NCBI GenBank assembly: GCA_017847725.1
Contig: JAGAXW010000009.1
Span: 1 to 64,000, forward strand
Origin: Prevotella sp.
Lineage (GTDB): Bacteria; Bacteroidota; Bacteroidia; Bacteroidales; Bacteroidaceae
Direction: 5' to 3'
DNA: 64,000 nt
Shown here: piece by piece, positions 1 to 64,000 of the stretch
Layout: the number at the start of each line of letters is the position of its first letter
Numbering within the stretch: the first letter of the stretch is position 1
The notes under the pieces: model-generated
Seen by the model: the letters and a program-made list of their open reading frames with translations, nothing else
Database searches by the model: none
What the model was told of the DNA's origin: nothing
Made by a program: the position numbers and the translations under genes

Positions 1-3
1 GCA

Positions 4-167
4 GGTTTATCACCGCCTGGAGAGCCTTAGTTCATATCGTGCGACGGCCGTGGTAGATATGTGCGACGGCCGTCGCACAATATGATACCACCGTCACACA
101 AAATGAAATAGACTATTTTGGGAGATGATACAGACGTGACGGGGCGGAAATATAGCTTCACACGTAT
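4..167 (-). repeat. Dispersed palindromic repeat, copy 1
   Basis: A stretch of about 164 bases that recurs in inverted orientation at 29219-29383, about nine-tenths identical by eye. It contains an 18-base perfect palindrome GTGCGACGGCCGTCGCAC at 61-78. Its larger arms are ATATCGTGCGACGGCCGT (34-51) and a near-perfect inverse at 66-83. No transposase or convincing protein is encoded. An open frame on the minus strand (27-227) is conserved between the copies only because the DNA is. It may be a MITE- or REP-like element; its role is unknown. Confidence 0.8.
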
Positions 168-425
168 ATCGTTAAGTATCAATAATATATATCTATGAAT
201 GAAACTACATTTTTTCGTCAAACTCACGTTAATAGTCTACGCAAATCGCGGCAGATTTAGGAAAGAAAAACGCAAGATGTGAAAACGGTTCGAACTGTCG
301 AGAAATGCCCTGATTTGCGTAGTGACGCCTTGCGGACTTTCCCCAATTTTCCTCGAATTACCTTTATTTTTCGGGCGAACTGCGTTAATCATCCAAAATT
401 GCTTCCGTATGTCAGCATTATTTCG
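168..425. other. Gene-free stretch upstream of the MscS gene
   Basis: AT-rich spacer between repeat copy 1 and the promoter of the channel gene. Nothing else was recognised: no gene, strong hairpin or RNA. A reading frame open from 279 runs through it into the channel gene, but its N-terminus has no signal peptide and crosses the promoter. Confidence 0.5.
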
Positions 426-433
426 TATTTTTG
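426..433 (+). promoter_or_regulatory. -7 promoter element of the MscS gene
   Basis: TATTTTTG fits the Bacteroidetes -7 consensus TAnnTTTG and lies 22 bases before the chosen ATG at 456. A possible -33 TTG is at 399-401. This position argues against the longer reading frame starting at 279. Confidence 0.6.
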
Positions 434-455
434 CACGCAAAATTCTGAAAGAGAA

Positions 456-2780
456 ATGAAAAGACTCGCCACGATATTCGTCGTGCTCTTCGTGACACTG
501 AGCGCACACGCCGTCCTGAAAGAGAAGGACCTGAACAAGACGCTGCAGATTCTGCGCACCGAACTGACCACCTACTACCGCGAGATGTCAGTGCAGATGG
601 AGATGAACAAAAAGCATAGCGAGAACATACGCAACCGACTGATGGAGACCATGCTGCGCTCCAACCAGAACTCGCTGATGCTCTACTCGCAGAAACTGGA
701 CTACGTGTTCGACCTGACCTATGCCTGCCACGAGGCCACGGAGCAGTATCAGCAGTTTCAGCAACAGAAGCTGCCCTTCAAGTCGTTTCTGAACAAGGCC
801 GACGGCGAGATAGCGCGCTACGACTCACTCATCAACGCGCTGAAGGTGATGCCCGTAAGCCAGATTGACGAGCAGGCACTGGTGGACCGCAACATCTGCA
901 TGACGCTGGCCACCAACATACGCAACTCGCTGGAGGAGAACCGCACCACCATGCAGGAATACATCAACTACTACGAATTCACGGAGAAACGGCTCAGCAA
1001 TCTCAACGACTATGCCCAGAAGCGCTACAGCGACATACAGACCAGCATCTTCCGCAATGGCGGCGACAGCTACTACTCCATCCTCAAGGAATGGCCGCGC
1101 AACTGGCATGGCATGGTGCGCACGGTGAAGAAGAAATATGAGCCTAACCCCTACTCGCAGTGGAACAGCAAATACATCATCGGACTGCTCGCATCCATCA
1201 TCTTCTATGCCATCGCCGCGTCGTTCGCCAACTTCCTGGTGGTGCGCTACGTCGTGCCCAAGCGGCTGCGCACTGAGGAGTTCAAGAAGAAACGGGCCTG
1301 CATCACCATGGCCACCACGGCCATCACCTTCGCCATCATCCTGGGACTGCTGATGGCACTCATCGAGCAGCACTTCATCATCATGGCCAGCAACCTGCTG
1401 GTGGAATACGCATGGCTCACGGGTGTCATCTTCATCTCGCTGCTGCTGCGCGTCAAGGGCGACCAGATCAAGAGTGCCTTCCGCATCTACACACCGCTGA
1501 TGTTCGTCACGTTCCTCGTCATCGGCATCCGCATCATCCTCATCCCCAACGAGCTGGTCAACATGCTGATGCCGCCCATCCTGCTCTTCTGCGCACTGTG
1601 GCAGTGGAACGTGATACGCCGCCACAACCGCAATATTCCGCGCTCCGACATCGCGTACACCTACATCTCGCTGTTCGTGTTCTGGGTGTCGGTGGTTTGC
1701 TCATGGGCCGGCTATACGCTCATGGCGGTGCAGATACTGATATGGTGGATCATGCAGCTGACATGCATACTGACCATCACCTGCGTGAGCCAGTACATCA
1801 AGCTATACGGCAACGCACACCACTTCGACGAGCGACCCGTCACGCAGACCTGGCACTACAACCTGTGCTACCAGGTGCTGCTGCCCATCCTGGGCGTCGC
1901 CTCTGTCATGATTAGCATCTACTGGGCGGCCGACGTGTTCAACCTGAGCGACCTCTGCTGGCGCATCTTCAACACGCGGTTCCTCGACTTTAAGAACCTG
2001 CACCTGAGCATCGTCTCACTGGCCATCGTGGTCAGCCTGTGGTTCGTCTTTGCCTACGTCAACCGTACCATCCTGCAACTGCTGCGTATGCACTTCGACA
2101 CGAAAGACCCCACGACATCAGCCACGCGCGAGGTGATGGGCAAGAACGTGCTGCAGGTAATCGTGTGGGGCGGCTGGTTCCTCATCGTCATGGGCGTCCT
2201 GGGCGTCTCGATGGAGTGGTTCATCGTCGTCACCGGCGGACTGTCGACAGGTATCGGTTTTGCATCGAAAGACATCATCGAGAACATCTACTACGGCATA
2301 TCGCTGATGACAGGACGCATCAAGGTGGGCGACCTGATACAGGTGGACAGCACCACTGGCCGCGTGACGAGCATCAGCTACACCTCGACCGTCATCGAGG
2401 CCCTCACCGGCGAGGTCATCACCTTCCAGAACTCGCAGCTCTTCGCCAAGAACTATAAGAACCTGACGCGCAACCACAGCTACGTACTGCAGCCCATCAC
2501 CTTCGGAGTGGCCTACGGCTGCAACCTGATGCAGGTGAAACAACTGGTGGAAGAGGCCGTCAACAACCTGCACTTGGAGGGGATAGACCCCGAAAAGCCC
2601 GTCATCTCACTCGTCTACGAACTGGGCGACTCGAGCGTCAACTTCAAACTGCTGGCATGGTGCGACGTGCTCAAGCGGGGCGTCGTCGTCAGCGAGGTGC
2701 TGTACACCGTGTACGACACGCTCAACGCCAACGGCATCGAGATTCCGTTCCCCCAGCAGGATGTGCACATCAGGAACTGA
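456..2780 (+). CDS. MscS/MscK-type mechanosensitive channel protein
   Basis: A 774-residue inner-membrane channel protein of the MscS superfamily, expected to release solutes under osmotic downshock. The chosen ATG begins a clean signal peptide (MKRLATIF...SAHA); the frame is open upstream to 279, but that version crosses the promoter. Residues about 20-280 form a helical periplasmic domain. Roughly ten hydrophobic segments follow (about 285-590). The conserved pore helix rich in Gly/Ala (GGLSTGIGFASKDI, near residue 594) and the MscS beta domain (TGRVTSISYTSTVI, FQNSQLF) run to about 700. The large periplasmic domain and many helices resemble MscK/YbdG-like proteins rather than small MscS. 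It is a single gene with its own promoter, 113 bases before kdsA. The family call is firm; the gating stimulus is inferred. Confidence 0.88.
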   Translation: MKRLATIFVVLFVTLSAHAVLKEKDLNKTLQILRTELTTYYREMSVQMEMNKKHSENIRNRLMETMLRSNQNSLMLYSQKLDYVFDLTYACHEATEQYQQFQQQKLPFKSFLNKADGEIARYDSLINALKVMPVSQIDEQALVDRNICMTLATNIRNSLEENRTTMQEYINYYEFTEKRLSNLNDYAQKRYSDIQTSIFRNGGDSYYSILKEWPRNWHGMVRTVKKKYEPNPYSQWNSKYIIGLLASIIFYAIAASFANFLVVRYVVPKRLRTEEFKKKRACITMATTAITFAIILGLLMALIEQHFIIMASNLLVEYAWLTGVIFISLLLRVKGDQIKSAFRIYTPLMFVTFLVIGIRIILIPNELVNMLMPPILLFCALWQWNVIRRHNRNIPRSDIAYTYISLFVFWVSVVCSWAGYTLMAVQILIWWIMQLTCILTITCVSQYIKLYGNAHHFDERPVTQTWHYNLCYQVLLPILGVASVMISIYWAADVFNLSDLCWRIFNTRFLDFKNLHLSIVSLAIVVSLWFVFAYVNRTILQLLRMHFDTKDPTTSATREVMGKNVLQVIVWGGWFLIVMGVLGVSMEWFIVVTGGLSTGIGFASKDIIENIYYGISLMTGRIKVGDLIQVDSTTGRVTSISYTSTVIEALTGEVITFQNSQLFAKNYKNLTRNHSYVLQPITFGVAYGCNLMQVKQLVEEAVNNLHLEGIDPEKPVISLVYELGDSSVNFKLLAWCDVLKRGVVVSEVLYTVYDTLNANGIEIPFPQQDVHIRN

Positions 2781-2855
2781 CCGTGTTTTTTTCTCGCATT
2801 TCATTATTTTGCGTTAAAATATCGCACAAAATCATGTCTTTTCGCAAAATATGAT

Positions 2856-2863
2856 TACCTTTG
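2856..2863 (+). promoter_or_regulatory. -7 promoter element of the kdsA operon
   Basis: TACCTTTG matches TAnnTTTG, 30 bases upstream of the kdsA ATG. The four genes kdsA to cls (2894-9650) are so tightly packed that they probably share this promoter. Confidence 0.65.
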
Positions 2864-2893
2864 CAAGGATTAATGTGAGAAAGGCAACACCGT

Positions 2894-3658
2894 ATGGCAA
2901 AGACATTCATCGCAGGCCCATGCGTCATCGAGTCGGCTGAACTGCTGGACACCGTGGCAGCAAAACTGGTGGAGATTAACCACAAGCTGGGCACTGATAT
3001 CATCTTCAAAGCCTCGTTCGACAAGGCCAACCGCACATCGATACACTCCTTCAGAGGCCCTGGTATCGACGAGGGGCTGCGCATGCTGAACGACATCAAG
3101 GAGAAATACGGCCTGCGCCTGCTCACCGACATCCACGAATCATGGCAGGCCGAGCCGGCCGGACAGGTGGTGGATGTCATACAGATTCCTGCATTCCTGT
3201 GTCGACAGACCGACCTGCTGACAGCGGCCGCCCGAACGGGCAGGACACTGAACATCAAGAAGGCCCAGTTCCTGAGCGGACGGGACATGCGCTACCCCGT
3301 AGAGAAGGCTCGCGACGCCGGCGCCAGCGACGTCTGGCTGACAGAGCGAGGCAACATGATGGGATATAACAACCTGGTGGTAGACTTCCGCAACATCCCC
3401 GACATGCTGGACATCTGCGACAACGTCATCATGGACTGCACACACAGCGTGCAGCGCCCCGGAGGGGCCGACGGCAAGACGGGCGGCGACCGCCGCTACG
3501 TGCCACAGATGGCAATGGCCGCCAAGGCCTTTGGCGCCACAGGATGGTTCTTCGAGGTGCACCCCACCCCAGACCTGGGCCTCAGCGACGCCGCCAACAT
3601 GCTGGAACTGGACAAGCTGGAGGTCCTGATAGAACAACTAAACGATACGAGCAAGTGA
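2894..3658 (+). CDS. kdsA: 3-deoxy-8-phosphooctulonate (Kdo-8-P) synthase
   Basis: Condenses phosphoenolpyruvate with arabinose-5-phosphate to Kdo-8-phosphate, a cytoplasmic step in making the inner core of lipopolysaccharide. The 254 residues cover the whole TIM-barrel family: AGPCVIES at 7-14, the substrate-binding KASFDKANRTS segment, DVIQIPAFLCRQTDLL, and VHPTPDLGLSDAANML near the end. Cys10 in GPC, the His of DCTHSVQ, the Glu of FEVHP and the Asp of LSDAAN correspond to the four metal ligands of the metal-dependent class (Aquifex type). Metal-independent enzymes such as that of E. coli have Asn at the Cys position. Its stop codon overlaps the start of kdsD, which makes arabinose-5-phosphate, so product and consumer are co-translated. 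Confidence 0.95.
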   Translation: MAKTFIAGPCVIESAELLDTVAAKLVEINHKLGTDIIFKASFDKANRTSIHSFRGPGIDEGLRMLNDIKEKYGLRLLTDIHESWQAEPAGQVVDVIQIPAFLCRQTDLLTAAARTGRTLNIKKAQFLSGRDMRYPVEKARDAGASDVWLTERGNMMGYNNLVVDFRNIPDMLDICDNVIMDCTHSVQRPGGADGKTGGDRRYVPQMAMAAKAFGATGWFFEVHPTPDLGLSDAANMLELDKLEVLIEQLNDTSK

Positions 3659-4602
3659 CTACGAGAGAATACGCCATACAATGCATCAAGGACGAGGCCG
3701 CAGCAGTGCTGGGACTCATCGACAAGCTGGACGACAACTTCGACCGTGCCGTAGCGCTCATCATGGAGTGCCACGGAAAGGTCATCGTCACGGGTGTCGG
3801 CAAGAGCGGCCACATCGGTGCCAAGATAGCAGCCACGCTGGCCTCGACGGGCACCCCCTCGTTCTTCGTCAATCCGCTGGACGTCTTTCACGGCGACCTG
3901 GGCGTCATGTCGAAGGGCGACGTCGTAGTGGCTATCTCCAACTCAGGACAGACCGACGAACTGCTGCGCTTCATCCCCATGGTGCTACACATGCAGATTC
4001 CCATCATCGGCATGAGCGGCAATCCCGACTCGCTGCTGGCCAAATACTCCACCTGTCACCTGAACATCAACGTAGGCAAAGAGGCCTGCCCGCTGAACCT
4101 GGCTCCTACCAGTTCGACGACAGCAACCCTCGTCATGGGCGACGCACTGGCTGTAGCACTCATGGAGCGACGACACTTCCAGCCACAGGACTTCGCACAA
4201 TTCCACCCGGGAGGCGAACTGGGCAAGCGACTGCTCACCACCGCCCACGACGTGATGCTGACAGACAATCTGCCACTGCTCAACCCTGCCATGCACCTGG
4301 GCGAAGCCATCATTCTGGTGAGTAAGGGAAAACTGGGGCTGGGTGTGGCCATGGACGGCGAACAGATTGTGGGCATCATCACCGACGGCGACATCCGCCG
4401 CGCCATGGAGAAATGGCAGGCCGCCTTCTTCGACCGTACCGTCAGCGACATCATGACACGCGAGCCCAAGACGGTGGGGCCACAGACCAAGGTCTCTGAA
4501 ATACAGCACATCATGAACAAACATAAGATACACAATGTACTGGTAGTCGACGGGCAGCGCCACCTGATAGGCATCGTCGACCGCTATGCGTGCATATTAT
4601 AA
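3655..4602 (+). CDS. kdsD: Arabinose-5-phosphate isomerase (KpsF/GutQ family)
   Basis: Converts ribulose-5-phosphate to arabinose-5-phosphate, the substrate of KdsA. The frame is open upstream into kdsA, but family alignment begins at TTREYAIQCIKDEA, so the start is taken as GTG at 3655 in a GTGA overlap with the kdsA stop. That gives 315 residues, the usual size. A SIS sugar-phosphate isomerase domain occupies about 1-190 (GVGKSGHIGAKIAATLAS, ISNSGQTDEL, FHPGGELGKRLL). It is followed by a pair of CBS domains (about 205-315, with ITDGDIRR). The C-terminus ends slightly unusually in GIVDRYACIL. It is followed after 15 bases by the propeller regulator. Confidence 0.93.
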   Translation: MTTREYAIQCIKDEAAAVLGLIDKLDDNFDRAVALIMECHGKVIVTGVGKSGHIGAKIAATLASTGTPSFFVNPLDVFHGDLGVMSKGDVVVAISNSGQTDELLRFIPMVLHMQIPIIGMSGNPDSLLAKYSTCHLNINVGKEACPLNLAPTSSTTATLVMGDALAVALMERRHFQPQDFAQFHPGGELGKRLLTTAHDVMLTDNLPLLNPAMHLGEAIILVSKGKLGLGVAMDGEQIVGIITDGDIRRAMEKWQAAFFDRTVSDIMTREPKTVGPQTKVSEIQHIMNKHKIHNVLVVDGQRHLIGIVDRYACIL

Positions 4603-4617
4603 ATAAGGAGACGACGC

Positions 4618-7600
4618 ATGAATATACTGAAAAAGGCTTTACTGACACTGACACTCATACTACCGCTAACGGCAGCAGGAGTCTATTTATTCAAGACTCT
4701 CGACGCACGCAGCGGACTGACCATCAGCCAGATTAACTGTGTACTGAAGGACTCGCGCGGATACGTATGGCTGGGTACGCCGGCTGGGCTCTACCGCTAC
4801 GACGGCTACACCTTCCACTGCTTCCAGAGTAATTCACAAGACGGCTCTTCCCTGCCCGACAGCTACATCATCAGCATTCAGGAGACACTGGAGGGCACGC
4901 TGTGGGTAGAGACGGCATCGGGATTCTGCATCTACCATCCGCAGACGGAGAACTTCGAACGCGACATGCGACAGATTTACGCCCGCATGGGTATCGAGGG
5001 CTCGCCAAAGGTGGTATACATCGACCAGCGCAAGAACATCTGGGCATACATACCCAACAGGGGCGTCATGGCCTACAACATGCAGCAACAGCTGCTCTAC
5101 GAGTTCGGCTATACCGACGACGCACACGGCATTCCGCACGGCAACATCTGCTCTATCAGCGAGTGCCGCGACGGAGCAGTCCTCGTCTACGACGACGGGC
5201 GCATCGTATGCTGCGACATCATGCACCAGCAGCACACGGTATGGCAGTCGGACTACATCGCGCAGCACCAACTGCGCAAGGGCAGCTCGCTCAAGGCCTT
5301 TGCCGACCAGATGGACAACATCTGGCTCTACGGACACGGCACACTGATGGTGTACAACAAGAATGCCAACACGTGGAACACGACCTTCGGCGACCAGCTG
5401 GAACTGACCAGCAACAACGTAGACCACAGCGTCAACGGAATGAGCGGCGACCGAAAGGGCAACATCTGGGTGGGTACCGACCGCAAAGGACTGGTGCGCA
5501 TCAACGTGAACAGCCACGAGATAGAGTACATACAGCCTACCAATGCCAACAGCGGCCGACTGCTGCAGGAGGACATCAGCATACAAAGTGTCTATGTCGA
5601 CGACACCGACCTGCTGTGGGTGGGCACCGAGAAGGCCGGACTGGCCTACTACGGCGACAACATCTATAAGTTCCAGGCTCTCCCTAACGGCGACATCACC
5701 GCCATCACCCAGGACAGGGACGGCAAGATATGGTATGGAACGGGCAACGTGGGCGTACTCGACTACGACGGTCCGCTGGCCAGCCATAAGGTGACGGCCA
5801 TGACCACCACCAGCGACGGCAGCCTGTGGGTGGGGTCGAAGCAGAACGGACTGACACGCATCAAGGACGGCAAGAGCACGATCTACTCCAGCCGCGACAG
5901 CTCGAAGACACTCATCGACGACCACATCAATGCACTGTGCAGCGACAAGACCGGCAACCTCTGGATTGCCACCAACGGCGGACTGCAGGTATACAGTCCC
6001 AAGATGAACACCTTCTCCAGCTACACCCGCGAGAACGGCATGCTCAACACGAACAACATCACCAGCCTCTTCTACGGCAGCAACAACAACCTGCTGATAG
6101 GTACGTCCGAAGGACTGGTTATCCTCAATCTGTCGACACGCGAAAAGACTGTGCTCACGGGTAACACCACCAATCTGACTACCTTCACCAACAACTACAT
6201 CACGCAAATCTTCGAGGACTCCAGAGGACTGCTGTGGATTGGCACCCGCGAAGGCATCAACATCCTGAATACCGCCAACGACGAACTGAGCCACCTGACA
6301 GAAAAAGACGGGCTGTGCAACAACTCTATATGCGGCATCGCGGAAGACATGAACCACAGCATCTGGATAACCACCAGCAATGGCATCAGCCGCGTTGTGG
6401 TGCAACGCAACCATGAAGACGGGACATTCAGCTACGGACTGTACAACTATAACACCAGCGACGGACTGCTGAACACGGAGTTCAACACGGGCGCAATACT
6501 GACCAAGAAGGACGGCACCGTGCTCTTCGGCACCATCTTCGGTGTCAACTGGGTGCGCAAGGGAAGCAAAGACAACCAGGAGTCGCTGCCTCGCGTCATG
6601 CTCACCCAGCTGTTTATCGGCGAAGGCGAAGAAGAGGTGCTGATAGGCAACGGCTACGACGGCAACGTCATCCTGTCGCAGGCACTCAACGAGAGCAGCA
6701 AGATAGAGTTGAAGAACAGCCAAAACACCTTCACCATCAAGTTTGCTGCCGGCAACTACAACCAGGGCGAACGCCTACAGTTCAGATACTGGATGGAAGG
6801 GCGCGACCAAGACTGGCACGACGGTGACGCCCTGCTGCACGGCGTCAAGTTTAAAGACCTGGCCAGCGGCCACTACACCCTGCACGTCAAGGCGGTCAGC
6901 GCCGAGGGTGCCGTCAGCAATCAGGAGCGCACCCTGGAGATTATCATCGACCGGCCCTGGTGGCTGTCGTGGTGGATGCTGACGCTCTACGTAGTAATCA
7001 TCATCATTGTACTGGCCATCTGGCGCTACGGCATCAAGAGGTACAGGGCTATCTGGAAGAAGAGAAGAACCATCATCGAAGAGCTGACCCGCCAGCGCGA
7101 GGAAATCAAGATTACCAGCGACGAGCTCAGACAGCCCATGGCCCGCATGACAACCATCATTGGCAACCTTGCAGAAAGAGAACATTCGCTCGAAGGCAGG
7201 GAACAGCTCAATTCGCTGCACTTCCAGATGCTCCAGGTCATCACCCGCATCACGGAGATGCAAGGCATACTGGAGAATCCCGAGAAGAAGGCTGAGTCGA
7301 CGGCCAAGGACAAGCTCGAACTCAACGACCACGGCGAGGTGGCCGTCACCGCCCTTACCGCCGGGACGCAACAGGCTTACAGCAACATCCGGCCGCTCAC
7401 CTTTGAGAACAGCACTGACCAGAAGAGGTTCAGCATCGTACTGATAGACAACAACCACGAGTTCCTGCAGTTCATGTATGCACACCTCTGCAAGGTCTAC
7501 GACTTCCACATCTACGACAACATCAAGGATGCCCTGCCCGACATCGAGACACTGAACGCCGACATCGTCATCTGCAAACAGGACATGGGCAAAGGCATGA

Positions 7601-8394
7601 CGGGCAGCGAGCTCTGCAACCAGTTCAAGTCTGACATCCGACGCAGCAAGACAAAATTCGTGCTGCTGACAGACGGCGTGCTCAGCCACGAGGACATGAT
7701 AGACCAGAACATCACGCTGGCGGCCGACGACTATCTGGCCAAGCCCTTCAACATCCAGGAGGCCGTGATGCGTCTGAACAAGGTAATGGGACTGGCCCCC
7801 GTCGAGTTCAGCCAGAACGTCATCGAGGGCAAGGAGACGCGTATGCTCGAGGGGCAGAACGCCAGCATGACGACTGCCACCTTCGCCTTCGACGATATGG
7901 CAACCGCCAACAGGCAAGACGCTCAGGACGAGGACAGCCCATCCGAAGAAAACACCGAGACCGCCACGTCGGCTACAGACGATGCGGCACAGCAGAATAC
8001 CAACATACTGGCTCAATACTACAACGACAAGACTATCGGCGACTACTCGATGAGCAACATCATGGACCAGCAGCTGATGCGCAATGTAGAGCAGTTTGTG
8101 CTGCAGAACATGAGCCGCGGGCAGATTAGCCTCGAAGAGATGGCATCGTCCATGGGCATGGGGCGCGTACCGTTCTTCCACAAGATTAGAGCCATCACTA
8201 CGAAGACACCCGCCGAGGTGGTGCGCGACATCCGGCTGAAGCATGCCTGCACACTGCTCGTCTCGACTAATATCAACATAAGTGAGCTGGCCATCAACGT
8301 CGGATTCTTGACGGCTGAGAACTTCATCACCATCTTCAAGGAGAAGTTTGGCATGACGCCACTCGAGTATCGACTAAAGAACAAAAGGTCATGA
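4618..8394 (+). CDS. Propeller (HTCS-like) transmembrane AraC regulator lacking a kinase domain
   Basis: 1258 residues laid out like a Bacteroides hybrid two-component regulator, but without its catalytic part. An N-terminal membrane or signal segment is followed by Reg_prop beta-propeller blades (about 20-640, many repeats like GNIWVGTDRKGL), a Y_Y_Y domain (about 705-775), a transmembrane helix (about 785-805) and a DHp-like helical region. In that region the phospho-acceptor His of the HELRTP motif is replaced: the sequence reads SDELRQPM, with Asp near residue 835. No HATPase motifs (N, G1, G2 boxes) lie between it and the receiver-like domain (about 938-1060). The receiver keeps the Thr and Lys positions (LLTDG, YLAKPF), but its acceptor-Asp region reads ICKQDMG. 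A full AraC HTH pair ends the protein. It probably signals without phosphorelay. It sits in the Kdo operon; cls begins inside its last codon. Confidence 0.85.
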   Translation: MNILKKALLTLTLILPLTAAGVYLFKTLDARSGLTISQINCVLKDSRGYVWLGTPAGLYRYDGYTFHCFQSNSQDGSSLPDSYIISIQETLEGTLWVETASGFCIYHPQTENFERDMRQIYARMGIEGSPKVVYIDQRKNIWAYIPNRGVMAYNMQQQLLYEFGYTDDAHGIPHGNICSISECRDGAVLVYDDGRIVCCDIMHQQHTVWQSDYIAQHQLRKGSSLKAFADQMDNIWLYGHGTLMVYNKNANTWNTTFGDQLELTSNNVDHSVNGMSGDRKGNIWVGTDRKGLVRINVNSHEIEYIQPTNANSGRLLQEDISIQSVYVDDTDLLWVGTEKAGLAYYGDNIYKFQALPNGDITAITQDRDGKIWYGTGNVGVLDYDGPLASHKVTAMTTTSDGSLWVGSKQNGLTRIKDGKSTIYSSRDSSKTLIDDHINALCSDKTGNLWIATNGGLQVYSPKMNTFSSYTRENGMLNTNNITSLFYGSNNNLLIGTSEGLVILNLSTREKTVLTGNTTNLTTFTNNYITQIFEDSRGLLWIGTREGINILNTANDELSHLTEKDGLCNNSICGIAEDMNHSIWITTSNGISRVVVQRNHEDGTFSYGLYNYNTSDGLLNTEFNTGAILTKKDGTVLFGTIFGVNWVRKGSKDNQESLPRVMLTQLFIGEGEEEVLIGNGYDGNVILSQALNESSKIELKNSQNTFTIKFAAGNYNQGERLQFRYWMEGRDQDWHDGDALLHGVKFKDLASGHYTLHVKAVSAEGAVSNQERTLEIIIDRPWWLSWWMLTLYVVIIIIVLAIWRYGIKRYRAIWKKRRTIIEELTRQREEIKITSDELRQPMARMTTIIGNLAEREHSLEGREQLNSLHFQMLQVITRITEMQGILENPEKKAESTAKDKLELNDHGEVAVTALTAGTQQAYSNIRPLTFENSTDQKRFSIVLIDNNHEFLQFMYAHLCKVYDFHIYDNIKDALPDIETLNADIVICKQDMGKGMTGSELCNQFKSDIRRSKTKFVLLTDGVLSHEDMIDQNITLAADDYLAKPFNIQEAVMRLNKVMGLAPVEFSQNVIEGKETRMLEGQNASMTTATFAFDDMATANRQDAQDEDSPSEENTETATSATDDAAQQNTNILAQYYNDKTIGDYSMSNIMDQQLMRNVEQFVLQNMSRGQISLEEMASSMGMGRVPFFHKIRAITTKTPAEVVRDIRLKHACTLLVSTNINISELAINVGFLTAENFITIFKEKFGMTPLEYRLKNKRS

Positions 8395-9650
8395 TGCGCC
8401 ATAGTCTCGTCATTCTATTCTCTGTTATCTGCTGGCCGATATACGCACAGACCAGCGACTCGCTAATCGTTGAGACGCTCCGACAGAACGGCATCCGATT
8501 CTCCGACAACAACAGCGTCACACTACTCATGTCCGGACAGGACAAGTTCAACGACATGTTTGCAGCCATCAGGCAGGCCAAAAGCAGCGTCCATCTGGAG
8601 TATTTCAACTTCCGCAACGACTCTATCGCCTCCCTGCTCTTCGACATCCTGCGCGAAAAGCGGCGCGAGGGTGTGGAGATTCGCGCCATGTTCGACGGAT
8701 TCGGCAACGACTCCAACAACCAGCCCCTCAAGAAACACCACCTGAAGGCACTGCGCGAAGACAGCATAGAAATCGTGGAGTACAGCCCTATCCGCTTTCC
8801 CTGGGTCAACCACATCTTCGGCCGCGACCATCGCAAGATTGTGGTCATCGACGGACGTATAGCCTACACAGGCGGCATGAACGTGGCTGACTACTACATC
8901 AAGGGTACCGAGCAGGTGGGCGAATGGCGTGACATGCACTGCCGCATAGAGGGCGACGCCGTCAACGAGCTGCAGCGCATCTTCCTGCACATCTGGAACC
9001 GCTCCACCCGCCAGCACATTAGCGGAGCAAAATACTACAACGGCGGAACGCTGACTAAGTTCACAGGGCTGAAGGCCGACACGACACGTACCGCCGGTCG
9101 CAAGAAGGTTGGCATCATCAACCGCGAGCCCCACGTCACGCCCCGCATCATGCGTACCTTCTATATCAATGCCATCCGCCAGGCCAAGGACTCTATCCAC
9201 ATCATCAATCCCTACTTTACGCTCATCCCCAGCGTGACACGCGCACTGACCCAGGCCATCCGCCGTGGGGTCAAGGTGGAGATTATGCTGTCGGAGAAAA
9301 GCGACATCCCACTCACGCCCGACTGCGCACTCTATCAGGCGCACAAGCTCATGAAGCGCGGAGCCACCATCTGGATATACCGTCCGGGCTTCCACCACTC
9401 CAAAATCATGATGGTAGACGGTCTCTACTGCACGGTGGGCAGCACCAATCTGGACGCACGCAGCCTGAAGTGTGACTTTGAGGAGAATGCCGTGATTATC
9501 GACAAGGAGACGACGCGCGAACTGGATGAGATGTTTGCGCGCGACAAGCAGAAGAGCTTTCGGCTCACTGAAGAGACGTGGAAGAAATTCCGTACCCGGG
9601 GACAGCGATTTGTCGGGTGGTTTGCCCACCTGTTACAGCTACTTCTCTAA
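8391..9650 (+). CDS. cls: Cardiolipin synthase (phospholipase D family)
   Basis: 419-residue phospholipase-D superfamily enzyme, expected to transfer a phosphatidyl group between two phosphatidylglycerols to form cardiolipin. Both HKD motifs are intact: HRKIVVID at 147-154 followed by GGMN, and HHSKIMMVD near 335 followed by GSTNLD. The N-terminus looks like a cleaved signal peptide (ending near Ala19-Gln20) rather than the two membrane helices of ClsA, so the enzyme may act in the periplasm. ATG 8391 overlaps the regulator stop; ATG 8394 is an equal alternative. Its stop overlaps the stop of the convergent TPR gene. Its place in the Kdo operon links lipid and lipopolysaccharide synthesis. 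Confidence 0.88.
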   Translation: MMRHSLVILFSVICWPIYAQTSDSLIVETLRQNGIRFSDNNSVTLLMSGQDKFNDMFAAIRQAKSSVHLEYFNFRNDSIASLLFDILREKRREGVEIRAMFDGFGNDSNNQPLKKHHLKALREDSIEIVEYSPIRFPWVNHIFGRDHRKIVVIDGRIAYTGGMNVADYYIKGTEQVGEWRDMHCRIEGDAVNELQRIFLHIWNRSTRQHISGAKYYNGGTLTKFTGLKADTTRTAGRKKVGIINREPHVTPRIMRTFYINAIRQAKDSIHIINPYFTLIPSVTRALTQAIRRGVKVEIMLSEKSDIPLTPDCALYQAHKLMKRGATIWIYRPGFHHSKIMMVDGLYCTVGSTNLDARSLKCDFEENAVIIDKETTRELDEMFARDKQKSFRLTEETWKKFRTRGQRFVGWFAHLLQLLL

Positions 9651-11767
9651 GCTACAGCCACCAGAGCCTGCATCATTTTTGTCTCGGCATCACCGATGCC
9701 GCGCTTTTTCAGCCAAGCCTCGTCTAACGACAGCGGCTGCTGCCCAGCGTACTTTCTGAAACAATCGGCTGCGGCGTCAATCCGACCTTGCAGCCACAGG
9801 CAATAGCCGTAGTTGAGGTAGTCCTCCCTCGCGGGCTGCTCTACTCCCGTCAGCTGTTCGAAAAGGCGTGTAGCCTGTTCCTGCTTGCCGTCGCAGGTGA
9901 GTGTCCACGCCAATACCCTCACGACGCGCAGGTCGTCCTCATACTCATAGTTAAGCTGATAGAGGAGCTTCAGAGCATCAGCATACTGCTCCATATTCAC
10001 CAGACAGACGGCTTCATACAAACGGTAGGCACGCTTCTCCGGGTGCAGCTCTACCAAGTGTCTGTAGAGTTCCAGCGCCTCCTCGTATCGGTTGTCGGCA
10101 AACCGGACACGTGCCAGACTTGCAAGGGCACGCTCATTGTCGGGTTGCTGAGAGACCACGGCCTCGTAGTCTTCCATCCACATCAGATACTGCACGTCGT
10201 GCAACGACTCGGGAATGCTGAGCAGCACCTCGCGGGCACTGGCTTTCAGCTGTTGCTTCCGCAGCAAAGGCACTACCTCGCGCTTATGCCGGTCAAGAGG
10301 CGAGCCCACCAACTGCGGCAGTGCGAAGAACAGGCAGTCGCCCAACTCATGCTGACGGGTGTCAAAGGGATTGTTCCACTCTGAGCGATGGGGGAAAAGC
10401 CGGAAGAAGCGGTAGATGTCCATCAGATAGGAGCGCCGTATGCCGGCAGCCGTGGGCGGCTCAGCATCCATCTCACTGATTCTGGCCTCACCACGCTCTA
10501 TCATCTGCCGTATGCTCTGGGGTATACGGTCGGCCATCTGCATGAAAGCAATGACAAACGAATATTTGTCACTGTTGCATAATGAGGCTCCTGTGGCAAG
10601 CCCCTCTATCAGGCGGCTGTTTTTCGTTACGTTCTGAGACTGTGCGATATCTGGATGCTGTGCATAAAAAGGCACCAGCCAGTTGCTCATGTCGTAGAAG
10701 AACGGAGCACGCTTCATCTGGGAGAATCCGGCGAAGAAGATGTCCGAGCCCTGCCGCTGCATATCCATCATGCGCTGATAGCTCTCTTCCAGTTTCGCCA
10801 TCTTCTTCTCCACAGCGTCGGGATGCAGGACCTCCTCCAGCGGGTCGTCCTCCTTCTCCTCAATACCGTTCAGCGTGATGTGGAACGTATTGTTCTTCAG
10901 CAGTTCGGGCATGATTTCCTGACGGATGGTGTCGTTGTCTTTCTCTGCATTCATGCAGTACACCAGCTGCAACTGCAGCTCGGTGAGTTCCCGGCAGACA
11001 TCTTCCGACTGTAGCAGCCCGTCTACCAGTTGCTGCTGCTCCGGGTATATCATCGAGTGGTCCTGCTTCAAGGCCAACACCCAGCCGACAAGGGCACGCT
11101 GGCGCACGGCCTCGTCTGGCGAGCGGCGGTAGACATTCACCAATACGCGGAACTTGACCATGTCAAACTGATTGATGAGCGACAGCGTGATGGATGCGAC
11201 AACGAGTTGCTGGTCGACGGTGTCAATGGTGGGCGACACCATCATCTCCTCAAATTCCGCCCCCACCCTGTCAGTCCATTGCCGTGAGGTCACGACGTAC
11301 TCAAAGAGCTGGTTCATCTGTTGCTGATGCCGGCGGTAGATTTCTGCACTCTTCTCCTGACGCTTGTGGTCGGGTGTCAGTTCCAACAATGCCACATCGC
11401 TCACAAAGCCCTCCATCTCCTGACGGATGGATGCCAGCGTCCAGTCGCGCGACCCTTTCCTCACTCGTGTAAAGAGGCTATACTGATAGGGCGACACCTT
11501 CATGCGCTGATGGTGCCTCACGTTGGCATAGAGCACGTAGAGCCGCTGGAGCATCTGGCTGTAGAGCTTCTCCAACTGAGGGTCTCTGAACCCCTGGCGC
11601 CAGTAGCCAGCCATCATGTCATAGTCAGAACTGATCTGCGACAGTTTCTCTGCTGTCTGCGGCTCAGGCCATGCAGACAGATAGACCTTCATCTCTTCGA
11701 TGGCCTCTCCGCAGTTGCCTCGGCTGAGGGCACCGGCCACTCGCCCTAAAACGTCGTTATCTGCCAT
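9647..11767 (-). CDS. Large TPR-repeat protein of unknown function
   Basis: 706 residues from MADNDVLGRV, chosen because AAGAAGGAAA precedes this ATG and the frame further upstream lies inside the lipoprotein gene. There is no signal peptide, so it is probably cytoplasmic. The first two thirds are helical with no recognised domain. Residues about 540-690 carry tetratricopeptide-like repeats (ALASLARVRFADNRYEEALELYRHLVELHP; YEAVCLVNMEQYADALKLLYQLN; LNYGYCLWLQGRIDAAADCF). It overlaps the 3' end of the lipoprotein gene by 11 bases and is almost certainly co-transcribed with it. A scaffold role is likely, but the partner is unknown. Confidence 0.75.
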   Translation of the reverse strand: MADNDVLGRVAGALSRGNCGEAIEEMKVYLSAWPEPQTAEKLSQISSDYDMMAGYWRQGFRDPQLEKLYSQMLQRLYVLYANVRHHQRMKVSPYQYSLFTRVRKGSRDWTLASIRQEMEGFVSDVALLELTPDHKRQEKSAEIYRRHQQQMNQLFEYVVTSRQWTDRVGAEFEEMMVSPTIDTVDQQLVVASITLSLINQFDMVKFRVLVNVYRRSPDEAVRQRALVGWVLALKQDHSMIYPEQQQLVDGLLQSEDVCRELTELQLQLVYCMNAEKDNDTIRQEIMPELLKNNTFHITLNGIEEKEDDPLEEVLHPDAVEKKMAKLEESYQRMMDMQRQGSDIFFAGFSQMKRAPFFYDMSNWLVPFYAQHPDIAQSQNVTKNSRLIEGLATGASLCNSDKYSFVIAFMQMADRIPQSIRQMIERGEARISEMDAEPPTAAGIRRSYLMDIYRFFRLFPHRSEWNNPFDTRQHELGDCLFFALPQLVGSPLDRHKREVVPLLRKQQLKASAREVLLSIPESLHDVQYLMWMEDYEAVVSQQPDNERALASLARVRFADNRYEEALELYRHLVELHPEKRAYRLYEAVCLVNMEQYADALKLLYQLNYEYEDDLRVVRVLAWTLTCDGKQEQATRLFEQLTGVEQPAREDYLNYGYCLWLQGRIDAAADCFRKYAGQQPLSLDEAWLKKRGIGDAETKMMQALVAVA

Positions 11768-12698
11768 TTTCCTTCTTTTCTTTATCGAGCCATTTCTCCA
11801 CGACGGCCACGTCTTGCTGACGCGGCCCCCTGGCATGTTCGTACTTGGGTTGCGGCGGGAGCGAGTCGACAACGGTCTGCTTCACCTTATAATAGTCGGT
11901 GAGCAACCGGCGATAGTGGCCGATGCCGTATTTGTTGATGGAGTCACAGGCCTGGTCGTAGGCTTTCAGGAACAGACTGAGCTGCTTGGCACGGTTCGGA
12001 TGCTGCATCTCCTTCTCCCTGAACGCTATCACACCCAGTCTGAGGTCCATCGTCCTGGAGTCCATCACCACATGGTGCTTCATCAGTCGTGCCTCCGTGG
12101 CCTGAGGCTCTGTCAGCCACAGGGCATCCATCTCGTTGTTCATCAGCATCTGCAGACGGATTCTGACGTCGTTAATCTGCACCTTGAACACGCGGTCGTC
12201 AGACAGCTTGGCCGAATCGATAGCCTCGTCGCTCAGCAGGTCGGTAGACGAGAAGCGCGTCATGGCCACCATCTTGTCGTCCAACTGTTTCAACTTACGG
12301 ATACGGGCATTGCGGTTGGTGATGAGCTGCCAATGGGCATTGGTAGCAGCCACATAGCGCATCTTCACACCGCGCCGATGCAGTCGCATGGCCCTCACCA
12401 GGTCGGTCACCATTCCCTCCACATGTCCACGCTCCAGCGCTGTGTCACAATCCATCTGCGCCCTGTAAGGCTTCAGCCGGACGCCACCGTAGATAGTATC
12501 CAGCAACTGATAGTGACGGGCTACGTAGAGAGGCAGGCAGTCGAGCGTAGGCATGACGGCAATCTTCAGGGCTGCTTCGTTCTTACGCAGAGTCTCCTTC
12601 CGGTTCTCGCGGGCTATGCGCTTCGTTTCCTCATACGACTGCCCGCATGCCGCCATCAGCAGACAGACGATTATAATAGTTGGTATCGCTTTCTTCAT
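11757..12698 (-). CDS. Lipoprotein with periplasmic-binding (SBP-like) fold
   Basis: 313 residues starting at MKKAIPTIIIVCLL; the lipobox LMAAC predicts a lipid-anchored Cys20. The sequence after it (LKIAVMPTLDCLPLYVARHYQLLDTIYGGVRL; HVEGMVTDLVRAM; MDALWLTEPQATEARLM) reads like NMT1/SsuA-type substrate-binding proteins. These normally feed ABC importers, but no permease or ATPase gene is adjacent; its operon partner is the TPR protein instead. The gene has a TAnnTTTG box only 8 bases before the ATG. A signalling or assembly role without transport is possible. The family assignment is moderate. Confidence 0.68.
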   Translation of the reverse strand: MKKAIPTIIIVCLLMAACGQSYEETKRIARENRKETLRKNEAALKIAVMPTLDCLPLYVARHYQLLDTIYGGVRLKPYRAQMDCDTALERGHVEGMVTDLVRAMRLHRRGVKMRYVAATNAHWQLITNRNARIRKLKQLDDKMVAMTRFSSTDLLSDEAIDSAKLSDDRVFKVQINDVRIRLQMLMNNEMDALWLTEPQATEARLMKHHVVMDSRTMDLRLGVIAFREKEMQHPNRAKQLSLFLKAYDQACDSINKYGIGHYRRLLTDYYKVKQTVVDSLPPQPKYEHARGPRQQDVAVVEKWLDKEKKENGR

Positions 12699-12706
12699 TA
12701 CGCGTG

Positions 12707-12714
12707 CAAAGTTA
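12707..12714 (-). promoter_or_regulatory. Promoter of the lipoprotein-TPR operon
   Basis: On the minus strand TAACTTTG follows a TTTTG at a 19-base spacing, fitting the TTTG/TAnnTTTG promoter form. Only 8 bases separate the box from the ATG, so the message should be nearly leaderless. Confidence 0.7.
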
Positions 12715-12765
12715 CGAAAAGTCGAGAGAAGAACAAAACAAACTCGTTTGTTTTTTCTTCCGAGA

Positions 12766-12792
12766 CGAAGTAACTTCGCCATCCCTGATGGC
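12766..12792. repeat. Two adjacent small dyads
   Basis: CGAAG-TAA-CTTCG (12766-12778) is followed directly by GCCAT-CCCTG-ATGGC (12778-12792). They lie between the lipoprotein promoter and the permease 3' end. They could be protein-binding sites or short hairpins; no T-run follows. Confidence 0.35.
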
Positions 12793-12877
12793 AGAGTTAC
12801 GAAAAAAGTCTGTAACAAAAGACGGAATTGGGAGAATTAACGCAGAACGATGCGTCCATTATGTGACAGGCAAGGAA

Positions 12878-12897
12878 GAGGCAAGAATCCTTGCCTC
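12878..12897 (-). terminator. Terminator after the purine permease operon
   Basis: Perfect 8-bp stem GAGGCAAG/CTTGCCTC with a 4-base loop, 18 bases beyond the permease stop on the minus strand, followed by TTCCTT. A weak U-tract lowers confidence. Confidence 0.55.
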
Positions 12898-12914
12898 AGA
12901 TGGCGTGTTGTTAA

Positions 12915-14204
12915 CTACGACGCAGGGGTGCCACTCTTGAGATTCGGATTTTTGAAGCGTTTTGTCCAGTCTTCGATGAATGAAAGTAAGATATAAGTGG
13001 CGAGTCCGAAAATGATACCGTCGGTGATGCTGCCCGTGATAGGCATGAGCAGGATGCAGAGGAAGGTGGGCATGGCTTCTTTGGGCTGTGAAATGCTGAT
13101 ATGGCGTACTGAGCCAAAAAGATAAAAGCCAGCAATTACCAGTACGGGGGCGGTGGCAACGGCAGGAATAGCCATAAAAAGCGGAGCGAAGAACAGGCTC
13201 ATGGCGAAACAGAGTGCTATGACAAGGGCTGTGAGTCCCGTACGCCCGCCTTCGGCTACGCCGGTGGCACTCTCCACGTAGGTGGTCACGGTGCTGGTGC
13301 CCAAACAAGCTCCGCACACGGTGCCGAGCGCATCGCTGAGCATGATGCGCTGCATATAGGGTATCCGCCCGTTCTTACGGATACTGCCTGAGGTAGCCAT
13401 GATGCCAACGGTGGTGCCGAGGCTGTCGAAGATGTCGAAGAAGAGCATCGTCAGCACGCAGACCCAGAGGTCGGGCGTGAGCAGGTCGGCCCACGAGAAC
13501 TGACAGAAGAGTGGGGCTGGCGTGTCGGGTAGCGAGAACAGACTGTCGGGCAGTGTGGTTACGCCCAGGGGAATGCCTGCCAACGTGACGATAATGATGC
13601 TGAGCAAAAGCCCTCCCCGCAGCCGCATGATAGCAAACGCTCCCGTGAGCACCAGTCCCAACAGGAAGAGCAGCGAGGAGGGGCTGGTCAAGGTGTTGAT
13701 ATGATTGAAGATGGTTCCTGTGGCAAGCAGACCACTGTTTTTCATACCTATCATGGCGATAAAGAAACCGATGCCGGCGGCGATGGCATACTTCAGCGAG
13801 ACGGGCACCATGTCGAAGATGATTTTTCGCATGTTGCTCATGCAGAGCAGGACAAAGAGGATACCCTCGATGAGTACGGCGGTGAGGGCAAACTGCCACG
13901 GATAGCCCATGGCGAGGCAGACGGTCTCGATGAAGAACACATTGAGTGAAAGACCTGGTGCCTGGCCAAAAGGTTTACGTGCCAAAAAGGCCATGAGCAG
14001 TGTACCGACGATGGTGGCAAGGGCAGTGGCGGTGAACACGGTGCCGACGGGAAAGCCGACTTTGGCCAGTGGTGCAAACATGGCAGGCAGCAGGGCCAGG
14101 ATATATGACATGGTGACAAAGGTTGTAAGACCTGCCAGCACTTCTGTCTTGAGGTTGTCGCGCAGTGGCGAAAAGCCTACGAGGGATAAAAGCCTATTTT
14201 TCAT
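12915..14204 (-). CDS. NCS2-family purine permease (GhxP/AzgA-like)
   Basis: 429-residue integral membrane protein, expected to import guanine, hypoxanthine or adenine with protons. It opens with the conserved NCS2/AzgA start (LVGFSPLRDNLKTEVLAGLTTF... MSYI), has QAPGLSLNVFF where the family has APGMGLNAFF, and includes the FDIFDSLGTTVGI motif and GTSTVTTYVESATGVAEGGRTGL. About 12-14 hydrophobic segments span the length. It starts 7 bases after the histidine kinase stop, so the two form one operon; the kinase may sense purine or nutrient state, which is inference. Confidence 0.88.
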   Translation of the reverse strand: MKNRLLSLVGFSPLRDNLKTEVLAGLTTFVTMSYILALLPAMFAPLAKVGFPVGTVFTATALATIVGTLLMAFLARKPFGQAPGLSLNVFFIETVCLAMGYPWQFALTAVLIEGILFVLLCMSNMRKIIFDMVPVSLKYAIAAGIGFFIAMIGMKNSGLLATGTIFNHINTLTSPSSLLFLLGLVLTGAFAIMRLRGGLLLSIIIVTLAGIPLGVTTLPDSLFSLPDTPAPLFCQFSWADLLTPDLWVCVLTMLFFDIFDSLGTTVGIMATSGSIRKNGRIPYMQRIMLSDALGTVCGACLGTSTVTTYVESATGVAEGGRTGLTALVIALCFAMSLFFAPLFMAIPAVATAPVLVIAGFYLFGSVRHISISQPKEAMPTFLCILLMPITGSITDGIIFGLATYILLSFIEDWTKRFKNPNLKSGTPAS

Positions 14205-14211
14205 TTACTAT

Positions 14212-16158
14212 TTACGATTTGAATGATACAGGGATGATGAGGTCGAACTTGGAACCGCCAGTGTAATCTGAATCAAGTGTAAGTGTGCCGCCAAGGCGTT
14301 CGGCTATCATCCGGGCAACAGAGAGGCCGAGACCAGTGCCCTGTGCAAAGCTATCGAGCTTGGCAAAGCGTTCGAAGATGAAGTCGCGCTTGTCGGCAGG
14401 GATGCCCGGCCCCGTGTCTGCAACGGAGAAATGGAGGCGGTCGCCTTCTTGGTTCAGCGAGAGTGTGATACTGCCAAGATGAGTGAACTTGGCGGCATTG
14501 TCGAGCAAGCGCGCAAGTATGGTCTGTATCAGGTGGGGATGGGTGTAGACCATCATCTCATCGGGCACCTGGCAATGGCTTTCGAGTGCGACATCAGCCG
14601 CTACCGATGGGCTGACGGCTTCTAAGGCCTGTACCACGATGAGGGCAGGATAATAGTCCTCTGCCGGTGGCAGGTCGGTGCTGCTCTCCAGGTCGGAAAT
14701 CTGGATGAGGTCGTCGAGGATGTTGGTCAGGTGGTGCGTGCCCTCCTGAATGCGCTGGCTTATTTTAAGCCGTTCGGCAGCAGGCAGTTCGATGTCGGGC
14801 ATAGCGAGCACCTGCGTAAAACCGCTGATGTGATTAAGAGGAGTGCGTATCTCGTGTGTCATACTCTGGATGAAAGCTGTCTTTGCCCTGGATGCTGCTT
14901 CGGCATGGTCTCGCTCAATGGCGAGCTGCTTGTTCTGCGCCACCACCACGTTGCGCTCGCGCTGCAACTGTTGGTTCTTGATTTCCAGCTGTCGGCTCCA
15001 GCGGCTGTTATACACCAGAAAAATGAGAATAGTACCGATCCCCATAATCATGGCGATGCTTCCAGTAGTGAAGCGTGACCGCTGTTCGAGCTGAGCGTTG
15101 GCTGCCTGCAATTCGCTGACGGCATACTTTTTGTTCAGATGGTTCAACTGGTCGTGTTGGTCGATGGCCGAGAGTGAGTCTTTCAGCTCATCGAGCTGGT
15201 GATAAATTTTCAAAGCCTCCTCAAAATGACCTGCTTTCTCCAGTACATTGGCATGCTCCTCAAGGGCTACAGTCAGATTGCTGCTATCCGTATTCTTTCT
15301 GGCCAATTCCAGCAAACGGGTGCTATGCCGTAGGGCTTCATCGATATGTCCCTGTTTACTCGCCAGTTGAGTGCGCTGCTGCGCGATGGTGATAAGGTTC
15401 AGGTCATTGTTGCCAGCAATGTCCTCATGGTAGGCAGCCGAGTCGATGGCCATTTTTGCCTGTTGATAGCTGCCTGTGGCCAACAGATAGTCGGCATGAG
15501 CCGAATGGTAGGAGAAATGGAAATTGGCATGAACTGTAGCCTCCGAATCGCCAGCAATGACGGGATAGCGATTCACTGCTGTCAGCCACACCCTCAGCGT
15601 ACTGTCCACAGCCGTATAGCGTTTCATCTTCAGTTGTTCCTGGCAGAGTGAATGATAGCAGTAGAATAGTTCGGCGGGGGTAGTTCCTTCCGGGAAGTGG
15701 TCAATGGCTTTCTTCAGATACGACTCTGCCTCTTTGCCATTATCAGCATGGGCATAGCCTATACCAAGCGTCTTATATGCCAGAAACAGTCCGAAGCCTT
15801 CCTTGTGCTTCTCGGCTTCCTCCTGCATGCGGCAGGCTTCGTCTGTAGCCTTGTCAAACTGGTTGTCCCAGACATAGGCCTCTGCCAGTACTGCCCAAAT
15901 GTTGTAATACCATTGTCGCTGGTTGTGCTCGGCACACACCTTCATGCTCCATGCCGCATGTTGTTCAAGCGAGTCGGTTTCATTATTATTGTAATAGGTG
16001 AGAGCCTGCTTCAGGAGTGCAAAGCAGGAGTCGTTCCAGTTGACGGAACTGCCTGACGAGATGGCCTTGCTGCCTGTCCCGTGCTGGCATGAGAACAATA
16101 GCGGACCGGAGAGTGCTACAATAAGCACGAGGAGGGAGAATATGCGTTTTTGTGTCAT
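14212..16158 (-). CDS. TPR-containing membrane sensor histidine kinase
   Basis: 648 residues. A lipoprotein-like signal (LLFSC, lipid Cys near 24) is followed by a periplasmic TPR-type helical sensor (about 40-355), one transmembrane helix (about 366-388), a coiled coil (QQLQRERNVVVAQNKQLAIERDHAEA), HisKA with His435 in MTHEIRTPLNH, and a complete HATPase (N box LLDNAAKFTH, G1 DTGPGIP, F box FERF, G2 GTGLGLSVA). There is no receiver domain and no response-regulator gene nearby, so it is an orphan kinase. It is co-transcribed with the small membrane peptide upstream and the purine permease downstream. Confidence 0.9.
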   Translation of the reverse strand: MTQKRIFSLLVLIVALSGPLLFSCQHGTGSKAISSGSSVNWNDSCFALLKQALTYYNNNETDSLEQHAAWSMKVCAEHNQRQWYYNIWAVLAEAYVWDNQFDKATDEACRMQEEAEKHKEGFGLFLAYKTLGIGYAHADNGKEAESYLKKAIDHFPEGTTPAELFYCYHSLCQEQLKMKRYTAVDSTLRVWLTAVNRYPVIAGDSEATVHANFHFSYHSAHADYLLATGSYQQAKMAIDSAAYHEDIAGNNDLNLITIAQQRTQLASKQGHIDEALRHSTRLLELARKNTDSSNLTVALEEHANVLEKAGHFEEALKIYHQLDELKDSLSAIDQHDQLNHLNKKYAVSELQAANAQLEQRSRFTTGSIAMIMGIGTILIFLVYNSRWSRQLEIKNQQLQRERNVVVAQNKQLAIERDHAEAASRAKTAFIQSMTHEIRTPLNHISGFTQVLAMPDIELPAAERLKISQRIQEGTHHLTNILDDLIQISDLESSTDLPPAEDYYPALIVVQALEAVSPSVAADVALESHCQVPDEMMVYTHPHLIQTILARLLDNAAKFTHLGSITLSLNQEGDRLHFSVADTGPGIPADKRDFIFERFAKLDSFAQGTGLGLSVARMIAERLGGTLTLDSDYTGGSKFDLIIPVSFKS

Positions 16159-16172
16159 AGCGGTCGGGTGGA

Positions 16173-16337
16173 CTATGTTTCTGGTGATGTATCGGTATCC
16201 TTATCGCTTTTGGCAGTAAAGGCTTTACTGCTTTGCTGAATGTTATGCCAGCAGGCACGGAAGAAGAGGAAGATGCCCAGGGCGACAAGTCCAATGAGGA
16301 TGTACTCCAAAGGGGTGAGCGATAAGAGTTCTGTCAT
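16173..16337 (-). CDS. Small membrane peptide (54 aa)
   Basis: A 54-codon frame starting MTELLSLTPLEY, with one strong transmembrane stretch (YILIGLVALGIFLFFRACW, about 12-30) and a charged, hydrophilic tail (KSDKDTDTSPET). It lies 14 bases upstream of the histidine kinase and directly behind a promoter, so it is the first gene of that operon. No family was recognised. A short bitopic protein next to a sensor kinase could modulate that kinase; this is inference. Confidence 0.65.
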   Translation of the reverse strand: MTELLSLTPLEYILIGLVALGIFLFFRACWHNIQQSSKAFTAKSDKDTDTSPET

Positions 16338-16367
16338 GTCTATGCGAATTTTTAATGATTACGACTG

Positions 16368-16375
16368 CAAAGTTA
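16368..16375 (-). promoter_or_regulatory. Promoter of the small peptide-kinase-permease operon
   Basis: TAACTTTG on the minus strand, 30 bases before the ATG at 16337. It supports the small peptide as the first gene of the operon. Confidence 0.65.
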
Positions 16376-16533
16376 CAGACTATCAGTGATCTTTCGCATA
16401 CCAAATTATCCATGTACCTATCAAACCTTGTGAAAGTTTATATCAAACGGATGATAGAAACATTTCAAATTGTCCACAGCCTGAAATGAATGCATCAAAA
16501 AAGGCCGATTTCACAGACCTTTCATGATTATTA

Positions 16534-17628
16534 TTACATACCTTCGTTTTTTAACTTCTTCAAGGCTCGATGATAGGCTAAATAAGATGAGAAGCCTGAG
16601 GCAATAGCTGCCGATTCCTTCGTCTCGTTGGGATGCTGGGCCTGATACTGCTCGAAGTGAGCCAGGCGGAGACTATTGACATAGGCTGCAAACGAGCCAA
16701 AACGGCGGCTGAAGGTGAGGGAAACGTAAGATCGTCCCGTCTGACAGTGACTGACAACATCGTCAATCTTCAAGTGGGGATTCAGATAGGCCTGCTGGTC
16801 TTTGACGTAGTCCTCAATCTCTATGGCCGTTTGGTTGATGAGTTCCTCTTGGTTGTGATTATTGTCGGTCTGCCGTGTGTCGCACTCCTCGGCATGTTCG
16901 CCTTCAGGAGTGGAGAGAATGCGCAATCGGCGCCATACGGGCATGACGTTGAGCAGCAGCACGATATTGCCTACTGACAGGAGCACGTTCTGCACAGCCA
17001 ACACGGCAGGAGAGTCGAGAATATAGGCAGGCCAAATCAGAGGCAGGTAATAGACAGGGGCGAGCCATACGCGGCGGGCATAGTCGGCAGGGAAGTCGTC
17101 GGGGTTGGAGTAGTTCTGGTCACGAGCTTCATTGAGCCAGTGCTTCACCTGATACATCGCCACGGCGGCATAGCCCATCATGATGATACTCTCCACCACG
17201 ACCCAATACTGCCAGAAGCGCATGCCCGATGCCGTCATGATGGGTGTAGGCAGCCAGGCATTAAGAGCCACTGGGAGAATGGTGGCAAGCACGATCAGAG
17301 CCGCTATCCACGACACTGTGCGCCACTGGTGCCACTGCTTCACCGTGCCGAAGAAGCAGAGTAGCAACAGGCCGCAGTAGAAGAACCACGTGCCGACGAG
17401 ATACGACTTCATCAGCACCCAAGCCGCCTCGCTCGTGGGGTTGACAGCGTAGGGCACCAGCACAATACCGCACAAATAAACCAGTACCTGCAACTTGCGG
17501 TCGGGCCAGATGTAGCGGCGTTCCTGCTTGGGGGCGCGGCAGGTGTGGAACCACCTGACGGCAGCAAACGTCCAGCTGGTGGTCAGCAGCATCACAGCCG
17601 CCATTCCGTAGTAATAGTATTCGCTCAT
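16534..17628 (-). CDS. Seven-TM membrane protein with C-terminal AraC-type HTH
   Basis: 364 residues from MSEYYYYGMAAV. The frame is open further upstream, but that part lies in the structured leader and has no protein character. Seven hydrophobic segments fill about 5-245 (for example WVLMKSYLVGTWFFYCGLL, ESIIMMGYAAVAMY and QNVLLSVGNIVLLLNVMP). A cytoplasmic AraC-like domain follows at about 270-364 (HLKIDDVVSHCQTGRSYVSL, then RLAHFEQYQ...SAAIASGFSS). It should work as a membrane-tethered one-component transcription regulator. SD-like AAAGAG, 8 bases before the ATG, is part of the closing stem of the leader. Ligand and targets are unknown. Confidence 0.8.
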   Translation of the reverse strand: MSEYYYYGMAAVMLLTTSWTFAAVRWFHTCRAPKQERRYIWPDRKLQVLVYLCGIVLVPYAVNPTSEAAWVLMKSYLVGTWFFYCGLLLLCFFGTVKQWHQWRTVSWIAALIVLATILPVALNAWLPTPIMTASGMRFWQYWVVVESIIMMGYAAVAMYQVKHWLNEARDQNYSNPDDFPADYARRVWLAPVYYLPLIWPAYILDSPAVLAVQNVLLSVGNIVLLLNVMPVWRRLRILSTPEGEHAEECDTRQTDNNHNQEELINQTAIEIEDYVKDQQAYLNPHLKIDDVVSHCQTGRSYVSLTFSRRFGSFAAYVNSLRLAHFEQYQAQHPNETKESAAIASGFSSYLAYHRALKKLKNEGM

Positions 17629-17635
17629 GTGTTGA

Positions 17636-17855
17636 CTCTTTATTGCTTTTACTCTCATCAGTGGGGATGCGCTGTCAGTATGGGCTAAAGAAAGCGCAGG
17701 TCCCGTCCATACTCTCACACGGGCCGCCTTGCACTGCCCCAAATACACTATGGTTGGAGACTGCGCTATGGTGCGCAGTTCCAATGTGTATTTGGTTTTG
17801 CTCGTAATGTCTCGTTCGAGGTGCAAGTTCGTGTGAGAGATTGAGCAATAAAAAG
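17636..17855 (-). ncRNA. Candidate structured leader RNA (three-way junction)
   Basis: The leader of the 7-TM AraC gene folds into three elements by complementarity seen by eye. P1 pairs 17845-17855 with 17636-17646 (11 bp, one G-U). P2 is a rod: 17830-17839/17712-17721 (10 bp), 17821-17827/17728-17734 (7 bp), 17786-17795/17739-17748 (10 bp), and an apical stem 17773-17784/17754-17766. P3 pairs 17693-17698 with 17668-17673 plus GGGA/TCCC. A promoter at 17882-17889 starts the transcript just ahead. P1 holds the purine-rich SD-like stretch, so folding could control translation. No known riboswitch class was recognised. Confidence 0.6.
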
Positions 17856-17881
17856 ATTTGTGCCTCCAAGGAAACACGTTG

Positions 17882-17889
17882 CAAAGGTA
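17882..17889 (-). promoter_or_regulatory. Promoter of the structured leader
   Basis: TACCTTTG on the minus strand, about 250 bases upstream of the 7-TM AraC start. This long leader contrasts with the 8-30-base leaders of most genes here. Confidence 0.65.
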
Positions 17890-17961
17890 CAACTTTTCTT
17901 TGGATTGGAATACGAAAATCAAGTTTTTCTGCATAGAATTTGGAAGTTTAGAATAAATCAC

Positions 17962-18055
17962 TATCTTTGCACCGAAAAATAGGAAAGACAGAGGGCTACA
18001 GCCCGTCTTATGATAACAGTACCCGCTGCGCATACCATCAGAACTGCCGGCGGGT
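17962..18055 (+). ncRNA. Possible short transcript upstream of radA
   Basis: TATCTTTG at 17962-17969 is a good -7 box on the plus strand, 191 bases before radA, which has its own box. Behind it lie hairpin GGGCT-ACA-GCCC and stem ACCCGC (18021-18026)/GCGGGT (18050-18055), followed by CATTTTATG. A 39-codon frame (18010-18129, starting MITVPAAHTIR) overlaps it but has no clear ribosome site. It may be a small RNA, a leader or nothing. Confidence 0.3.
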
Positions 18056-18144
18056 CATTTTATGAACTATGGCTAACAAAGCGTCAAGAACGGGCTCAGC
18101 CAATAAATTTCTTAATTCTTGATTCTTAATTCTTATTTTCTTTG

Positions 18145-18152
18145 TATCTTTG
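18145..18152 (+). promoter_or_regulatory. -7 promoter element of radA
   Basis: TATCTTTG followed by 8 bases and the radA ATG, predicting an almost leaderless message. Confidence 0.7.
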
Positions 18153-18160
18153 CATACGCT

Positions 18161-19552
18161 ATGGCAAAGGACAAAATCATGTACGTCTGCTCCAACTGCG
18201 GACAGGAATCGGCTAAATGGATAGGCAAATGCCCCGCCTGTGGCCAGTGGAACACTTTCAAGGAGATCAGAACCGCCCCTGCCATGCTCTCCAAAGGGAT
18301 GGGAAGCATGAACGGCAACGGCATCTCCGGCAAGGGGCGTGACGCCGCCAGGGTGTTGCGGCTCAAGGATGTCGCCGCCCACGACGACCCCCGCATTGAC
18401 ATGCATGACGACGAGCTGAACCGCGTATTGGGCGGCGGACTGGTTCCCGGCAGCATCGTACTGTTGGGAGGCGAGCCCGGCATCGGCAAGTCGACTCTTT
18501 CGCTGCAGACCATGCTCCACCTACAGGACAAGCGCGTGCTCTACGTCAGCGGTGAGGAGAGTGCCCATCAGCTGAAAATGCGTGCCGACCGCATTCCTCA
18601 TCAGGAGAATGAGAACTTCATGATACTCTGCGAGAACTCGCTGGAGGCCATCTTTGAGCAGGTCAAGGAGATACAGCCCGACTTGCTGGTTGTCGACTCC
18701 ATACAGACCATCTCGACAGAAGACGTAGAGTCGAGCGCCGGCTCCATTGCGCAGGTGCGCGAGTGTGCCTCTGCCCTGCTCCGCTTTGCCAAGTCGAGCG
18801 GCGTACCCGTCATCCTCATCGGCCACATCACTAAGGAGGGCACATTGGCCGGACCGAAAATTCTGGAACACATCGTCGACACCGTCATCCAGTTTGAAGG
18901 CGACCAGCATTATATGTATCGCATCCTGCGCTCTATCAAAAACCGTTTCGGCTCCACCTCCGAACTGGGCATCTACGAGATGCAGCAGACAGGACTGCGC
19001 CAGGTCAGCAACCCCTCAGAACTGCTGCTGACGGAAGACCACGACGGACTGTCGGGCGTGGCCATCAGCTCTGCCATCGAGGGTGTGCGCCCTTTCCTTG
19101 TCGAGACACAGGCACTGGTCAGCAGTGCTGCCTACGGCACGCCACAACGCTCTGCCACAGGATTCGACCAGCGCCGGCTGAACATGCTGCTGGCCGTGCT
19201 GGAAAAACGCGTAGGCTTCAAACTGATGCAGAAAGACGTCTTCCTGAACATTGCCGGCGGACTGCGAGTGACGGACATGGCCATGGACCTCAGCGTCATT
19301 GCCGCCGTGCTGTCGTCTAATGTAGACACTCCCATTGAGAGCGGCTGGTGTATGGCCGGCGAGGTGGGCCTTTCTGGCGAGGTACGCCCTGTGGCGCGCA
19401 TCGAGCAGCGCATTGCCGAGGCTCAGAAGTTGGGCTTCCAGCACATCATCATTCCCAAATACAATCTCTCAGGCCTGAACCGCAAGAAATACGACATCGA
19501 ACTGGTTCCCGTCCGCAAGGTAGAAGAAGCGCTACGCGCCCTATTCGGATAG
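18161..19552 (+). CDS. radA: DNA repair protein RadA
   Basis: 463 residues; a RecA-like branch-migration ATPase acting in recombinational repair. The N-terminal zinc finger is complete (Cys10, Cys13, Cys24, Cys27). Walker A GEPGIGKST lies near 102-110, the RadA-specific KNRFGSTSELG motif is present, and a Lon-protease-like C-terminal domain ends the protein. The start MAKDKIMYVCSNCG matches the family; the frame is open 42 bases upstream but crosses the promoter box. Confidence 0.96.
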   Translation: MAKDKIMYVCSNCGQESAKWIGKCPACGQWNTFKEIRTAPAMLSKGMGSMNGNGISGKGRDAARVLRLKDVAAHDDPRIDMHDDELNRVLGGGLVPGSIVLLGGEPGIGKSTLSLQTMLHLQDKRVLYVSGEESAHQLKMRADRIPHQENENFMILCENSLEAIFEQVKEIQPDLLVVDSIQTISTEDVESSAGSIAQVRECASALLRFAKSSGVPVILIGHITKEGTLAGPKILEHIVDTVIQFEGDQHYMYRILRSIKNRFGSTSELGIYEMQQTGLRQVSNPSELLLTEDHDGLSGVAISSAIEGVRPFLVETQALVSSAAYGTPQRSATGFDQRRLNMLLAVLEKRVGFKLMQKDVFLNIAGGLRVTDMAMDLSVIAAVLSSNVDTPIESGWCMAGEVGLSGEVRPVARIEQRIAEAQKLGFQHIIIPKYNLSGLNRKKYDIELVPVRKVEEALRALFG

Positions 19553-19599
19553 GTTCTACCAACTGACCGTAGAGGCTAAGATAGAGTAAGTACAAGGCC

Positions 19600-19821
19600 C
19601 TACAGCTTTCTCTTGCGGAATTCCGCAGGAGTCAGCTGGTATCTGGCTTTAAACAGATGATGGAGATTATGGGTGGTGAGTCCCACCGACTCGGCAATTT
19701 CGGCAATCTTCATGTTACGGTTGCTACGCAGCAGCGAACAGGCGATATCCAGTCTGATCTGGTTGAATACACTTTTTAGTTCTATCGACTTTTTATACTT
19801 ACATGCTATAAACACTACCAT
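19600..19821 (-). CDS. Miniature AraC-type HTH protein (73 aa)
   Basis: The 73 residues contain only the second half of an AraC DNA-binding domain (FNQIRLDIACSLLRSNRNMKIAEIAESVGLTTHNLHHLFKARYQLTPAEFRK, about 18-70) after a short basic lead. Complete AraC domains carry two HTH units in about 100 residues. It has its own -7 box at 19836-19843, 14 bases before the ATG, so it may be a functional mini-regulator rather than a bare remnant. Alternatively it is the surviving tail of a decayed regulator that captured a promoter. Confidence 0.6.
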   Translation of the reverse strand: MVVFIACKYKKSIELKSVFNQIRLDIACSLLRSNRNMKIAEIAESVGLTTHNLHHLFKARYQLTPAEFRKRKL

Positions 19822-19835
19822 TGTTTAAAGTTATG

Positions 19836-19843
19836 CAAAGGTA
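19836..19843 (-). promoter_or_regulatory. Promoter of the mini-AraC gene
   Basis: TACCTTTG on the minus strand, 14 bases before the ATG at 19821. Confidence 0.6.
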
Positions 19844-19881
19844 TAAAAACTTTTCTTAGTAAAATAGCAAAATAATGTGAC

Positions 19882-19903
19882 AATTTGGCAAGTACACCAA
19901 ATT
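19882..19903 (-). terminator. Weak terminator-like hairpin after queC
   Basis: AATTTGG/CCAAATT, a 7-bp stem with an 8-base loop about 30 bases past the queC stop, followed by an AT-rich tract with TTATTTT. It may end queC transcription inefficiently. Confidence 0.35.
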
Positions 19904-19934
19904 ATAACATCATCGTAATGCCGTGAGAAATAGC

Positions 19935-20591
19935 TCAGAAAACATCATACGCCGTGGGGTCGTCGATGCCCGCGTCGGCGAAGGCCTCGCGGCGCTCCAC
20001 ACACGTGCCGCATCGGCCACAGTGGCAGTCGCCACCCTTATAGCAACTCCAAGTCTTGCTGTAGTCAATGCCCAGCGCTTTGCCCCTGCGGGCGATGTCA
20101 GCCTTGGTGATGTTGGTATAGGGTGAGCGTAGATGGACCCCCACAAAGGTTCCCGCTGCTGCCGTCTGGTCGAAAGCGTCGACAAACTGCGGTGTGCAGT
20201 CGGGATAGATGGTATGGTCGCCGCCATGATTGGCCATCATCACATACTTCAGCCCGTTCGACTCGGCGATACCCACTGCGATAGAGAGCATGATGCCGTT
20301 ACGGAAGGGAACCACCGTAGAGCGCATATTCTCGTCGGCATAGTGGCCTTCGGGGATATCCTCGCCGCCCTCCAGCAGTGAGCTTCGGAAATATTTTGTC
20401 ATAAAGTCGAGGGGTATCGTGATGTGACGGATGCCCAGGTGCTCGCAGTGCCAACGCGCAAAAGGAATTTCCTTGGCGTTATGCTTGGAACCATAGTCGA
20501 ACGAGACGGCCAGAGCGATGCGCTCCTGCTCGTCATATAATAAGGTGGTAGAGTCGACGCCACCGCTCAATATCAGCACGCTGTCTTTCAT
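19935..20591 (-). CDS. queC: 7-cyano-7-deazaguanine synthase
   Basis: 218 residues. QueC converts 7-carboxy-7-deazaguanine to preQ0 with ATP and ammonia, in queuosine tRNA modification. The PP-loop SGGVDS is at 9-14, the ANHGGDHTIYPDC segment is typical, and the C-terminal zinc site has the Cys cluster CYKGGDCHCGRCGTC. Other que genes are not adjacent. A promoter box lies 8 bases before the ATG. Confidence 0.95.
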   Translation of the reverse strand: MKDSVLILSGGVDSTTLLYDEQERIALAVSFDYGSKHNAKEIPFARWHCEHLGIRHITIPLDFMTKYFRSSLLEGGEDIPEGHYADENMRSTVVPFRNGIMLSIAVGIAESNGLKYVMMANHGGDHTIYPDCTPQFVDAFDQTAAAGTFVGVHLRSPYTNITKADIARRGKALGIDYSKTWSCYKGGDCHCGRCGTCVERREAFADAGIDDPTAYDVF

Positions 20592-20599
20592 ATTAGCCG

Positions 20600-20607
20600 C
20601 AAAATTA
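20600..20607 (-). promoter_or_regulatory. Promoter of queC
   Basis: TAATTTTG on the minus strand, exactly 8 bases before the queC ATG, the same spacing as at radA and the 12698 lipoprotein gene. Confidence 0.6.
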
Positions 20608-20692
20608 CAAATAAATTTTCAAGTAAAGACTCGCAATGACGACATTTCGTATCTTCATCAGTCTTTTTTATATATTATTAAGGTAAAAGAAG

Positions 20693-21526
20693 ATGAGAAA
20701 GATTATCGTAACGGTGGCTCCCGTATGCCACGTAGGCAAGGAAATACCTGCCGAATGTAAGAACCCATTGACTCCTGAGGAGATTGCAGAAGACACCATC
20801 AACTGCTATAAGGCCGGAGCCTGCGAGGTGCACCTGCACACACGCGACCTGCAAGGCAATCCCACCTTTGAGCTGGATGTGTTCCGTCAGACCATCGGAC
20901 TAATCAGAAAAGAGACAGACATGATTGTCCAAGGCTCTACGGGCGGACTGTCGACGCTGACGCTGGCTGAGCGCTGCGTATCTCTCGACGTGCCGGAGGT
21001 GGAGGTGGCCTCCCTGAATATGGGCAGTGTCAACTTCGGCGAGACCGTATACATCAACACCATGCCCGACCTGCGCTATTGGGCCAAACGGCTGAAAGAG
21101 ACCGACACCATGCCAGAGATGGAGCTCTTCGACCTCAGCCACGTAGAGTGCGCCACACGACTGGCCGACGAAGGCTATCTGCAGCGCCCCCTGCACTACA
21201 ACTTCTGCGTAGGGCCCGGCAATTCGAGCAATCTGTCGGCCACGGGCCGCAATCTGGCCATGCTCTGCTCGCTGATGGAGCCCGGTTGCTCGTGGGGCGT
21301 CACCCACGACTCGATGAAAGACTTCTCCATACTGGCCTGCGCCATCGGCATGGGAGCATCAGCCGTCCGTGTCGGTTTTGAGGACAGCTTCTACTACGCC
21401 CCCGGCAAGCGTGCCCACACCAATGCCGAACTTGTGGAGCGACTGGTGGCCCTCATCCGCATGATGGGCTGCGAACCCGCCACCCCCGCCGAAGCTCGTG
21501 AAATGCAACACATCAAGCAGCTATGA
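20693..21526 (+). CDS. Beta-keto acid cleavage enzyme (BKACE, DUF849) family
   Basis: 277 residues, full length for BKACE. These zinc enzymes condense a beta-keto acid with acetyl-CoA to give acetoacetate and a new CoA ester; the founding member Kce acts in lysine fermentation. Visible features are the HLHTRD motif with zinc-binding His47 and His49, the QGSTGG loop, ASLNMGSVNFG, and GVTHDSMKD...ASAVRVGFEDS near the C-terminus. The substrate cannot be read from the sequence. It overlaps the kinase gene by ATGA (4 bases), so both work in one pathway. Confidence 0.85.
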   Translation: MRKIIVTVAPVCHVGKEIPAECKNPLTPEEIAEDTINCYKAGACEVHLHTRDLQGNPTFELDVFRQTIGLIRKETDMIVQGSTGGLSTLTLAERCVSLDVPEVEVASLNMGSVNFGETVYINTMPDLRYWAKRLKETDTMPEMELFDLSHVECATRLADEGYLQRPLHYNFCVGPGNSSNLSATGRNLAMLCSLMEPGCSWGVTHDSMKDFSILACAIGMGASAVRVGFEDSFYYAPGKRAHTNAELVERLVALIRMMGCEPATPAEAREMQHIKQL

Positions 21527-22743
21527 ACGACAGATGGAAAATGGTGGTCCTCGACGACGACCCGACAGGCATACAGACAGTACACGGCTGCCTGCTGATA
21601 ACGCAGTGGGACGAGGAATGTGTCCGTAAAGGTTTTGAAGACAAAGAGCCCTTCTTCTACATCCTCACCAACACGCGTGCCATGACCCGCAACGAGGCAG
21701 AGCGCGTGACACGCGAGGCGATGGAGTGTGTTATCCGCGTCAATCGCGACTACGGCTATCGGCTTATCATCGTCAGTCGCTCTGACAGTTGTCTGCGCGG
21801 CCACTTTCCACTGGAGACGGACGTCATGCGAGCCTGTCTGCTACAGCACGGCTATTCCGTCGCCGAGAAGACGCCCTTCTGCCCGGCCTTTATCGAGGCC
21901 GGCCGCATCACCATCAATGGCACTCACTACATGAAGGACGGCGACCGGCTGATTCCCGTCAGCGAGACGGAGTTTGCCCGCGACAATGTCTTTGCCTACC
22001 ACACCAGCGTGCTCACCGAATATATCAAAGAGAAAGGGGCCAACCCCGACGACTACGAGATTATCAGTGCGCAGAGTTATGACGAGCTCTATGCTTTCGC
22101 CCGGCACCTTACCACCGACATTTTGCCTCAGACATCTGCCGTCGTCATCCGCTCCTCTTCCTCACTGCCCAAGGCCATCAGCGGCATCGCCGACCAGCCG
22201 CTGCTCGACCGCTCACTGCTGCAGCATGAGGGTGTAGGCTGCTTCGTAGTAGGCTCGCACGTCAAGAAGACCACCCAACAGCTGGAGCGGCTGCTGGAGG
22301 CTGAAGGAACCTGCGCCATAGAGGTCGACGTGCAGCGCATCCTCGACGACGCCATCCTGCTGATGAGCGAGACGCTCGACACCATACGGCAGGTGGCCGA
22401 AATGGGGCTGACACCCGTCATCTACACCTCACGTCAGGAAATCCGTCTCGACGATGCCGACCAGCGGCAGCGGCTGGGCCAGCAGGTCAGCGACTTCCTT
22501 GTCGACATTGTCTATCGCCTGCCCTTCCAGCCCGCCTATCTTGTCGGGAAAGGAGGCATCACGTCGAACGACATCCTCACCAAGGGCCTCGCCATCCGCT
22601 CTGCCCGCGTGATGGGGCAGATCATCAACAGCGTGCCCTGCGTGATGGCCGACGACTTCCCCTACATCATCTTCCCCGGCAATGTAGGCAACGAGCAATC
22701 GCTACGCGAAGTATATGAAAAACTAAGGGCTACGAATTCGTAG
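21523..22743 (+). CDS. Four-carbon acid sugar kinase family protein (DUF1537)
   Basis: 406 residues with the two halves of the DUF1537 kinase family: N-terminal DDDPTGIQTVHG (11-22) and SRSDSCLRGHFPLE, and C-terminal VGKGGITSNDILTKGL with the nucleotide-binding glycines, ending in FPGNVGN. Known members phosphorylate D-threonate, D-erythronate or L-threonate and usually sit next to PdxA2 or class II aldolases. Here the partner is a BKACE enzyme, which is not the standard pairing. Its stop codon lies inside a 44-bp palindrome shared with the convergent transporter gene. Confidence 0.85.
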   Translation: MNDRWKMVVLDDDPTGIQTVHGCLLITQWDEECVRKGFEDKEPFFYILTNTRAMTRNEAERVTREAMECVIRVNRDYGYRLIIVSRSDSCLRGHFPLETDVMRACLLQHGYSVAEKTPFCPAFIEAGRITINGTHYMKDGDRLIPVSETEFARDNVFAYHTSVLTEYIKEKGANPDDYEIISAQSYDELYAFARHLTTDILPQTSAVVIRSSSSLPKAISGIADQPLLDRSLLQHEGVGCFVVGSHVKKTTQQLERLLEAEGTCAIEVDVQRILDDAILLMSETLDTIRQVAEMGLTPVIYTSRQEIRLDDADQRQRLGQQVSDFLVDIVYRLPFQPAYLVGKGGITSNDILTKGLAIRSARVMGQIINSVPCVMADDFPYIIFPGNVGNEQSLREVYEKLRATNS

Positions 22744-22758
22744 CCCTTAGTTTTTCAT
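22715..22758. terminator. Bidirectional terminator: 44-bp perfect palindrome
   Basis: The two 22-base arms (core CTAAGGGCTACG/CGTAGCCCTTAG, centre GAATTC) are perfectly complementary, with an A-run on one side and a T-run on the other, so the hairpin works in both directions. It contains the stop codons of both convergent genes (22741-22743 plus strand; 22755-22757 minus strand). Confidence 0.9.
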
Positions 22759-23966
22759 TCCTTGATGATTGGTTTCTCCGGATTGATAAAGACGAACAGC
22801 ACGGCACTCACGATGAGCATGGCAGCAATCATGTAGAGCGGCAGATTGTAGTCGCCCGACTGCTGCACCAGTTCGCCAAACAGGATGCCACAGCAGAATC
22901 CGCCGATGTTGCCCGCCGTATTCATGGCACCGCTGATGGTGCCGGCATGCCGCTTGCCCAGATCGATACACAGGGCCCACGCAGAGGGCAGCATGAGGTC
23001 GAAGATGCCGAAGCAGAGCGAGAGGAACACAAACACGGCCATCTTGCCCGGTATGAAGGCAGCCAGAAACATGCAGACGGCCGACACGGCCAGCGACGAG
23101 GCCCCCAGGGCCTTGCGCCCCACCTTGACGCCATAGCGCTGCGTCAGCCGGTCAGTCAGGTGCCCGCCGGCAATATTGCCCATCATGCTCATGACAAACG
23201 GCACGGCCACGGCATAGGTCAGTTCGGCCTTGTCGAAGCCGCGGCCCAGCTCCATAAACGTGGGGAACCACGAGAAGAAGAACCACGAGCCGAAGGCATA
23301 GAAGAAATACATGCCACAGATGAGCCAGAACTGGCTGTTCCGCAAGACGTCCTTCCAAATGCCCTCCTGCATGCCGTTTTTCAGCTCCTCCACCTTGTGG
23401 GTGGGCCCAGTCTGCGCATCCCGATAATAGAAATACCAGACGACCGCCCAGACGATGCCGAGCGCACCCAACAGATAGAAGGCGGCACGCCAACCGACCG
23501 TCATCATGACAGGTATGACGACAAAAGGCGTCAGGGCACCGCCCATACGGCTGGCAGCCCACACATATCCCTGTGCCTTGCCCACTTCGTCCTTCTCAAA
23601 CCATCGACTGATGACGCCAGTCGAGCAGGGCGACGAGCCGGCCTCGCCGATGCCGAACATGAAGCGGATGACCAATAGGGAGGCCAGTCCGCCAGCCAAT
23701 CCCGTAAAGGCCGTGAACAGCGACCACCACAACACGATGGCGGCCAGTATCTTCCGATGGCCCAGGCGGTCGCCCAGCGCTCCCATCGGTATCTGCATCA
23801 GTCCGTAGCTCAGGATGAAAGCACTCTGCACCCATCCCCACTCTGCTGGCGACAGGTTCAGGTCGTGCATAATGCTCGACCCGGCCACACTGATGTTGAT
23901 ACGGTCAAGAAAAGTGACCATGCCCAGTATGACGAGCATGGTCAGTATCACATTCTTGCGTTTCAT
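22755..23966 (-). CDS. MFS transporter, sugar-acid (ACS) type
   Basis: 403 residues, 12 predicted membrane helices. It resembles the anion:cation symporter branch (hexuronate, galactonate, tartrate carriers): the N-terminal FLDRINISVAG motif, the GALGDRLGHRK loop between helices 2 and 3, and the GGHLTDRL loop. It should import an organic acid, fitting the kinase and BKACE genes. It starts 4 bases inside the racemase-like gene, forming a two-gene minus-strand operon that converges on the kinase. Confidence 0.85.
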   Translation of the reverse strand: MKRKNVILTMLVILGMVTFLDRINISVAGSSIMHDLNLSPAEWGWVQSAFILSYGLMQIPMGALGDRLGHRKILAAIVLWWSLFTAFTGLAGGLASLLVIRFMFGIGEAGSSPCSTGVISRWFEKDEVGKAQGYVWAASRMGGALTPFVVIPVMMTVGWRAAFYLLGALGIVWAVVWYFYYRDAQTGPTHKVEELKNGMQEGIWKDVLRNSQFWLICGMYFFYAFGSWFFFSWFPTFMELGRGFDKAELTYAVAVPFVMSMMGNIAGGHLTDRLTQRYGVKVGRKALGASSLAVSAVCMFLAAFIPGKMAVFVFLSLCFGIFDLMLPSAWALCIDLGKRHAGTISGAMNTAGNIGGFCCGILFGELVQQSGDYNLPLYMIAAMLIVSAVLFVFINPEKPIIKE

Positions 23967-24619
23967 AGTCCCAGGAATTTGCGCAAGCCCTTGACACCCA
24001 GCACGGGGCTCGACAGCACAGGCTTGCCCGTCAGTTCAGAGAGTCGCTGCTCCATGCGGGCCATCGAGCCCTGTGCCAGCACGAACATGTCGACCTGCGA
24101 GGCGATGCGCTGGGCAGCCTCAGCAATCAGGCGGTCGTGGGTCTCGCCGTCGCCGCTCTGTCCGGCAGCAAAGGCACCGTCGGCCAGTCCTTCGACCAGC
24201 ACCACCTCGCGACCCGCCTTCTCAGCCTCTGTGCGGAGCAGACGGCAGGTAGGGTCGAGCGTGGTGGGCAGCGTCGAGATGACGCCGATGCGGCTATAGT
24301 TCTGAACGGCCTCAGCAGCCATGGGACGGTCGATGCGGAACACGGGAATACGGGCATACTGGTCTCCGTAGTCGGCGACATCGCCCACGCTGGAGCACGT
24401 GTTGAACACCACATCGGCACCGGCATCGGCTGCCGCATTGTAGTACGACAGCAGGCGGCGGCGTACGGCAGGCGTCACCACGTTGTTGGCTATCACCTCT
24501 TTGATGAGTGACGAGTCGGCAATGTGGTTGACGTTTACTTCAGGCATCAGTTCCTTGAAAAGAGCGGTCAAGGGCTCCACCAGAGCCATGGCCGTGTGTA
24601 CACAGATCACTTGTTTCAT
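23963..24619 (-). CDS. Asp/Glu racemase superfamily protein
   Basis: 218 residues of the aspartate/glutamate/hydantoin racemase fold (two Rossmann-like halves). The first catalytic Cys is present (Cys75 in FNTCSSVGD), but the second site reads VLAQGSMARM, with no Cys. Two-base racemization is therefore unlikely in the usual form; a decarboxylase, isomerase or lyase reaction (compare arylmalonate decarboxylase, which also uses one Cys) is possible. It is the first gene of the operon with the MFS carrier, and its promoter mirrors that of the BtuB-like receptor. Confidence 0.75.
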   Translation of the reverse strand: MKQVICVHTAMALVEPLTALFKELMPEVNVNHIADSSLIKEVIANNVVTPAVRRRLLSYYNAAADAGADVVFNTCSSVGDVADYGDQYARIPVFRIDRPMAAEAVQNYSRIGVISTLPTTLDPTCRLLRTEAEKAGREVVLVEGLADGAFAAGQSGDGETHDRLIAEAAQRIASQVDMFVLAQGSMARMEQRLSELTGKPVLSSPVLGVKGLRKFLGL

Positions 24620-24663
24620 CTTGTAGTTTAGTATTTAAAGTTTTACGTTTGTAATATTACAAT

Positions 24664-24732
24664 TTGTGCAAAGGTACAAATAAAATCAAGAAAAACTTGG
24701 ATTTTATCCCCCTATTTTGTACCTTTGCACAA
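24664..24732. promoter_or_regulatory. Mirror-image divergent promoter
   Basis: TTGTGCAAAGGTACAAA at 24664-24680 is perfectly inverted at 24716-24732. Each arm contains a TACCTTTG box pointing outward: 24669-24676 on the minus strand for the racemase operon, 24720-24727 on the plus strand for the receptor. Inner segments around 24681-24710 (ATAAAATC...GATTTTAT) are also complementary. Confidence 0.75.
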
Positions 24733-24749
24733 TATTTTTTACAGACCTC

Positions 24750-26798
24750 ATGTACAAACCACTTTACAACCAGCGCAAGGCCCTCCGCTTCCGCCAGTTT
24801 ACGCGGAAGGGGTATGCCCTCTTTGCCTGTCTGGGTCGCGTCGTCACCATCGGCGTGCTGAGCGTAGCCACGCTGCAGTCGGCCAGTGCCGCTACTGACG
24901 ACATCAGCACCAAGCCGGAAATTGCCGACGACAGCCATGCGACAGACAAGGAGGCCACGCTCGACGATGTCGAGGTGACGGGCTCACGCGCTCCGCTTGC
25001 CCTCAGACAAGCCGCGAGAATGGTCACCGTACTGAGCCGCGACGAGATTCAGGCGGCGCCAGTACAGAGTATTAACGACTTGCTGAAGTATGCCGTAGGC
25101 ATCGACGTGCGCCAGCGCGGCCCCATCGGGGCCCAGACCGACGTGGGCATACGTGGCGGCACGAGCGAGCAGGTGGCCATCCTGCTCAACGGCATCAACA
25201 TCTGCGACCCGCAGACGGCCCACAACGCCTTCGACCTGCCCTGCGACCTCTCCGACATCGAGCGCATCGAGGTGCTCGAAGGTCCGGCAGGCCGCGTCTA
25301 CGGCACCTCGTCGCTCGTAGGGGCTATCAACATCGTGACAAGGCGCGACGGTGCGAAGGGTGCCGAGGTGCGCATGGAGGGCGGTTCCTTCGGCTACCTC
25401 TCTGCCGCCGGCCGCGTCAGTCTTCCGCTCTCGGCCGTCCGCTCCCAGCTGTCTGCCGGCTACACCCGCAGCGACGGCTACCAGCGCTCTGAGAACGGAC
25501 AGCTGAACAGCGACTATGCGGGCGGCAAGGTGTTCTATCAGGGAGCCTACGACAACACCGCCTATCGCATCGACTGGCATGCCGGACTGAGCGTCAGGGG
25601 CTTTGGCTCCAACACCTTCTACAGCGCCAAGTTCGACGAGCAATACGAACATACCACCAAACTATACACGGCCATTAAGGGCGAGACCCGCGGACATCTC
25701 ATACACTTCAGCCCTACCGTCTACTGGAATCGCTCTTATGACCGTTTTGAACTCTTTCGCGGCAGGGAGGACAACGTGCCCTTCAACCACCACCGCACCG
25801 ACGTCTTCGGCATCAGCCTGAACAGCTACTTCGACTGGCTGCTGGGGCGCACGGCCGTAGGGGCCGAGTTTCGCAACGAGGACATCAAGAGCGGCAATCT
25901 GGGCGAGCCGCTCAACAAGCCATTCGGCCCCTACAAGTACGGGCTGAACCGCTCGAACATCTCGCTGCACCTGGAGCACAACGTGCTGCTGCGCCGCTTC
26001 ACGCTGTCGGCAGGCTTCATCGCCATCAAGAACACATGGAACGAGATGCCCCTCACCGTCTATCCCGGCATCGACGCCAGCCTGCGCATCGGCACAGACT
26101 GGAAGGTGTATGCCAGTTACAACTCGTCGCTGCGCATGCCGTCGTTCACAGAACTGTACTACAGCGTAGGCGGCCACAAGGCCGATAAGTACCTGAAGCC
26201 CGAGGAGCTGCACGCCGTGGAGGGGGGCGTCAAGTATCTCTCGACAGCCATGACGGCCACCGTGGCCGTCTATCACCACCACTGCCGCAACATGATTGAC
26301 TGGGTGATGGACCCCACGGCTGCCGACCCTGTGTGGGAGAGCGTCAACTACACCAAGGTGAACACGCTGGGCTTTGAGGCCTCCGCACACTTCGACCTGG
26401 ACCGCATCTGCCACCTGCGGCGCTCCTCGCTCGACGTGGCATACAACTATATCGACGAGGACAAGCAGGACACGCAGCAGCTGCTCACGCAGTCGACGCT
26501 GGAGTACCTGCGCCACAAGCTGACGGCCTCGCTGCAGCTCCACCTCGTAAGTTGTCTCGACCTAGGCGTGAAGTATCGCCTGCAGAAGCGTACAGGCTCC
26601 TATACCACGCAGTCTGGCGACGTAGCACCCTATCGCACCTACGACGTCGTCGACGGCCGCCTCTCCTGGACTGCACCGTCCTACACGCTGTACGTCGAGG
26701 CCAACAACCTCTTCGGCCGCCGCTATGTCGACTATGGCAACGTTCCCCAGCCGGGCACCTGGCTGATGGTGGGCGCCAAATATCAGATTAACCTCTGA
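24750..26798 (+). CDS. BtuB-like TonB-dependent outer-membrane receptor
   Basis: 682 residues; an outer-membrane gated barrel. The start ATG 24750 follows the -7 box by 22 bases; the longer frame would begin before the box. A long basic N-region (LRFRQFTRKGYALF) and a hydrophobic stretch form the signal, followed by VEVTGSRAP (TonB-box region). The plug domain (IRGGTSEQVAILLNGINICDP; VLEGPAGRVYGTSSLVGAINIVT) reaches about 215, then a 22-strand-type barrel ends in an aromatic strand (WLMVGAKYQINL). Plug and size fit BtuB-type cobalamin or small-ligand receptors. The short leader leaves no room for a cobalamin riboswitch, so the ligand is uncertain. Confidence 0.87.
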   Translation: MYKPLYNQRKALRFRQFTRKGYALFACLGRVVTIGVLSVATLQSASAATDDISTKPEIADDSHATDKEATLDDVEVTGSRAPLALRQAARMVTVLSRDEIQAAPVQSINDLLKYAVGIDVRQRGPIGAQTDVGIRGGTSEQVAILLNGINICDPQTAHNAFDLPCDLSDIERIEVLEGPAGRVYGTSSLVGAINIVTRRDGAKGAEVRMEGGSFGYLSAAGRVSLPLSAVRSQLSAGYTRSDGYQRSENGQLNSDYAGGKVFYQGAYDNTAYRIDWHAGLSVRGFGSNTFYSAKFDEQYEHTTKLYTAIKGETRGHLIHFSPTVYWNRSYDRFELFRGREDNVPFNHHRTDVFGISLNSYFDWLLGRTAVGAEFRNEDIKSGNLGEPLNKPFGPYKYGLNRSNISLHLEHNVLLRRFTLSAGFIAIKNTWNEMPLTVYPGIDASLRIGTDWKVYASYNSSLRMPSFTELYYSVGGHKADKYLKPEELHAVEGGVKYLSTAMTATVAVYHHHCRNMIDWVMDPTAADPVWESVNYTKVNTLGFEASAHFDLDRICHLRRSSLDVAYNYIDEDKQDTQQLLTQSTLEYLRHKLTASLQLHLVSCLDLGVKYRLQKRTGSYTTQSGDVAPYRTYDVVDGRLSWTAPSYTLYVEANNLFGRRYVDYGNVPQPGTWLMVGAKYQINL

Positions 26799-27385
26799 TG
26801 ACTATGAAAACACACGTTCTGACCGCCACGGCGCTGATACTGCAAGTCATCAGCGCCGTGGCTCAGCAACTAAAGCCCTGCGACCTGCTGTTCCACGTGT
26901 CGCCCACGGCCAACGCCATCACGGAGGTCACCCCCGGCATGATAGACCATGTGGCCATCGTGCTCTCGCCCGACAGCGTCATCGAGGCCACCCACAGGGG
27001 TGTCGTCGTCACTCCTATCGACTCCATGCGCAGCGAGGGCTACTTTCTGGTGGGGCGTGTGCGCAGCCGCATCGACCCTCGGCAGACGCTGCGCAACGCC
27101 CGCAGCTATATGGGGCGTTCGTACGACTTCGTCTTTCTGCCCGACAACGACGCCATCTACTGTTCCGAACTGGTACAGCTGTCGTATGTCGACAAAAAGG
27201 GACGGCAGATATTCTCCACCGTCCCCATGTCGTTTCACGACCAGTCCGGACGCGTCACTGCATACTGGCAGCACTTCTACGCCGAGCGTGGCATGCGTGT
27301 TCCCGAGGGCCTCCCCGGCACCAACCCTGCCGAGCTGTCGCAGCGCCGCCAAGTGCGCATCCTTGGCCGACTGCGTCGCCAGTAG
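26798..27385 (+). CDS. YiiX/YebB-type NlpC/P60-like hydrolase
   Basis: 195 residues with a signal peptide (to about Ala22) and the circularly permuted papain-like fold of YiiX/DUF830. His51 lies in DHVAIV, Cys122 in YCSELV, and the strand motif VIEATHRGVVVTPI sits between them. It is predicted as an exported thiol amidase or peptidase acting on peptidoglycan peptides or lipids. Its ATG overlaps the receptor stop by one base (TGATG), so it is translationally coupled to the receptor, a pairing worth noting. Confidence 0.8.
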   Translation: MTMKTHVLTATALILQVISAVAQQLKPCDLLFHVSPTANAITEVTPGMIDHVAIVLSPDSVIEATHRGVVVTPIDSMRSEGYFLVGRVRSRIDPRQTLRNARSYMGRSYDFVFLPDNDAIYCSELVQLSYVDKKGRQIFSTVPMSFHDQSGRVTAYWQHFYAERGMRVPEGLPGTNPAELSQRRQVRILGRLRRQ

Positions 27386-27388
27386 TCG

Positions 27389-29029
27389 TTACTTCACTAC
27401 GTACTTCTTGCCGTTCTTGATGATAATGCCCTTGACACTGCTGCCGACACGCTGACCGGCCAGGTTGTAGGCAGGAGCGTCGGCATCATTTTGCTGGTCG
27501 GCATTGACGGTTGTGATGGCTGTAGATACACCCAGCTGTTTGATGGTGACACTATACGTGGCAGCCTTGTACTTAATAACAACTTGGCCATCGCGAGCCT
27601 CACCAGTATTCGGCTTTACTGTGACATTCAAGTTAGTGGTATTCAGGTAGTTGCTTTCGTCATCGCGATTGTCAGTTAGCGCTACCGTAATCCAGTCGGG
27701 GGCTTCTACATTCCAGTTCGTTGTCAGTCCGAGAGCATCCTGATACTCCTCACTGGCGTGCAACGTGATAGACTGGGCGTCGCCAGAAGCAGGCACGTCA
27801 GAGAAAGTCTTGCCAGTATAGGGCTTGTCGCCAGAACCGATATGCTTAATCCAGTCGTAGTCGGCATTGAGGTAGATACAGAAGCTACGTCCAGGGCCAG
27901 CAGCATAGCTCAGATTGACAGGAACAAACTGGTCAGTAAATTCTGTGCCATTCTTCTTGTAGTCTACGCACATATGGTTATGTACATCATTATTAATGCT
28001 TTGTCCAATACGGAAATAAGGCATAAACTGTGTCTCACTGTCGTCGAACGAGATTGTAACCATAATGGCAGAAGACACCGTTAATCCATCTATAGGATTA
28101 CCCTCGGCATCCTTCAGATTCTTAAAATCCAAGAAATACGCAGAACCACCTGTCGACGTTGGAGTGATGTCATTCTTCGAGATTGTGGCAGTAGCAAGGG
28201 TCTCAAGGGGCTTAGCAAAATTATAACTATTGGTATAATAGCTACAACGTGTAATCGTCAACTTGGCGTTCCCCTTAATTCCACTATTACAACGGCCATA
28301 GACTGCTGCACCCTGTAAATAATATGGCATATCAGGTATCTTGAAGAACTCAGAGAAGCCCTTGACGACCAACGAGCCTGTGTCATAGCCTTTATTACCC
28401 TCCCAGTAAGCCCTTACATCTTCTTTGTTTGTACAATATCTGGTAGAGCTATATGATACGGAACTGGTTATTGCCGGCGAATTATTACCCCAATAATATT
28501 TACCTCCATTAGTCGTAGAATAGACTCCACCCACCATCATATAGTCAGCAGCCTTATACGTACTGTCTGCAGTGCCGTTACTGGCGGTGAATGTGGGTGC
28601 TTCAATCTGCGTGTTACGCTTATCATACTTGTATGTAACCGTCAGAATACTGTCAGTGGAGGTCAGTTGAGGGTTAAACATATTGTATTCTACGCTAGGG
28701 TCAACATATTTCCACTGAATGTTACTCACCGCACTGGGAACATAATAGCTGGGGAAACTAATCTCCTGGAAATTAGGCACTGCCAAAAAAGCATAAGTGC
28801 TATTTGTGTATCTTTTTTCGCTCATTGCGAAATAGTACACACCTTTCATTCTCATGTAATGACAATTTGGCTTGACCGGGTCATCCTGTGGCTCGGGCAA
28901 GGCTTTGGCTGCCGACAGGTCTAATGCCGATTCTTCCTTCACTTCACTGGCTTCAAAAGTTTTCAAACTTTGTGCACCAGCGGTCAGACAGAGGATTACT
29001 CCCCCCAAAGTAAGTAAAATTTTCTTCAT
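27389..29029 (-). CDS. Secreted protein with BACON-like domain and sorting-type tail
   Basis: 546 residues: a signal peptide (LLTLGGVILCLTAGAQS), a long beta-rich region without a recognised family (about 50-400), a BACON-like domain (about 410-505; ATNWNVEAPDWITV type, GEARDGQVVIKYKAATYSVTIKQ), and a tail YNLAGQRVGSSVKGIIIKNG. The tail resembles the T9SS-type or surface C-terminal motif shared with the secreted proteins at 49795, 52438, 56959 and 60355. Unlike four of those, this gene has a standard -7 box. The middle of the gene is more AT-rich than its neighbours, suggesting a younger origin. It may bind mucin or plant glycan. Confidence 0.7.
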   Translation of the reverse strand: MKKILLTLGGVILCLTAGAQSLKTFEASEVKEESALDLSAAKALPEPQDDPVKPNCHYMRMKGVYYFAMSEKRYTNSTYAFLAVPNFQEISFPSYYVPSAVSNIQWKYVDPSVEYNMFNPQLTSTDSILTVTYKYDKRNTQIEAPTFTASNGTADSTYKAADYMMVGGVYSTTNGGKYYWGNNSPAITSSVSYSSTRYCTNKEDVRAYWEGNKGYDTGSLVVKGFSEFFKIPDMPYYLQGAAVYGRCNSGIKGNAKLTITRCSYYTNSYNFAKPLETLATATISKNDITPTSTGGSAYFLDFKNLKDAEGNPIDGLTVSSAIMVTISFDDSETQFMPYFRIGQSINNDVHNHMCVDYKKNGTEFTDQFVPVNLSYAAGPGRSFCIYLNADYDWIKHIGSGDKPYTGKTFSDVPASGDAQSITLHASEEYQDALGLTTNWNVEAPDWITVALTDNRDDESNYLNTTNLNVTVKPNTGEARDGQVVIKYKAATYSVTIKQLGVSTAITTVNADQQNDADAPAYNLAGQRVGSSVKGIIIKNGKKYVVK

Positions 29030-29070
29030 AATCTAGTTGTTTTTTAAATGGTTTAACGTGTTTCTGGTTG

Positions 29071-29078
29071 CAAATATA
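29071..29078 (-). promoter_or_regulatory. Promoter of the BACON-like protein gene
   Basis: TATATTTG on the minus strand, 41 bases before the ATG, a standard Bacteroidetes -7 box. Confidence 0.6.
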
Positions 29079-29218
29079 AACAAAAATAAATTAAAAAGCA
29101 AGAAATTGTTATTTATTTTATCGGAAAAGCATCTTTTTTATTTCTGTTCTTATAAACACGTGAGTTCGATGATAAAAAGTAGTTTCACAAATGGACGTAT
29201 ACTATTGACACTTTACAA

Positions 29219-29383
29219 GATACGTGTGAAACTATATTTTCGACCCATCACGTCTGTATCATCTCCCAAAATAGTCTATTTCATTTTTTGTGACGGTGGC
29301 ATCATATCGTGCGACGGCCGTCGCACATATTTACCACGGCCGTCGCACGATATAAACTCAGGCGCTTCAGGCTATGATAAACC
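29219..29383 (+). repeat. Dispersed palindromic repeat, copy 2 (inverted)
   Basis: An inverted copy of the element at 4-167. The palindrome GTGCGACGGCCGTCGCAC is at 29309-29326. Here the larger arms ATATCGTGCGACGGCCGT (29304-29321) and its inverse (29336-29353) are perfect, with a 14-base loop. It lies between divergent genes, as copy 1 may do. Confidence 0.8.
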
Positions 29384-29573
29384 CAGTGTAGATGATGGTG
29401 CAGCCCATTTTGACAGATAGCACGCACCTGGAATGCATGCCGATGTCCTCCAAAACTTAGTTTCATACCTAAAGTCCAGTTATACAAAGAGATACAGGTT
29501 TCCGTGAATCCTGTTTTCTTTATAAAGTTCGGTGTTTACATCAATATACTTTAAAAAAAATCAGGGACGTCTG
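29384..29573. other. Gene-free stretch after repeat copy 2
   Basis: AT-rich spacer between the repeat and the promoter of the PepSY-like gene. Nothing recognisable was found. Confidence 0.5.
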
Positions 29574-29605
29574 TTTGGCATTTCGAAGTTTTCTTCGTAT
29601 CTTCG
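29574..29605 (+). promoter_or_regulatory. Promoter of the PepSY-like gene
   Basis: TTTG (29574-29577), a 20-base spacer, then TATCTTCG (29598-29605), a near match to the TTTG/TAnnTTTG pair, 60 bases before the ATG. Confidence 0.5.
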
Positions 29606-29665
29606 CACCGTAAAACGTGAAAATTAACACAAACTATTACTAACCACTATCAGATTTTTTAGCTT

Positions 29666-30106
29666 ATGAGACACATTGCACTGTTTGTGATGACGCTGAT
29701 GCTCATGCTGACTCAGTCGGCAACGTGCATGGCCGACGACAGAGTGATTCCGGCAGAGCAGCTGCCTGCTGCTACCAAGTCGTTTATTGCGAAGCACTTC
29801 CCCCAAAAGAAGATTGCCTATGCCGAGAAGGACGGCACTATCAATGCAACCTACGAGGCAAGGCTGTCTGACGGCACGGAGATTGAATTCGACAAGAAGG
29901 GCAACTGGGACAAGGTGGACTGCAAGCGCAAGGCCGTGCCGGCTGCGCTCATTCCCGCTGCCATCGCCAAGTATGTGAAGGACAACTACCCCAAGGCCGC
30001 AATCGTGAAGATTGACAAGGAGCGCTCCGGATACGAAATCGAGCTGTCCAACAAACTGGAACTGAAGTTCAACAAGAGCGGCAAGTTTGTAGGAATGGAC
30101 GATTAG
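29666..30106 (+). CDS. PepSY-like (BLIP-type) periplasmic protein
   Basis: 146 residues with a signal peptide (to about Ala23) and two repeats of the PepSY-like/DUF2874 fold common in Bacteroidetes: LPAATKSFIAKHFPQKKIAYAEKD...YEARLSDGTEIEFDKKGNWDKVDC, then IPAAIAKYVKDNYPKAAIVKIDKE...YEIELSNKLELKFNKSGKFVG. The fold resembles beta-lactamase inhibitor protein; a function in binding or inhibiting periplasmic enzymes is only inferred. A single gene between its own promoter and a bidirectional terminator. Confidence 0.82.
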   Translation: MRHIALFVMTLMLMLTQSATCMADDRVIPAEQLPAATKSFIAKHFPQKKIAYAEKDGTINATYEARLSDGTEIEFDKKGNWDKVDCKRKAVPAALIPAAIAKYVKDNYPKAAIVKIDKERSGYEIELSNKLELKFNKSGKFVGMDD

Positions 30107-30139
30107 TTGCATACGCCTGGCAGAAACGACGAAAAGAAA

Positions 30140-30172
30140 GAGGAGGGCACATCATTTTGAAGTGCCCTCCTC
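30140..30172. terminator. Bidirectional terminator
   Basis: An 11-bp perfect stem GAGGAGGGCAC/GTGCCCTCCTC with an 11-base loop, between the convergent PepSY-like and GTPase genes. T-rich tracts follow in both directions (ATTTCTTG on plus, TTTCTTTTC on minus). Confidence 0.9.
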
Positions 30173-30184
30173 ATTTCTTGCGTC

Positions 30185-31420
30185 TTAAACCAGGCAGAAG
30201 TCGAGGTCGCTGGTGAGTTGCTCCTTGTCGAGGTGCTGGCCGATGAAGACCAGTTTCTGCATGCGGTCGCCATACTCGTCGTCCCAGTCGCGACGCAACT
30301 TCTCGTCGCGCTCCAGCATCACGCTGAGCTGGTCGTGCGGCATGGTGGCAAACCACTGGCCCACGTTGCGCAGCGTCACCTGACGGCCGGCCTGCTCGAA
30401 GACGTAGCACGTGTCTTCCTCGCCCTTGAAGTAGCAGATGCCCTTGGCGCGGATGATGCTCTTGGGCCACTTGCGCGCCACGAACTCGTCGAAGAGGCTC
30501 AGGTTGAAGGGGCGTCGCGCGTAATAGACAAAGGTGCCTATGCCGTACTCCTCGGCCTCGCCCTCGTCGTGGTGATGGTGGTGATGATGATGGTGGTGGC
30601 CATGGTCGTCGTCAGCATGGTCATCATCGTCGTCGTGGTCATGGTGGTGGTGATGATGGTCGTCGTCGTCATCATCATCGTCATGGCCATCGCCCTCTAT
30701 CTCCTGTAGCCAGGCGGCCGAGGTGGCCACCTCCTCGAAGTTGAACTGCTGGGTGTTGATAATCTTGTCGAGGTCCACATTGCCGTAGTCGCACTCGATG
30801 ATGTCGGCCTTGGGCTGTATGGCGCGGATAATCTGGCGCACCTGGGCCAACTCCTCCTTCGATACCTCGGAGGCCTTGTTGAGCAGGATGATGTTGCAGA
30901 ATTCTATCTGCTGGATGACGAGGTTCTCGATGTCCTCCTCGTCGATGTCCTTGCGCATCAGGTCGCTGCCGCTCGAGAACTCGTCGCGCATGCGCAGGGC
31001 GTCGACCACGGTGACGATGCTGTCGAGCTGCAGGTAGCCGTCCTTGACATATTCAGGACCCAGCGAGGGGATGTTGACAATGGTCTGTGCGATGGGCGCC
31101 GGCTCGCAGATGCCGCTGGCCTCGATGACGATATAGTCGAAGCGGTGCATGGCCAGGATGTCCTGCAACTGCTTGACGAGGTCCATCTTCAGCGTGCAGC
31201 AGATGCAGCCGTTCTGCAGGGCCACGAGCGAATCGTCCTGTTGGCCTACCACCCCACCCTTCTCTATCAGGTCGGCGTCGATGTTCACCTCGCCGATATC
31301 GTTGACGATGACAGCAAACTTGATACCCTTCTGGTTTTGCAGGATGCGGTTGAGCAGTGTGGTCTTGCCGCTGCCTAAGTAACCCGTAAGCAGCAGGACG
31401 GGAACATTTGGAATTTTCAT
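30185..31420 (-). CDS. CobW/COG0523-family GTPase metallochaperone
   Basis: 411 residues of the G3E GTPase family that delivers zinc or cobalt to client proteins. P-loop GYLGSGKTT is at 13-21 and the metal site GCICC at 71-75 (Cys72, Cys74, Cys75). A long spacer (about 245-293) consists almost only of Asp and His in alternating blocks, a metal-binding buffer. The CobW C-terminal domain follows (FVYYARRPFNLSLFDEF...; FIGQHLDKEQL). It starts 27 bases after the barrel gene, apparently in one operon with barrel and C4-dicarboxylate carrier. No Zur-like site was seen. Confidence 0.9.
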   Translation of the reverse strand: MKIPNVPVLLLTGYLGSGKTTLLNRILQNQKGIKFAVIVNDIGEVNIDADLIEKGGVVGQQDDSLVALQNGCICCTLKMDLVKQLQDILAMHRFDYIVIEASGICEPAPIAQTIVNIPSLGPEYVKDGYLQLDSIVTVVDALRMRDEFSSGSDLMRKDIDEEDIENLVIQQIEFCNIILLNKASEVSKEELAQVRQIIRAIQPKADIIECDYGNVDLDKIINTQQFNFEEVATSAAWLQEIEGDGHDDDDDDDDHHHHHHDHDDDDDHADDDHGHHHHHHHHHHDEGEAEEYGIGTFVYYARRPFNLSLFDEFVARKWPKSIIRAKGICYFKGEEDTCYVFEQAGRQVTLRNVGQWFATMPHDQLSVMLERDEKLRRDWDDEYGDRMQKLVFIGQHLDKEQLTSDLDFCLV

Positions 31421-31447
31421 ACTTTTCTTTTCCTTTTTTTTGTAATG

Positions 31448-33037
31448 TTAGAATCTATACTGCGCCTTGATATTGGCGGCATGTCTGTTTACTATTTTTT
31501 CGCTACGAAAGGCATCAAACATATCGTGCCAGTCAACTGCCAGACTCCATCTCTTGCCCAACTGCTTGTTGACTGACAGGCAACCGTACACAGGTACGCC
31601 GGATGCCTCGCGCCGTGGCGAGTTCTTGGTGTAAAATACCATCTGCAAGCCCACCTGCCACTGACAGGGCAGGCTGACCGTTGGGGCCAGACGGAACGAA
31701 GCATAGGCTATACGCTTGGATGCATATAGATTGGAGCCGCCCGACAGACTGACTCCACGGGCTTTCCAGTAGACCGACGCGCCTAACTCTGTGAGATTCT
31801 CACCATCTTCGATGACATAGTAGCTCGCCTCCGTCTGCACGGTCAGCTTCTGACGGCTGTAGGCATACGACAGCTTCACTTGATTGATGTCGCGCTCATC
31901 CAGCTGTTCCTCGATTGTTGCCAATTCCTCGTCAGAGAGCGTCTTGACATTCATGAAGAGCAATTCGTAGAGGGGATTATAATACTTGCGGTAATAGCCC
32001 AACTGAATCAAGTTACGGTCGTCTGGTGCATAGATGACGCAGGCATTGGCATTGTGACGGACATCAGAATGGCTCTGACTGATGCCGGCATCCGCCACCT
32101 TGTAGTTATAGAACGACACACGATGGCCAACCGTCAACCTCCACTGAGGCAAGGAATAGGTGAATTGCGAATAGACATCATTGTTGAAGACATGCCAATT
32201 CCTGTCCGTATGCTTCTGCCGGGTCATGAGGAAATCGCCCTCCACGCCAAGCATCATGGACAAGCGCTTGGAAAACAGGGGCGTGTTCAGTTCAACCATA
32301 TACGTGGGCAGTTTATTGGAGAGCTGCTGATTACTGGCATACTGATAGTAGCCCGCCAACAGCAACTCTGTACCCTGCTCGTTGAAGGTGTGGAAGTATC
32401 GGGCTCTGCCCATGACCTTGCGTGACTTGTCAGGATGGTGGTCCTGGAACTGCTGCGTGAAGAAAGTCAACAGCCTGTTTCGGTCATCAAACCGATTGTT
32501 CATACGTAGCGTCAGGTATTGCTCGTTCACGTCGTGATGGCGGTAGGACACGTTAGCATAGAGGTCAGTGCGCCTGCCGCCGTATAGCGCATTGGCGGTG
32601 GCAGCACCTTCAAAGTCCTTCCCCAGTCCGCCTTGCCCTTCCACAAAGCCGTGCAGTGCATCAGGCATCTTCATATAGATATCCAGTACCCTGTTCATGC
32701 CGACAGAACCCTTCGCCACGCCCGTATTGTCACAAACCTGTACGCGGTCGATATCCTTGGCTTTCATCTGGCCGATAACCAGCCTGTTATCCCCGTTTAT
32801 CGGACAGTTGTCAATGCGGAGGCTATAGCCGGAGATGACATCCTCATACCCCGCAATCATCAGACTTGGCATCATCTGCAGGATATCCATGAGCGTTTCT
32901 TCCCCCGTCAGTTCCATCCGCTGAGGATAAATCACCGTCCTGTCTGCCTTCACCTCGATGATGGGCAAACTGCTTTCTGCAGATATCGGGACTGATAAGA
33001 GCAAAAGGGTGATACAAATATGAATACGCCGAAGCAT
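31448..33037 (-). CDS. TonB-receptor-like outer-membrane barrel (reduced size)
   Basis: 529 residues from MLRRIHICITLLLL; the frame is open upstream, but that part lies inside the carrier gene. After a signal peptide comes a plug-like domain (about 25-130: METLMD-type helix, MIAGYEDVISGYSLRIDN, RVQVCDNTGVAKGSVGMNRVLDIYM), then a barrel of alternating strands ending in NIKAQYRF with the C-terminal Phe used for outer-membrane insertion. It is shorter than usual TonB receptors (600-1000 residues). A location between a Dcu carrier and a CobW GTPase hints at metal or organic-acid complex uptake; this is inference. Confidence 0.72.
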   Translation of the reverse strand: MLRRIHICITLLLLSVPISAESSLPIIEVKADRTVIYPQRMELTGEETLMDILQMMPSLMIAGYEDVISGYSLRIDNCPINGDNRLVIGQMKAKDIDRVQVCDNTGVAKGSVGMNRVLDIYMKMPDALHGFVEGQGGLGKDFEGAATANALYGGRRTDLYANVSYRHHDVNEQYLTLRMNNRFDDRNRLLTFFTQQFQDHHPDKSRKVMGRARYFHTFNEQGTELLLAGYYQYASNQQLSNKLPTYMVELNTPLFSKRLSMMLGVEGDFLMTRQKHTDRNWHVFNNDVYSQFTYSLPQWRLTVGHRVSFYNYKVADAGISQSHSDVRHNANACVIYAPDDRNLIQLGYYRKYYNPLYELLFMNVKTLSDEELATIEEQLDERDINQVKLSYAYSRQKLTVQTEASYYVIEDGENLTELGASVYWKARGVSLSGGSNLYASKRIAYASFRLAPTVSLPCQWQVGLQMVFYTKNSPRREASGVPVYGCLSVNKQLGKRWSLAVDWHDMFDAFRSEKIVNRHAANIKAQYRF

Positions 33038-33053
33038 TGACAAGCAGGTGGTT

Positions 33054-34376
33054 CTAATAGAGGAACGTAATGATGAGGTAGCCCACACCGATGCTGACAA
33101 AGGTGGTGATGAAGCCCGCCAGCTGGAACGAGTGGTTGACCACATACCGGCCTATGCGGGTGGTGCCAGTGCGGTCGAAGCCGATGGCGGCCACCTCGGT
33201 GGGATAGTTGGGCAGGAAGAAATAGCCGTTGACAGCGGGGAACAGCACCAACAGCATCTGCGGCGGCACGCCCAGAGCCAGTCCTACAGGATACAGCGTA
33301 CGGGCGGTGGCGGCCTGCGAGAAGAGCATGATGCTGAACAGGAACAGCGGTATGGCGAAGAGCAGCGGATAAGAGGCGAACACGCCCTCCACACTGCCGA
33401 GAATGGCATCGTGATGACCCATGAAGAACGTGCTGCCCATCCAGGCTACACCGAAGATGGAGACCATCGCGTTCATGCCCGATGCGAACACGTTGCCCCT
33501 TGCGGCCACGCGCACATCGACCTTGCCCACCAGCAGTATCAGGGCGGCGGTGCTCATCATCACCACCTCGATGGTGGTGGTCATGCTCAGCGGCGCGCCA
33601 TTGAAGGCGGGGCGCAAAGCCGGGAAGACAGCAAGCAGCACCACCAGCAGCACGCCAAGCAGGAAGGCCAGCACAGCCCAGCGGGCGCGCGAATTGTGCA
33701 CCTCCGATTCCGCTGTCGTCTCTGTCTCGTCCAACAGTCCTTCGCTGAGGCGGCGCAGATATTCCGGATCCTTCTCCAAGGGCTTGCCCACATAGTTCTG
33801 AACCAGCGAGGCCACCAGGATGGCAATGAGCGCGGCGGGTATGGTGACCATCATCACGTCCCGCATCCCGATACCCTTGCTGCCTAATATCTCTTCTGAC
33901 AGGATGGCGGCTGTGGCGGCCGATACGGGCGACCCCGTGCAGCCCAGCGACGCAGCGATGGTGGCCACGCTGAGCGGACGCTCGGGGCGCACCTTCTCCT
34001 TGCGGGCTATCTCGGAGATGATGGGCAACAGCGCATAGCAGGTGTGTGCCGTTCCTGCCACGATGCAGAAGAGCCACGTGACGAGGGGGCCGAGGAAGGT
34101 GATGCGGCTGGGGTGCTTCTTCAGGAAGCGCACCGCCACGTTCACCATATAGTCCAGTCCGCCTGCCGCCTCCAGCGTAGCCGAGGCGGTGATGACGCTG
34201 ACGATGATAAGCATCACGTCGATGGGGATGGCGCCCGGCTCCAGTCTGAAGACGAACACGAGGAGGAACACACCTACCATGCCGTAGATGCCCAGGGCGA
34301 TACCCCCTTTTCTGGCTCCGATGAGAATCATCGCCAAAACAATTAGCAGTTGTAGAATCAGTAGCATTGTTGCCAT
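33054..34376 (-). CDS. Anaerobic C4-dicarboxylate transporter (DcuA/DcuB family)
   Basis: 440 residues, the size of DcuA/DcuB. It has the family features AGTAHTCYALLPIISEIARKEKVRPERPLSVATIAASLGCTGSPVSAA, LPNYPTEVAAIGFDRTGTTRIG at the C-terminus, and about 10-12 membrane segments. It exchanges fumarate, aspartate or malate for succinate, fitting a succinate-producing anaerobe. It is the first gene of an operon (promoter at 34412-34419), followed after 16 bases by the barrel gene. DcuA and DcuB cannot be told apart here. Confidence 0.93.
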   Translation of the reverse strand: MATMLLILQLLIVLAMILIGARKGGIALGIYGMVGVFLLVFVFRLEPGAIPIDVMLIIVSVITASATLEAAGGLDYMVNVAVRFLKKHPSRITFLGPLVTWLFCIVAGTAHTCYALLPIISEIARKEKVRPERPLSVATIAASLGCTGSPVSAATAAILSEEILGSKGIGMRDVMMVTIPAALIAILVASLVQNYVGKPLEKDPEYLRRLSEGLLDETETTAESEVHNSRARWAVLAFLLGVLLVVLLAVFPALRPAFNGAPLSMTTTIEVVMMSTAALILLVGKVDVRVAARGNVFASGMNAMVSIFGVAWMGSTFFMGHHDAILGSVEGVFASYPLLFAIPLFLFSIMLFSQAATARTLYPVGLALGVPPQMLLVLFPAVNGYFFLPNYPTEVAAIGFDRTGTTRIGRYVVNHSFQLAGFITTFVSIGVGYLIITFLY

Positions 34377-34411
34377 AGTGCGTATCGTTAATGGTTATCT
34401 GTTTCAAAACG

Positions 34412-34419
34412 CAAAGTTA
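34412..34419 (-). promoter_or_regulatory. Promoter of the Dcu-barrel-GTPase operon
   Basis: TAACTTTG on the minus strand, 35 bases before the carrier ATG. Confidence 0.65.
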
Positions 34420-34479
34420 GGCATTTTTTGCTAATGAAAGAACAAAAACTTTAAAAATTCAACAGTCCTGCTTCACCTT

Positions 34480-37242
34480 TCACTTATTTCGTTTCAACTG
34501 GATGTTCAACTCCTGTACCGCAGATTTATATTGGCCGTCGCCGTCAGCCTCTACGCAGAGGGTAATGCCCGACCACAACCGCTTGCTGTCGCGCCCGAAG
34601 TAGTCGGGGTCGATGCGGAATGTGTATGCTCCCGTCTGTATGGCAGGCCCGGAAAGAACGACAATACGAGGGCGAACCCTTGCGTGACGGTCGCTGAGGG
34701 CGGTATGTGTACTGTCCACAAAGACCGGCTCTATCGTTATTTCGCCAATATTCTCGGGCACAGAGCAATTTAGCTTGATGTGGCTGTCGGGGTTATACGG
34801 AATCAGCGCTCCGTTCATTTTCGCCGAGACATATTGCATCGCCTTACCACGACTATGCTCATAGCGGGCTTTGGTCAGTCCTACCATCTCTTCGTCCTGA
34901 TACCAGAACTGCTCGTGCGGGTCGGCCGTTTCTATTCCGTCAGCCTGCCAGCGGCTGTAGCCAAGCCCGTCTGTAGGACGCGGATTGGCCAAAGCCTTAC
35001 CGATGAAGCGGGCCATATAGTCCTGTGTCTCCTCGCAGAGGTCAAAGTGGCCCTTCTCTGCATCGCAAAGCATAGAGATGCGACTGTCGGGATACATCAT
35101 GCGGAAAGCCAAGGCCGGGCGGACACGGTCTTCCGACCATTCATATTCGCCCTCAATCATCAGTCCCGGGATGTAGTCAATGTTTCGGGTGCGCCCCCAC
35201 TCCACGTTGGCTCCGCCATAGCCACACATATTGGTGCGCGGTGCATCGCCATGGAAAGAGATGATGCAGAGGGTGCGCTCCGGATTCCATGCTGCAAAGT
35301 TCCAGGGAAAAGTAGCCTGTGCCGAGTGACCGAAAGGTATGACGCGACAGGTGGCCAGCTCGGGATGTTCTGTCTGTCTGGCAAATTCTTGCATAAGTTG
35401 CTCGAAACGCTGCTGACACGTTTGTCCGTCAGCGTTCTTCACCGTTACGTCCCAGTTCATCGAGCCTTTCTGGATGAAAGCCATGGCTACGCCGAGTGAG
35501 TCCATCTTCCGACAGAACGCCGCACTGCGGAAGAGCACTTCTTCTGTCATGTTCTGGTGACAATAGAGCACTGCCTTCACCTCCCGTTTGCCACGCGGCA
35601 GCCGCAGGTAGGCACGGTTGTCTGGTTGGCCGAGCACGCAGTCCCACGTGACACGCTTCTGCTGCAGTGCCACACGATGGCGGATATAGTCTGTCAACTG
35701 ACGGACAGAATCTGCGTTAGCATGCAGCCGGTCGAAGCGAGTGCCGAAGGGGCCCATGGTCAGCGGACGTTCATCACGGTCTTGGTGCGCCACGCAGTGC
35801 AGGACAAAGAAGTTCACCCCCGCATCGCATACCTTGTTGATATCGTCACGAAAGTTGCTCAGTGTGGCCGGTATATCCGCATCGCCAGGATAGGCCGTTC
35901 CAAATTCGCAACCGATGACGTCTCTTCCCGCTGTATGTCCATAGCGGGATACGAAGTAGGGCCGTTCGATAGAACCATAGTGGCAGCGTGCCCAATATTC
36001 GCTCATGGGCAGGTCGAGCGCCAACCCATACTCTTTACGGTCGAAGTCGCCATTGCCGTATGGCTCACCGGCCAAGAGCAGGCCATAGCTGTGCAGTTTC
36101 TCTTTCAAGGGTAGCAGGAACTCCTGCATGAAGAGCCGCTGCTTGGCAGGAGTGACACGACCGATACCACCCGTCAGGAAGTCGCGGCCTTCACCGGTTG
36201 TAATATAGTCAGCACCCAGCGACTCCGTCCAGTCCTGTCCGCCGGCCTCCCAACTGTCTAAGAGTATCCAGCGTAGGGTGGTGCCACAGTAGGGGCGCAA
36301 TTCGTCGAGCAGCGGACCGAGGAAGCGCTGCCAATGGGCCTCCAGACCCTGCCGCGACAGTTTGTCACACTCCAGTCCCAAGCCACTTTCCGACGCAGCC
36401 GTCACCTGCTGGCCATTGGTGGTATAGCCCACACGGCGATAGGTCGTGCCGGAGCCTGGGGCGGTTAGCACCTCGATGCGATCCAGGTTGGTACCACGAT
36501 TGCTCGTCAGTCGCACGTAGCGGGACGGTACGGGCTCCGTCTTATAATAGATAGGTATGTCGCGGGCCTTCAACTGCGAACCGCCAACCGTACCCAGGCG
36601 CTTCCATTTTTTCCCGTCGGCACTCACCTCTATGGTTAGCTGCGGGGCGTAGTCACGCGGTCCGTCAAAAGCATCCAGCGGCTTCTCTCGCGCTCCCCTC
36701 CAGAGGTTAAAACCCACAAAAGGTTTCTCTTTCTGTAAGGTTATTGTCACCGACTCGTCTTTCTCCAGTCGCCTGCCTATGTCGTGCATTTCATCAGCAC
36801 ACGTAGTATGAAAAATCCTGATATCGCGATAGAAGCCCAGCTTATGCTTGGGCACTGGAGGGTTCTTCTTTGAAGAGACGCTCCACGTCAGTTCCTTCAT
36901 CGACTCTTCGGGCCGTATCCACGGACCACCCATAGCCGTATAGCCTGGCGAATTGTGCAGTCCCAGCGTGATGCCCAGTCGCTGTGCCTCCTTGCAGGCA
37001 TGCTTCACACAGTCGCGCCATTCTGCCGAGCCATAGTCTACCGGTCCCCGCTCCACGCCTATCCAAGTGTCGAAGATGAAGGCCGCCTCGATGCCAGCCC
37101 GTTTCATATACTCTAAATCCTTGGTAATGCCCGCCTTGGAGACATTACCGTTCATCCATTCCCAATAACAACCTGTCACGGGCTGTGCCGTTGCCATCCA
37201 TGACATGCAGCACAAAGACCATGTTAATAAAAACTTCCTCAT
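34480..37242 (-). CDS. GH106-like alpha-L-rhamnosidase
   Basis: 920 residues with a signal peptide (to about Ala19). The N-terminal (beta/alpha)8 region has the GH106 signature: CYWEWMNGNVSKAGITKDLEYMKRAGI, SAEWRDCVKHACKEAQRLGI, GGPWIRPEESMKELTWS. A beta-sandwich insert follows (about 140-275), then the catalytic barrel (GTTLRWILLDSWEAGGQDW; EPYGNGDF) and C-terminal sandwich domains. It removes terminal L-rhamnose, common in pectic rhamnogalacturonans. It is shorter than many GH106 enzymes (about 1100). Divergent from the propeller-AraC regulator; its promoter region carries the TTACGTA-N16-CGT motif, not TAnnTTTG. Confidence 0.8.
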   Translation of the reverse strand: MRKFLLTWSLCCMSWMATAQPVTGCYWEWMNGNVSKAGITKDLEYMKRAGIEAAFIFDTWIGVERGPVDYGSAEWRDCVKHACKEAQRLGITLGLHNSPGYTAMGGPWIRPEESMKELTWSVSSKKNPPVPKHKLGFYRDIRIFHTTCADEMHDIGRRLEKDESVTITLQKEKPFVGFNLWRGAREKPLDAFDGPRDYAPQLTIEVSADGKKWKRLGTVGGSQLKARDIPIYYKTEPVPSRYVRLTSNRGTNLDRIEVLTAPGSGTTYRRVGYTTNGQQVTAASESGLGLECDKLSRQGLEAHWQRFLGPLLDELRPYCGTTLRWILLDSWEAGGQDWTESLGADYITTGEGRDFLTGGIGRVTPAKQRLFMQEFLLPLKEKLHSYGLLLAGEPYGNGDFDRKEYGLALDLPMSEYWARCHYGSIERPYFVSRYGHTAGRDVIGCEFGTAYPGDADIPATLSNFRDDINKVCDAGVNFFVLHCVAHQDRDERPLTMGPFGTRFDRLHANADSVRQLTDYIRHRVALQQKRVTWDCVLGQPDNRAYLRLPRGKREVKAVLYCHQNMTEEVLFRSAAFCRKMDSLGVAMAFIQKGSMNWDVTVKNADGQTCQQRFEQLMQEFARQTEHPELATCRVIPFGHSAQATFPWNFAAWNPERTLCIISFHGDAPRTNMCGYGGANVEWGRTRNIDYIPGLMIEGEYEWSEDRVRPALAFRMMYPDSRISMLCDAEKGHFDLCEETQDYMARFIGKALANPRPTDGLGYSRWQADGIETADPHEQFWYQDEEMVGLTKARYEHSRGKAMQYVSAKMNGALIPYNPDSHIKLNCSVPENIGEITIEPVFVDSTHTALSDRHARVRPRIVVLSGPAIQTGAYTFRIDPDYFGRDSKRLWSGITLCVEADGDGQYKSAVQELNIQLKRNK

Positions 37243-37258
37243 ATCGCTTTTTTATGAA

Positions 37259-37288
37259 AAAAACGAATGGAATCATCATGGTACGTAA
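37259..37288 (-). promoter_or_regulatory. ECF-like promoter motif, GH106 gene
   Basis: On the minus strand TTACGTA (37282-37288), 16 bases, CGTTTTT (37259-37265), 16 bases before the ATG. First of six copies with identical spacing in this locus; the -10 half is the most divergent (CGTTT instead of CGTAA). Confidence 0.6.
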
Positions 37289-37329
37289 AAAAAAAGACAT
37301 AAAACAGAAGCACTTTCGTTTTTTTTTCG

Positions 37330-37337
37330 TACATTTG
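37330..37337 (+). promoter_or_regulatory. Promoter of the propeller-AraC regulator
   Basis: TACATTTG in the context GTACATTTGC, 36 bases before the ATG; the ECF sigma gene promoter has the same GTACATTTGC. Confidence 0.65.
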
Positions 37338-37373
37338 CCTCCCGAACAGATAAAGATCAAAGCTGACTAAACC

Positions 37374-40166
37374 ATGCGAACCACTATCCTTATTCTTTCC
37401 TGGCTATGTCTGGTTCTCCATATCGGCGCCATGCACTTCCCTCAACCCGGAAGTACATTTCGCAACCTGACCTATCGCGACGGTCTGTCAGGGACATCGG
37501 TGACCGACATCATGACCGACCATAATGGAGAGATATGGTTAGCTACCAGCAATGGTGTCAACACCTATAACGGCAAGCGGCTGGTATCCTTCCGCTTCGG
37601 CGACGGTGCGCGTCACAACTTTGTATACCACATCTATGAGGACGACAGCCACCACATCTTTGCTACCTCCCGACAAGGAATCTACTGCATAGGCTATGGC
37701 GACAAGCAGTTTCAGCGCATCGTCCCCGAGATTCAATCTGCCGAGGCGCTGTTGCCGTGGACTGGCGACACGCTCTTCATAGGCAACCGTGACGGTCTGC
37801 ATATCTATGACGGAAAGAAGCTGAAGACCATCCTCATAGCCGAGACTCCCATGGACTTAGCCAATTCCGTACGCGACATCCGACGAGGCACTGACGGCCG
37901 CGTCTGGTTTGTAAGCAAACTGGCCCTAAACGTGCTCACCCCTCAAACCGGAAAAGTGGAGAGCTGGCCATTGGCTGACAAGATGCCTGTCAGTGCGTCG
38001 CTGAGCCGTATGGCCATCAGCAAGAACAAATGCTATATCGGCACCAAGAACGACGGCCTCTATGTCTGTGACCTGACCAGTAAGCAGGTGAAGGCAATTC
38101 CCGAGGTGGGCTACGTCGTGACATCACTGAAGATTGACAAGCAGGGGAAGCTCTGCGTGGGTACCGACGGTTCGGGTGCGTACCTTATTAATATGGCCAA
38201 CGACAGCATCGAGCGACACTTCAGGACCGACGCCAACGAGCACGACCGCATTATTTCCAACGCCGTCTACTGCTATTATCGCGACGACCATGGTGTTGAC
38301 TGGTACGGCTATTTCCGCTATGGCCTTACCCACACCTTCCACCTTGAGCAGCTGTTTCGCCCCTACCGTTACAAGTCCTTCACCACCGAGGGTATGTCGG
38401 TGCGCTGCTACAGCGTAGACAAGGACTACATCATGATAGGCACTACCGACGGATGCTATTTCATAGACCCCCGGCGTGACATCGTACACCACATCACCCC
38501 CAGCCAACTGGCGGGCGGCCACATTGTCACCAGCGTCATACGCTATGGCGACTATTATTACATCGCCACCTATGACGGCGGACTGAGACGCTTCAATCCC
38601 CAGACAATGGCCGTCAGCAAGGTGCCAGTCGATCAGGACTTCGACCACATCACGGTGACGCAGCTCGTGATTAATCCCTCGTGGAACTCGTTAGGCATTG
38701 CCACAAGCCAAGGACTCTTCGTGCTCAGGCCGGACGGTACGCTGGTGCATTTTGACGAGAGCAACTCCAAACTGGGCAGGGGCACAGTCAGCAATATCTC
38801 ATTCGATGCCAAAGGCAACGGCTGGTTGTCCAGCGAACCGGGACTGACACGCTATGACATCAAGGCACAACAGTTTCAGCAAGAAGGATTCCCCGCAGGT
38901 TTCTTCAATGACGTCAAAGGACTAAGGGGCGCGCAAGGCCACGACGGTCTGCAGTTCTTCTACAACTCGGACGACATCTATTATACCGACACCCGCCTGC
39001 AGCATTTTGGCCGCCTTGAGTTTTCCCATCTCTTAGACAAGGAACTCAGGCTCTCCTTTGTCGACGACATGCAGGGACACTACTGGGTGAGCAACGAGCG
39101 CGGACTGTTCCGTATAGACTATGATTTGAAGCACCTGCAATATTTCGGTGAGGGCGAAGGCATCATGTGCCAGTTTATCACCGACGGTTCACTGCACATA
39201 GACCATCAGCAACAGCTTTGGATGGGCACGTCCAACGGCTTGCTGCATGCCAACCTCAAGGATATTGAGAAATGGCAGAAGAGAGTAAAGCACAACATCC
39301 TGCTCTACCAAATACGGGTGGGAGGTGAACTGCTCACCGAAATCGAAGAGGCCATGATCAGCGACCAGAAACGACTGACACTAACCTGGAACTTCACCTC
39401 AGAAGCGCTACAGGCATTACCCGTTGTCACGGACTACAGCCGTAGTGCAGGGCGCATCTTTGAGTACCGCATCGACCACAAGGGCAAATGGGTGGCTATC
39501 AACGACGAGCAGCCTCTCGAGGTGCGCGGTCTCATGCTGGGACGCCACCTGTTATCCATCCGCGTCTCCGGATTGCAGAATACGGCCAAGGACTATGAAC
39601 TCTACGTGGTACCCTCCTGGACAGCAGTTGTTGAACTTATTCTGCTGCTCGTCGCTATTGGCTTGTTCGTCTGGTGGCGCAGCTACCGACGCAACACGAA
39701 GATGCTGCTCAGCGAACGTGACTCCATAGAGGAAGCCCTTGTAGAAATGGAGCAAGCCCACGAAATGACCGAACAGGACCAGGAACGTCAGAAGTACGAA
39801 CGTGTCAGAATGAACGAGGCGGAGTGTGAGAAGATTCTGTGCCACATCCACAAATACATGGAGACACAGAAGCCGTACCAAAATCCCGAACTGAAAATGG
39901 CAGACGTGGCCGAAGTGCTACAAGTATCCCCCAGCAAACTCTCGCAGGTATTCAATCTTTACCTCAACGAAAGCTACTATGAATTCATCAATAATTACCG
40001 ACTGGAGGAGTTCAAGCGCAGGGTAGATGCCGGTGACAACGAGCGCTTCACGCTACTTGCTCTTAGTGAGCAGTGTGGCTTTAAGAAATCGTCTTTCTTT
40101 GCTACATTCCGTCGGGTAGAAGGCATGACTCCGACCGAATATTTGAAGAAAAAACACAAGCTTTAA
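37374..40166 (+). CDS. Transmembrane propeller-AraC one-component regulator
   Basis: 930 residues. A signal or anchor is followed by Reg_prop propeller repeats (about 30-640; for example HNGEIWLATSNGVNTYNGK), a Y_Y_Y domain (about 665-735), a transmembrane helix (about 745-766), a coiled coil (about 770-815), and an AraC HTH pair (about 825-930; MADVAEVLQVSPSKLSQVFNLY... LSEQCGFKKSSFFATFRRVEGMTPTEYLKK). There are no DHp, HATPase or receiver domains at all, so it cannot act by phosphorelay. It is expected to sense an oligosaccharide in the periplasm and bind DNA from the membrane. It sits between divergent GH106 and the sigma-GH operon, its likely targets. Confidence 0.87.
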   Translation: MRTTILILSWLCLVLHIGAMHFPQPGSTFRNLTYRDGLSGTSVTDIMTDHNGEIWLATSNGVNTYNGKRLVSFRFGDGARHNFVYHIYEDDSHHIFATSRQGIYCIGYGDKQFQRIVPEIQSAEALLPWTGDTLFIGNRDGLHIYDGKKLKTILIAETPMDLANSVRDIRRGTDGRVWFVSKLALNVLTPQTGKVESWPLADKMPVSASLSRMAISKNKCYIGTKNDGLYVCDLTSKQVKAIPEVGYVVTSLKIDKQGKLCVGTDGSGAYLINMANDSIERHFRTDANEHDRIISNAVYCYYRDDHGVDWYGYFRYGLTHTFHLEQLFRPYRYKSFTTEGMSVRCYSVDKDYIMIGTTDGCYFIDPRRDIVHHITPSQLAGGHIVTSVIRYGDYYYIATYDGGLRRFNPQTMAVSKVPVDQDFDHITVTQLVINPSWNSLGIATSQGLFVLRPDGTLVHFDESNSKLGRGTVSNISFDAKGNGWLSSEPGLTRYDIKAQQFQQEGFPAGFFNDVKGLRGAQGHDGLQFFYNSDDIYYTDTRLQHFGRLEFSHLLDKELRLSFVDDMQGHYWVSNERGLFRIDYDLKHLQYFGEGEGIMCQFITDGSLHIDHQQQLWMGTSNGLLHANLKDIEKWQKRVKHNILLYQIRVGGELLTEIEEAMISDQKRLTLTWNFTSEALQALPVVTDYSRSAGRIFEYRIDHKGKWVAINDEQPLEVRGLMLGRHLLSIRVSGLQNTAKDYELYVVPSWTAVVELILLLVAIGLFVWWRSYRRNTKMLLSERDSIEEALVEMEQAHEMTEQDQERQKYERVRMNEAECEKILCHIHKYMETQKPYQNPELKMADVAEVLQVSPSKLSQVFNLYLNESYYEFINNYRLEEFKRRVDAGDNERFTLLALSEQCGFKKSSFFATFRRVEGMTPTEYLKKKHKL

Positions 40167-40272
40167 GTTTGTCTATTTTAGACAGAATTTCACAAACTAC
40201 ACTGATTATCAGCAACATAATTCAGACAAACCTAAAAACAAAAGCAGTTGGAATCATCAGAGCCTCGAAACC

Positions 40273-40303
40273 TTTGAATGTAAAGAAATAGCCTGTACAT
40301 TTG
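40273..40303 (+). promoter_or_regulatory. Promoter of the sigma-GH operon
   Basis: TTTG (40273-40276), a 19-base spacer, TACATTTG (40296-40303), a textbook Bacteroidetes promoter, 31 bases before the sigma gene ATG. Confidence 0.75.
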
Positions 40304-40334
40304 CGGTAGAAATAACTAAAACTCTACCGCAAAT
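40299..40334. promoter_or_regulatory. Dyad operator between promoter and start of the sigma gene
   Basis: ATTTGCGGTAGA (40299-40310) and its perfect inverse TCTACCGCAAAT (40323-40334), with a 12-base centre. The left arm overlaps the -7 box and the right arm ends at the base before the ATG. Transcription should start inside the dyad, so it is more likely a protein-binding site than an RNA hairpin. Confidence 0.65.
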
Positions 40335-40853
40335 ATGGAAACGAGCAAGACAACAACCGTCAATCAGCAGGTCGCAAAACTGTATGAAAAGTACGCACAC
40401 GAGCTGCACCTCTACTTCCTTAGTTACACGCACGACAACATGACTGCCGACGACATGGTACAGGATGTCTTCATCAAAGTGCTTCGCCTCGACATTATCG
40501 AAGAGGTGTCTGCCAAGCACCTGCTGTTCTGCGCAGCACGCCGCATCATGCTCGACGATGCACGCCACAAGAAGTATGTGTGTGAGGCACGCCAATACTT
40601 CCGCAACAACCTCAGCGAGGTACAGAACTGCACTATCTATGACGAACTCGAGACCCGCCAGTTCATTGAGTTCGAAGAGCGCCATCTGCTTAGCATGCCA
40701 GCCAAGCGTGCACAGGTTTATCGTCTCTGGCGTTCTGGCGAGTTTTCGTTTAAGGAAATCGGTCAGCAACTATCCATCAGCCAGCGCACTGCCGAGGCTC
40801 ATGTGTATTTAGCTGTCAAGGAGTTGAAGGAGTATTTCCGCAAGGTTATCTAA
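40335..40853 (+). CDS. ECF-type RNA polymerase sigma factor
   Basis: 172 residues. Region 2 (YAHELHLYFLSYTHDNMTADDMVQDVFIKVLR, about 20-50) and region 4 (FSFKEIGQQLSISQRTAEAHVYLAVKELKEYF, about 135-170) give a SigW-like extracytoplasmic-function sigma factor. Unlike the usual Bacteroides arrangement, no anti-sigma (FecR-like) gene or SusC is adjacent; it is followed after 10 bases by a secreted enzyme-like gene, GH95 and GH39. Its own promoter is of the housekeeping type. It is the natural candidate to read the TTAMGTA-N16-CGTAA promoters; no sequence evidence ties them directly. Confidence 0.85.
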   Translation: METSKTTTVNQQVAKLYEKYAHELHLYFLSYTHDNMTADDMVQDVFIKVLRLDIIEEVSAKHLLFCAARRIMLDDARHKKYVCEARQYFRNNLSEVQNCTIYDELETRQFIEFEERHLLSMPAKRAQVYRLWRSGEFSFKEIGQQLSISQRTAEAHVYLAVKELKEYFRKVI

Positions 40854-40863
40854 TGAGGTGCTC

Positions 40864-43149
40864 ATGAAGAAGATTTACTTCATCTGCTTGCTGACTTTAT
40901 TAAATATAGCAGAAAGCATGGCTGCCGACATGCTGGTTTTTGGTCAGCCGTCCAGCGAACGCAAGCATCAGTTTACGGCATCCTTTTCCGAGATTTATGA
41001 CGGTGCATCTGGCGAAACGGCCCGCCGTTTGCTTCCCCGAAAGGGAGATGACTGGCAAGGCGGTAGTATGGCCTTCACCATGGCGGTCGACCCTGTAGCA
41101 CAGAACTATTTCAGCGTTCGTCTCAATGGTTCGGAAGCCGACGACTGCGTAGTGATGCTTTTTGCCGAGGGAAAACAGGTGGGCTATCGCCACTTAGGCG
41201 ACTATGACCTGCTGCACCGTGGCAACAAGGGAGAACCCTGCCTCGGCAAGTTCTACTATGTAACGCTACCGCTTCCCAAGTCTATGACGACAGGGAAGAA
41301 GCAAATCCATCTCGAGCTGCGAGGCTATGGCAACACGTGGGACTACGGTGCCACCTTCGACCGCTATCAACATGCTATGAAGACGCCCACCATTGGCTTC
41401 TATCGGGCCTACACCCACACCGAGAAATTCTTCCGGCCCGACAAGCGTGAGCGCCAAGGCGAAGACCTGTTGGCGAAGGCTCCACTTAGGACCAATCCCG
41501 GCCGTGAGATTCTTGACGACATCAAGCAGAAGTTGTCTGAACGCATCAACGGTCTGTTAAGGCGTCAGGGAAATCTTGGCCAACAGGACGTGTGGTTACT
41601 GGCCGATGCCTACGGTGTCAGCTGGACACCGGCCTACCGGAATCCTCTGGTCGTAAGAAAGATTGTTGCCGCTATCGATGCCTTCTGCGACAGATATGCC
41701 CAGCAACCCGACATCATATATAAGGATGGCAGCGTCTACAACAGCGACTGGATGACCACAGCACTATTGGCCCGTAGCGTCCGCGCACTATGGAATGAAC
41801 TGGCAGACAGTCTAAGCAACACTGAGCGGCATAAAAGGTGGGTGAAACTGATGAGGGCTTCGGTAGAGTATGGTGTCACCCACCGCCGCCAGTACACCAA
41901 CCAGAGCATGATTATTGACATGGCCTCCTATGAAAACAACCGTGCCCTCATGCTTTTCGCACCTGCCGACGCTTGGCCTGAATACCAGTTGTTACAGTAT
42001 CTCTACGAGTCGCTTGGCATGGCGCCCTGGTCGGGTGCTGCCCAATCCGACGGCACACAGAAGTGGCCCTTGGGACACAACTACTGGCAGCTCACGGCAC
42101 GCGGACTGACCAAAGAGCTGGGCTATGTCGGCTATTATGGTGAGGTGACCGACTGGGTGTGCCACATCTACAAGGCGACCTGTCTGCCTGGTATTCCCTC
42201 GTCGGGTGATGCCAAGATTCGCCAGCAGTTGCTCCACATCGCTGCTGCCCGCTATCCGTTCCGCTATCCCGCTATAGACGGTGACGGCTATCGCTGTATG
42301 CGCGCCGAGACACTGGTGGGCTGGCGCGACGGCAACCACTATCCCGGCGACATCATGTATGGCGACCGCGGCACGGCGTGGGACTCGAATCCCATCATGA
42401 CTGCTACTCTCACCGCCGACCCGCAGGCCATCGCCATTGCCCGCCAGTCCGTCGACGACGGGCAGATATGGAACATCCTCGCCATCAAGATGCGCGAGAT
42501 GGGCAACATCCGCGTGGCGCAGAGCCTGCTGCATGTGCCCGACGACTACAAAGCCCTCATGCTCGGCGACAACACTGCCGATGTGCCTGGGCTCCCCATG
42601 GCCACCAATGCCCCAGACTACCTGTTTGCCGACGAAGAAGACGGCGTGGTAGCCCTCAAACATGGCGACGAGCGCCTTTATGTCTCGCTCTACTGGCGGG
42701 CTCGCATGGGCATCAACAGGCTCTGCAAAATCCACCATATCACCCCGACCATGGAGCGCGTGGCCAATGTCTTTGTCGACGACGTGCGGTTTTCGCCCAG
42801 CGGCATGACCTACACCCGGCCCGACCGCAACAACATGGAGTTTGTACACTACCGTGAATTCTATCCCGACGTCCGCTCTGCCCATGCCGGCGAACAACTG
42901 CCTATCGCCAAGATTCCCGAGGGCATCAGTTTCAAGCCCGGCCAGGAGAATGTATACGCCGGCAAGGCCGACTACTACCGGCTGGACTATGGTCCGTACA
43001 TCCTCTGCATGAACTGCGCAGCCGACAAGCCTGTCGACGTCAGCATCCCCAAGGGCTACATCCCGCTGGCCACGACAGCACAGCAGGGTCTCACCGCTGC
43101 CGGGCACACGCTACCACCGAGAAGCACCATTGTATTTGTAAAACGATAA
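40864..43149 (+). CDS. Secreted protein of unassigned family (possible lyase/hydrolase)
   Basis: 761 residues from ATG 40864 (GTG 40858 is also in frame), with a signal peptide to about Ala20. An N-terminal beta-sandwich (about 25-170) is followed by a long helical region, probably an (alpha/alpha) toroid (about 200-560), and a beta-rich C-terminal part. It is a paralog of the 1406-residue protein at 52438: shared positions include [52 protein letters not shown] and the [11 protein letters not shown] region. Such architecture occurs in polysaccharide lyases and hydrolases, but no known family was recognised. Second gene of the sigma operon. Confidence 0.65.
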
Positions 43150-43159
43150 AGCCATTTGT

Positions 43160-45616
43160 ATGAAACGATTCCTTATTCTCATGTCAGTCCTTGGCTCCCT
43201 TGTCGGAGCCAAGGCTGACAACGCTTTAAAGCTATGGTATGCCCAACCAGCCCGGGTATGGGTCGAAGCACTGCCCTTAGGCAACGGTCGACTGGGCGTC
43301 ATGACCTATGGCGGTACGGCCTCCGAAGAGCTACAGCTGAACGAAGAGACCTTCTGGGGCGGTGGGCCACACCGCAACGACAGCCCTACGGCCTTGGAGA
43401 ATCTGCCGAAGGTACGTGAGCTGATTTTTGCCGGAAAGAACCGTGATGCGCAGAACCTCATCAACAAGACCTTCCTGACCCGCACCTGGGGCATGCCCTA
43501 CCAGACCATCGGTTCGTTGATGCTCCGCTTCCCCGGTCACGACGCCGCTGCCGGCTACCGTCGTGAACTCGACCTGCAACGTGCCATAGCCACTACAACT
43601 TACAAGGTAGGCGATGTGCAGTACAGGCGTGAGACCTTTGCCTCGTTCGCCGACGATGTCATCATCGTCCGTATGACTGCCGACAAGCCCGCAGCCATTT
43701 CGTTCACCGCCCAGTACCGGTCGCCCATGGCTATCACCACCCGCAAAAGTGGCAAGTCGCTCGTACTCTGTGGGCATGGTCAGGACCATGAGGGTGTCAA
43801 GGGTGTCGTACGCCTGCAGACCCACACACAGGCCAAGACCGAGGGTGGCCGCACCACGCTGACCGACTCCACACTCACTGTCACCGGTGCCGATGCCGTG
43901 ACACTGTATATCTCTGTCGGCACCAACTTCGAAAACTACCTTGCCACCGGTGCTGACGAACAGAAGCGCGCTGCCAGCACTTTAAGGCAAGCCATGCGCC
44001 GTCCCTATGCCGAGGCTGTCGACCAGCATACGGCGAAGTATGCCACGTTCTTCAACCGCGTCAAGTTCGAACTGCCCTATACCAAGGCCTCCGAAGAGCA
44101 GACCCACCTCCGTGTACAGCACTTCAACGACGGCAACGACCCACAACTGGCGGCACTCATGTTCCAGTACGGCCGCTACCTGCTCATCTCGTCGTCGCAG
44201 CCCGGTGGCCAGCCGGCCAATCTACAGGGCATCTGGAACAAGGATGTGCTGGCACCGTGGGACGGCAAGTACACCATCAATATCAATTGCGAGATGAACT
44301 ACTGGCCGGCTGAGCGTGCCAACCTCACCGAGATGGGCGAACCGCTGTTCCGGATGGTCGAGGAACTGAGCCAGAGCGGCCAGCAGACAGCCCGCACCAT
44401 GTACGATTGCCGTGGCTGGATGGCCCATCACAACACCGACATCTGGCGCTGCACCGGTATGATCGACGGCGCTTTCTGGGGCGGCTGGCCCAATGGTGGC
44501 GGCTGGCTCTCGACTCACCTGTGGGAGCACTACCTCTACCAGGGTGACCGGGACTTCCTGCGCCGTGTCTATCCCGTCCTGAAGGGCGCAGCCGACTTCT
44601 ACCTCGACTATCTCGTACCCCATCCGCAGAAAGGCTGGCTGGTCACCGTACCTTCCACATCGCCAGAGCACGGTCCCGGTGCCGAAAATGCCTCCGGTGT
44701 CAGCATCACGGCTGGATCGGCCATGGACACCCAGATTGTCTTCGACGTCTTCACCCAGTGTCGTGAGGCCGCCCGCGTACTGGGTATTGACGCAGCCTAT
44801 CAGGACACCCTCCGCCAAGCACTCGACCGACTGGCACCGATGCAGATAGGCCGTTACAACCAGTTGCAGGAGTGGCTCGACGACCTTGACGACCCCAACG
44901 ACCACCACCGCCACGTCAGCCACATGTACGGTCTGTTCCCGTCGTCACAGATATCTCCCGTTGACAATCCCTTGCTCTTCCAGGCCGCCCGCAATTCCCT
45001 GTTGCAGCGTGGTGACGAGGCTACCGGATGGAGCATCGGCTGGAAGATAAACCTCTGGGCCCGACTGCTCGACGGCAACCACGCCTATAAGATTCTCTCC
45101 AACATGCTCAAGCTGCTGCCCAGCGACGCTCATGCCAGTAAAGTCAAGGACGGCCGCACCTTCCCCAACCTGTTCGATGCCCATCCGCCATTCCAGATTG
45201 ACGGCAACTTCGGCATGACCAGCGGTGTGTGCGAAATGCTGTTGCAGAGTCATGACGGTTGTGTGCAACTACTTCCCGCCCTGCCCGAGGCCTGGCCCGA
45301 AGGTAAGATGAAGGGCCTGCTGGCCCGTGGCGGTTTCGAAGTAGACCAAGAGTGGAATGGTGGTCAACTGAAGTGTGCCAACATCCTGTCCCGTCTGGGC
45401 GGTCAGTTGCGCCTGCGTTCCTACGTGCCCTTGAAGGGCAAGGGACTACGTGCCGCCAAGGGTGCCAACCAGAACCCTCTGTTCTTTAAGCCCCAGCTCA
45501 AGCAGCCCTTGGTTTTCAAGGAGATTCATCCACAGTATCCCGAGCTGAAACGTGTCTACGAGTATGACATCGACACCGAGGCCGGAAAAACCTATTACAT
45601 AGAAAGAGGTATATAA
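43160..45616 (+). CDS. GH95 alpha-L-fucosidase / alpha-L-galactosidase family
   Basis: 818 residues with a signal peptide (to about Ala19). The GH95 N-terminal domain is clear ([43 protein letters not shown]), as are the catalytic toroid motifs [30 protein letters not shown] and the [16 protein letters not shown] region. The enzyme inverts alpha-1,2-fucosyl (or L-galactosyl) linkages of plant xyloglucan, pectin or mucin. It lies 10 bases after the unassigned enzyme and 3 bases before GH39. Confidence 0.92.
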
Positions 45617-45619
45617 GTT

Positions 45620-47248
45620 ATGAAACGTACAACACTATTAGTCCTGGCGGCGGTGGCTCTCTGGACAGCCACCGCACAAACCATCGATGTAACGAGTAAG
45701 AAAGCGCAGCCGCTGACCCACACGTGGAGCGTCGGCACCTGTGCCGGCCGCGTCAATGAGGGGTTGCGCACCTCATGGGTCGAGCAGCTCCGGCTGAGCA
45801 AGGAGCAATGCGGCTTCCAGTACCTGCGCATGCACGACCTGTTCAACGACGACATGAACATCTATTTCGAGAAGGGCGGCGGCCGCGTCGTCTACAACTG
45901 GCAGTACGTCGACGAGGTCTACGACCGCATGCTCGACATCGGTGTGCGCCCCTTCGTCGAACTCTCGTTCTTCCCCAAGGGCATCGACAAGGACGGCGGC
46001 AAGCTGCAGATGTGGTATCGCAACCGCGTCACCTACGACGAGTCGAAGATGCCCAAGTGGAGTGCCCTCATCAAGGCCTTCTGCCAGCACGTCATCGACC
46101 GCTACGGCATCGACGAGGTGCGCCAGTGGTATTTTGAGGTGTGGAACGAGCCCAACCTCGACTTCGGTTTCTTCGACGGCACCAAGAGCCAGTATTTTAA
46201 TCTCTACAAGGTGACTGCAGAGGCCGTGAAGTCGGTCGACAGCCAGCTGCGCGTCGGCGGCCCCGCCACCAGCAACTTCATTGCCGACGCCCGCCACGAC
46301 GGTGAGCGCACCGACAACAAACGCTCCGTGTTCTATCCGCAGGAAGTCATCAACAAGCAGCAGTGGAAGGGTGTCTGGATAGAAGAGTTCCTCGACTACT
46401 GCACCAAGAACAAGGTGCCCGTCGACTTCATCTCCTGCCACGCCTACCCCACCGACTATGCCCTCGACCCCGTCAGCAAGCACGGCAAGGATGCCATCCG
46501 CTATGTCCACTCCCTGCGCGACGACCTCCAGTGGGCCCGCAACGTCATCAGGCAGTCGGCCTACCCCCATGCCGAGCTGCACATCACCGAGTGGAGCACC
46601 AGTCCCAACAGCCGCGACCGCATGCACGACCTGCTGCCACCGGCAGCCTATATCATCAAGGCAAATCTGGAGAACATCGGTGCCGCCAACAGCATCATGT
46701 ACTGGACCTTCACCGACATTTTCGAAGAGAAGGGCGGCGGCGAGGAGATTTTCCACGGCGGCTTCGGCATGATCAACTTCCAGGGCATCGTCAAACCCTC
46801 GTTCCATGCCTACCGTATGCTCAACCAGCTGGGCGACCTGCAGGTCTATAATCAAGACCCGCTCATCGTCAGCCGCTGTTCCAAGAGCGGCCGTGTGTCG
46901 GCCCTGGCCTACAACTATCCCAAGGAGTACGAGAATGCCGTGCCCTCCATGCGCAACCTCGGCAACTACATGCAGGCCTCGGCCAAGGACCTCAATGTCA
47001 CACTGAAAGGACTGAAGCCCAATCAAGCCTTTGTCCTCGAGACGCTCGACAAGGAACATGGCAATGCCTTCGATGCCTGGCAGCAGATAGGCGCCCCCCA
47101 CTCGCCCACCCGTGAGCAGACCGCCGAGCTGAAGGAAAAAGGCTGGGCCACCCACATGGAAGTGGTGCGTGCCGACAGCAAGGGACGCCTCACCGTGAAG
47201 CGCACCCTGCAGCCCTGGACCTGCCTGCTCATCACCGAGCAGCAGTAG
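45620..47248 (+). CDS. GH39-family glycosidase (beta-xylosidase type)
   Basis: 542 residues with a signal peptide (to about Ala18). GH39 barrel: acid/base Glu177 in EVWNEPNLDFGFFDG, nucleophile Glu324 in HITEWSTSPNSRD, N-terminal KYLRMHD-type motif (QYLRMHDLFND). Family members act on beta-xylosides, and some on other beta-pentosides or rhamnogalacturonan side groups. Last gene of the sigma operon; it overlaps the convergent GH51 gene by 17 bases, and its terminator lies within that gene. Confidence 0.9.
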   Translation: MKRTTLLVLAAVALWTATAQTIDVTSKKAQPLTHTWSVGTCAGRVNEGLRTSWVEQLRLSKEQCGFQYLRMHDLFNDDMNIYFEKGGGRVVYNWQYVDEVYDRMLDIGVRPFVELSFFPKGIDKDGGKLQMWYRNRVTYDESKMPKWSALIKAFCQHVIDRYGIDEVRQWYFEVWNEPNLDFGFFDGTKSQYFNLYKVTAEAVKSVDSQLRVGGPATSNFIADARHDGERTDNKRSVFYPQEVINKQQWKGVWIEEFLDYCTKNKVPVDFISCHAYPTDYALDPVSKHGKDAIRYVHSLRDDLQWARNVIRQSAYPHAELHITEWSTSPNSRDRMHDLLPPAAYIIKANLENIGAANSIMYWTFTDIFEEKGGGEEIFHGGFGMINFQGIVKPSFHAYRMLNQLGDLQVYNQDPLIVSRCSKSGRVSALAYNYPKEYENAVPSMRNLGNYMQASAKDLNVTLKGLKPNQAFVLETLDKEHGNAFDAWQQIGAPHSPTREQTAELKEKGWATHMEVVRADSKGRLTVKRTLQPWTCLLITEQQ

Positions 47249-49658
47249 TCCAGGACAAGACTGAGGCCGAATAGGCTGGAATGTTGATAAGGATATCTTG
47301 CCCGTCGTAACTGACGGGCATTTTTTCTGCCCGGATGCGGAGGGGCTGCTCCATGCTGTTGGCATCTTTCAGACCACCGCTGACCACCTCCCATAGGGCA
47401 TTGCCCAGCGAACGACCATTCTTAATGCGCAGCCGGACACCATCAGCCCCGGCATTGACCACCTTCAGACACATCTCCCTGCCGTCGTCGCTGGTGGTGG
47501 CCACCATATTCAACGGACTGCCGTCGCCACGGATGGCCACCCGACGTGGCAGATAGTGGTCGCGCCACAGTCGGAACACGACGTAGTTGGGCGCGGCAAA
47601 CCAGCGGTCCTGGTCGAAGTTGATAAAGCTGTTGTTCCAGCCCGGTGCCGAGATGTGCCGCAACAGCAGGGCGGGGGCTGCCATCTCCACGGCGGGTGTA
47701 CGCTCCAGCCGGTTCAAGAAGCCACCGGCAAACAGTCCGGTGCGCATATCCACGCCGTCAAGGTTCCATTCCGAGAGGTATATCTTCATCTGCGGATTCT
47801 CCGAGTTGGCTATCCACGCGGCCAGTTTGTCCAGATAGCGGCCATACTCCTCCACGCCATCATCACCGTATTTGTCGATCGTTTGGTAGTAGTGCGGACT
47901 GATGTAGTCGAAGTGGCGACCGGCATCACTGATGAGGATGGAGTCCAGGCCGGCGCCTTCCACACCCAGTCGGCCGCAACCGCAGCCGACAATCTTGATG
48001 CCAGGGTCTTTCTGCTTCATCGCCATCGAGAACTGGCGAGCAATCCCGACATATAGCCTCGGTTCCATCTTCCACACCTCGTTGTCTATCTCCCAGTATT
48101 TGACGCCGTAGGGTTCTGGGTGACCGTTCCGGGCACGCTGCCGGCCCCACGTCGTCGTAGTGTCTCCATTACAGTATTCCAGCCAGTCCAAGGCACGCTG
48201 GAGCCAGTCGGTGGTGCCCGGTGGAAGACCGGCTGGAGCAGCGGCGGCACGGTCGTGGGCGGTGAGCACGCTGTCGGGAGCATAGCCGGCGTAGTTGTGA
48301 TAGCCGATGGGGACGACGATGACGGGCTCGGCACCCACCCTACGGCAGAACGCGATGAACTCGTCGGTACCGAACGACAGCGGGTCGAAGTCGTCCCACC
48401 GCAGAATTCCCCTGCGCCGATGTTGCGGTCCGATGCCATATTCAAAGCGGTAATGTTCCGAAAAGCTGCCGCCCGGCCAGCGCAGCGACACGGGTCGCAG
48501 ACTGCCGACAGCTTGCGCCAGTTCTGGCCGGTAGCCACCGTTGGCGACCGACGAGCGGTGCATCAAGCTCAGCTGGTCTACCCAGAACGTGCCCCTGCCT
48601 TCGCAGACGATGTGCAGCGTGGCGTCGTGGCAGTCGACAGCAGATGCCAGCACGAGCGAATACTCCTGCCACCGGTCAGTCAGCGGCCCGACGGTCTGTT
48701 CGCCCACCACCTGACGGCCACTCACCAGTTGCACCTTTATCTGCTTGGCGTCGCCCTTGAGGAACAGCGATCCCTCCAGCGGGTCGTTCCGCCGCAGATA
48801 ATACTTACCGTCCTGTGCGATGCCAACTCGTCGTCCCTGGCCGACGACGCGGAGCGCCACGTCTTGGTTGAGCGGTGTGTCGTAGTCAGTTGACGTCTTT
48901 CCCTGTCCTATGAGGTGCCAGTGGCGCGACAGGTTCAGGTTCGCGGCCACCTCTTTCCCTGTCTCGTCAGTCATGCGGATGTGGCGGAACGCCACGTCAC
49001 ACTGCACAGCCCCCAGTGTGACGGCACCGTCCTTCGGACAGTCGGCTATCTCCCGGTCTACGAGCAGTTGCCCGCCCACGCGGACGCTGATGCGGTTGTC
49101 CTGCAGGACAATCTCCACCGGTGTCCAGCAGGACGACCGACTGACGGCTTGCGGCAGGGCGTGACGGGTCACCTTGGCCACAGGCGTATGCCATATCCAG
49201 CCCGTGCCGCTCTCTATGCTCCGGTCGTTTTTGCCCAATCGCAGGAAGACGCGGTTGGTGAGCATCTGTTCGCGATGCTGGTCACGCACGCCGATGATGA
49301 TGTCGCCGTCGCCCCCGGTGCGCCTGACGTCGAGCCGCAGCACACCGTTGCGCAGCTTGCCGATACGAAACAGCCGCAAGGATTCGCCACGTGCCGTCAG
49401 CGTCAGTTCTCCTTCGGTGTTGCAGGTCCAGCGGCCCTGGGCTTGCAGTTCCTCAAAGCTGCGGTTCCACACACACTCACCCCACAGTCCGTTGCTCACC
49501 GAGTGGTACAGGTGTTCCAGCAGGAATCCGTAGACTCCCTCGCTGATGCGCCCCACCTCGTTTTGCCTGTCAATGCTGACAACGGTCTCGTGGCCTGCCT
49601 GTGCCGTCAGCAGGGCGGCTGCCGCCCATGCAGTCAATAGTATTTTCTTCATCGCCAT
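47232..49658 (-). CDS. GH51 alpha-L-arabinofuranosidase
   Basis: 808 residues from MAMKKILL (ATG 49652 is an equal choice). The longer frame would run through the promoter motif. Signal peptide, then VSIDRQNEVGRISEGVYGFLLEHLYHSVSNGLWGECVWNRSFEE typical of GH51. A CBM-like sandwich insert (about 75-270) precedes the barrel, with acid/base Glu in YWEIDNEVWKME and nucleophile Glu in KIYLSEWNLDG. It removes arabinofuranose from arabinan or arabinoxylan. Divergent from the 49795 gene; both have the TTAMGTA-N16-CGTAA type promoter. Confidence 0.9.
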   Translation of the reverse strand: MAMKKILLTAWAAAALLTAQAGHETVVSIDRQNEVGRISEGVYGFLLEHLYHSVSNGLWGECVWNRSFEELQAQGRWTCNTEGELTLTARGESLRLFRIGKLRNGVLRLDVRRTGGDGDIIIGVRDQHREQMLTNRVFLRLGKNDRSIESGTGWIWHTPVAKVTRHALPQAVSRSSCWTPVEIVLQDNRISVRVGGQLLVDREIADCPKDGAVTLGAVQCDVAFRHIRMTDETGKEVAANLNLSRHWHLIGQGKTSTDYDTPLNQDVALRVVGQGRRVGIAQDGKYYLRRNDPLEGSLFLKGDAKQIKVQLVSGRQVVGEQTVGPLTDRWQEYSLVLASAVDCHDATLHIVCEGRGTFWVDQLSLMHRSSVANGGYRPELAQAVGSLRPVSLRWPGGSFSEHYRFEYGIGPQHRRRGILRWDDFDPLSFGTDEFIAFCRRVGAEPVIVVPIGYHNYAGYAPDSVLTAHDRAAAAPAGLPPGTTDWLQRALDWLEYCNGDTTTTWGRQRARNGHPEPYGVKYWEIDNEVWKMEPRLYVGIARQFSMAMKQKDPGIKIVGCGCGRLGVEGAGLDSILISDAGRHFDYISPHYYQTIDKYGDDGVEEYGRYLDKLAAWIANSENPQMKIYLSEWNLDGVDMRTGLFAGGFLNRLERTPAVEMAAPALLLRHISAPGWNNSFINFDQDRWFAAPNYVVFRLWRDHYLPRRVAIRGDGSPLNMVATTSDDGREMCLKVVNAGADGVRLRIKNGRSLGNALWEVVSGGLKDANSMEQPLRIRAEKMPVSYDGQDILINIPAYSASVLSWTTAAR
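47300..47326 (+). terminator. Terminator of the sigma-GH operon, inside GH51 coding sequence
   Basis: GCCCGTC-GTAACT-GACGGGC followed by ATTTTTT, 51 bases after the GH39 stop, an ideal intrinsic terminator on the plus strand. On the other strand the same bases code for the MPVSYDGQ part of GH51. Confidence 0.85.
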
Positions 49659-49684
49659 ACCTTGTCTATAATATATATGATACT

Positions 49685-49712
49685 TTACGTCAGAAGTGAT
49701 ATTTCTACGTAG
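49685..49712 (-). promoter_or_regulatory. ECF-like promoter motif, GH51 gene
   Basis: On the minus strand CTACGTA (49706-49712), 16 bases, CGTAA (49685-49689), 26 bases before the ATG. It lies back to back with the motif of the 49795 gene, 10 bases apart. Confidence 0.7.
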
Positions 49713-49722
49713 CGCACCACTT

Positions 49723-49753
49723 TTAAGTACAGTTGTCGGCTGGAGCGTAACTT
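49723..49753 (+). promoter_or_regulatory. ECF-like promoter motif, 49795 gene
   Basis: TTAAGTA (49723-49729), 16 bases, CGTAACTT (49746-49753), 41 bases before the ATG. No TAnnTTTG box follows. Confidence 0.75.
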
Positions 49754-49794
49754 GGTAAACATTCAAATTATTTAACCCTAAAAAAATACAGCTT

Positions 49795-52359
49795 ATGAAA
49801 AGAAGGAATCTACTTCTCACATTGTTGCTTGGCCTATGTGGCGGAGCAATGGCACAGGATGCTGTGCACGGTGTGGATGGCTACTACAACTGGACACCGA
49901 CACAGCTGAAGGCCGACGGCGTGCTCAACATCGGCGGCAACGGCAAGAAGTTTGCCAACTGGTGGCCGGAGTATGCCTACACCGACGACATGCAGTATGT
50001 AAAATACTACTTCGGCATCAATGGCAACCGCGACACCAACCGTGGCGGAGGCTTCGACATGCGCTCGGCCTGGGGCATCAAGGAGCTGACCACGGGCGAG
50101 GGCGTGATGACCATGACATCGGCCTACCCCGTCATCGCCTTCAAGTTCTCTATTCCGCTGAACAATGAGTCGACGGCTCCCGGTGTCGACGCCTACATGG
50201 AACCGGAGTTCTCGTGGTACAATCCCGAGAGTGAGGACGGCACCAACCCCGGCCAGACCAGCGGCAACAAAAACCGCATCCTACTACCCGGTCTCGACAA
50301 CAACGGCCGCTATCGCTTTGTACAGTTCAGCCACATGCTAAAGGACGCCTTCGAGCGCGACTCTGCTCAGCTGAACCGTGGCAACAATGGCTACGACGTT
50401 TACAGCAAGGGCAAGAATACAGACCTTAGCCCCGACGAGGAGGTGCGCTGGCATATCGTGCGCCTAAATCCCGGCTGCGACGACCATGCCGACTTTGTGC
50501 TGGCCCTGAATCTCTATACCATTCCGTCTACGGTAGACCCCACCAAGCGCATGCTCGATCTCCACAACGTGAAGATCAGGGATATCAATTTCGGTACGCT
50601 GAACGTGCGTGCCGACACGGCCGTCTGGAATGGCGACTACGACGTGGCCGAGAACTATGTGCGCACCAAGTCGCGCGAAGAGATGCCCTACGTCTACATC
50701 AAGTGGATCAAGACCTTCGAATCCATCGAGGCCTTCGACGCCAGCCTGACCGCGGAGAACAACTGGGGCGACGGTCCTGCTGTCGACCCCAACAAGGCTG
50801 TGCTCAACTCAGCCCTTTACCAAATGCAGCTCCTCATGCGCAACTACCAGTTCAGTGACCAGATTACTACTCTGCAGAATGCCTATAATACCGCTGTAGC
50901 CGTCTACAACAACAGTGCATCGACGTCGGCCGACTATGCCGCCCAGGTAGAAGCCATGCAGACCGCCCAGCAGCAGTTTATGGCCGCCATCGCCTTTGCC
51001 GAAGGCAGTGGCATGACGCAGTTCTACTCGCTGACCGGCTTCGCACTGGGACTCTCGTCGCAGGACGTCACCGTCGGCAAATACACGGGCAAGGCCTTAG
51101 ACTTGGTTGAATCCAACAATGCCGTAGACTTCCTGCTCACGGAGAGCGGTACGGTGAACGGCCAGAAATGCTATACCGTGAAGACCGCCAACGGCTCGAT
51201 GGTTCAGGCCAGCGACGGCACACTGCTCTTTGTCAACCCCAACCAGCTGACCACCAGCGACAAGCTGGCCAACCTCGTGCTGAGCAACCGCGGCACGGTC
51301 GACGACCCGGCCTACGACTTCAAGGTGGGCATGCAGTATTACTATTACGACGAAGACAACGGCTTCACCCAGACAACAGAGTTCCCCGACGCCGAAGACA
51401 TCAACGACTTGGCCTACTACCTCTTCGCACCGCAGGCTGCCGAGGCTTACGACCCCAGCGACCACGACAACACGAAGTATCCGATGAGTGCTGGCGAGGG
51501 CAGTGCCTTCGAGTTCAACGAGGCTGCCACCACCATGCTCGAGCCGGCCTACGAGGCTTCCTTTGATATGTACGAGTGGGATGCCGCTGCCAAGGCTACT
51601 GCCACGCAGCGTGCCACACAGCCCAGCGTGGAAGGCTGGACGCGCAACGGCTGGAGCCAGCGCTCCGACGTTGGTACCGCCACACTGCCCACCGGCGAGA
51701 AGTGTCTGGTGGCCCGCATCCGCGCCAGCTACGACGACATCCATGCCGACTCTGTCAACGTGGCGATGGTCAACACCGACTTCTCTGAGACGGGTCAGCA
51801 GACCGTCAGCATCATGCGCGAGCACGGCAAGTACAACTCAGCCCTGAACCGCGCCCCCATCAACAACCAGCAGTGCGACTCGCTGTACTACAACATCTAT
51901 CTGAACTCAGGTATCAACCGCTACTTCGCCATCAAGTGGAGGGGCACCAGCGAGAGCATCAAGTTCAACGGCATCGTCTTCTTCGTCAAGAAGAGCGTCG
52001 AGGAGCCCAATGCCACCACACCGGTAGAGCAGCGCGGCGACGTCTACGTCTTCGACCTGCTGGAGGCCGGCCTGCCCTACGGCGACCGCATAGCCTGTGC
52101 CCAGTATACCAGTTGGACGGGACTGACCTCAGCCAACGAGGCCGTCTACTGCGACTGGATGCGCTTCTATGAGAACCTGGCCGACGTGCCCACCGAGACC
52201 ATGACCGTACCCACCGGCATAGAGAACGTCCGCACCCAGCAGGACATCAACGTAACCCGCCAGTATTTCGACCTCAGCGGCCGTGCCGTCAGCACCCCGC
52301 AGAAAGGTGTCTACGTGGTCAAGTTCGGTAACGAGACCAAGAAGGTTGTCATCAAGTAA
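49795..52359 (+). CDS. Large secreted protein with sorting-type tail
   Basis: 854 residues: a signal peptide (to about Ala20), an N-terminal beta-rich domain (about 25-310; resembles DUF4979-type surface modules only weakly), a short helical FIVAR-like stretch (about 335-405: LYQMQLLMRNYQFSDQITTLQNAYNTAVAVYNN), a central region of unclear fold, a beta-sandwich (about 580-800), and the tail YFDLSGRAVSTPQKGVYVVKFG. No catalytic family was recognised. Probably surface glycan binding or adhesion. The first of four consecutive plus-strand genes with the same promoter motif and similar tails. Confidence 0.65.
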   Translation: MKRRNLLLTLLLGLCGGAMAQDAVHGVDGYYNWTPTQLKADGVLNIGGNGKKFANWWPEYAYTDDMQYVKYYFGINGNRDTNRGGGFDMRSAWGIKELTTGEGVMTMTSAYPVIAFKFSIPLNNESTAPGVDAYMEPEFSWYNPESEDGTNPGQTSGNKNRILLPGLDNNGRYRFVQFSHMLKDAFERDSAQLNRGNNGYDVYSKGKNTDLSPDEEVRWHIVRLNPGCDDHADFVLALNLYTIPSTVDPTKRMLDLHNVKIRDINFGTLNVRADTAVWNGDYDVAENYVRTKSREEMPYVYIKWIKTFESIEAFDASLTAENNWGDGPAVDPNKAVLNSALYQMQLLMRNYQFSDQITTLQNAYNTAVAVYNNSASTSADYAAQVEAMQTAQQQFMAAIAFAEGSGMTQFYSLTGFALGLSSQDVTVGKYTGKALDLVESNNAVDFLLTESGTVNGQKCYTVKTANGSMVQASDGTLLFVNPNQLTTSDKLANLVLSNRGTVDDPAYDFKVGMQYYYYDEDNGFTQTTEFPDAEDINDLAYYLFAPQAAEAYDPSDHDNTKYPMSAGEGSAFEFNEAATTMLEPAYEASFDMYEWDAAAKATATQRATQPSVEGWTRNGWSQRSDVGTATLPTGEKCLVARIRASYDDIHADSVNVAMVNTDFSETGQQTVSIMREHGKYNSALNRAPINNQQCDSLYYNIYLNSGINRYFAIKWRGTSESIKFNGIVFFVKKSVEEPNATTPVEQRGDVYVFDLLEAGLPYGDRIACAQYTSWTGLTSANEAVYCDWMRFYENLADVPTETMTVPTGIENVRTQQDINVTRQYFDLSGRAVSTPQKGVYVVKFGNETKKVVIK

Positions 52360-52374
52360 AGCATCATAAGTCTA

Positions 52375-52407
52375 TTAAGTAGCAAGTGCTCTTCGCTCGT
52401 AACTTGG
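52375..52407 (+). promoter_or_regulatory. ECF-like promoter motif, 52438 gene
   Basis: TTAAGTA (52375-52381), 16 bases, CGTAACTTGG (52398-52407), 30 bases before the ATG; it begins 15 bases after the previous stop. The -10 half is identical over 10 bases to that of the 49795 gene. Confidence 0.75.
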
Positions 52408-52437
52408 GTAGGCAAAAAAAACAAAACCTACACAAGT

Positions 52438-55400
52438 ATGAAGCGAAGAGCATTTCTTTTTTTCCTGGCAAGCCTCTCTGCGGCAGCACTCCAGGCACAG
52501 GTCATCGACCGCATCACCTTAGGCAACGCCGAGAGCGAGGCGCTCCACGGACTGACCACCTACTGTCCTGACTATACCAAAACCATCACCAACGGACTGA
52601 AGGGGCTGACGGGGCGCAACTGCCTGCAGTTCGACCAGAACCCCTTCTGCGGCAGCTATGCCGGCATCTACGGCGGCGAATACTGTTTTGTACTGGCGGT
52701 CGACGGCACCCGGCAGAACTACCTGACACTGAAGACCAACGGCGGCGACGGTGTGAACGACTACGAGCGCTACCGCATCCAGGTGGACAACAAGGACCTG
52801 CAGGACTACCAGCGCGACGCCGTCAGTTTCTCCACCGAGAAGGCACCGGGCGGCTTTGCCTATTCCACCCTGGTATTGCCCCGCAAGGCCACCGACGGCA
52901 AGACGGCCGTCGTCATCCGCGTGCGCAGCGTGGGCCACTACTATGCCTACGGCACACCAACCCAGTTCAACACCTACCAGTATGCCATGACGGGCAACAT
53001 GCCCCCCATCTATGCTGCCTACACCTCGACGAACCCCAGCGTGCAGCTGTCCGACGAGCCGCAGGGCCAGCTGGCCAGCTACAACACGGCCACGGCCAGC
53101 CCGCTCGGCATGACGCTGGCCGCGCTGAAGACCAAAATCAACACCAAGCTCAGCGATGCCATCAAGAGTCAGATAGCAGGCGGCGACTTCAAGCCCGCCT
53201 ACCAGAACAACAACTTCAACATCATCGAGGCCATGGGTGTGGCCTACCAGAAGGGCGTCTATGGCACCACGGCCAATGCGCTGGCCGCCAAGATACGTGT
53301 GGCGCTGGACTCGATGGTCTATATCAACAACCTCTGCAAGGGCGGTGCCAACATCACAGTCAGTGCCATAGGCAACACCGCCACCAAGCAGATTGCCTCC
53401 GAGGGCTGGGGCGGACTGTTCGGCAATCAGGGCTATGGCTTCTACCTGCTCTGGAAGGCCGGCAAGGTGACCACCCTCTGGCTCAACTCACAGGTGGACC
53501 TGGGCAACGGCAAGCTGAAGCGCCGCGACCAGTACATAGAAGCCTTCAAGGAGAGCTTCGACGCCGGCTGCACGCTGAGCGGCCGACGCCACATCACCAA
53601 CCAGGCCATGGAGGCCTCGTACAGCGTCTACGGTGCTGCGCTGGCGCTCTATGCGCTCGACCCCGACACCTATCACAATGCACCTAAGCTGGCCCACCGC
53701 TTCATCCGCGAGGCACTGGGACTGGAGGAGTGGACGGGCGTGCCCAAGAATGTCACGTTCGACGGCACACTGAAGGATGACGACGGCTATCCCACCTACG
53801 AACTGGGCGACGCCACGTCGCACTCGACCAGCGAGAACTTCTGGGGCGAGCACTTCCACATGATGACCGAAAAGGGCAACGGCCGCGAAGAAGGCTGGAC
53901 GTGCACCTCGTGCTACGGCAACATGGGACAGCGCATCTGCGACATGTACCTGATCTCTACCTGGGACCCCTACCTGGGCAGCAAGGGCGACGAGGACATC
54001 CTCAAGATGGCCGTGCAGAACGAGAAGAACCAGGCCTACTTTGCCTACCCGCGTGCCGACCTGAACGGGCACCGCGTCATCAGCGGCGAGAGCGCCACCT
54101 GCTGGCGCAACCGCTACGACCCGGGCCGACCTTATTATAATAACCTCATCGTGGCAGCACTGAGCGACGACGAAGAGCTGATGGGCCACGTCTGGCAGGG
54201 CTATCTCGAGGGGCACGTGGCCTGCGCTGACGATGCCGACTACCGCCTGTTCCCCTACTACCAGCATAGCTACTATCTGCCCGAGGCCATCGACAAGCTG
54301 ATAGCCTACGGCAACAACCATGCTAGCAGCTATACCCCCATGCCAGCCACGCCGGGTCAGCCCGACTATGCCGTGGGCGACGCCCAGGACGGCATCGTGG
54401 CCGTGAAGCATGGCGACGAGTACCTCTTCGTCAACTTCTACAGCGAGATGTCGCTCGGCTCCAGCGGCAAGGCACATCTCATCACGCCCAACGAGGTACG
54501 CCTGATGTCGTTCGTCCCTGAGGTGATGAAATATACTGTCTCCGGCCAGACCACCACGGCACCTGATGAGTATGTCAACTCGAACCACCGCATCACCTAT
54601 CCCGACCATCCGCAGATGGCCAACGGCGGCACCGTCTACGACCTGCCGGCCTACGACGCAGAGGGCAACTACAACGCCAGCCGACAGATATGCGACTACT
54701 ACCAGCAGCAGCTGGGCCGCTACCTGATAGCCCAGAACACCACGGCCGACCGCTCCTACACGCTCGTCCTCAGCGGCACCGACGCCGAGAACCAGCAGGC
54801 CCTCGACATCGCCACTGGCGAGACGGTGACCCTCACCGAGGCCATCGCCGTCGACCCCCGCACCACCAAGGTCTACTACCTCACTACCAAGGTCTCCACC
54901 TCCACCACTCCCATTGGTTCTCCGTCGGGCATCACCACCAGCCTCGCCACTCGCGTCAGCGAACTGACGACCTTCGCCCAGCAGGCCGCAACCATACTCA
55001 GCGAAGACGACCGCCCGGGCTACTACAAGACGACGGCCTTCATGCCCTTCTTCCACGTGCTGACCATGTCGGCCTACGTGGCCCAGACGGGCGACGAGAC
55101 TGCGCAGACCGCTCAACTGACAGCACTGGAGGAGGCCTACCAGACCTTCGTCGGCACGCAGTTTGCCTACAATGCCTGCGCCGTGCCAGGCGACATGGAC
55201 TATACCAAGAAGGCATCTACCAGCGGTTCCGTACAGAACACGAAGACGTCCATGAGCAGCGCCAAGACCGGTGCGGCCCTCTACCTGCCCATCATGGCCA
55301 GCGAGACGGGCGACTATACCGTCAAGGTCAAGGCCAAGGGCCACGTGGCCGACAGCTACCAGCCGTCGCTGAACCTGACGCTGCTGTCGCAGGAGCAATA

Positions 55401-56658
55401 CTACAACGGACAGACCGACAGCGACCCGCTGCAGACCCAGCTGATAGCCTACAGCCAGTTCGACTACGCCACCTACACCTGGAGCATCCACCTGGATGCC
55501 GGCAAGGTGATGGTGCTGAAATACTTGTTCGGCGGCACGTCGACAGGCTTCGTAGTAGACGTCGGCAAGACGACCATTGCGGCACAGACTGCCTACGAAA
55601 GGCTGCAGGCCGAAATACTGACAGCCACCAACCTGCTGGCCCAGTATGCCGACGACGAGGCCGTCTCTGACGCCAGCCGACAGGCCCTGCAGACCGCCAT
55701 CGACGTGGCGAAGGCCGTCAGCGACAGCGCCCCTGATGCCGACATCGAGGCAGCCATCGAAGCCCTCCAGCAGGCCGAGCGCTTGTTCCTGGCCAACGTA
55801 GCCACGTGGCAGTACCCGTCGGCCGACCAGGCTTTCGTCAAGGGCAACACCAGCCAGAGCGGCAAGGGCGGCAGCTTCGAGATACGCAACGCCACGGGCA
55901 CCGACCATGCCTACGTGGCTGCCATCAAGTTTGACATCAGCAAACTGCTCAGCGACGACGTCGAGGTAGAGTCGGCCACGCTGCGCCTGGTGACGGTAGA
56001 GAACGGCGGCGACGTCAATGTGCACCCCTTCACCGCCAACTTCGGCGAGGCCGGCGGCACCACCGACTGCTATGCCGCCAAGGAGACCTTCATCGACCAG
56101 GCCATCGCCCAAGACCCCATCTTCACCTTCAAGGTACGGCTGGGCGGCGGCAAGAAGATATTCGAGTGGGTGCCCAGCGCCACGACGACCTACACCATTG
56201 CCGACTGGACGGTGACCAACGACATCACCAACCACCTGAAGCAGTGCATCAGCGACGGCAGCGAGGCGCTGTCCGTCCTGCTGGCTCCGGCATCGAGCAG
56301 CACCACGCGCTCGACAGTGCTCTCGAAGGATGCCGACGCAAACACCTTCGGCACAGGCACCACCGACGAATACTACCTCTCGGGTGACAACATCGGCCAG
56401 AAGACGGGCAACAAGGTGAGCCGCTGGTCGCGACTGCTCGAGGTGCTGGCCAACGACGGCTCGCCCCTCTCGTCGCTCTACCCCAAACTCTCGGTGACCC
56501 TCACCGTCAAGGATGCCACAGGCATCGCACAGACCAAGACGGTGGACATCATGCCCGCAGCCGACGTCATCTTCGACCTGCAGGGGCGTCGTCTGACCAA
56601 GGAACAGATGAAGAGCGGCATCTACATCGTAAACGGCAAAAAGATATTCGTGCGCTGA
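52438..56658 (+). CDS. Giant secreted multidomain protein, paralog of the 40864 product
   Basis: 1406 residues: a signal peptide (to about Ala20); an N-terminal beta-sandwich and helical toroid-like part (about 25-760) homologous to the protein at 40864; a beta-rich module (about 870-1040); a helical FIVAR-like stretch (about 1045-1120, YERLQAEILTATNLLAQYADDEAVSDASRQALQ type); a DNRLRE/CBM96-like sandwich (about 1125-1370); and the tail FDLQGRRLTKEQMKSGIYIVNG. The first module probably carries an activity on polysaccharide, and the rest binds substrate or the cell surface. No known catalytic family was assigned. Confidence 0.65.
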   Translation: MKRRAFLFFLASLSAAALQAQVIDRITLGNAESEALHGLTTYCPDYTKTITNGLKGLTGRNCLQFDQNPFCGSYAGIYGGEYCFVLAVDGTRQNYLTLKTNGGDGVNDYERYRIQVDNKDLQDYQRDAVSFSTEKAPGGFAYSTLVLPRKATDGKTAVVIRVRSVGHYYAYGTPTQFNTYQYAMTGNMPPIYAAYTSTNPSVQLSDEPQGQLASYNTATASPLGMTLAALKTKINTKLSDAIKSQIAGGDFKPAYQNNNFNIIEAMGVAYQKGVYGTTANALAAKIRVALDSMVYINNLCKGGANITVSAIGNTATKQIASEGWGGLFGNQGYGFYLLWKAGKVTTLWLNSQVDLGNGKLKRRDQYIEAFKESFDAGCTLSGRRHITNQAMEASYSVYGAALALYALDPDTYHNAPKLAHRFIREALGLEEWTGVPKNVTFDGTLKDDDGYPTYELGDATSHSTSENFWGEHFHMMTEKGNGREEGWTCTSCYGNMGQRICDMYLISTWDPYLGSKGDEDILKMAVQNEKNQAYFAYPRADLNGHRVISGESATCWRNRYDPGRPYYNNLIVAALSDDEELMGHVWQGYLEGHVACADDADYRLFPYYQHSYYLPEAIDKLIAYGNNHASSYTPMPATPGQPDYAVGDAQDGIVAVKHGDEYLFVNFYSEMSLGSSGKAHLITPNEVRLMSFVPEVMKYTVSGQTTTAPDEYVNSNHRITYPDHPQMANGGTVYDLPAYDAEGNYNASRQICDYYQQQLGRYLIAQNTTADRSYTLVLSGTDAENQQALDIATGETVTLTEAIAVDPRTTKVYYLTTKVSTSTTPIGSPSGITTSLATRVSELTTFAQQAATILSEDDRPGYYKTTAFMPFFHVLTMSAYVAQTGDETAQTAQLTALEEAYQTFVGTQFAYNACAVPGDMDYTKKASTSGSVQNTKTSMSSAKTGAALYLPIMASETGDYTVKVKAKGHVADSYQPSLNLTLLSQEQYYNGQTDSDPLQTQLIAYSQFDYATYTWSIHLDAGKVMVLKYLFGGTSTGFVVDVGKTTIAAQTAYERLQAEILTATNLLAQYADDEAVSDASRQALQTAIDVAKAVSDSAPDADIEAAIEALQQAERLFLANVATWQYPSADQAFVKGNTSQSGKGGSFEIRNATGTDHAYVAAIKFDISKLLSDDVEVESATLRLVTVENGGDVNVHPFTANFGEAGGTTDCYAAKETFIDQAIAQDPIFTFKVRLGGGKKIFEWVPSATTTYTIADWTVTNDITNHLKQCISDGSEALSVLLAPASSSTTRSTVLSKDADANTFGTGTTDEYYLSGDNIGQKTGNKVSRWSRLLEVLANDGSPLSSLYPKLSVTLTVKDATGIAQTKTVDIMPAADVIFDLQGRRLTKEQMKSGIYIVNGKKIFVR

Positions 56659-56752
56659 ATAAGTAGCACAACAGACAGAGACGTATAATGTGTGTAGTTT
56701 TGTTAGTAGTTATTTGTTAGTAAGATTATTCTTGTAAATTTATGTTGGGAAC

Positions 56753-56787
56753 GGGGGGATGCGTGATGCATTCTCCCGCTCTTTTTT
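56753..56787 (+). terminator. Terminator after the 52438 gene
   Basis: A 10-bp stem (GGGGGGATGC/GCATTCTCCC, two G-U pairs) with a GTGAT loop, followed by GCTCTTTTTT. Confidence 0.8.
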
Positions 56788-56883
56788 GGAATCTTTCCTA
56801 AAACTCGCTTGCAGACAATTCTGCCTGCTATTTTCCTTTGGCGGTAAAAAAAGTAGCTTATAAACAAGGTTTGCAGTCTGGTT

Positions 56884-56914
56884 TTACGTACATTCCTCTC
56901 GTCGGTCGTAATTA
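56884..56914 (+). promoter_or_regulatory. ECF-like promoter motif, 56959 gene
   Basis: TTACGTA (56884-56890), 16 bases, CGTAATTA (56907-56914), 44 bases before the ATG. Confidence 0.7.
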
Positions 56915-56958
56915 TAGTTAAGATTACGATTTTTAACAACTAAAAAAGTTTATTTAGT

Positions 56959-58695
56959 ATGAAAGAATTTACACTATCACGACGGCTCTGCGCCGTCACA
57001 ATGGGTCTCCTGCTCAGCGTAGGCGGAGCATGGGCAGACGGTGTTAACTTGCTGCAGTACATTACTGCTGAAAAAGCTGCTGCAAATGACACGTATCATA
57101 TGGTGGAGACAGGAAATAAAACCTATCCCACTGTTACAAAAAATGGTGAAGCAATAGAATTTACAACCCATGAGACTTACCTTAAACTCAATCTGACTGA
57201 TATTGACGTGACATTAGGCAACGGACAAGTCTATTTAGCAGTGGAGATGAGTAATGCATACAATCCTGGAGATTCTGAAAATAGCGGCGTACCTAACAGA
57301 GGTACAAATTATAGAAAGGTGAATCTTACTGTTAACGGAACGGCGACAGGTAACATAGAAAGATCAAAAGGTAATTTGAGAATACAAGGCTTAGGCACTT
57401 ATGGCAGTACAGGCACCACCAAGGATAATATTATGGCGATAGTGTGCGCCTTAGCAGATGACAACACCACTCTTTATAATATGTATCTGAGTGGTGAGCC
57501 TATCAAACTTACCTCCTTTACTATGGAGTTTACTGTCCCTGATGCAATAGACATGACTATCAAGCGCTTAGGATTCTACACGCTCGGAGAATTAGCCAAC
57601 CTCTATTCTGATTTAACTAGTTCAAGATTTACTTTCAATCCAGGAAAGTTAGATCTTAATAAATGGAATGGACAAACAAGCAGTGGTTCAAATACCATAA
57701 AGCTTGACAAAAATACTGATGAAGCTGAGACTGATGACAGTGAGACAATTTTTAATCTCATGCAGATGCGTCTGCGTGCCATTGGTAATATGCCCACAGC
57801 AGCTGGTGGAACATGGACTATCGATCTTTGTAGAGGCTCAATCGGTAGCGGAACCGTTATGAATTATGGAGGTGCATCCCCCGTAACTGAAGATCTTTTT
57901 CAGACAAAAACAGGTGTGATATATGAAATCATGCGTGGTTCGCATAAGTTACTGCCAACCCCGACTCAGGGTATTGTGCGCATGGCCTACTGGTCGCACT
58001 ACGACTGCAAAGATGGTTCAACTCCCAATGGTTTAAAACCTACAGGCACTCAGTCACGCAGTCTCTATGACTACACCCGCGACTTTAAGGAGGGTTACAA
58101 TTCTTGTATTGTTCCGTTTGCATTTAATGTTAGCGACCTGCCCTCTGCTCTAACAGCTTATATCTTCACTTCTGCTGATGGCAATGGAAAAGTGACATTT
58201 ACAAAAGCAACGGGTAGTGTAGCCGCCAATACTCCAATGATTATCAAGTGTTCAGCTGCCGGATTGTATGTCATTCCTGGCAAAGACACTACAGGTGATA
58301 ACAATACACCTTTATCTGTTGAAAACTACTACGAGACCGATGTAAACGGCATCAAGTTTGTAGGCTCTTACGTCCAGAAAAATCCTTGTACAGACGACTA
58401 CACGGACACGGATTACGACTGCTACGGTATCTCAGCTGATGGCACGAGTCTGGTGAAGATGGCTGGTGCGCAGACAAGCTACTACCGCGCATTCCTGGCC
58501 GTTAAAAAGAATAATGCAGGTTCGCGTTCGCTCTCCATCGGCTTCGACGACGACAATGAGCCCACTGGCATCAAGGCTGTCAATAACATCGACACCAACG
58601 CCGACGGCATCTATTATAACTTGAGTGGTCAGCGCGTTGCCCAGCCCACAAAGGGACTATATATTGTTAATGGTAAGAAAGTAATCATGAAATAA
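56959..58695 (+). CDS. Secreted protein of unknown function with sorting-type tail
   Basis: 578 residues: a signal peptide (to about Ala26), an N-terminal beta-sandwich (about 30-200), and a second region (about 330-510) with a pattern common in Prevotella surface proteins (YNSCIVPFAFNVSDLP...GNGKVTFTKATGSVAANTPMIIKC). The tail is YYNLSGQRVAQPTKGLYIVNG. The first two thirds are clearly more AT-rich than the flanking genes, with different codon choice, suggesting recent acquisition. It is followed after 18 bases by a 59-codon gene with a strong ribosome site. Confidence 0.65.
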   Translation: MKEFTLSRRLCAVTMGLLLSVGGAWADGVNLLQYITAEKAAANDTYHMVETGNKTYPTVTKNGEAIEFTTHETYLKLNLTDIDVTLGNGQVYLAVEMSNAYNPGDSENSGVPNRGTNYRKVNLTVNGTATGNIERSKGNLRIQGLGTYGSTGTTKDNIMAIVCALADDNTTLYNMYLSGEPIKLTSFTMEFTVPDAIDMTIKRLGFYTLGELANLYSDLTSSRFTFNPGKLDLNKWNGQTSSGSNTIKLDKNTDEAETDDSETIFNLMQMRLRAIGNMPTAAGGTWTIDLCRGSIGSGTVMNYGGASPVTEDLFQTKTGVIYEIMRGSHKLLPTPTQGIVRMAYWSHYDCKDGSTPNGLKPTGTQSRSLYDYTRDFKEGYNSCIVPFAFNVSDLPSALTAYIFTSADGNGKVTFTKATGSVAANTPMIIKCSAAGLYVIPGKDTTGDNNTPLSVENYYETDVNGIKFVGSYVQKNPCTDDYTDTDYDCYGISADGTSLVKMAGAQTSYYRAFLAVKKNNAGSRSLSIGFDDDNEPTGIKAVNNIDTNADGIYYNLSGQRVAQPTKGLYIVNGKKVIMK

Positions 58696-58713
58696 GAAAA
58701 GGAGGATAGCTAT

Positions 58714-58893
58714 ATGAAAAAGACATATCAGAAACCTGAGATGCAGGTATTTGCCATCAACAACAAACAGCCCCTCATGGCAGGCAGTATTAACCAAGAT
58801 GGAGATAATTTGAATATCAATGTTGGCGGAGACGACATGGGTAGTGGTACTATCAACGCTCGCGGCTACGACTGGGGCGACGAAGACGAGTAA
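58714..58893 (+). CDS. Small protein (59 aa), MKKTYxKPE family
   Basis: 59 codons starting MKKTYQKPEMQVFAINNKQPLMAGS and ending in an acidic, aromatic tail (RGYDWGDEDE). Strong Shine-Dalgarno GGAGG lies about 10 bases before the ATG, which is unusual in this genome. Short proteins with the same MKK-Y-KP start, a Met-Ala-Gly/Ala-Ser bend and an acidic end are common next to Prevotella surface-protein genes; their function is unknown to me. The layout (leader-like N-half, polar C-half) would also fit a peptide precursor. Co-transcribed with the 56959 gene and ended by a strong terminator. Confidence 0.75.
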   Translation: MKKTYQKPEMQVFAINNKQPLMAGSINQDGDNLNINVGGDDMGSGTINARGYDWGDEDE

Positions 58894-58930
58894 CCCGAAA
58901 GCGACGAGAGAAACGTACTGAATACTGAAA

Positions 58931-58971
58931 GTGTGCCCCCTGCTTGCCATCGATGCAAGCAGGGGGCACAC
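58931..58971 (+). terminator. Strong intrinsic terminator
   Basis: A 17-bp perfect stem (GTGTGCCCCCTGCTTGC and its inverse) with a 7-base loop, followed by GCTTGTTTATCTTTT, 37 bases after the small-protein stop. Confidence 0.92.
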
Positions 58972-58999
58972 GCTTGTTTATCTTTTCACTATACAGTCG

Positions 59000-59023
59000 T
59001 TATTCTGGGGCAGTCTGAAAACA
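59000..59023. repeat. Inverted repeat left of the toxin-antitoxin region
   Basis: A 24-base stretch (from TTATTCTGGGGCAGTC) that recurs inverted at 60202-60225 with one difference. The part CAGTCTGAAAACACGCGGATTAA (59011-59033) also recurs in direct orientation at 60253-60275. The copies bracket the sorting-tail remnant and the toxin-antitoxin pair. Confidence 0.7.
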
Positions 59024-59128
59024 CGCGGATTAATAATGGTGGGAGCAAGTTTTCCTTGCGATGAAGAAGGCGGTGCCCCCACCACGTTATCAGCGTTTTA
59101 TGCTATCGGCTTTTGTCAAGTAGGAACC

Positions 59129-59240
59129 TTATTTCTTGATGATTACCTTCTTGACGTTCTTGCCTTCGGCCGAACGGATGATATACATGCCGTTCTGACG
59201 AACCTTATCCATCTTCTGGCCATTCAGGCTGTATAATGCA
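59129..59240 (-). pseudogene. Orphan sorting-tail remnant of a secreted-protein gene
   Basis: On the minus strand a frame reads ALYSLNGQKMDKVRQNGMYIIR, then SAEGKNVKKVIIKK and a stop at 59129-59131. This is the C-terminal tail type of the secreted proteins in this locus. No body precedes it: directly upstream is the end of the toxin gene, in another frame. It is a 3' fragment left after recombination or insertion. A shadow frame on the plus strand covers the same bases. Confidence 0.75.
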
Positions 59241-59861
59241 TCACTTATTTGATTTTATTGTCATGAGGTCACAAACCATCAGGCGTGTTTCTCGAAACAC
59301 CTCAACATTATCCACCTGTTCAGACTTTGACATATAAGCCATTTCTTCCTCATCCGATGAGAAGATAAAATCAAAGCCGTTATCTTTATAGAACTCCAAC
59401 ACTTTTGGATTGTTTACTGCATCCACTATAACATATCTACAGCCCGTTTTGTTCAATGGATCAATAAACCACGACTTGATAAAATCCAATACTTCCTTAC
59501 CGAGAGCTTTCCCGCTAAAGCCATCAAATACTGCAAGTTGAGCTACCAGAACTGCTGGATATTGGGAGCGCTGCTTAGAGAATGGAATCTTTCTGTTAAG
59601 TTTGTTTCGCTTAGACTTGGGCATATTGTCAACCCTGACAGAAGAGTTGGCCAAGGTAAAGGCAGCAACCATATTATGCGCTTCGCGCGTAATGAAACAA
59701 TACGATTTCCCCAGCATCTGGTAATCATAGTCTGCAAACTCCTCCCGGAAGAACTTGTCTATTTGCTTATCCTTCAAGCACGAGAAAGGCTTGCAGCGAG
59801 CTACAAGACCTTCTGTCATTCTCCAAAACTCACATTCAGAGTCTAAAAATGAATTTACCAT
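59241..59861 (-). CDS. GNAT acetyltransferase, probable toxin
   Basis: 206 residues of the GNAT fold: acetyl-CoA site around VAQLAVFDGFSGKALGKEVLDF (about 105-127) and the family end motif NNPKVLEFYKDNGFDFI. The N-terminal pattern (CKPFSCLKDKQIDKFF) resembles toxins that acetylate aminoacyl-tRNA and block translation. Paired with a small upstream gene overlapping it by 7 bases (ATGGTAA), the typical antitoxin-toxin layout. Base composition is more AT-rich than the neighbours, suggesting transfer. An ordinary acetyltransferase is the alternative. Confidence 0.75.
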   Translation of the reverse strand: MVNSFLDSECEFWRMTEGLVARCKPFSCLKDKQIDKFFREEFADYDYQMLGKSYCFITREAHNMVAAFTLANSSVRVDNMPKSKRNKLNRKIPFSKQRSQYPAVLVAQLAVFDGFSGKALGKEVLDFIKSWFIDPLNKTGCRYVIVDAVNNPKVLEFYKDNGFDFIFSSDEEEMAYMSKSEQVDNVEVFRETRLMVCDLMTIKSNK

Positions 59862-60019
59862 TCGTCCAGATGTGCTTTTGACAAAATAGAACGAGCAATC
59901 TCCACCTGTTCAGTGAAGTCAATAGAACCGCGATTGGCTTCTGCCTCGGCAGCTCTTTCGTTGAATCGTTGTGCCACATCACCTGTAAGAGTCGGGATGG
60001 GTTTAATATAATATGCCAT
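59855..60019 (-). CDS. Small antitoxin-like protein (54 aa)
   Basis: 54 residues from MAYYIKPIPTLTGDVAQRFN. The frame extends 57 bases upstream through the promoter box, so that start is rejected. An acidic helical protein (RFNERAAEAEANRGSIDFTEQVEIARSIL) without a clear ribbon-helix-helix signature. Short proteins of this kind precede GNAT toxin genes in Bacteroidales. It overlaps the toxin start by 7 bases and has its own promoter. Confidence 0.72.
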   Translation of the reverse strand: MAYYIKPIPTLTGDVAQRFNERAAEAEANRGSIDFTEQVEIARSILSKAHLDEW

Positions 60020-60038
60020 AGCCCTTATAATTCCGGTG

Positions 60039-60046
60039 CAAAGATA
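60039..60046 (-). promoter_or_regulatory. Promoter of the toxin-antitoxin pair
   Basis: TATCTTTG on the minus strand, 19 bases before the antitoxin ATG. Confidence 0.65.
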
Positions 60047-60201
60047 ACTATTTTTTTTAATTCTACAAACTTTCAAATAACAAAAAAGTGGGAGGGTGTG
60101 TCAAAAAGACTGGGGTGCAGACATAACTCCAGTTGCAGACAAGGCGGTAACCGCTCACCTCCCATGTAGGGGAGGGAAGCAGCTGCGCCAACAGTCAACC
60201 A
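60047..60201. other. Gene-free stretch upstream of the antitoxin promoter
   Basis: Contains a hairpin CCTCCC-ATGTA-GGGGAGG near 60160-60176 and no gene. It may be part of the boundary of the inserted toxin-antitoxin segment. Confidence 0.4.
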
Positions 60202-60225
60202 TGTTTTCAGACTGACCCAGAATAA
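60202..60225. repeat. Inverted repeat right of the toxin-antitoxin region
   Basis: Inverse of 59000-59023, 23 of 24 bases. With the related segment 60253-60265 it can also form a local hairpin (TTTTCAGACTGA...TCAGTCCGAAAA). Confidence 0.7.
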
Positions 60226-60271
60226 ACGGATTCGGAAGCCCCTCTGTCGGCTCAGTCCGAAAACACGCGAA

Positions 60272-60304
60272 TTAAGTAGTGGCAGGCAGTGGCTCGTAAT
60301 TTGA
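60272..60304 (+). promoter_or_regulatory. ECF-like promoter motif, 60355 gene
   Basis: TTAAGTA (60272-60278), 16 bases, CGTAATTTGA (60295-60304), 50 bases before the ATG. Its -35 half overlaps the end of the repeat at 60253-60275. Confidence 0.75.
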
Positions 60305-60354
60305 GAAGAGGAAAAACAATACTTCTTTAATTATTAACTAAATGTATTAAGCGT

Positions 60355-62607
60355 ATGAAAAATTTTATCACTCTAAAACACATGGTGCTTATGATTGCAC
60401 TATTGGCTGCTGTCCCGCAGGTAATCCGTGCGGAACAGAACAGTATCCCCTGTACGGCAGCCGACTTTAACTTCTCGCTCTACGATGCCATCGACGGCAA
60501 GATAGAGAGCGGCTACAACGGCCTCGGCTCGTTTAAGAACGGCTACACCGTCACCTACACCATCAACAACACGGCGAAGCAGGCCTACACCGTGAAATTC
60601 GCCTATAAGGGCGGATCGAACCCGACAACCATCGACTTCACCTTCACCGACCAGGACCACAACGAGGTGAAAGCCTCAAAGACCGTACAGGTGGTCAGCG
60701 ACTGGGCCTACACAGAGGTGGACGTCGACGAACTGCCCGAAGGAGACGTCAAGATGGTGATGAAGTTCACCGTCAGCGGCGCATGGGCCTGCAACATGAA
60801 GGAGATGTCGTTCTCGGCACAGTCGAGCGAGAAGTATGTCGAGTTGCCCACGCAGTCGTTTGACCTGACGCGCTATACGGAGAACCAGACACAGCAGGCC
60901 GAAGAGCAGCGCACCAGCACGGCGCTGACCAGCTTCAAGAACGGCGGCTACGTGACCTATCTGCTGAACAACACGATGGAGAAGAAATACCTCGTCGCCT
61001 TTGAGGCCGGCACCAACCGCGACGATGCCTCGGTGGACGTCATCATCACTAATAAGGAGACGGGCGAAGAGTTCTCTACGACCAACGTGCCTGTTGCCAA
61101 TACGGGCGACTGGAGCGTGACAAAGCTCTATCTGGTGGAACTGCCCCAGATGGCTGTCGACAAGTATGTGCTGAAGCTGAAGTTCAACTCCAGCGGCACC
61201 AACTGGACGGCCAACCTCTACAACCTGCAGTTCAAGGACGCAGCGGCACTGACGCTGATGGAGGAGGGCACCATCACCCTGGGCTCGCCCTGGAGCACCA
61301 AAGGCCAGATTAAGTGCGCCACCATCATCGACTCGACACGCGACGGCGCACAGGCTGTCTATCTGATGAAGAACTCGACAGCCGGCGCTACCTACAACAT
61401 GGTGGTGGAGGCCGCTACGCCCAATGCCGGCGTGAGCATCGACCTCACCGTGACAGCCCTCGACGGTACGCTGCTGGCTACCCAGACCTACGAGTGTGAG
61501 ACCTGCACCAGCTGGACAGACTACAAACAGCTGAAGCTCAACATTCCCGCCGTACCCGAAGGCTTCTGCCTGCTGACCATCGACATTCATAAGAGTGACG
61601 GGCAGTGGTGCACCAACATCGGCAGCATCACCATGACCCAGGAGGGTGTCGCTGTCTACGTAGACCTGCCCACCGACAACTTCGACCTGACCAAGTATAC
61701 GGAGAACCAGACGCAGCAGGCTGAAGAGCAGCGCACCGCCACTAAGCTCGAGAGCTTCAAGAACGGCGCTTACGTGACCTACCTGATCAACAACACAGAG
61801 GAGAAGGCCTACGTGAGCTACTTCGAGGCATCGACCGACCGCGACGACGCCGCTGTCAATATCACCATCAAGAACCTGGCCGACGAGTCGGTGCTGGTAG
61901 ACAAGGACGTCACCATCAGCAATACGGGGTCTTGGAACACATGGAAAAGCTATATGAACGTGCTGCCTACGATGGCCGTGGGACAGTATGAGTTGAAGAT
62001 TACCTTCAAGTCGAGCGGAACGAACTGGACGGCCAACCTGCAGAACCCACGCTTTGCAGACAGCGCTATCATCAACGAGGTGGCCGACGGCAACACCATC
62101 ACCCTGGGCTCGCCCTGGAAGACCAGCGGTACCATCAAGTGTGCCACCATCATCGACTCTGACCGCAATGGGGCCAAAGCTGTCTATCTCATGAAGAACA
62201 GTGACACCGAGACCAAGTACGACTTCGTGGTGAAGGCAGCCACGCCCAACAGCGGTGTGCAGCTGAAGGTGTCGGCTCTTACGCTTAGCGGCGACACCAT
62301 AAGTACCAAGACACATGACGTGGTGCAAGGTACCGACTGGAACAGCACTCAAGACTACACCTACGAACTGGGGCAGTTGCCCGAAGGCTTCTTCTTCGTG
62401 GTGTTAGACATCATTAAGAACGACAACGCGTGGGCTGTCAACATCCATCAGGCCACCTTCGCTAAGAACACGACAACTGCCATCACTACCGTCAACACGG
62501 AAAAGGCAGAAGACGAGAGCATGAGGTTCAACCTGAGCGGACAACGCATCAGCAAGAACTACAAAGGACTCGTCATCAGCAATGGCAAGAAGGTCGTCGT
62601 GAAATAG
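60355..62607 (+). CDS. Secreted protein of five repeated beta-sandwich modules with sorting-type tail
   Basis: 750 residues with a signal peptide (to about Ala26), then five modules of about 125-135 residues, recognisable by SFKNGxYVTYxxNNT or KCATIIDSxRxGAxAVYLMKNS and W-N-A-N-L endings (AWACNMK, GTNWTANLYN, QWCTNIG, GTNWTANLQN, AWAVNIH). Modules 2+3 and 4+5 form a double unit duplicated at DNA level (about 60838-61660 and 61661-62460). The modules resemble carbohydrate-binding sandwiches. The tail is RFNLSGQRISKNYKGLVISNG. No catalytic domain; probably a surface or secreted glycan binder. Confidence 0.7.
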   Translation: MKNFITLKHMVLMIALLAAVPQVIRAEQNSIPCTAADFNFSLYDAIDGKIESGYNGLGSFKNGYTVTYTINNTAKQAYTVKFAYKGGSNPTTIDFTFTDQDHNEVKASKTVQVVSDWAYTEVDVDELPEGDVKMVMKFTVSGAWACNMKEMSFSAQSSEKYVELPTQSFDLTRYTENQTQQAEEQRTSTALTSFKNGGYVTYLLNNTMEKKYLVAFEAGTNRDDASVDVIITNKETGEEFSTTNVPVANTGDWSVTKLYLVELPQMAVDKYVLKLKFNSSGTNWTANLYNLQFKDAAALTLMEEGTITLGSPWSTKGQIKCATIIDSTRDGAQAVYLMKNSTAGATYNMVVEAATPNAGVSIDLTVTALDGTLLATQTYECETCTSWTDYKQLKLNIPAVPEGFCLLTIDIHKSDGQWCTNIGSITMTQEGVAVYVDLPTDNFDLTKYTENQTQQAEEQRTATKLESFKNGAYVTYLINNTEEKAYVSYFEASTDRDDAAVNITIKNLADESVLVDKDVTISNTGSWNTWKSYMNVLPTMAVGQYELKITFKSSGTNWTANLQNPRFADSAIINEVADGNTITLGSPWKTSGTIKCATIIDSDRNGAKAVYLMKNSDTETKYDFVVKAATPNSGVQLKVSALTLSGDTISTKTHDVVQGTDWNSTQDYTYELGQLPEGFFFVVLDIIKNDNAWAVNIHQATFAKNTTTAITTVNTEKAEDESMRFNLSGQRISKNYKGLVISNGKKVVVK
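60838..62460 (+). repeat. Tandem duplication within the 60355 gene
   Basis: Two units of about 800-825 bases encode closely similar double modules (TENQTQQAEEQRT, GTNWTANL, ITLGSPW and KCATIIDS occur once in each). Divergence is mostly silent or conservative, suggesting purifying selection after duplication. Confidence 0.75.
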
Positions 62608-62612
62608 TGCAA

Positions 62613-62672
62613 CTTCAGAGCCGTCAAGGGAGTGGGGTCAGTCGAATGACGGCCCCGCCCGACGGCTGAAGA
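62613..62672. terminator. Large hairpin at the convergent 3' ends
   Basis: The outer stem CTTCAG-AGCCGTC pairs with GACGGCTGAAG (11 bp, two-base bulge); the inner GGGGTCA...TGACGGCCCC pairs again. It covers the last codons of the GH97 gene and the space after the 60355 gene. No T-run, so termination is less sure. Confidence 0.45.
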
Positions 62673-64000
62673 TTCAACGTTAAAGGCTTCCGCATGGGAG
62701 CCTTTACTTTTTGCTCGCTGACGGCAATATGGGTTTGGGTATCGACCGTGGCATCGTCGGTATAGAAACGGGCTGCGTAATGGCCAGCGGCCAGAAAATC
62801 GAGCGACAGCGTGACGGTGCGCCTCTCGTCATTGGTCATGACGGCAATATACCAGTCGTTGCCAGAACGGCGTGCCATGGAGACGTATTCGCCTGGAGAA
62901 CCACCAAGGACACGGCTCTCGTCCCAAGTGGTGGGCAGGTGGTCGAACCAGTCAAGCTCGGGCTCGCCGTGAGCCATCTCTGGACGGTCGTACCAGAAAA
63001 TGGTCTGCAGCGGAGAATAGAAAACCAGCGAGGCTGCCAGCTGGTGGCCGTGGGTGTTCTTCAGACGACGGTCGTAATAGCAGATGGTGTAGTCGGCGGC
63101 ACCGTTGATCATACGCGTAAAAGGCAGTATGGTGTTGTGGGTGGCCGACGGCCATTCCTCGTTGCCGCGGATACCCTCTTGCGTCAGCAGGTTGGGGTAG
63201 GTCCGCGAGAAGCCCGAGGGCCGGTACTCGTCGTGGATATTCATGAGCAAGTGGTTCTCGGCAGCCAGGCGCACAAGGTCGTGCAGCCACGTGGCCCAGC
63301 GGTGGGAAGCATATTCCACGAAGCCACTCTTGACACCTACAATGCCCCACTCGCGGAGCAGGGGGAACAGCTGGCGGGCCTGCCGCATCAGTGCATGCTG
63401 ATTGACGTAGAGCCAGATGCCGACACCTTTCTGCCGACCATAGGCTACCACGCGCTGTAAGTCGAGTTGGGGTATCGCCTTGGTGGCGTCGCCGTCGTGT
63501 GAGGTGCAGGGGACATACCACTTCCAGTCGAAGAGCATGTAGGGGATGTTGTGCTCGGCACAGAAGTCGATGCCACGCAGGCCAGCCTCTGTGGTCAGTT
63601 CCGTACAGCGCATGATAGTGCCCGGACGCACCCAGTCGGCAGCATCGGCTATGGCGCATGGCGGATTTAGATTGTCGATAAGATAGCGATGTTCGAGCAA
63701 TTGGGCGTAGCTGTCGCCCGTCAGAACGACTTTCCACGGCGTGGCATAGTAGGTAACGATGTCGACGGGCGAATACATCGTAGTCACAAGCGTGTTGGGC
63801 TTAACGGAGGACGCAACGTTCTTCTCCAGGCACCAGTCGTCGACATCGGCATCAGCCAAGGCACAATAACGGTCGCCAGGAAGGGCTACGGTGACGGCAC
63901 GCTCGATGGGACTGGTGACGGCACCGACTGGCTTCAGCGCATAGGGTGCCTGCGCCCACTCTGCCGCCCACACTCGAGTTCCTGAGGGGAACGTATACTC
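62624..64000 (-). CDS. GH97 glycoside hydrolase (5' end outside window)
   Basis: 459 codons of the C-terminal part; the frame continues past 64000 (the last bases read EYTFPSGTRVWAAEW, the GH97 pattern before the barrel). The catalytic barrel is present: WVRPGTIMRC, IDFCAEHNIPYMLFDWKWYVP, GVKSGFVEY, NIHDEYRPSGFSRTYPNLLTQEGIRGNEEW and the C-terminal sandwich. The position where retaining family members have the nucleophile Asp (KxDF) reads KSGF, so the inverting type (alpha-glucosidase-like, with Glu residues in HDEY and GNEEW) is more likely; this is inference. Promoter outside the window. Confidence 0.88.
   Translation of the reverse strand, partial: EYTFPSGTRVWAAEWAQAPYALKPVGAVTSPIERAVTVALPGDRYCALADADVDDWCLEKNVASSVKPNTLVTTMYSPVDIVTYYATPWKVVLTGDSYAQLLEHRYLIDNLNPPCAIADAADWVRPGTIMRCTELTTEAGLRGIDFCAEHNIPYMLFDWKWYVPCTSHDGDATKAIPQLDLQRVVAYGRQKGVGIWLYVNQHALMRQARQLFPLLREWGIVGVKSGFVEYASHRWATWLHDLVRLAAENHLLMNIHDEYRPSGFSRTYPNLLTQEGIRGNEEWPSATHNTILPFTRMINGAADYTICYYDRRLKNTHGHQLAASLVFYSPLQTIFWYDRPEMAHGEPELDWFDHLPTTWDESRVLGGSPGEYVSMARRSGNDWYIAVMTNDERRTVTLSLDFLAAGHYAARFYTDDATVDTQTHIAVSEQKVKAPMRKPLTLNLQPSGGAVIRLTPLP

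Follow-up and report, generated by a model that had tools for sequence, protein, structure and literature searches.

A bipartite sequence with a fixed 16-bp spacer as a candidate ECF sigma promoter in Prevotella polysaccharide loci with a propeller/AraC regulator

In Bacteroides polysaccharide loci controlled by an ECF sigma/anti-sigma pair, the ECF sigma gene lies beside susC/susD-like genes. The Prevotella locus described here shares this arrangement, yet a membrane AraC-type regulator takes the place of the anti-sigma gene. Like HTCS, this regulator combines a periplasmic Reg_prop propeller, a membrane segment, and an AraC-type HTH with direct repeats about 21 bp apart; unlike HTCS, it has no kinase or receiver domain, and the repeats lie before a sigma gene rather than before enzyme genes. 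In the Streptomyces SigE/CseBC system, a sensor system controls an ECF sigma factor via transcription of its gene, as we propose here, although that system has a separate kinase and response regulator, responds to cell-wall stress, and belongs to another phylum. Within Bacteroidota, PorXY-SigP of Porphyromonas gingivalis likewise couples a sensor system to an ECF sigma factor; it differs in that PorX binds SigP, PorX and PorY are separate proteins, the targets are type IX secretion genes, and the proposed SigP motif, C(T)AAA..., is unlike TTRMGTA-N16-CGTA (PMC4800418, PMC8050853).

The first-pass annotation held that no Bacteroidetes promoter of the latter form had been described, a statement that needs qualification. 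The SM6 motif of Flavobacterium psychrophilum has a CGT box at -10, is backed by mapped 5' ends, and is ascribed to an ECF sigma factor (PMC9723704). Its likeness to our motif, judged from the -10 box alone, goes with a different gene set in that source, namely type IX secretion and low-nutrient genes with an ECF sigma/anti-sigma pair among them (PMC9723704). We found no description in the literature of sensor-to-sigma control of polysaccharide-digesting genes, and the locus looks like an undescribed cascade of this type assembled from known kinds of parts.

The window analyzed is a 64-kb stretch (64,000 nucleotides) of one contig (C55) and contains the following regulatory features:

37330..37337, plus strand, housekeeping -7 box TACATTTG of the regulator gene
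37374..40166, plus strand, membrane propeller/AraC regulator of 930 aa (Reg_prop repeats, hydrophobic segment near residue 755, HTH_18)
40167..40255, plus strand, region before the sigma gene proposed as the regulator's operator; box 1 (40167-40187) can be aligned with relatives, and the 21-bp repeat has diverged
40296..40303, plus strand, housekeeping -7 box TACATTTG of the sigma gene
40335..40853, plus strand, ECF sigma factor of 172 aa, the proposed reader of the motif, with no evident adjoining anti-sigma gene
40858..47248, plus strand, genes directly after the sigma gene (763 aa, GH95, GH39), probably in one operon with it

The 40335 protein has Sigma-70 regions 2 and 4 only, as an ECF assignment demands, both scoring above the Pfam cut-off. 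With 74.8 bits against a cut-off of 126.4, it is not a member of NCBIfam TIGR02985 (Bacteroides family 1) by score. Among 20 sigma proteins, Pfam recognized region 4 in all and region 2 in 13. The first-pass annotation had placed an ECF sigma gene without an anti-sigma gene in the locus; no anti-sigma-like neighbor was seen in 20 regulator/sigma pairs, judged by size and first residues, and FecR was not found in this genome, which sets the locus apart from ECF/FecR systems with their adjacent anti-sigma gene. In the regulator, Pfam found propeller-type and HTH domains only and no kinase or receiver domain, unlike in HTCS; neither domain was found in the regulator of genome G108 either.

Six sites of the motif lie before genes in the window, and two more lie beyond it on the same contig (gaps run from base 4 of CGTA to the ATG):

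37263..37288, minus strand, TTACGTA-N16-CGT before the GH106 gene (34480-37242, minus; Pfam Glyco_hydro_106), gap 19
49687..49712, minus strand, CTACGTA-N16-CGT (C-variant) before a GH51-like gene (ASD1_dom, Alpha-L-AF_C), gap 27
49723..49749, plus strand, TTAAGTA-N16-CGTA before an 854-aa secreted protein gene (49795), gap 45
52375..52401, plus strand, TTAAGTA-N16-CGTA before a 1406-aa gene (52438), gap 36
56884..56910, plus strand, TTACGTA-N16-CGTA before a 578-aa gene (56959), gap 48
60272..60298, plus strand, TTAAGTA-N16-CGTA before a 750-aa CBM6 gene (60355), gap 56
62624..64000, minus strand, GH97 gene, last of a same-strand gene run
C55:80683-80710, minus strand, motif site 28 bases before the start of a SusC/SusD operon
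C55:83059-83086, minus strand, weaker site ATAGGTA-N16-CGTAA, 28 bases before a 774-aa gene

The GH97 gene run begins outside the window at C55:80655, includes two SusC/SusD pairs, and has the motif site before it. All six sites that the first-pass annotation had named in the window were recovered, five as exact matches to TTAMGTA-N16-CGT and the GH51 site with CTACGTA; 100 shuffles gave a mean of 0.13 matches and at most 2. The spacer is exactly 16 in all six, and CGT is followed by AA in five and by TT at GH106. Their placement just before an ATG also stood, with the distance running from 19 to 56 rather than the 16 to 50 bases given before. As had been claimed, TAnnTTTG is absent within 110 bp of these six starts, while the regulator and sigma genes both carry it. 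A second near copy (59011-59033) lies in the same stretch as the 60272 site. Across the genome (2.39 Mb, 80.6% complete), a scan yielded nine exact matches to TTAMGTA-N16-CGT against one for the reversed control: five in the window, the one at C55:80683-80710, and three inside open frames of at least 187 codons.

Whether related Prevotella share the motif depends on its wording. The narrow form, TTAMGTA-N16-CGTAA, was considered as a genus-wide promoter and rejected: in 150 congeners no genome had more than 2 matches, against 6 here and up to 6 for the reversed control, a rarity that argues against a general Prevotella promoter. The broadened form, TTRMGTA-N16-CGTA, does recur, standing before genes in 17 of the 22 other Prevotella genomes with a membrane propeller/AraC regulator gene; in 19 of these 22, the locus also includes an ECF sigma gene. 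The loci of G054, G083, and G014 have the sigma gene but no site before a gene; two of these are short contigs, and that of G054 spans 42 kb. G307 keeps two sites and has no sigma gene beside its regulator. With T as the final base (TTRMGTA-N16-CGTAT), a scan of 398 congeners, 191 of them with a match, gave 78 matches in the 20 genomes with the regulator/sigma pair, where the reversed control had 30; the corresponding counts were 6 and 5 in three regulator-only genomes and 281 and 448 in the other 375; this genome has none because its sites read CGTAA.

Spacer length was examined in 793,746 bases of sequence, made up of 24 loci of 23 genomes, all chosen for the regulator. For TA[AC]GTA-N(k)-CGTA, k = 16 gave 38 matches, 33 of them 8 to 80 bp before a start, where the start set was generous (any in-frame ATG up to codon 60 of an ORF). 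The thirteen other values of k from 10 to 23 gave 0 to 3 matches, 0 or 1 before a start, and 285 permuted versions of the motif averaged 1.04 and 0.04, respectively. These counts leave out contigs G388b, which repeats part of G388, and G052b, and they include the G331 stretch, which was added after its two sites had been seen; without it, the k = 16 counts are 36 and 31. Chance or shared ancestry, meaning duplicated upstream regions without regulatory meaning, would suit the near copy beside the 60272 site but is very improbable, given these spacing and permutation controls and spacers whose sequence varies between sites but whose length is always 16.

Two elements at a fixed spacing of about 16 bp, the downstream one containing CGT, are as expected of an ECF promoter; CGTA itself was part of the search pattern, and in searches with CGT only, most upstream sites read CGTA. 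AAC is typical of the ECF -35 element, and -35 elements differ between ECF groups; the motif has TTRMGTA instead. We curated 62 sites, removing those that overlapped in reverse or lay far from a start, 6 for a 56-site set and 5 for a base-profile set. The 83086 site is in the latter set only, and the GH106 site is in neither, as it lacks the A of CGTA. In the 56 sites, the median distance from the end of the motif to the ATG is 23 bases, CGTA lies at most 30 bases before it in 36, and TAnnTTTG occurs between the -10 half and the ATG in none; the motif sites thus do not have the TAnnTTTG at -7 of a housekeeping (sigma-ABfr) promoter. Given this short distance and the missing -7 box, we take TTRMGTA-N16-CGTA, on sequence grounds, to be most likely itself the core promoter, with the ECF sigma factor as its probable reader.

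Two positions of the motif show base preferences. Directly after CGTA, all 7 such sites of this genome have A, and 48 of 50 in others have T, which would be expected had a genome-specific reader changed. Motif base 3 (A or G) is A in 19 of 22 sites of one sigma branch and in 13 of 35 of the other (p = 0.0003; branches as defined in this analysis); since the regulators divide along the same branches as the sigma factors, this difference cannot tell the readers apart.

The main alternative, which we consider unlikely, is that the motif, a GTA..GTA repeat 20 bp apart, is the operator of the propeller/AraC regulator and overlaps a degenerate housekeeping promoter that the regulator activates, the sigma factor doing something else. 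The predicted binding sites of Bacteroides HTCS are direct repeats spaced by about 21 bp (PMC3878776). The regulator lies near the motif in the studied loci, though these were chosen for it, and G307 has regulator and sites with no adjacent sigma gene. The motif is only partly such a repeat, however, as GTA alone recurs and nothing in the second half corresponds to TTR; and while TAnnTTTG overlaps the first half in 8 of the 56 sites, 48 have none from motif start to ATG. Moreover, a different block of about 21 bp, and a better repeat, sits before the sigma genes. All 12 matches to its strict direct-repeat pattern in the 24 loci precede sigma genes, with none elsewhere; the patterns were drawn from these same regions, so that only the absence elsewhere is a test. 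Of the 13 matches to a looser pattern, 3 do not precede a sigma gene, and its reversed control gives 3. In the window the repeat has diverged, and box 1 alone aligns with relatives. The AraC regulator most likely acts one step earlier, on the block before the sigma gene. The original ranking of an ECF promoter ahead of an AraC operator is supported by the fixed 16-bp spacer, the CGTA -10 half, the 0 of 56 boxes, and this separate block.

It is more doubtful still that sigma and regulator act jointly at the same sites, the regulator contacting the sigma factor and the block setting only its amount. PorX does bind SigP directly in P. gingivalis (PMC4800418), and regulator and sigma proteins change together, their distances being correlated (Mantel r = 0.70, p = 0.0001, 17 loci), which counts in favor of the cascade as well. 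Yet a 40-base profile of the sites shows nothing conserved beyond the two promoter halves and an A-rich leader.

We therefore think it quite likely, judging from the DNA, that the motif is the core promoter of a locus-encoded ECF sigma family, with the propeller/AraC regulator controlling sigma transcription. TTRMGTA would be the -35-like half and CGTA the -10 half, 16 bp apart. The regulator (37374-40166) would sense a glycan in the periplasm and activate, through direct repeats, the sigma gene, itself transcribed from a housekeeping promoter. The sigma factor (40335-40853) would in turn act at the promoters of eight transcription units, of which six lie inside the window and two outside, one of these two being the SusC/SusD operon, with about 46 kb between the first and last proposed sites. 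An anti-sigma factor would be unnecessary, as control would sit above sigma. Here we infer who binds what, the direction of regulation, and glycan sensing. Predicting ECF-controlled promoters of polysaccharide loci has been called challenging and in need of mapped transcription starts (PMC3878776); here promoter sequence, probable sigma factor, and probable sensor can all be named from sequence. If the scheme is true, one sensing event would switch a regulon whose promoters are readable from sequence alone. This would define regulons in uncultured Prevotella, supply expression tools in Bacteroidota with a candidate sigma/promoter pair, and add to HTCS and ECF/anti-sigma control a further layout that can be tested.

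The gene pair and the motif extend beyond Prevotella. A restriction of the motif to close relatives of this sigma factor was considered and failed, as distant members keep it or use TTGCGTA. TTAMGTA-N16-CGTA is absent from the sigma-hit contig in six genomes (G045, G050, G118, G138, G256, and G377) whose sigma-like matches have E values of 1e-21 to 1e-23. In twelve loci with more distant ECF genes (L093-L104), the regulator was not found in the sequence examined and the motif matched in 1, with 0 to 2 matches at other spacers. Regulator/sigma pair and motif both reach other genera of the family, where six sites before starts have k = 16, two have k = 15, and none has any of twelve other spacers; a spacer of 19 gave 9 matches against 13 at 16, none of the 9 before a start. 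In these genera the block before sigma differs, by eye, while the promoter hardly changes, which also speaks against the motif being the operator. A further control class running through the Bacteroidaceae is probable, in which a kinase-less membrane propeller/AraC sensor would switch on an orphan ECF sigma gene and the sigma factor the promoters of the whole locus via one bipartite sequence, sigma-gene transcription being the switch that replaces an anti-sigma factor. Of 399 genomes sampled from the Bacteroidaceae, 42 carry the sigma family, which is present in 9 of 30 genera.

The first-pass annotation proposed that six alike sites in the polysaccharide locus form a two-part promoter, TTAMGTA-N16-CGT, probably read by an ECF sigma factor. 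The recurrence of the motif holds, with five exact matches in the window against 0.13 in shuffled sequence; the sixth site, before GH51, begins with C and is therefore not an exact TTAMGTA. The source genome is a 2.39-Mb draft, and the window is part of a contig (C55) of 96,617 bases. Across this genome, the pattern has nine exact matches against one in the reversed control. Six of the nine are upstream of genes, and three fall within open frames. The features that frame the analysis are as follows.

37374-40166, plus strand: regulator, a membrane propeller/AraC protein
40335-40853, plus strand: ECF sigma gene
C55, 80655 down to 62624: same-strand gene run ending with GH97 (at 62624), holding two SusC/SusD pairs; the sixth upstream exact match, outside the window, lies 28 bases before its head gene
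C55, before 83031, beyond the window: weaker site, ATAGGTA-N16-CGTAA, ahead of a 774-aa gene

Since the last two sites precede genes beyond the window edge, the prediction made inside the window is borne out outside it.

We screened congeners (150, then 398) using the sigma protein along with a two-row profile. This sigma search returned 20 genomes with E of 1e-20 or lower, and the regulator search 23 with E of 1e-140 or lower, with 14 on both lists; the sigma gene was later found in the locus of six further regulator genomes, so that 20 of the 23 hold both genes. Sigma is preceded by the regulator gene, whole or in part, in 18 of 20 loci; the gene after sigma encodes 1,041 to 1,105 aa in 15 of 20, and its product is SusC-like wherever compared. 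Judged by size and first residues, the neighbours of the 20 sigma genes include no evident anti-sigma gene, and FecR (PF04773) was not found in the source genome (80.6% complete).

Locus sequences were taken as the stretches around the sigma or regulator genes of matching genomes. To control for spacing, we counted TA[AC]GTA-N(k)-CGTA at k of 10 to 23 in 24 such sequences (793,746 bases, two contigs omitted). At k = 16, there were 38 matches, 33 of them with a start 8 to 80 bp downstream, including two from a G331 stretch added after those sites were known; every other k gave 0 to 3 matches, with 0 or 1 before a start, and the means for 285 permuted versions were 1.04 and 0.04. Sites precede starts in the source genome and in 16 of 22 other genomes, plus G052, which was judged by eye because the start set missed its genes. 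Among the 22, no site before a start was found in five: G054, G083, and G014, which carry sigma, and G360 and G193, whose contigs (12.3 and 10.8 kb) hold the regulator and where sigma was not found. G307 has two sites, and sigma was not found beside its regulator. The G307 locus (contig C37, L155) keeps the regulator gene and a sequence like box 1 (see below), with no sigma or SusC-sized gene before SusD, and is perhaps decaying. Four loci (G348, G217, G389, and G302) lack TTAMGTA and have TTGCGTA-N16-CGTA or near forms instead; the family consensus is therefore TTRMGTA-N16-CGTA, and relaxed sites before starts number 62. CGTA is followed by A in 7/7 such sites of the source genome and by T in 48/50 elsewhere. 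Since the genes behind most source-genome sites have no match in other loci, this concerted difference points, as far as sequence can indicate, to the protein that would read the sites. In G017 and G342, a multi-copy element with TTAAGTAG(A/G)TGTTCAAAATTAAACGTAT or near forms, apparently a repeat, accounts for seven and six promoter-pattern matches, respectively, among the places listed.

The motif could be a promoter or the site of an activator. CGTA lies a median of 23 bases upstream of the ATG (range, 11 to 83; at most 30 in 36/56 sites), and the housekeeping box TAnnTTTG was not found between CGTA and ATG in any of the 56. In contrast, the box occurs within 120 bp of 15/20 sigma genes and within 110 bp in 74/186 other genes without the motif. 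An activator site would require its own core promoter further down, for which there is mostly no room, which speaks for the motif as promoter. A -10 CGT is a feature of ECF promoters, and mapped 5' ends show it in Flavobacterium psychrophilum too (PMC9723704). At 8 of the 56 sites (G331, G229, G149, G388, G302, G086, G389, and G237), the first half runs into TAnnTTTG, as in TTGCGTATATTTG; a housekeeping promoter may overlap the putative sigma promoter there.

A common block precedes the 20 sigma genes: CTAATTTAGATGGAC, then ATTTGGACT about 50 bp further, and GTTGGCTG after another 21 bp. It is followed in several by a terminator-like hairpin and then, in 15 of the 20, by the housekeeping box. 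Patterns for box 1 and the 21-bp repeat, derived from this block itself, cover 15/20 sigma genes combined. The strict repeat matched 12 times in 24 loci, always before a sigma gene; box 1 matched solely there, both strictly (12 matches, 11 loci) and loosely (15 matches, 14 loci), against 0 for its reversed control in 24 loci. The looser repeat gave 13 matches, 3 of them not before sigma genes, and its reversed control also gave 3. The window's own copy is well preserved only in box 1 (40167-40187). For AraC-type regulators of hybrid two-component systems, direct repeats with a spacing of about 21 bp have been predicted (PMC3878776). The simplest reading of the block and motif patterns is a cascade in which the regulator would activate the sigma gene, whose product would in turn drive the locus genes.

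A profile of the 20 sigma proteins has members in 42/399 genomes of the family and 9/30 genera. We took 20 regions from the top of this list, 19 of them from other genera. The propeller/AraC gene is present in 19, directly beside sigma in 18 and 5.6 kb away in L211; three arrangements are divergent and one is tail to tail. Sites before starts number six at k = 16, two at k = 15, and none at twelve other spacings; all matches number 13 at k = 16, 9 at k = 19, and 0 to 5 at the remainder. By eye, the region before sigma in other genera is of a different type (GAGACT), and the two strict Prevotella block patterns had no match in 18 scanned regions of the wider set. Three genomes of one other genus (L205:5439, L206:5839, and L207:5581) carry TTGAGTA-N16-CGTAT, with a hairpin and T run after the site, some 150 bases ahead of the regulator gene itself, which may mean feedback.

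Hybrid two-component systems and ECF/anti-sigma pairs are named as separate kinds of control (PMC3878776, PMC10766802, PMC3243724). Among the papers searched, judged by titles and abstract openings, no description was found of a propeller/AraC regulator acting via an ECF sigma factor in a polysaccharide locus, or of the promoter TTRMGTA-N16-CGTA.

Four motif-driven secreted proteins (854, 1,406, 578, and 750 aa; window 49795-62607) have C-terminal tails alike, LSGQR..P.KGLYIVNGKKV..K, as would be seen in a shared sorting signal. These tails may be linked to type IX secretion. A small ORF (58714-58893, 59 aa) beginning MKKTYQKPEMQVF comes after the 578-aa gene. Just before the 60272 promoter, the stretch 59000-60275 holds a 206-aa ORF (59241-59861, minus strand, no Pfam match) flanked by short near-identical repeats, direct at 59011/60253 and inverted at 59000/60202, and looks like an insertion.
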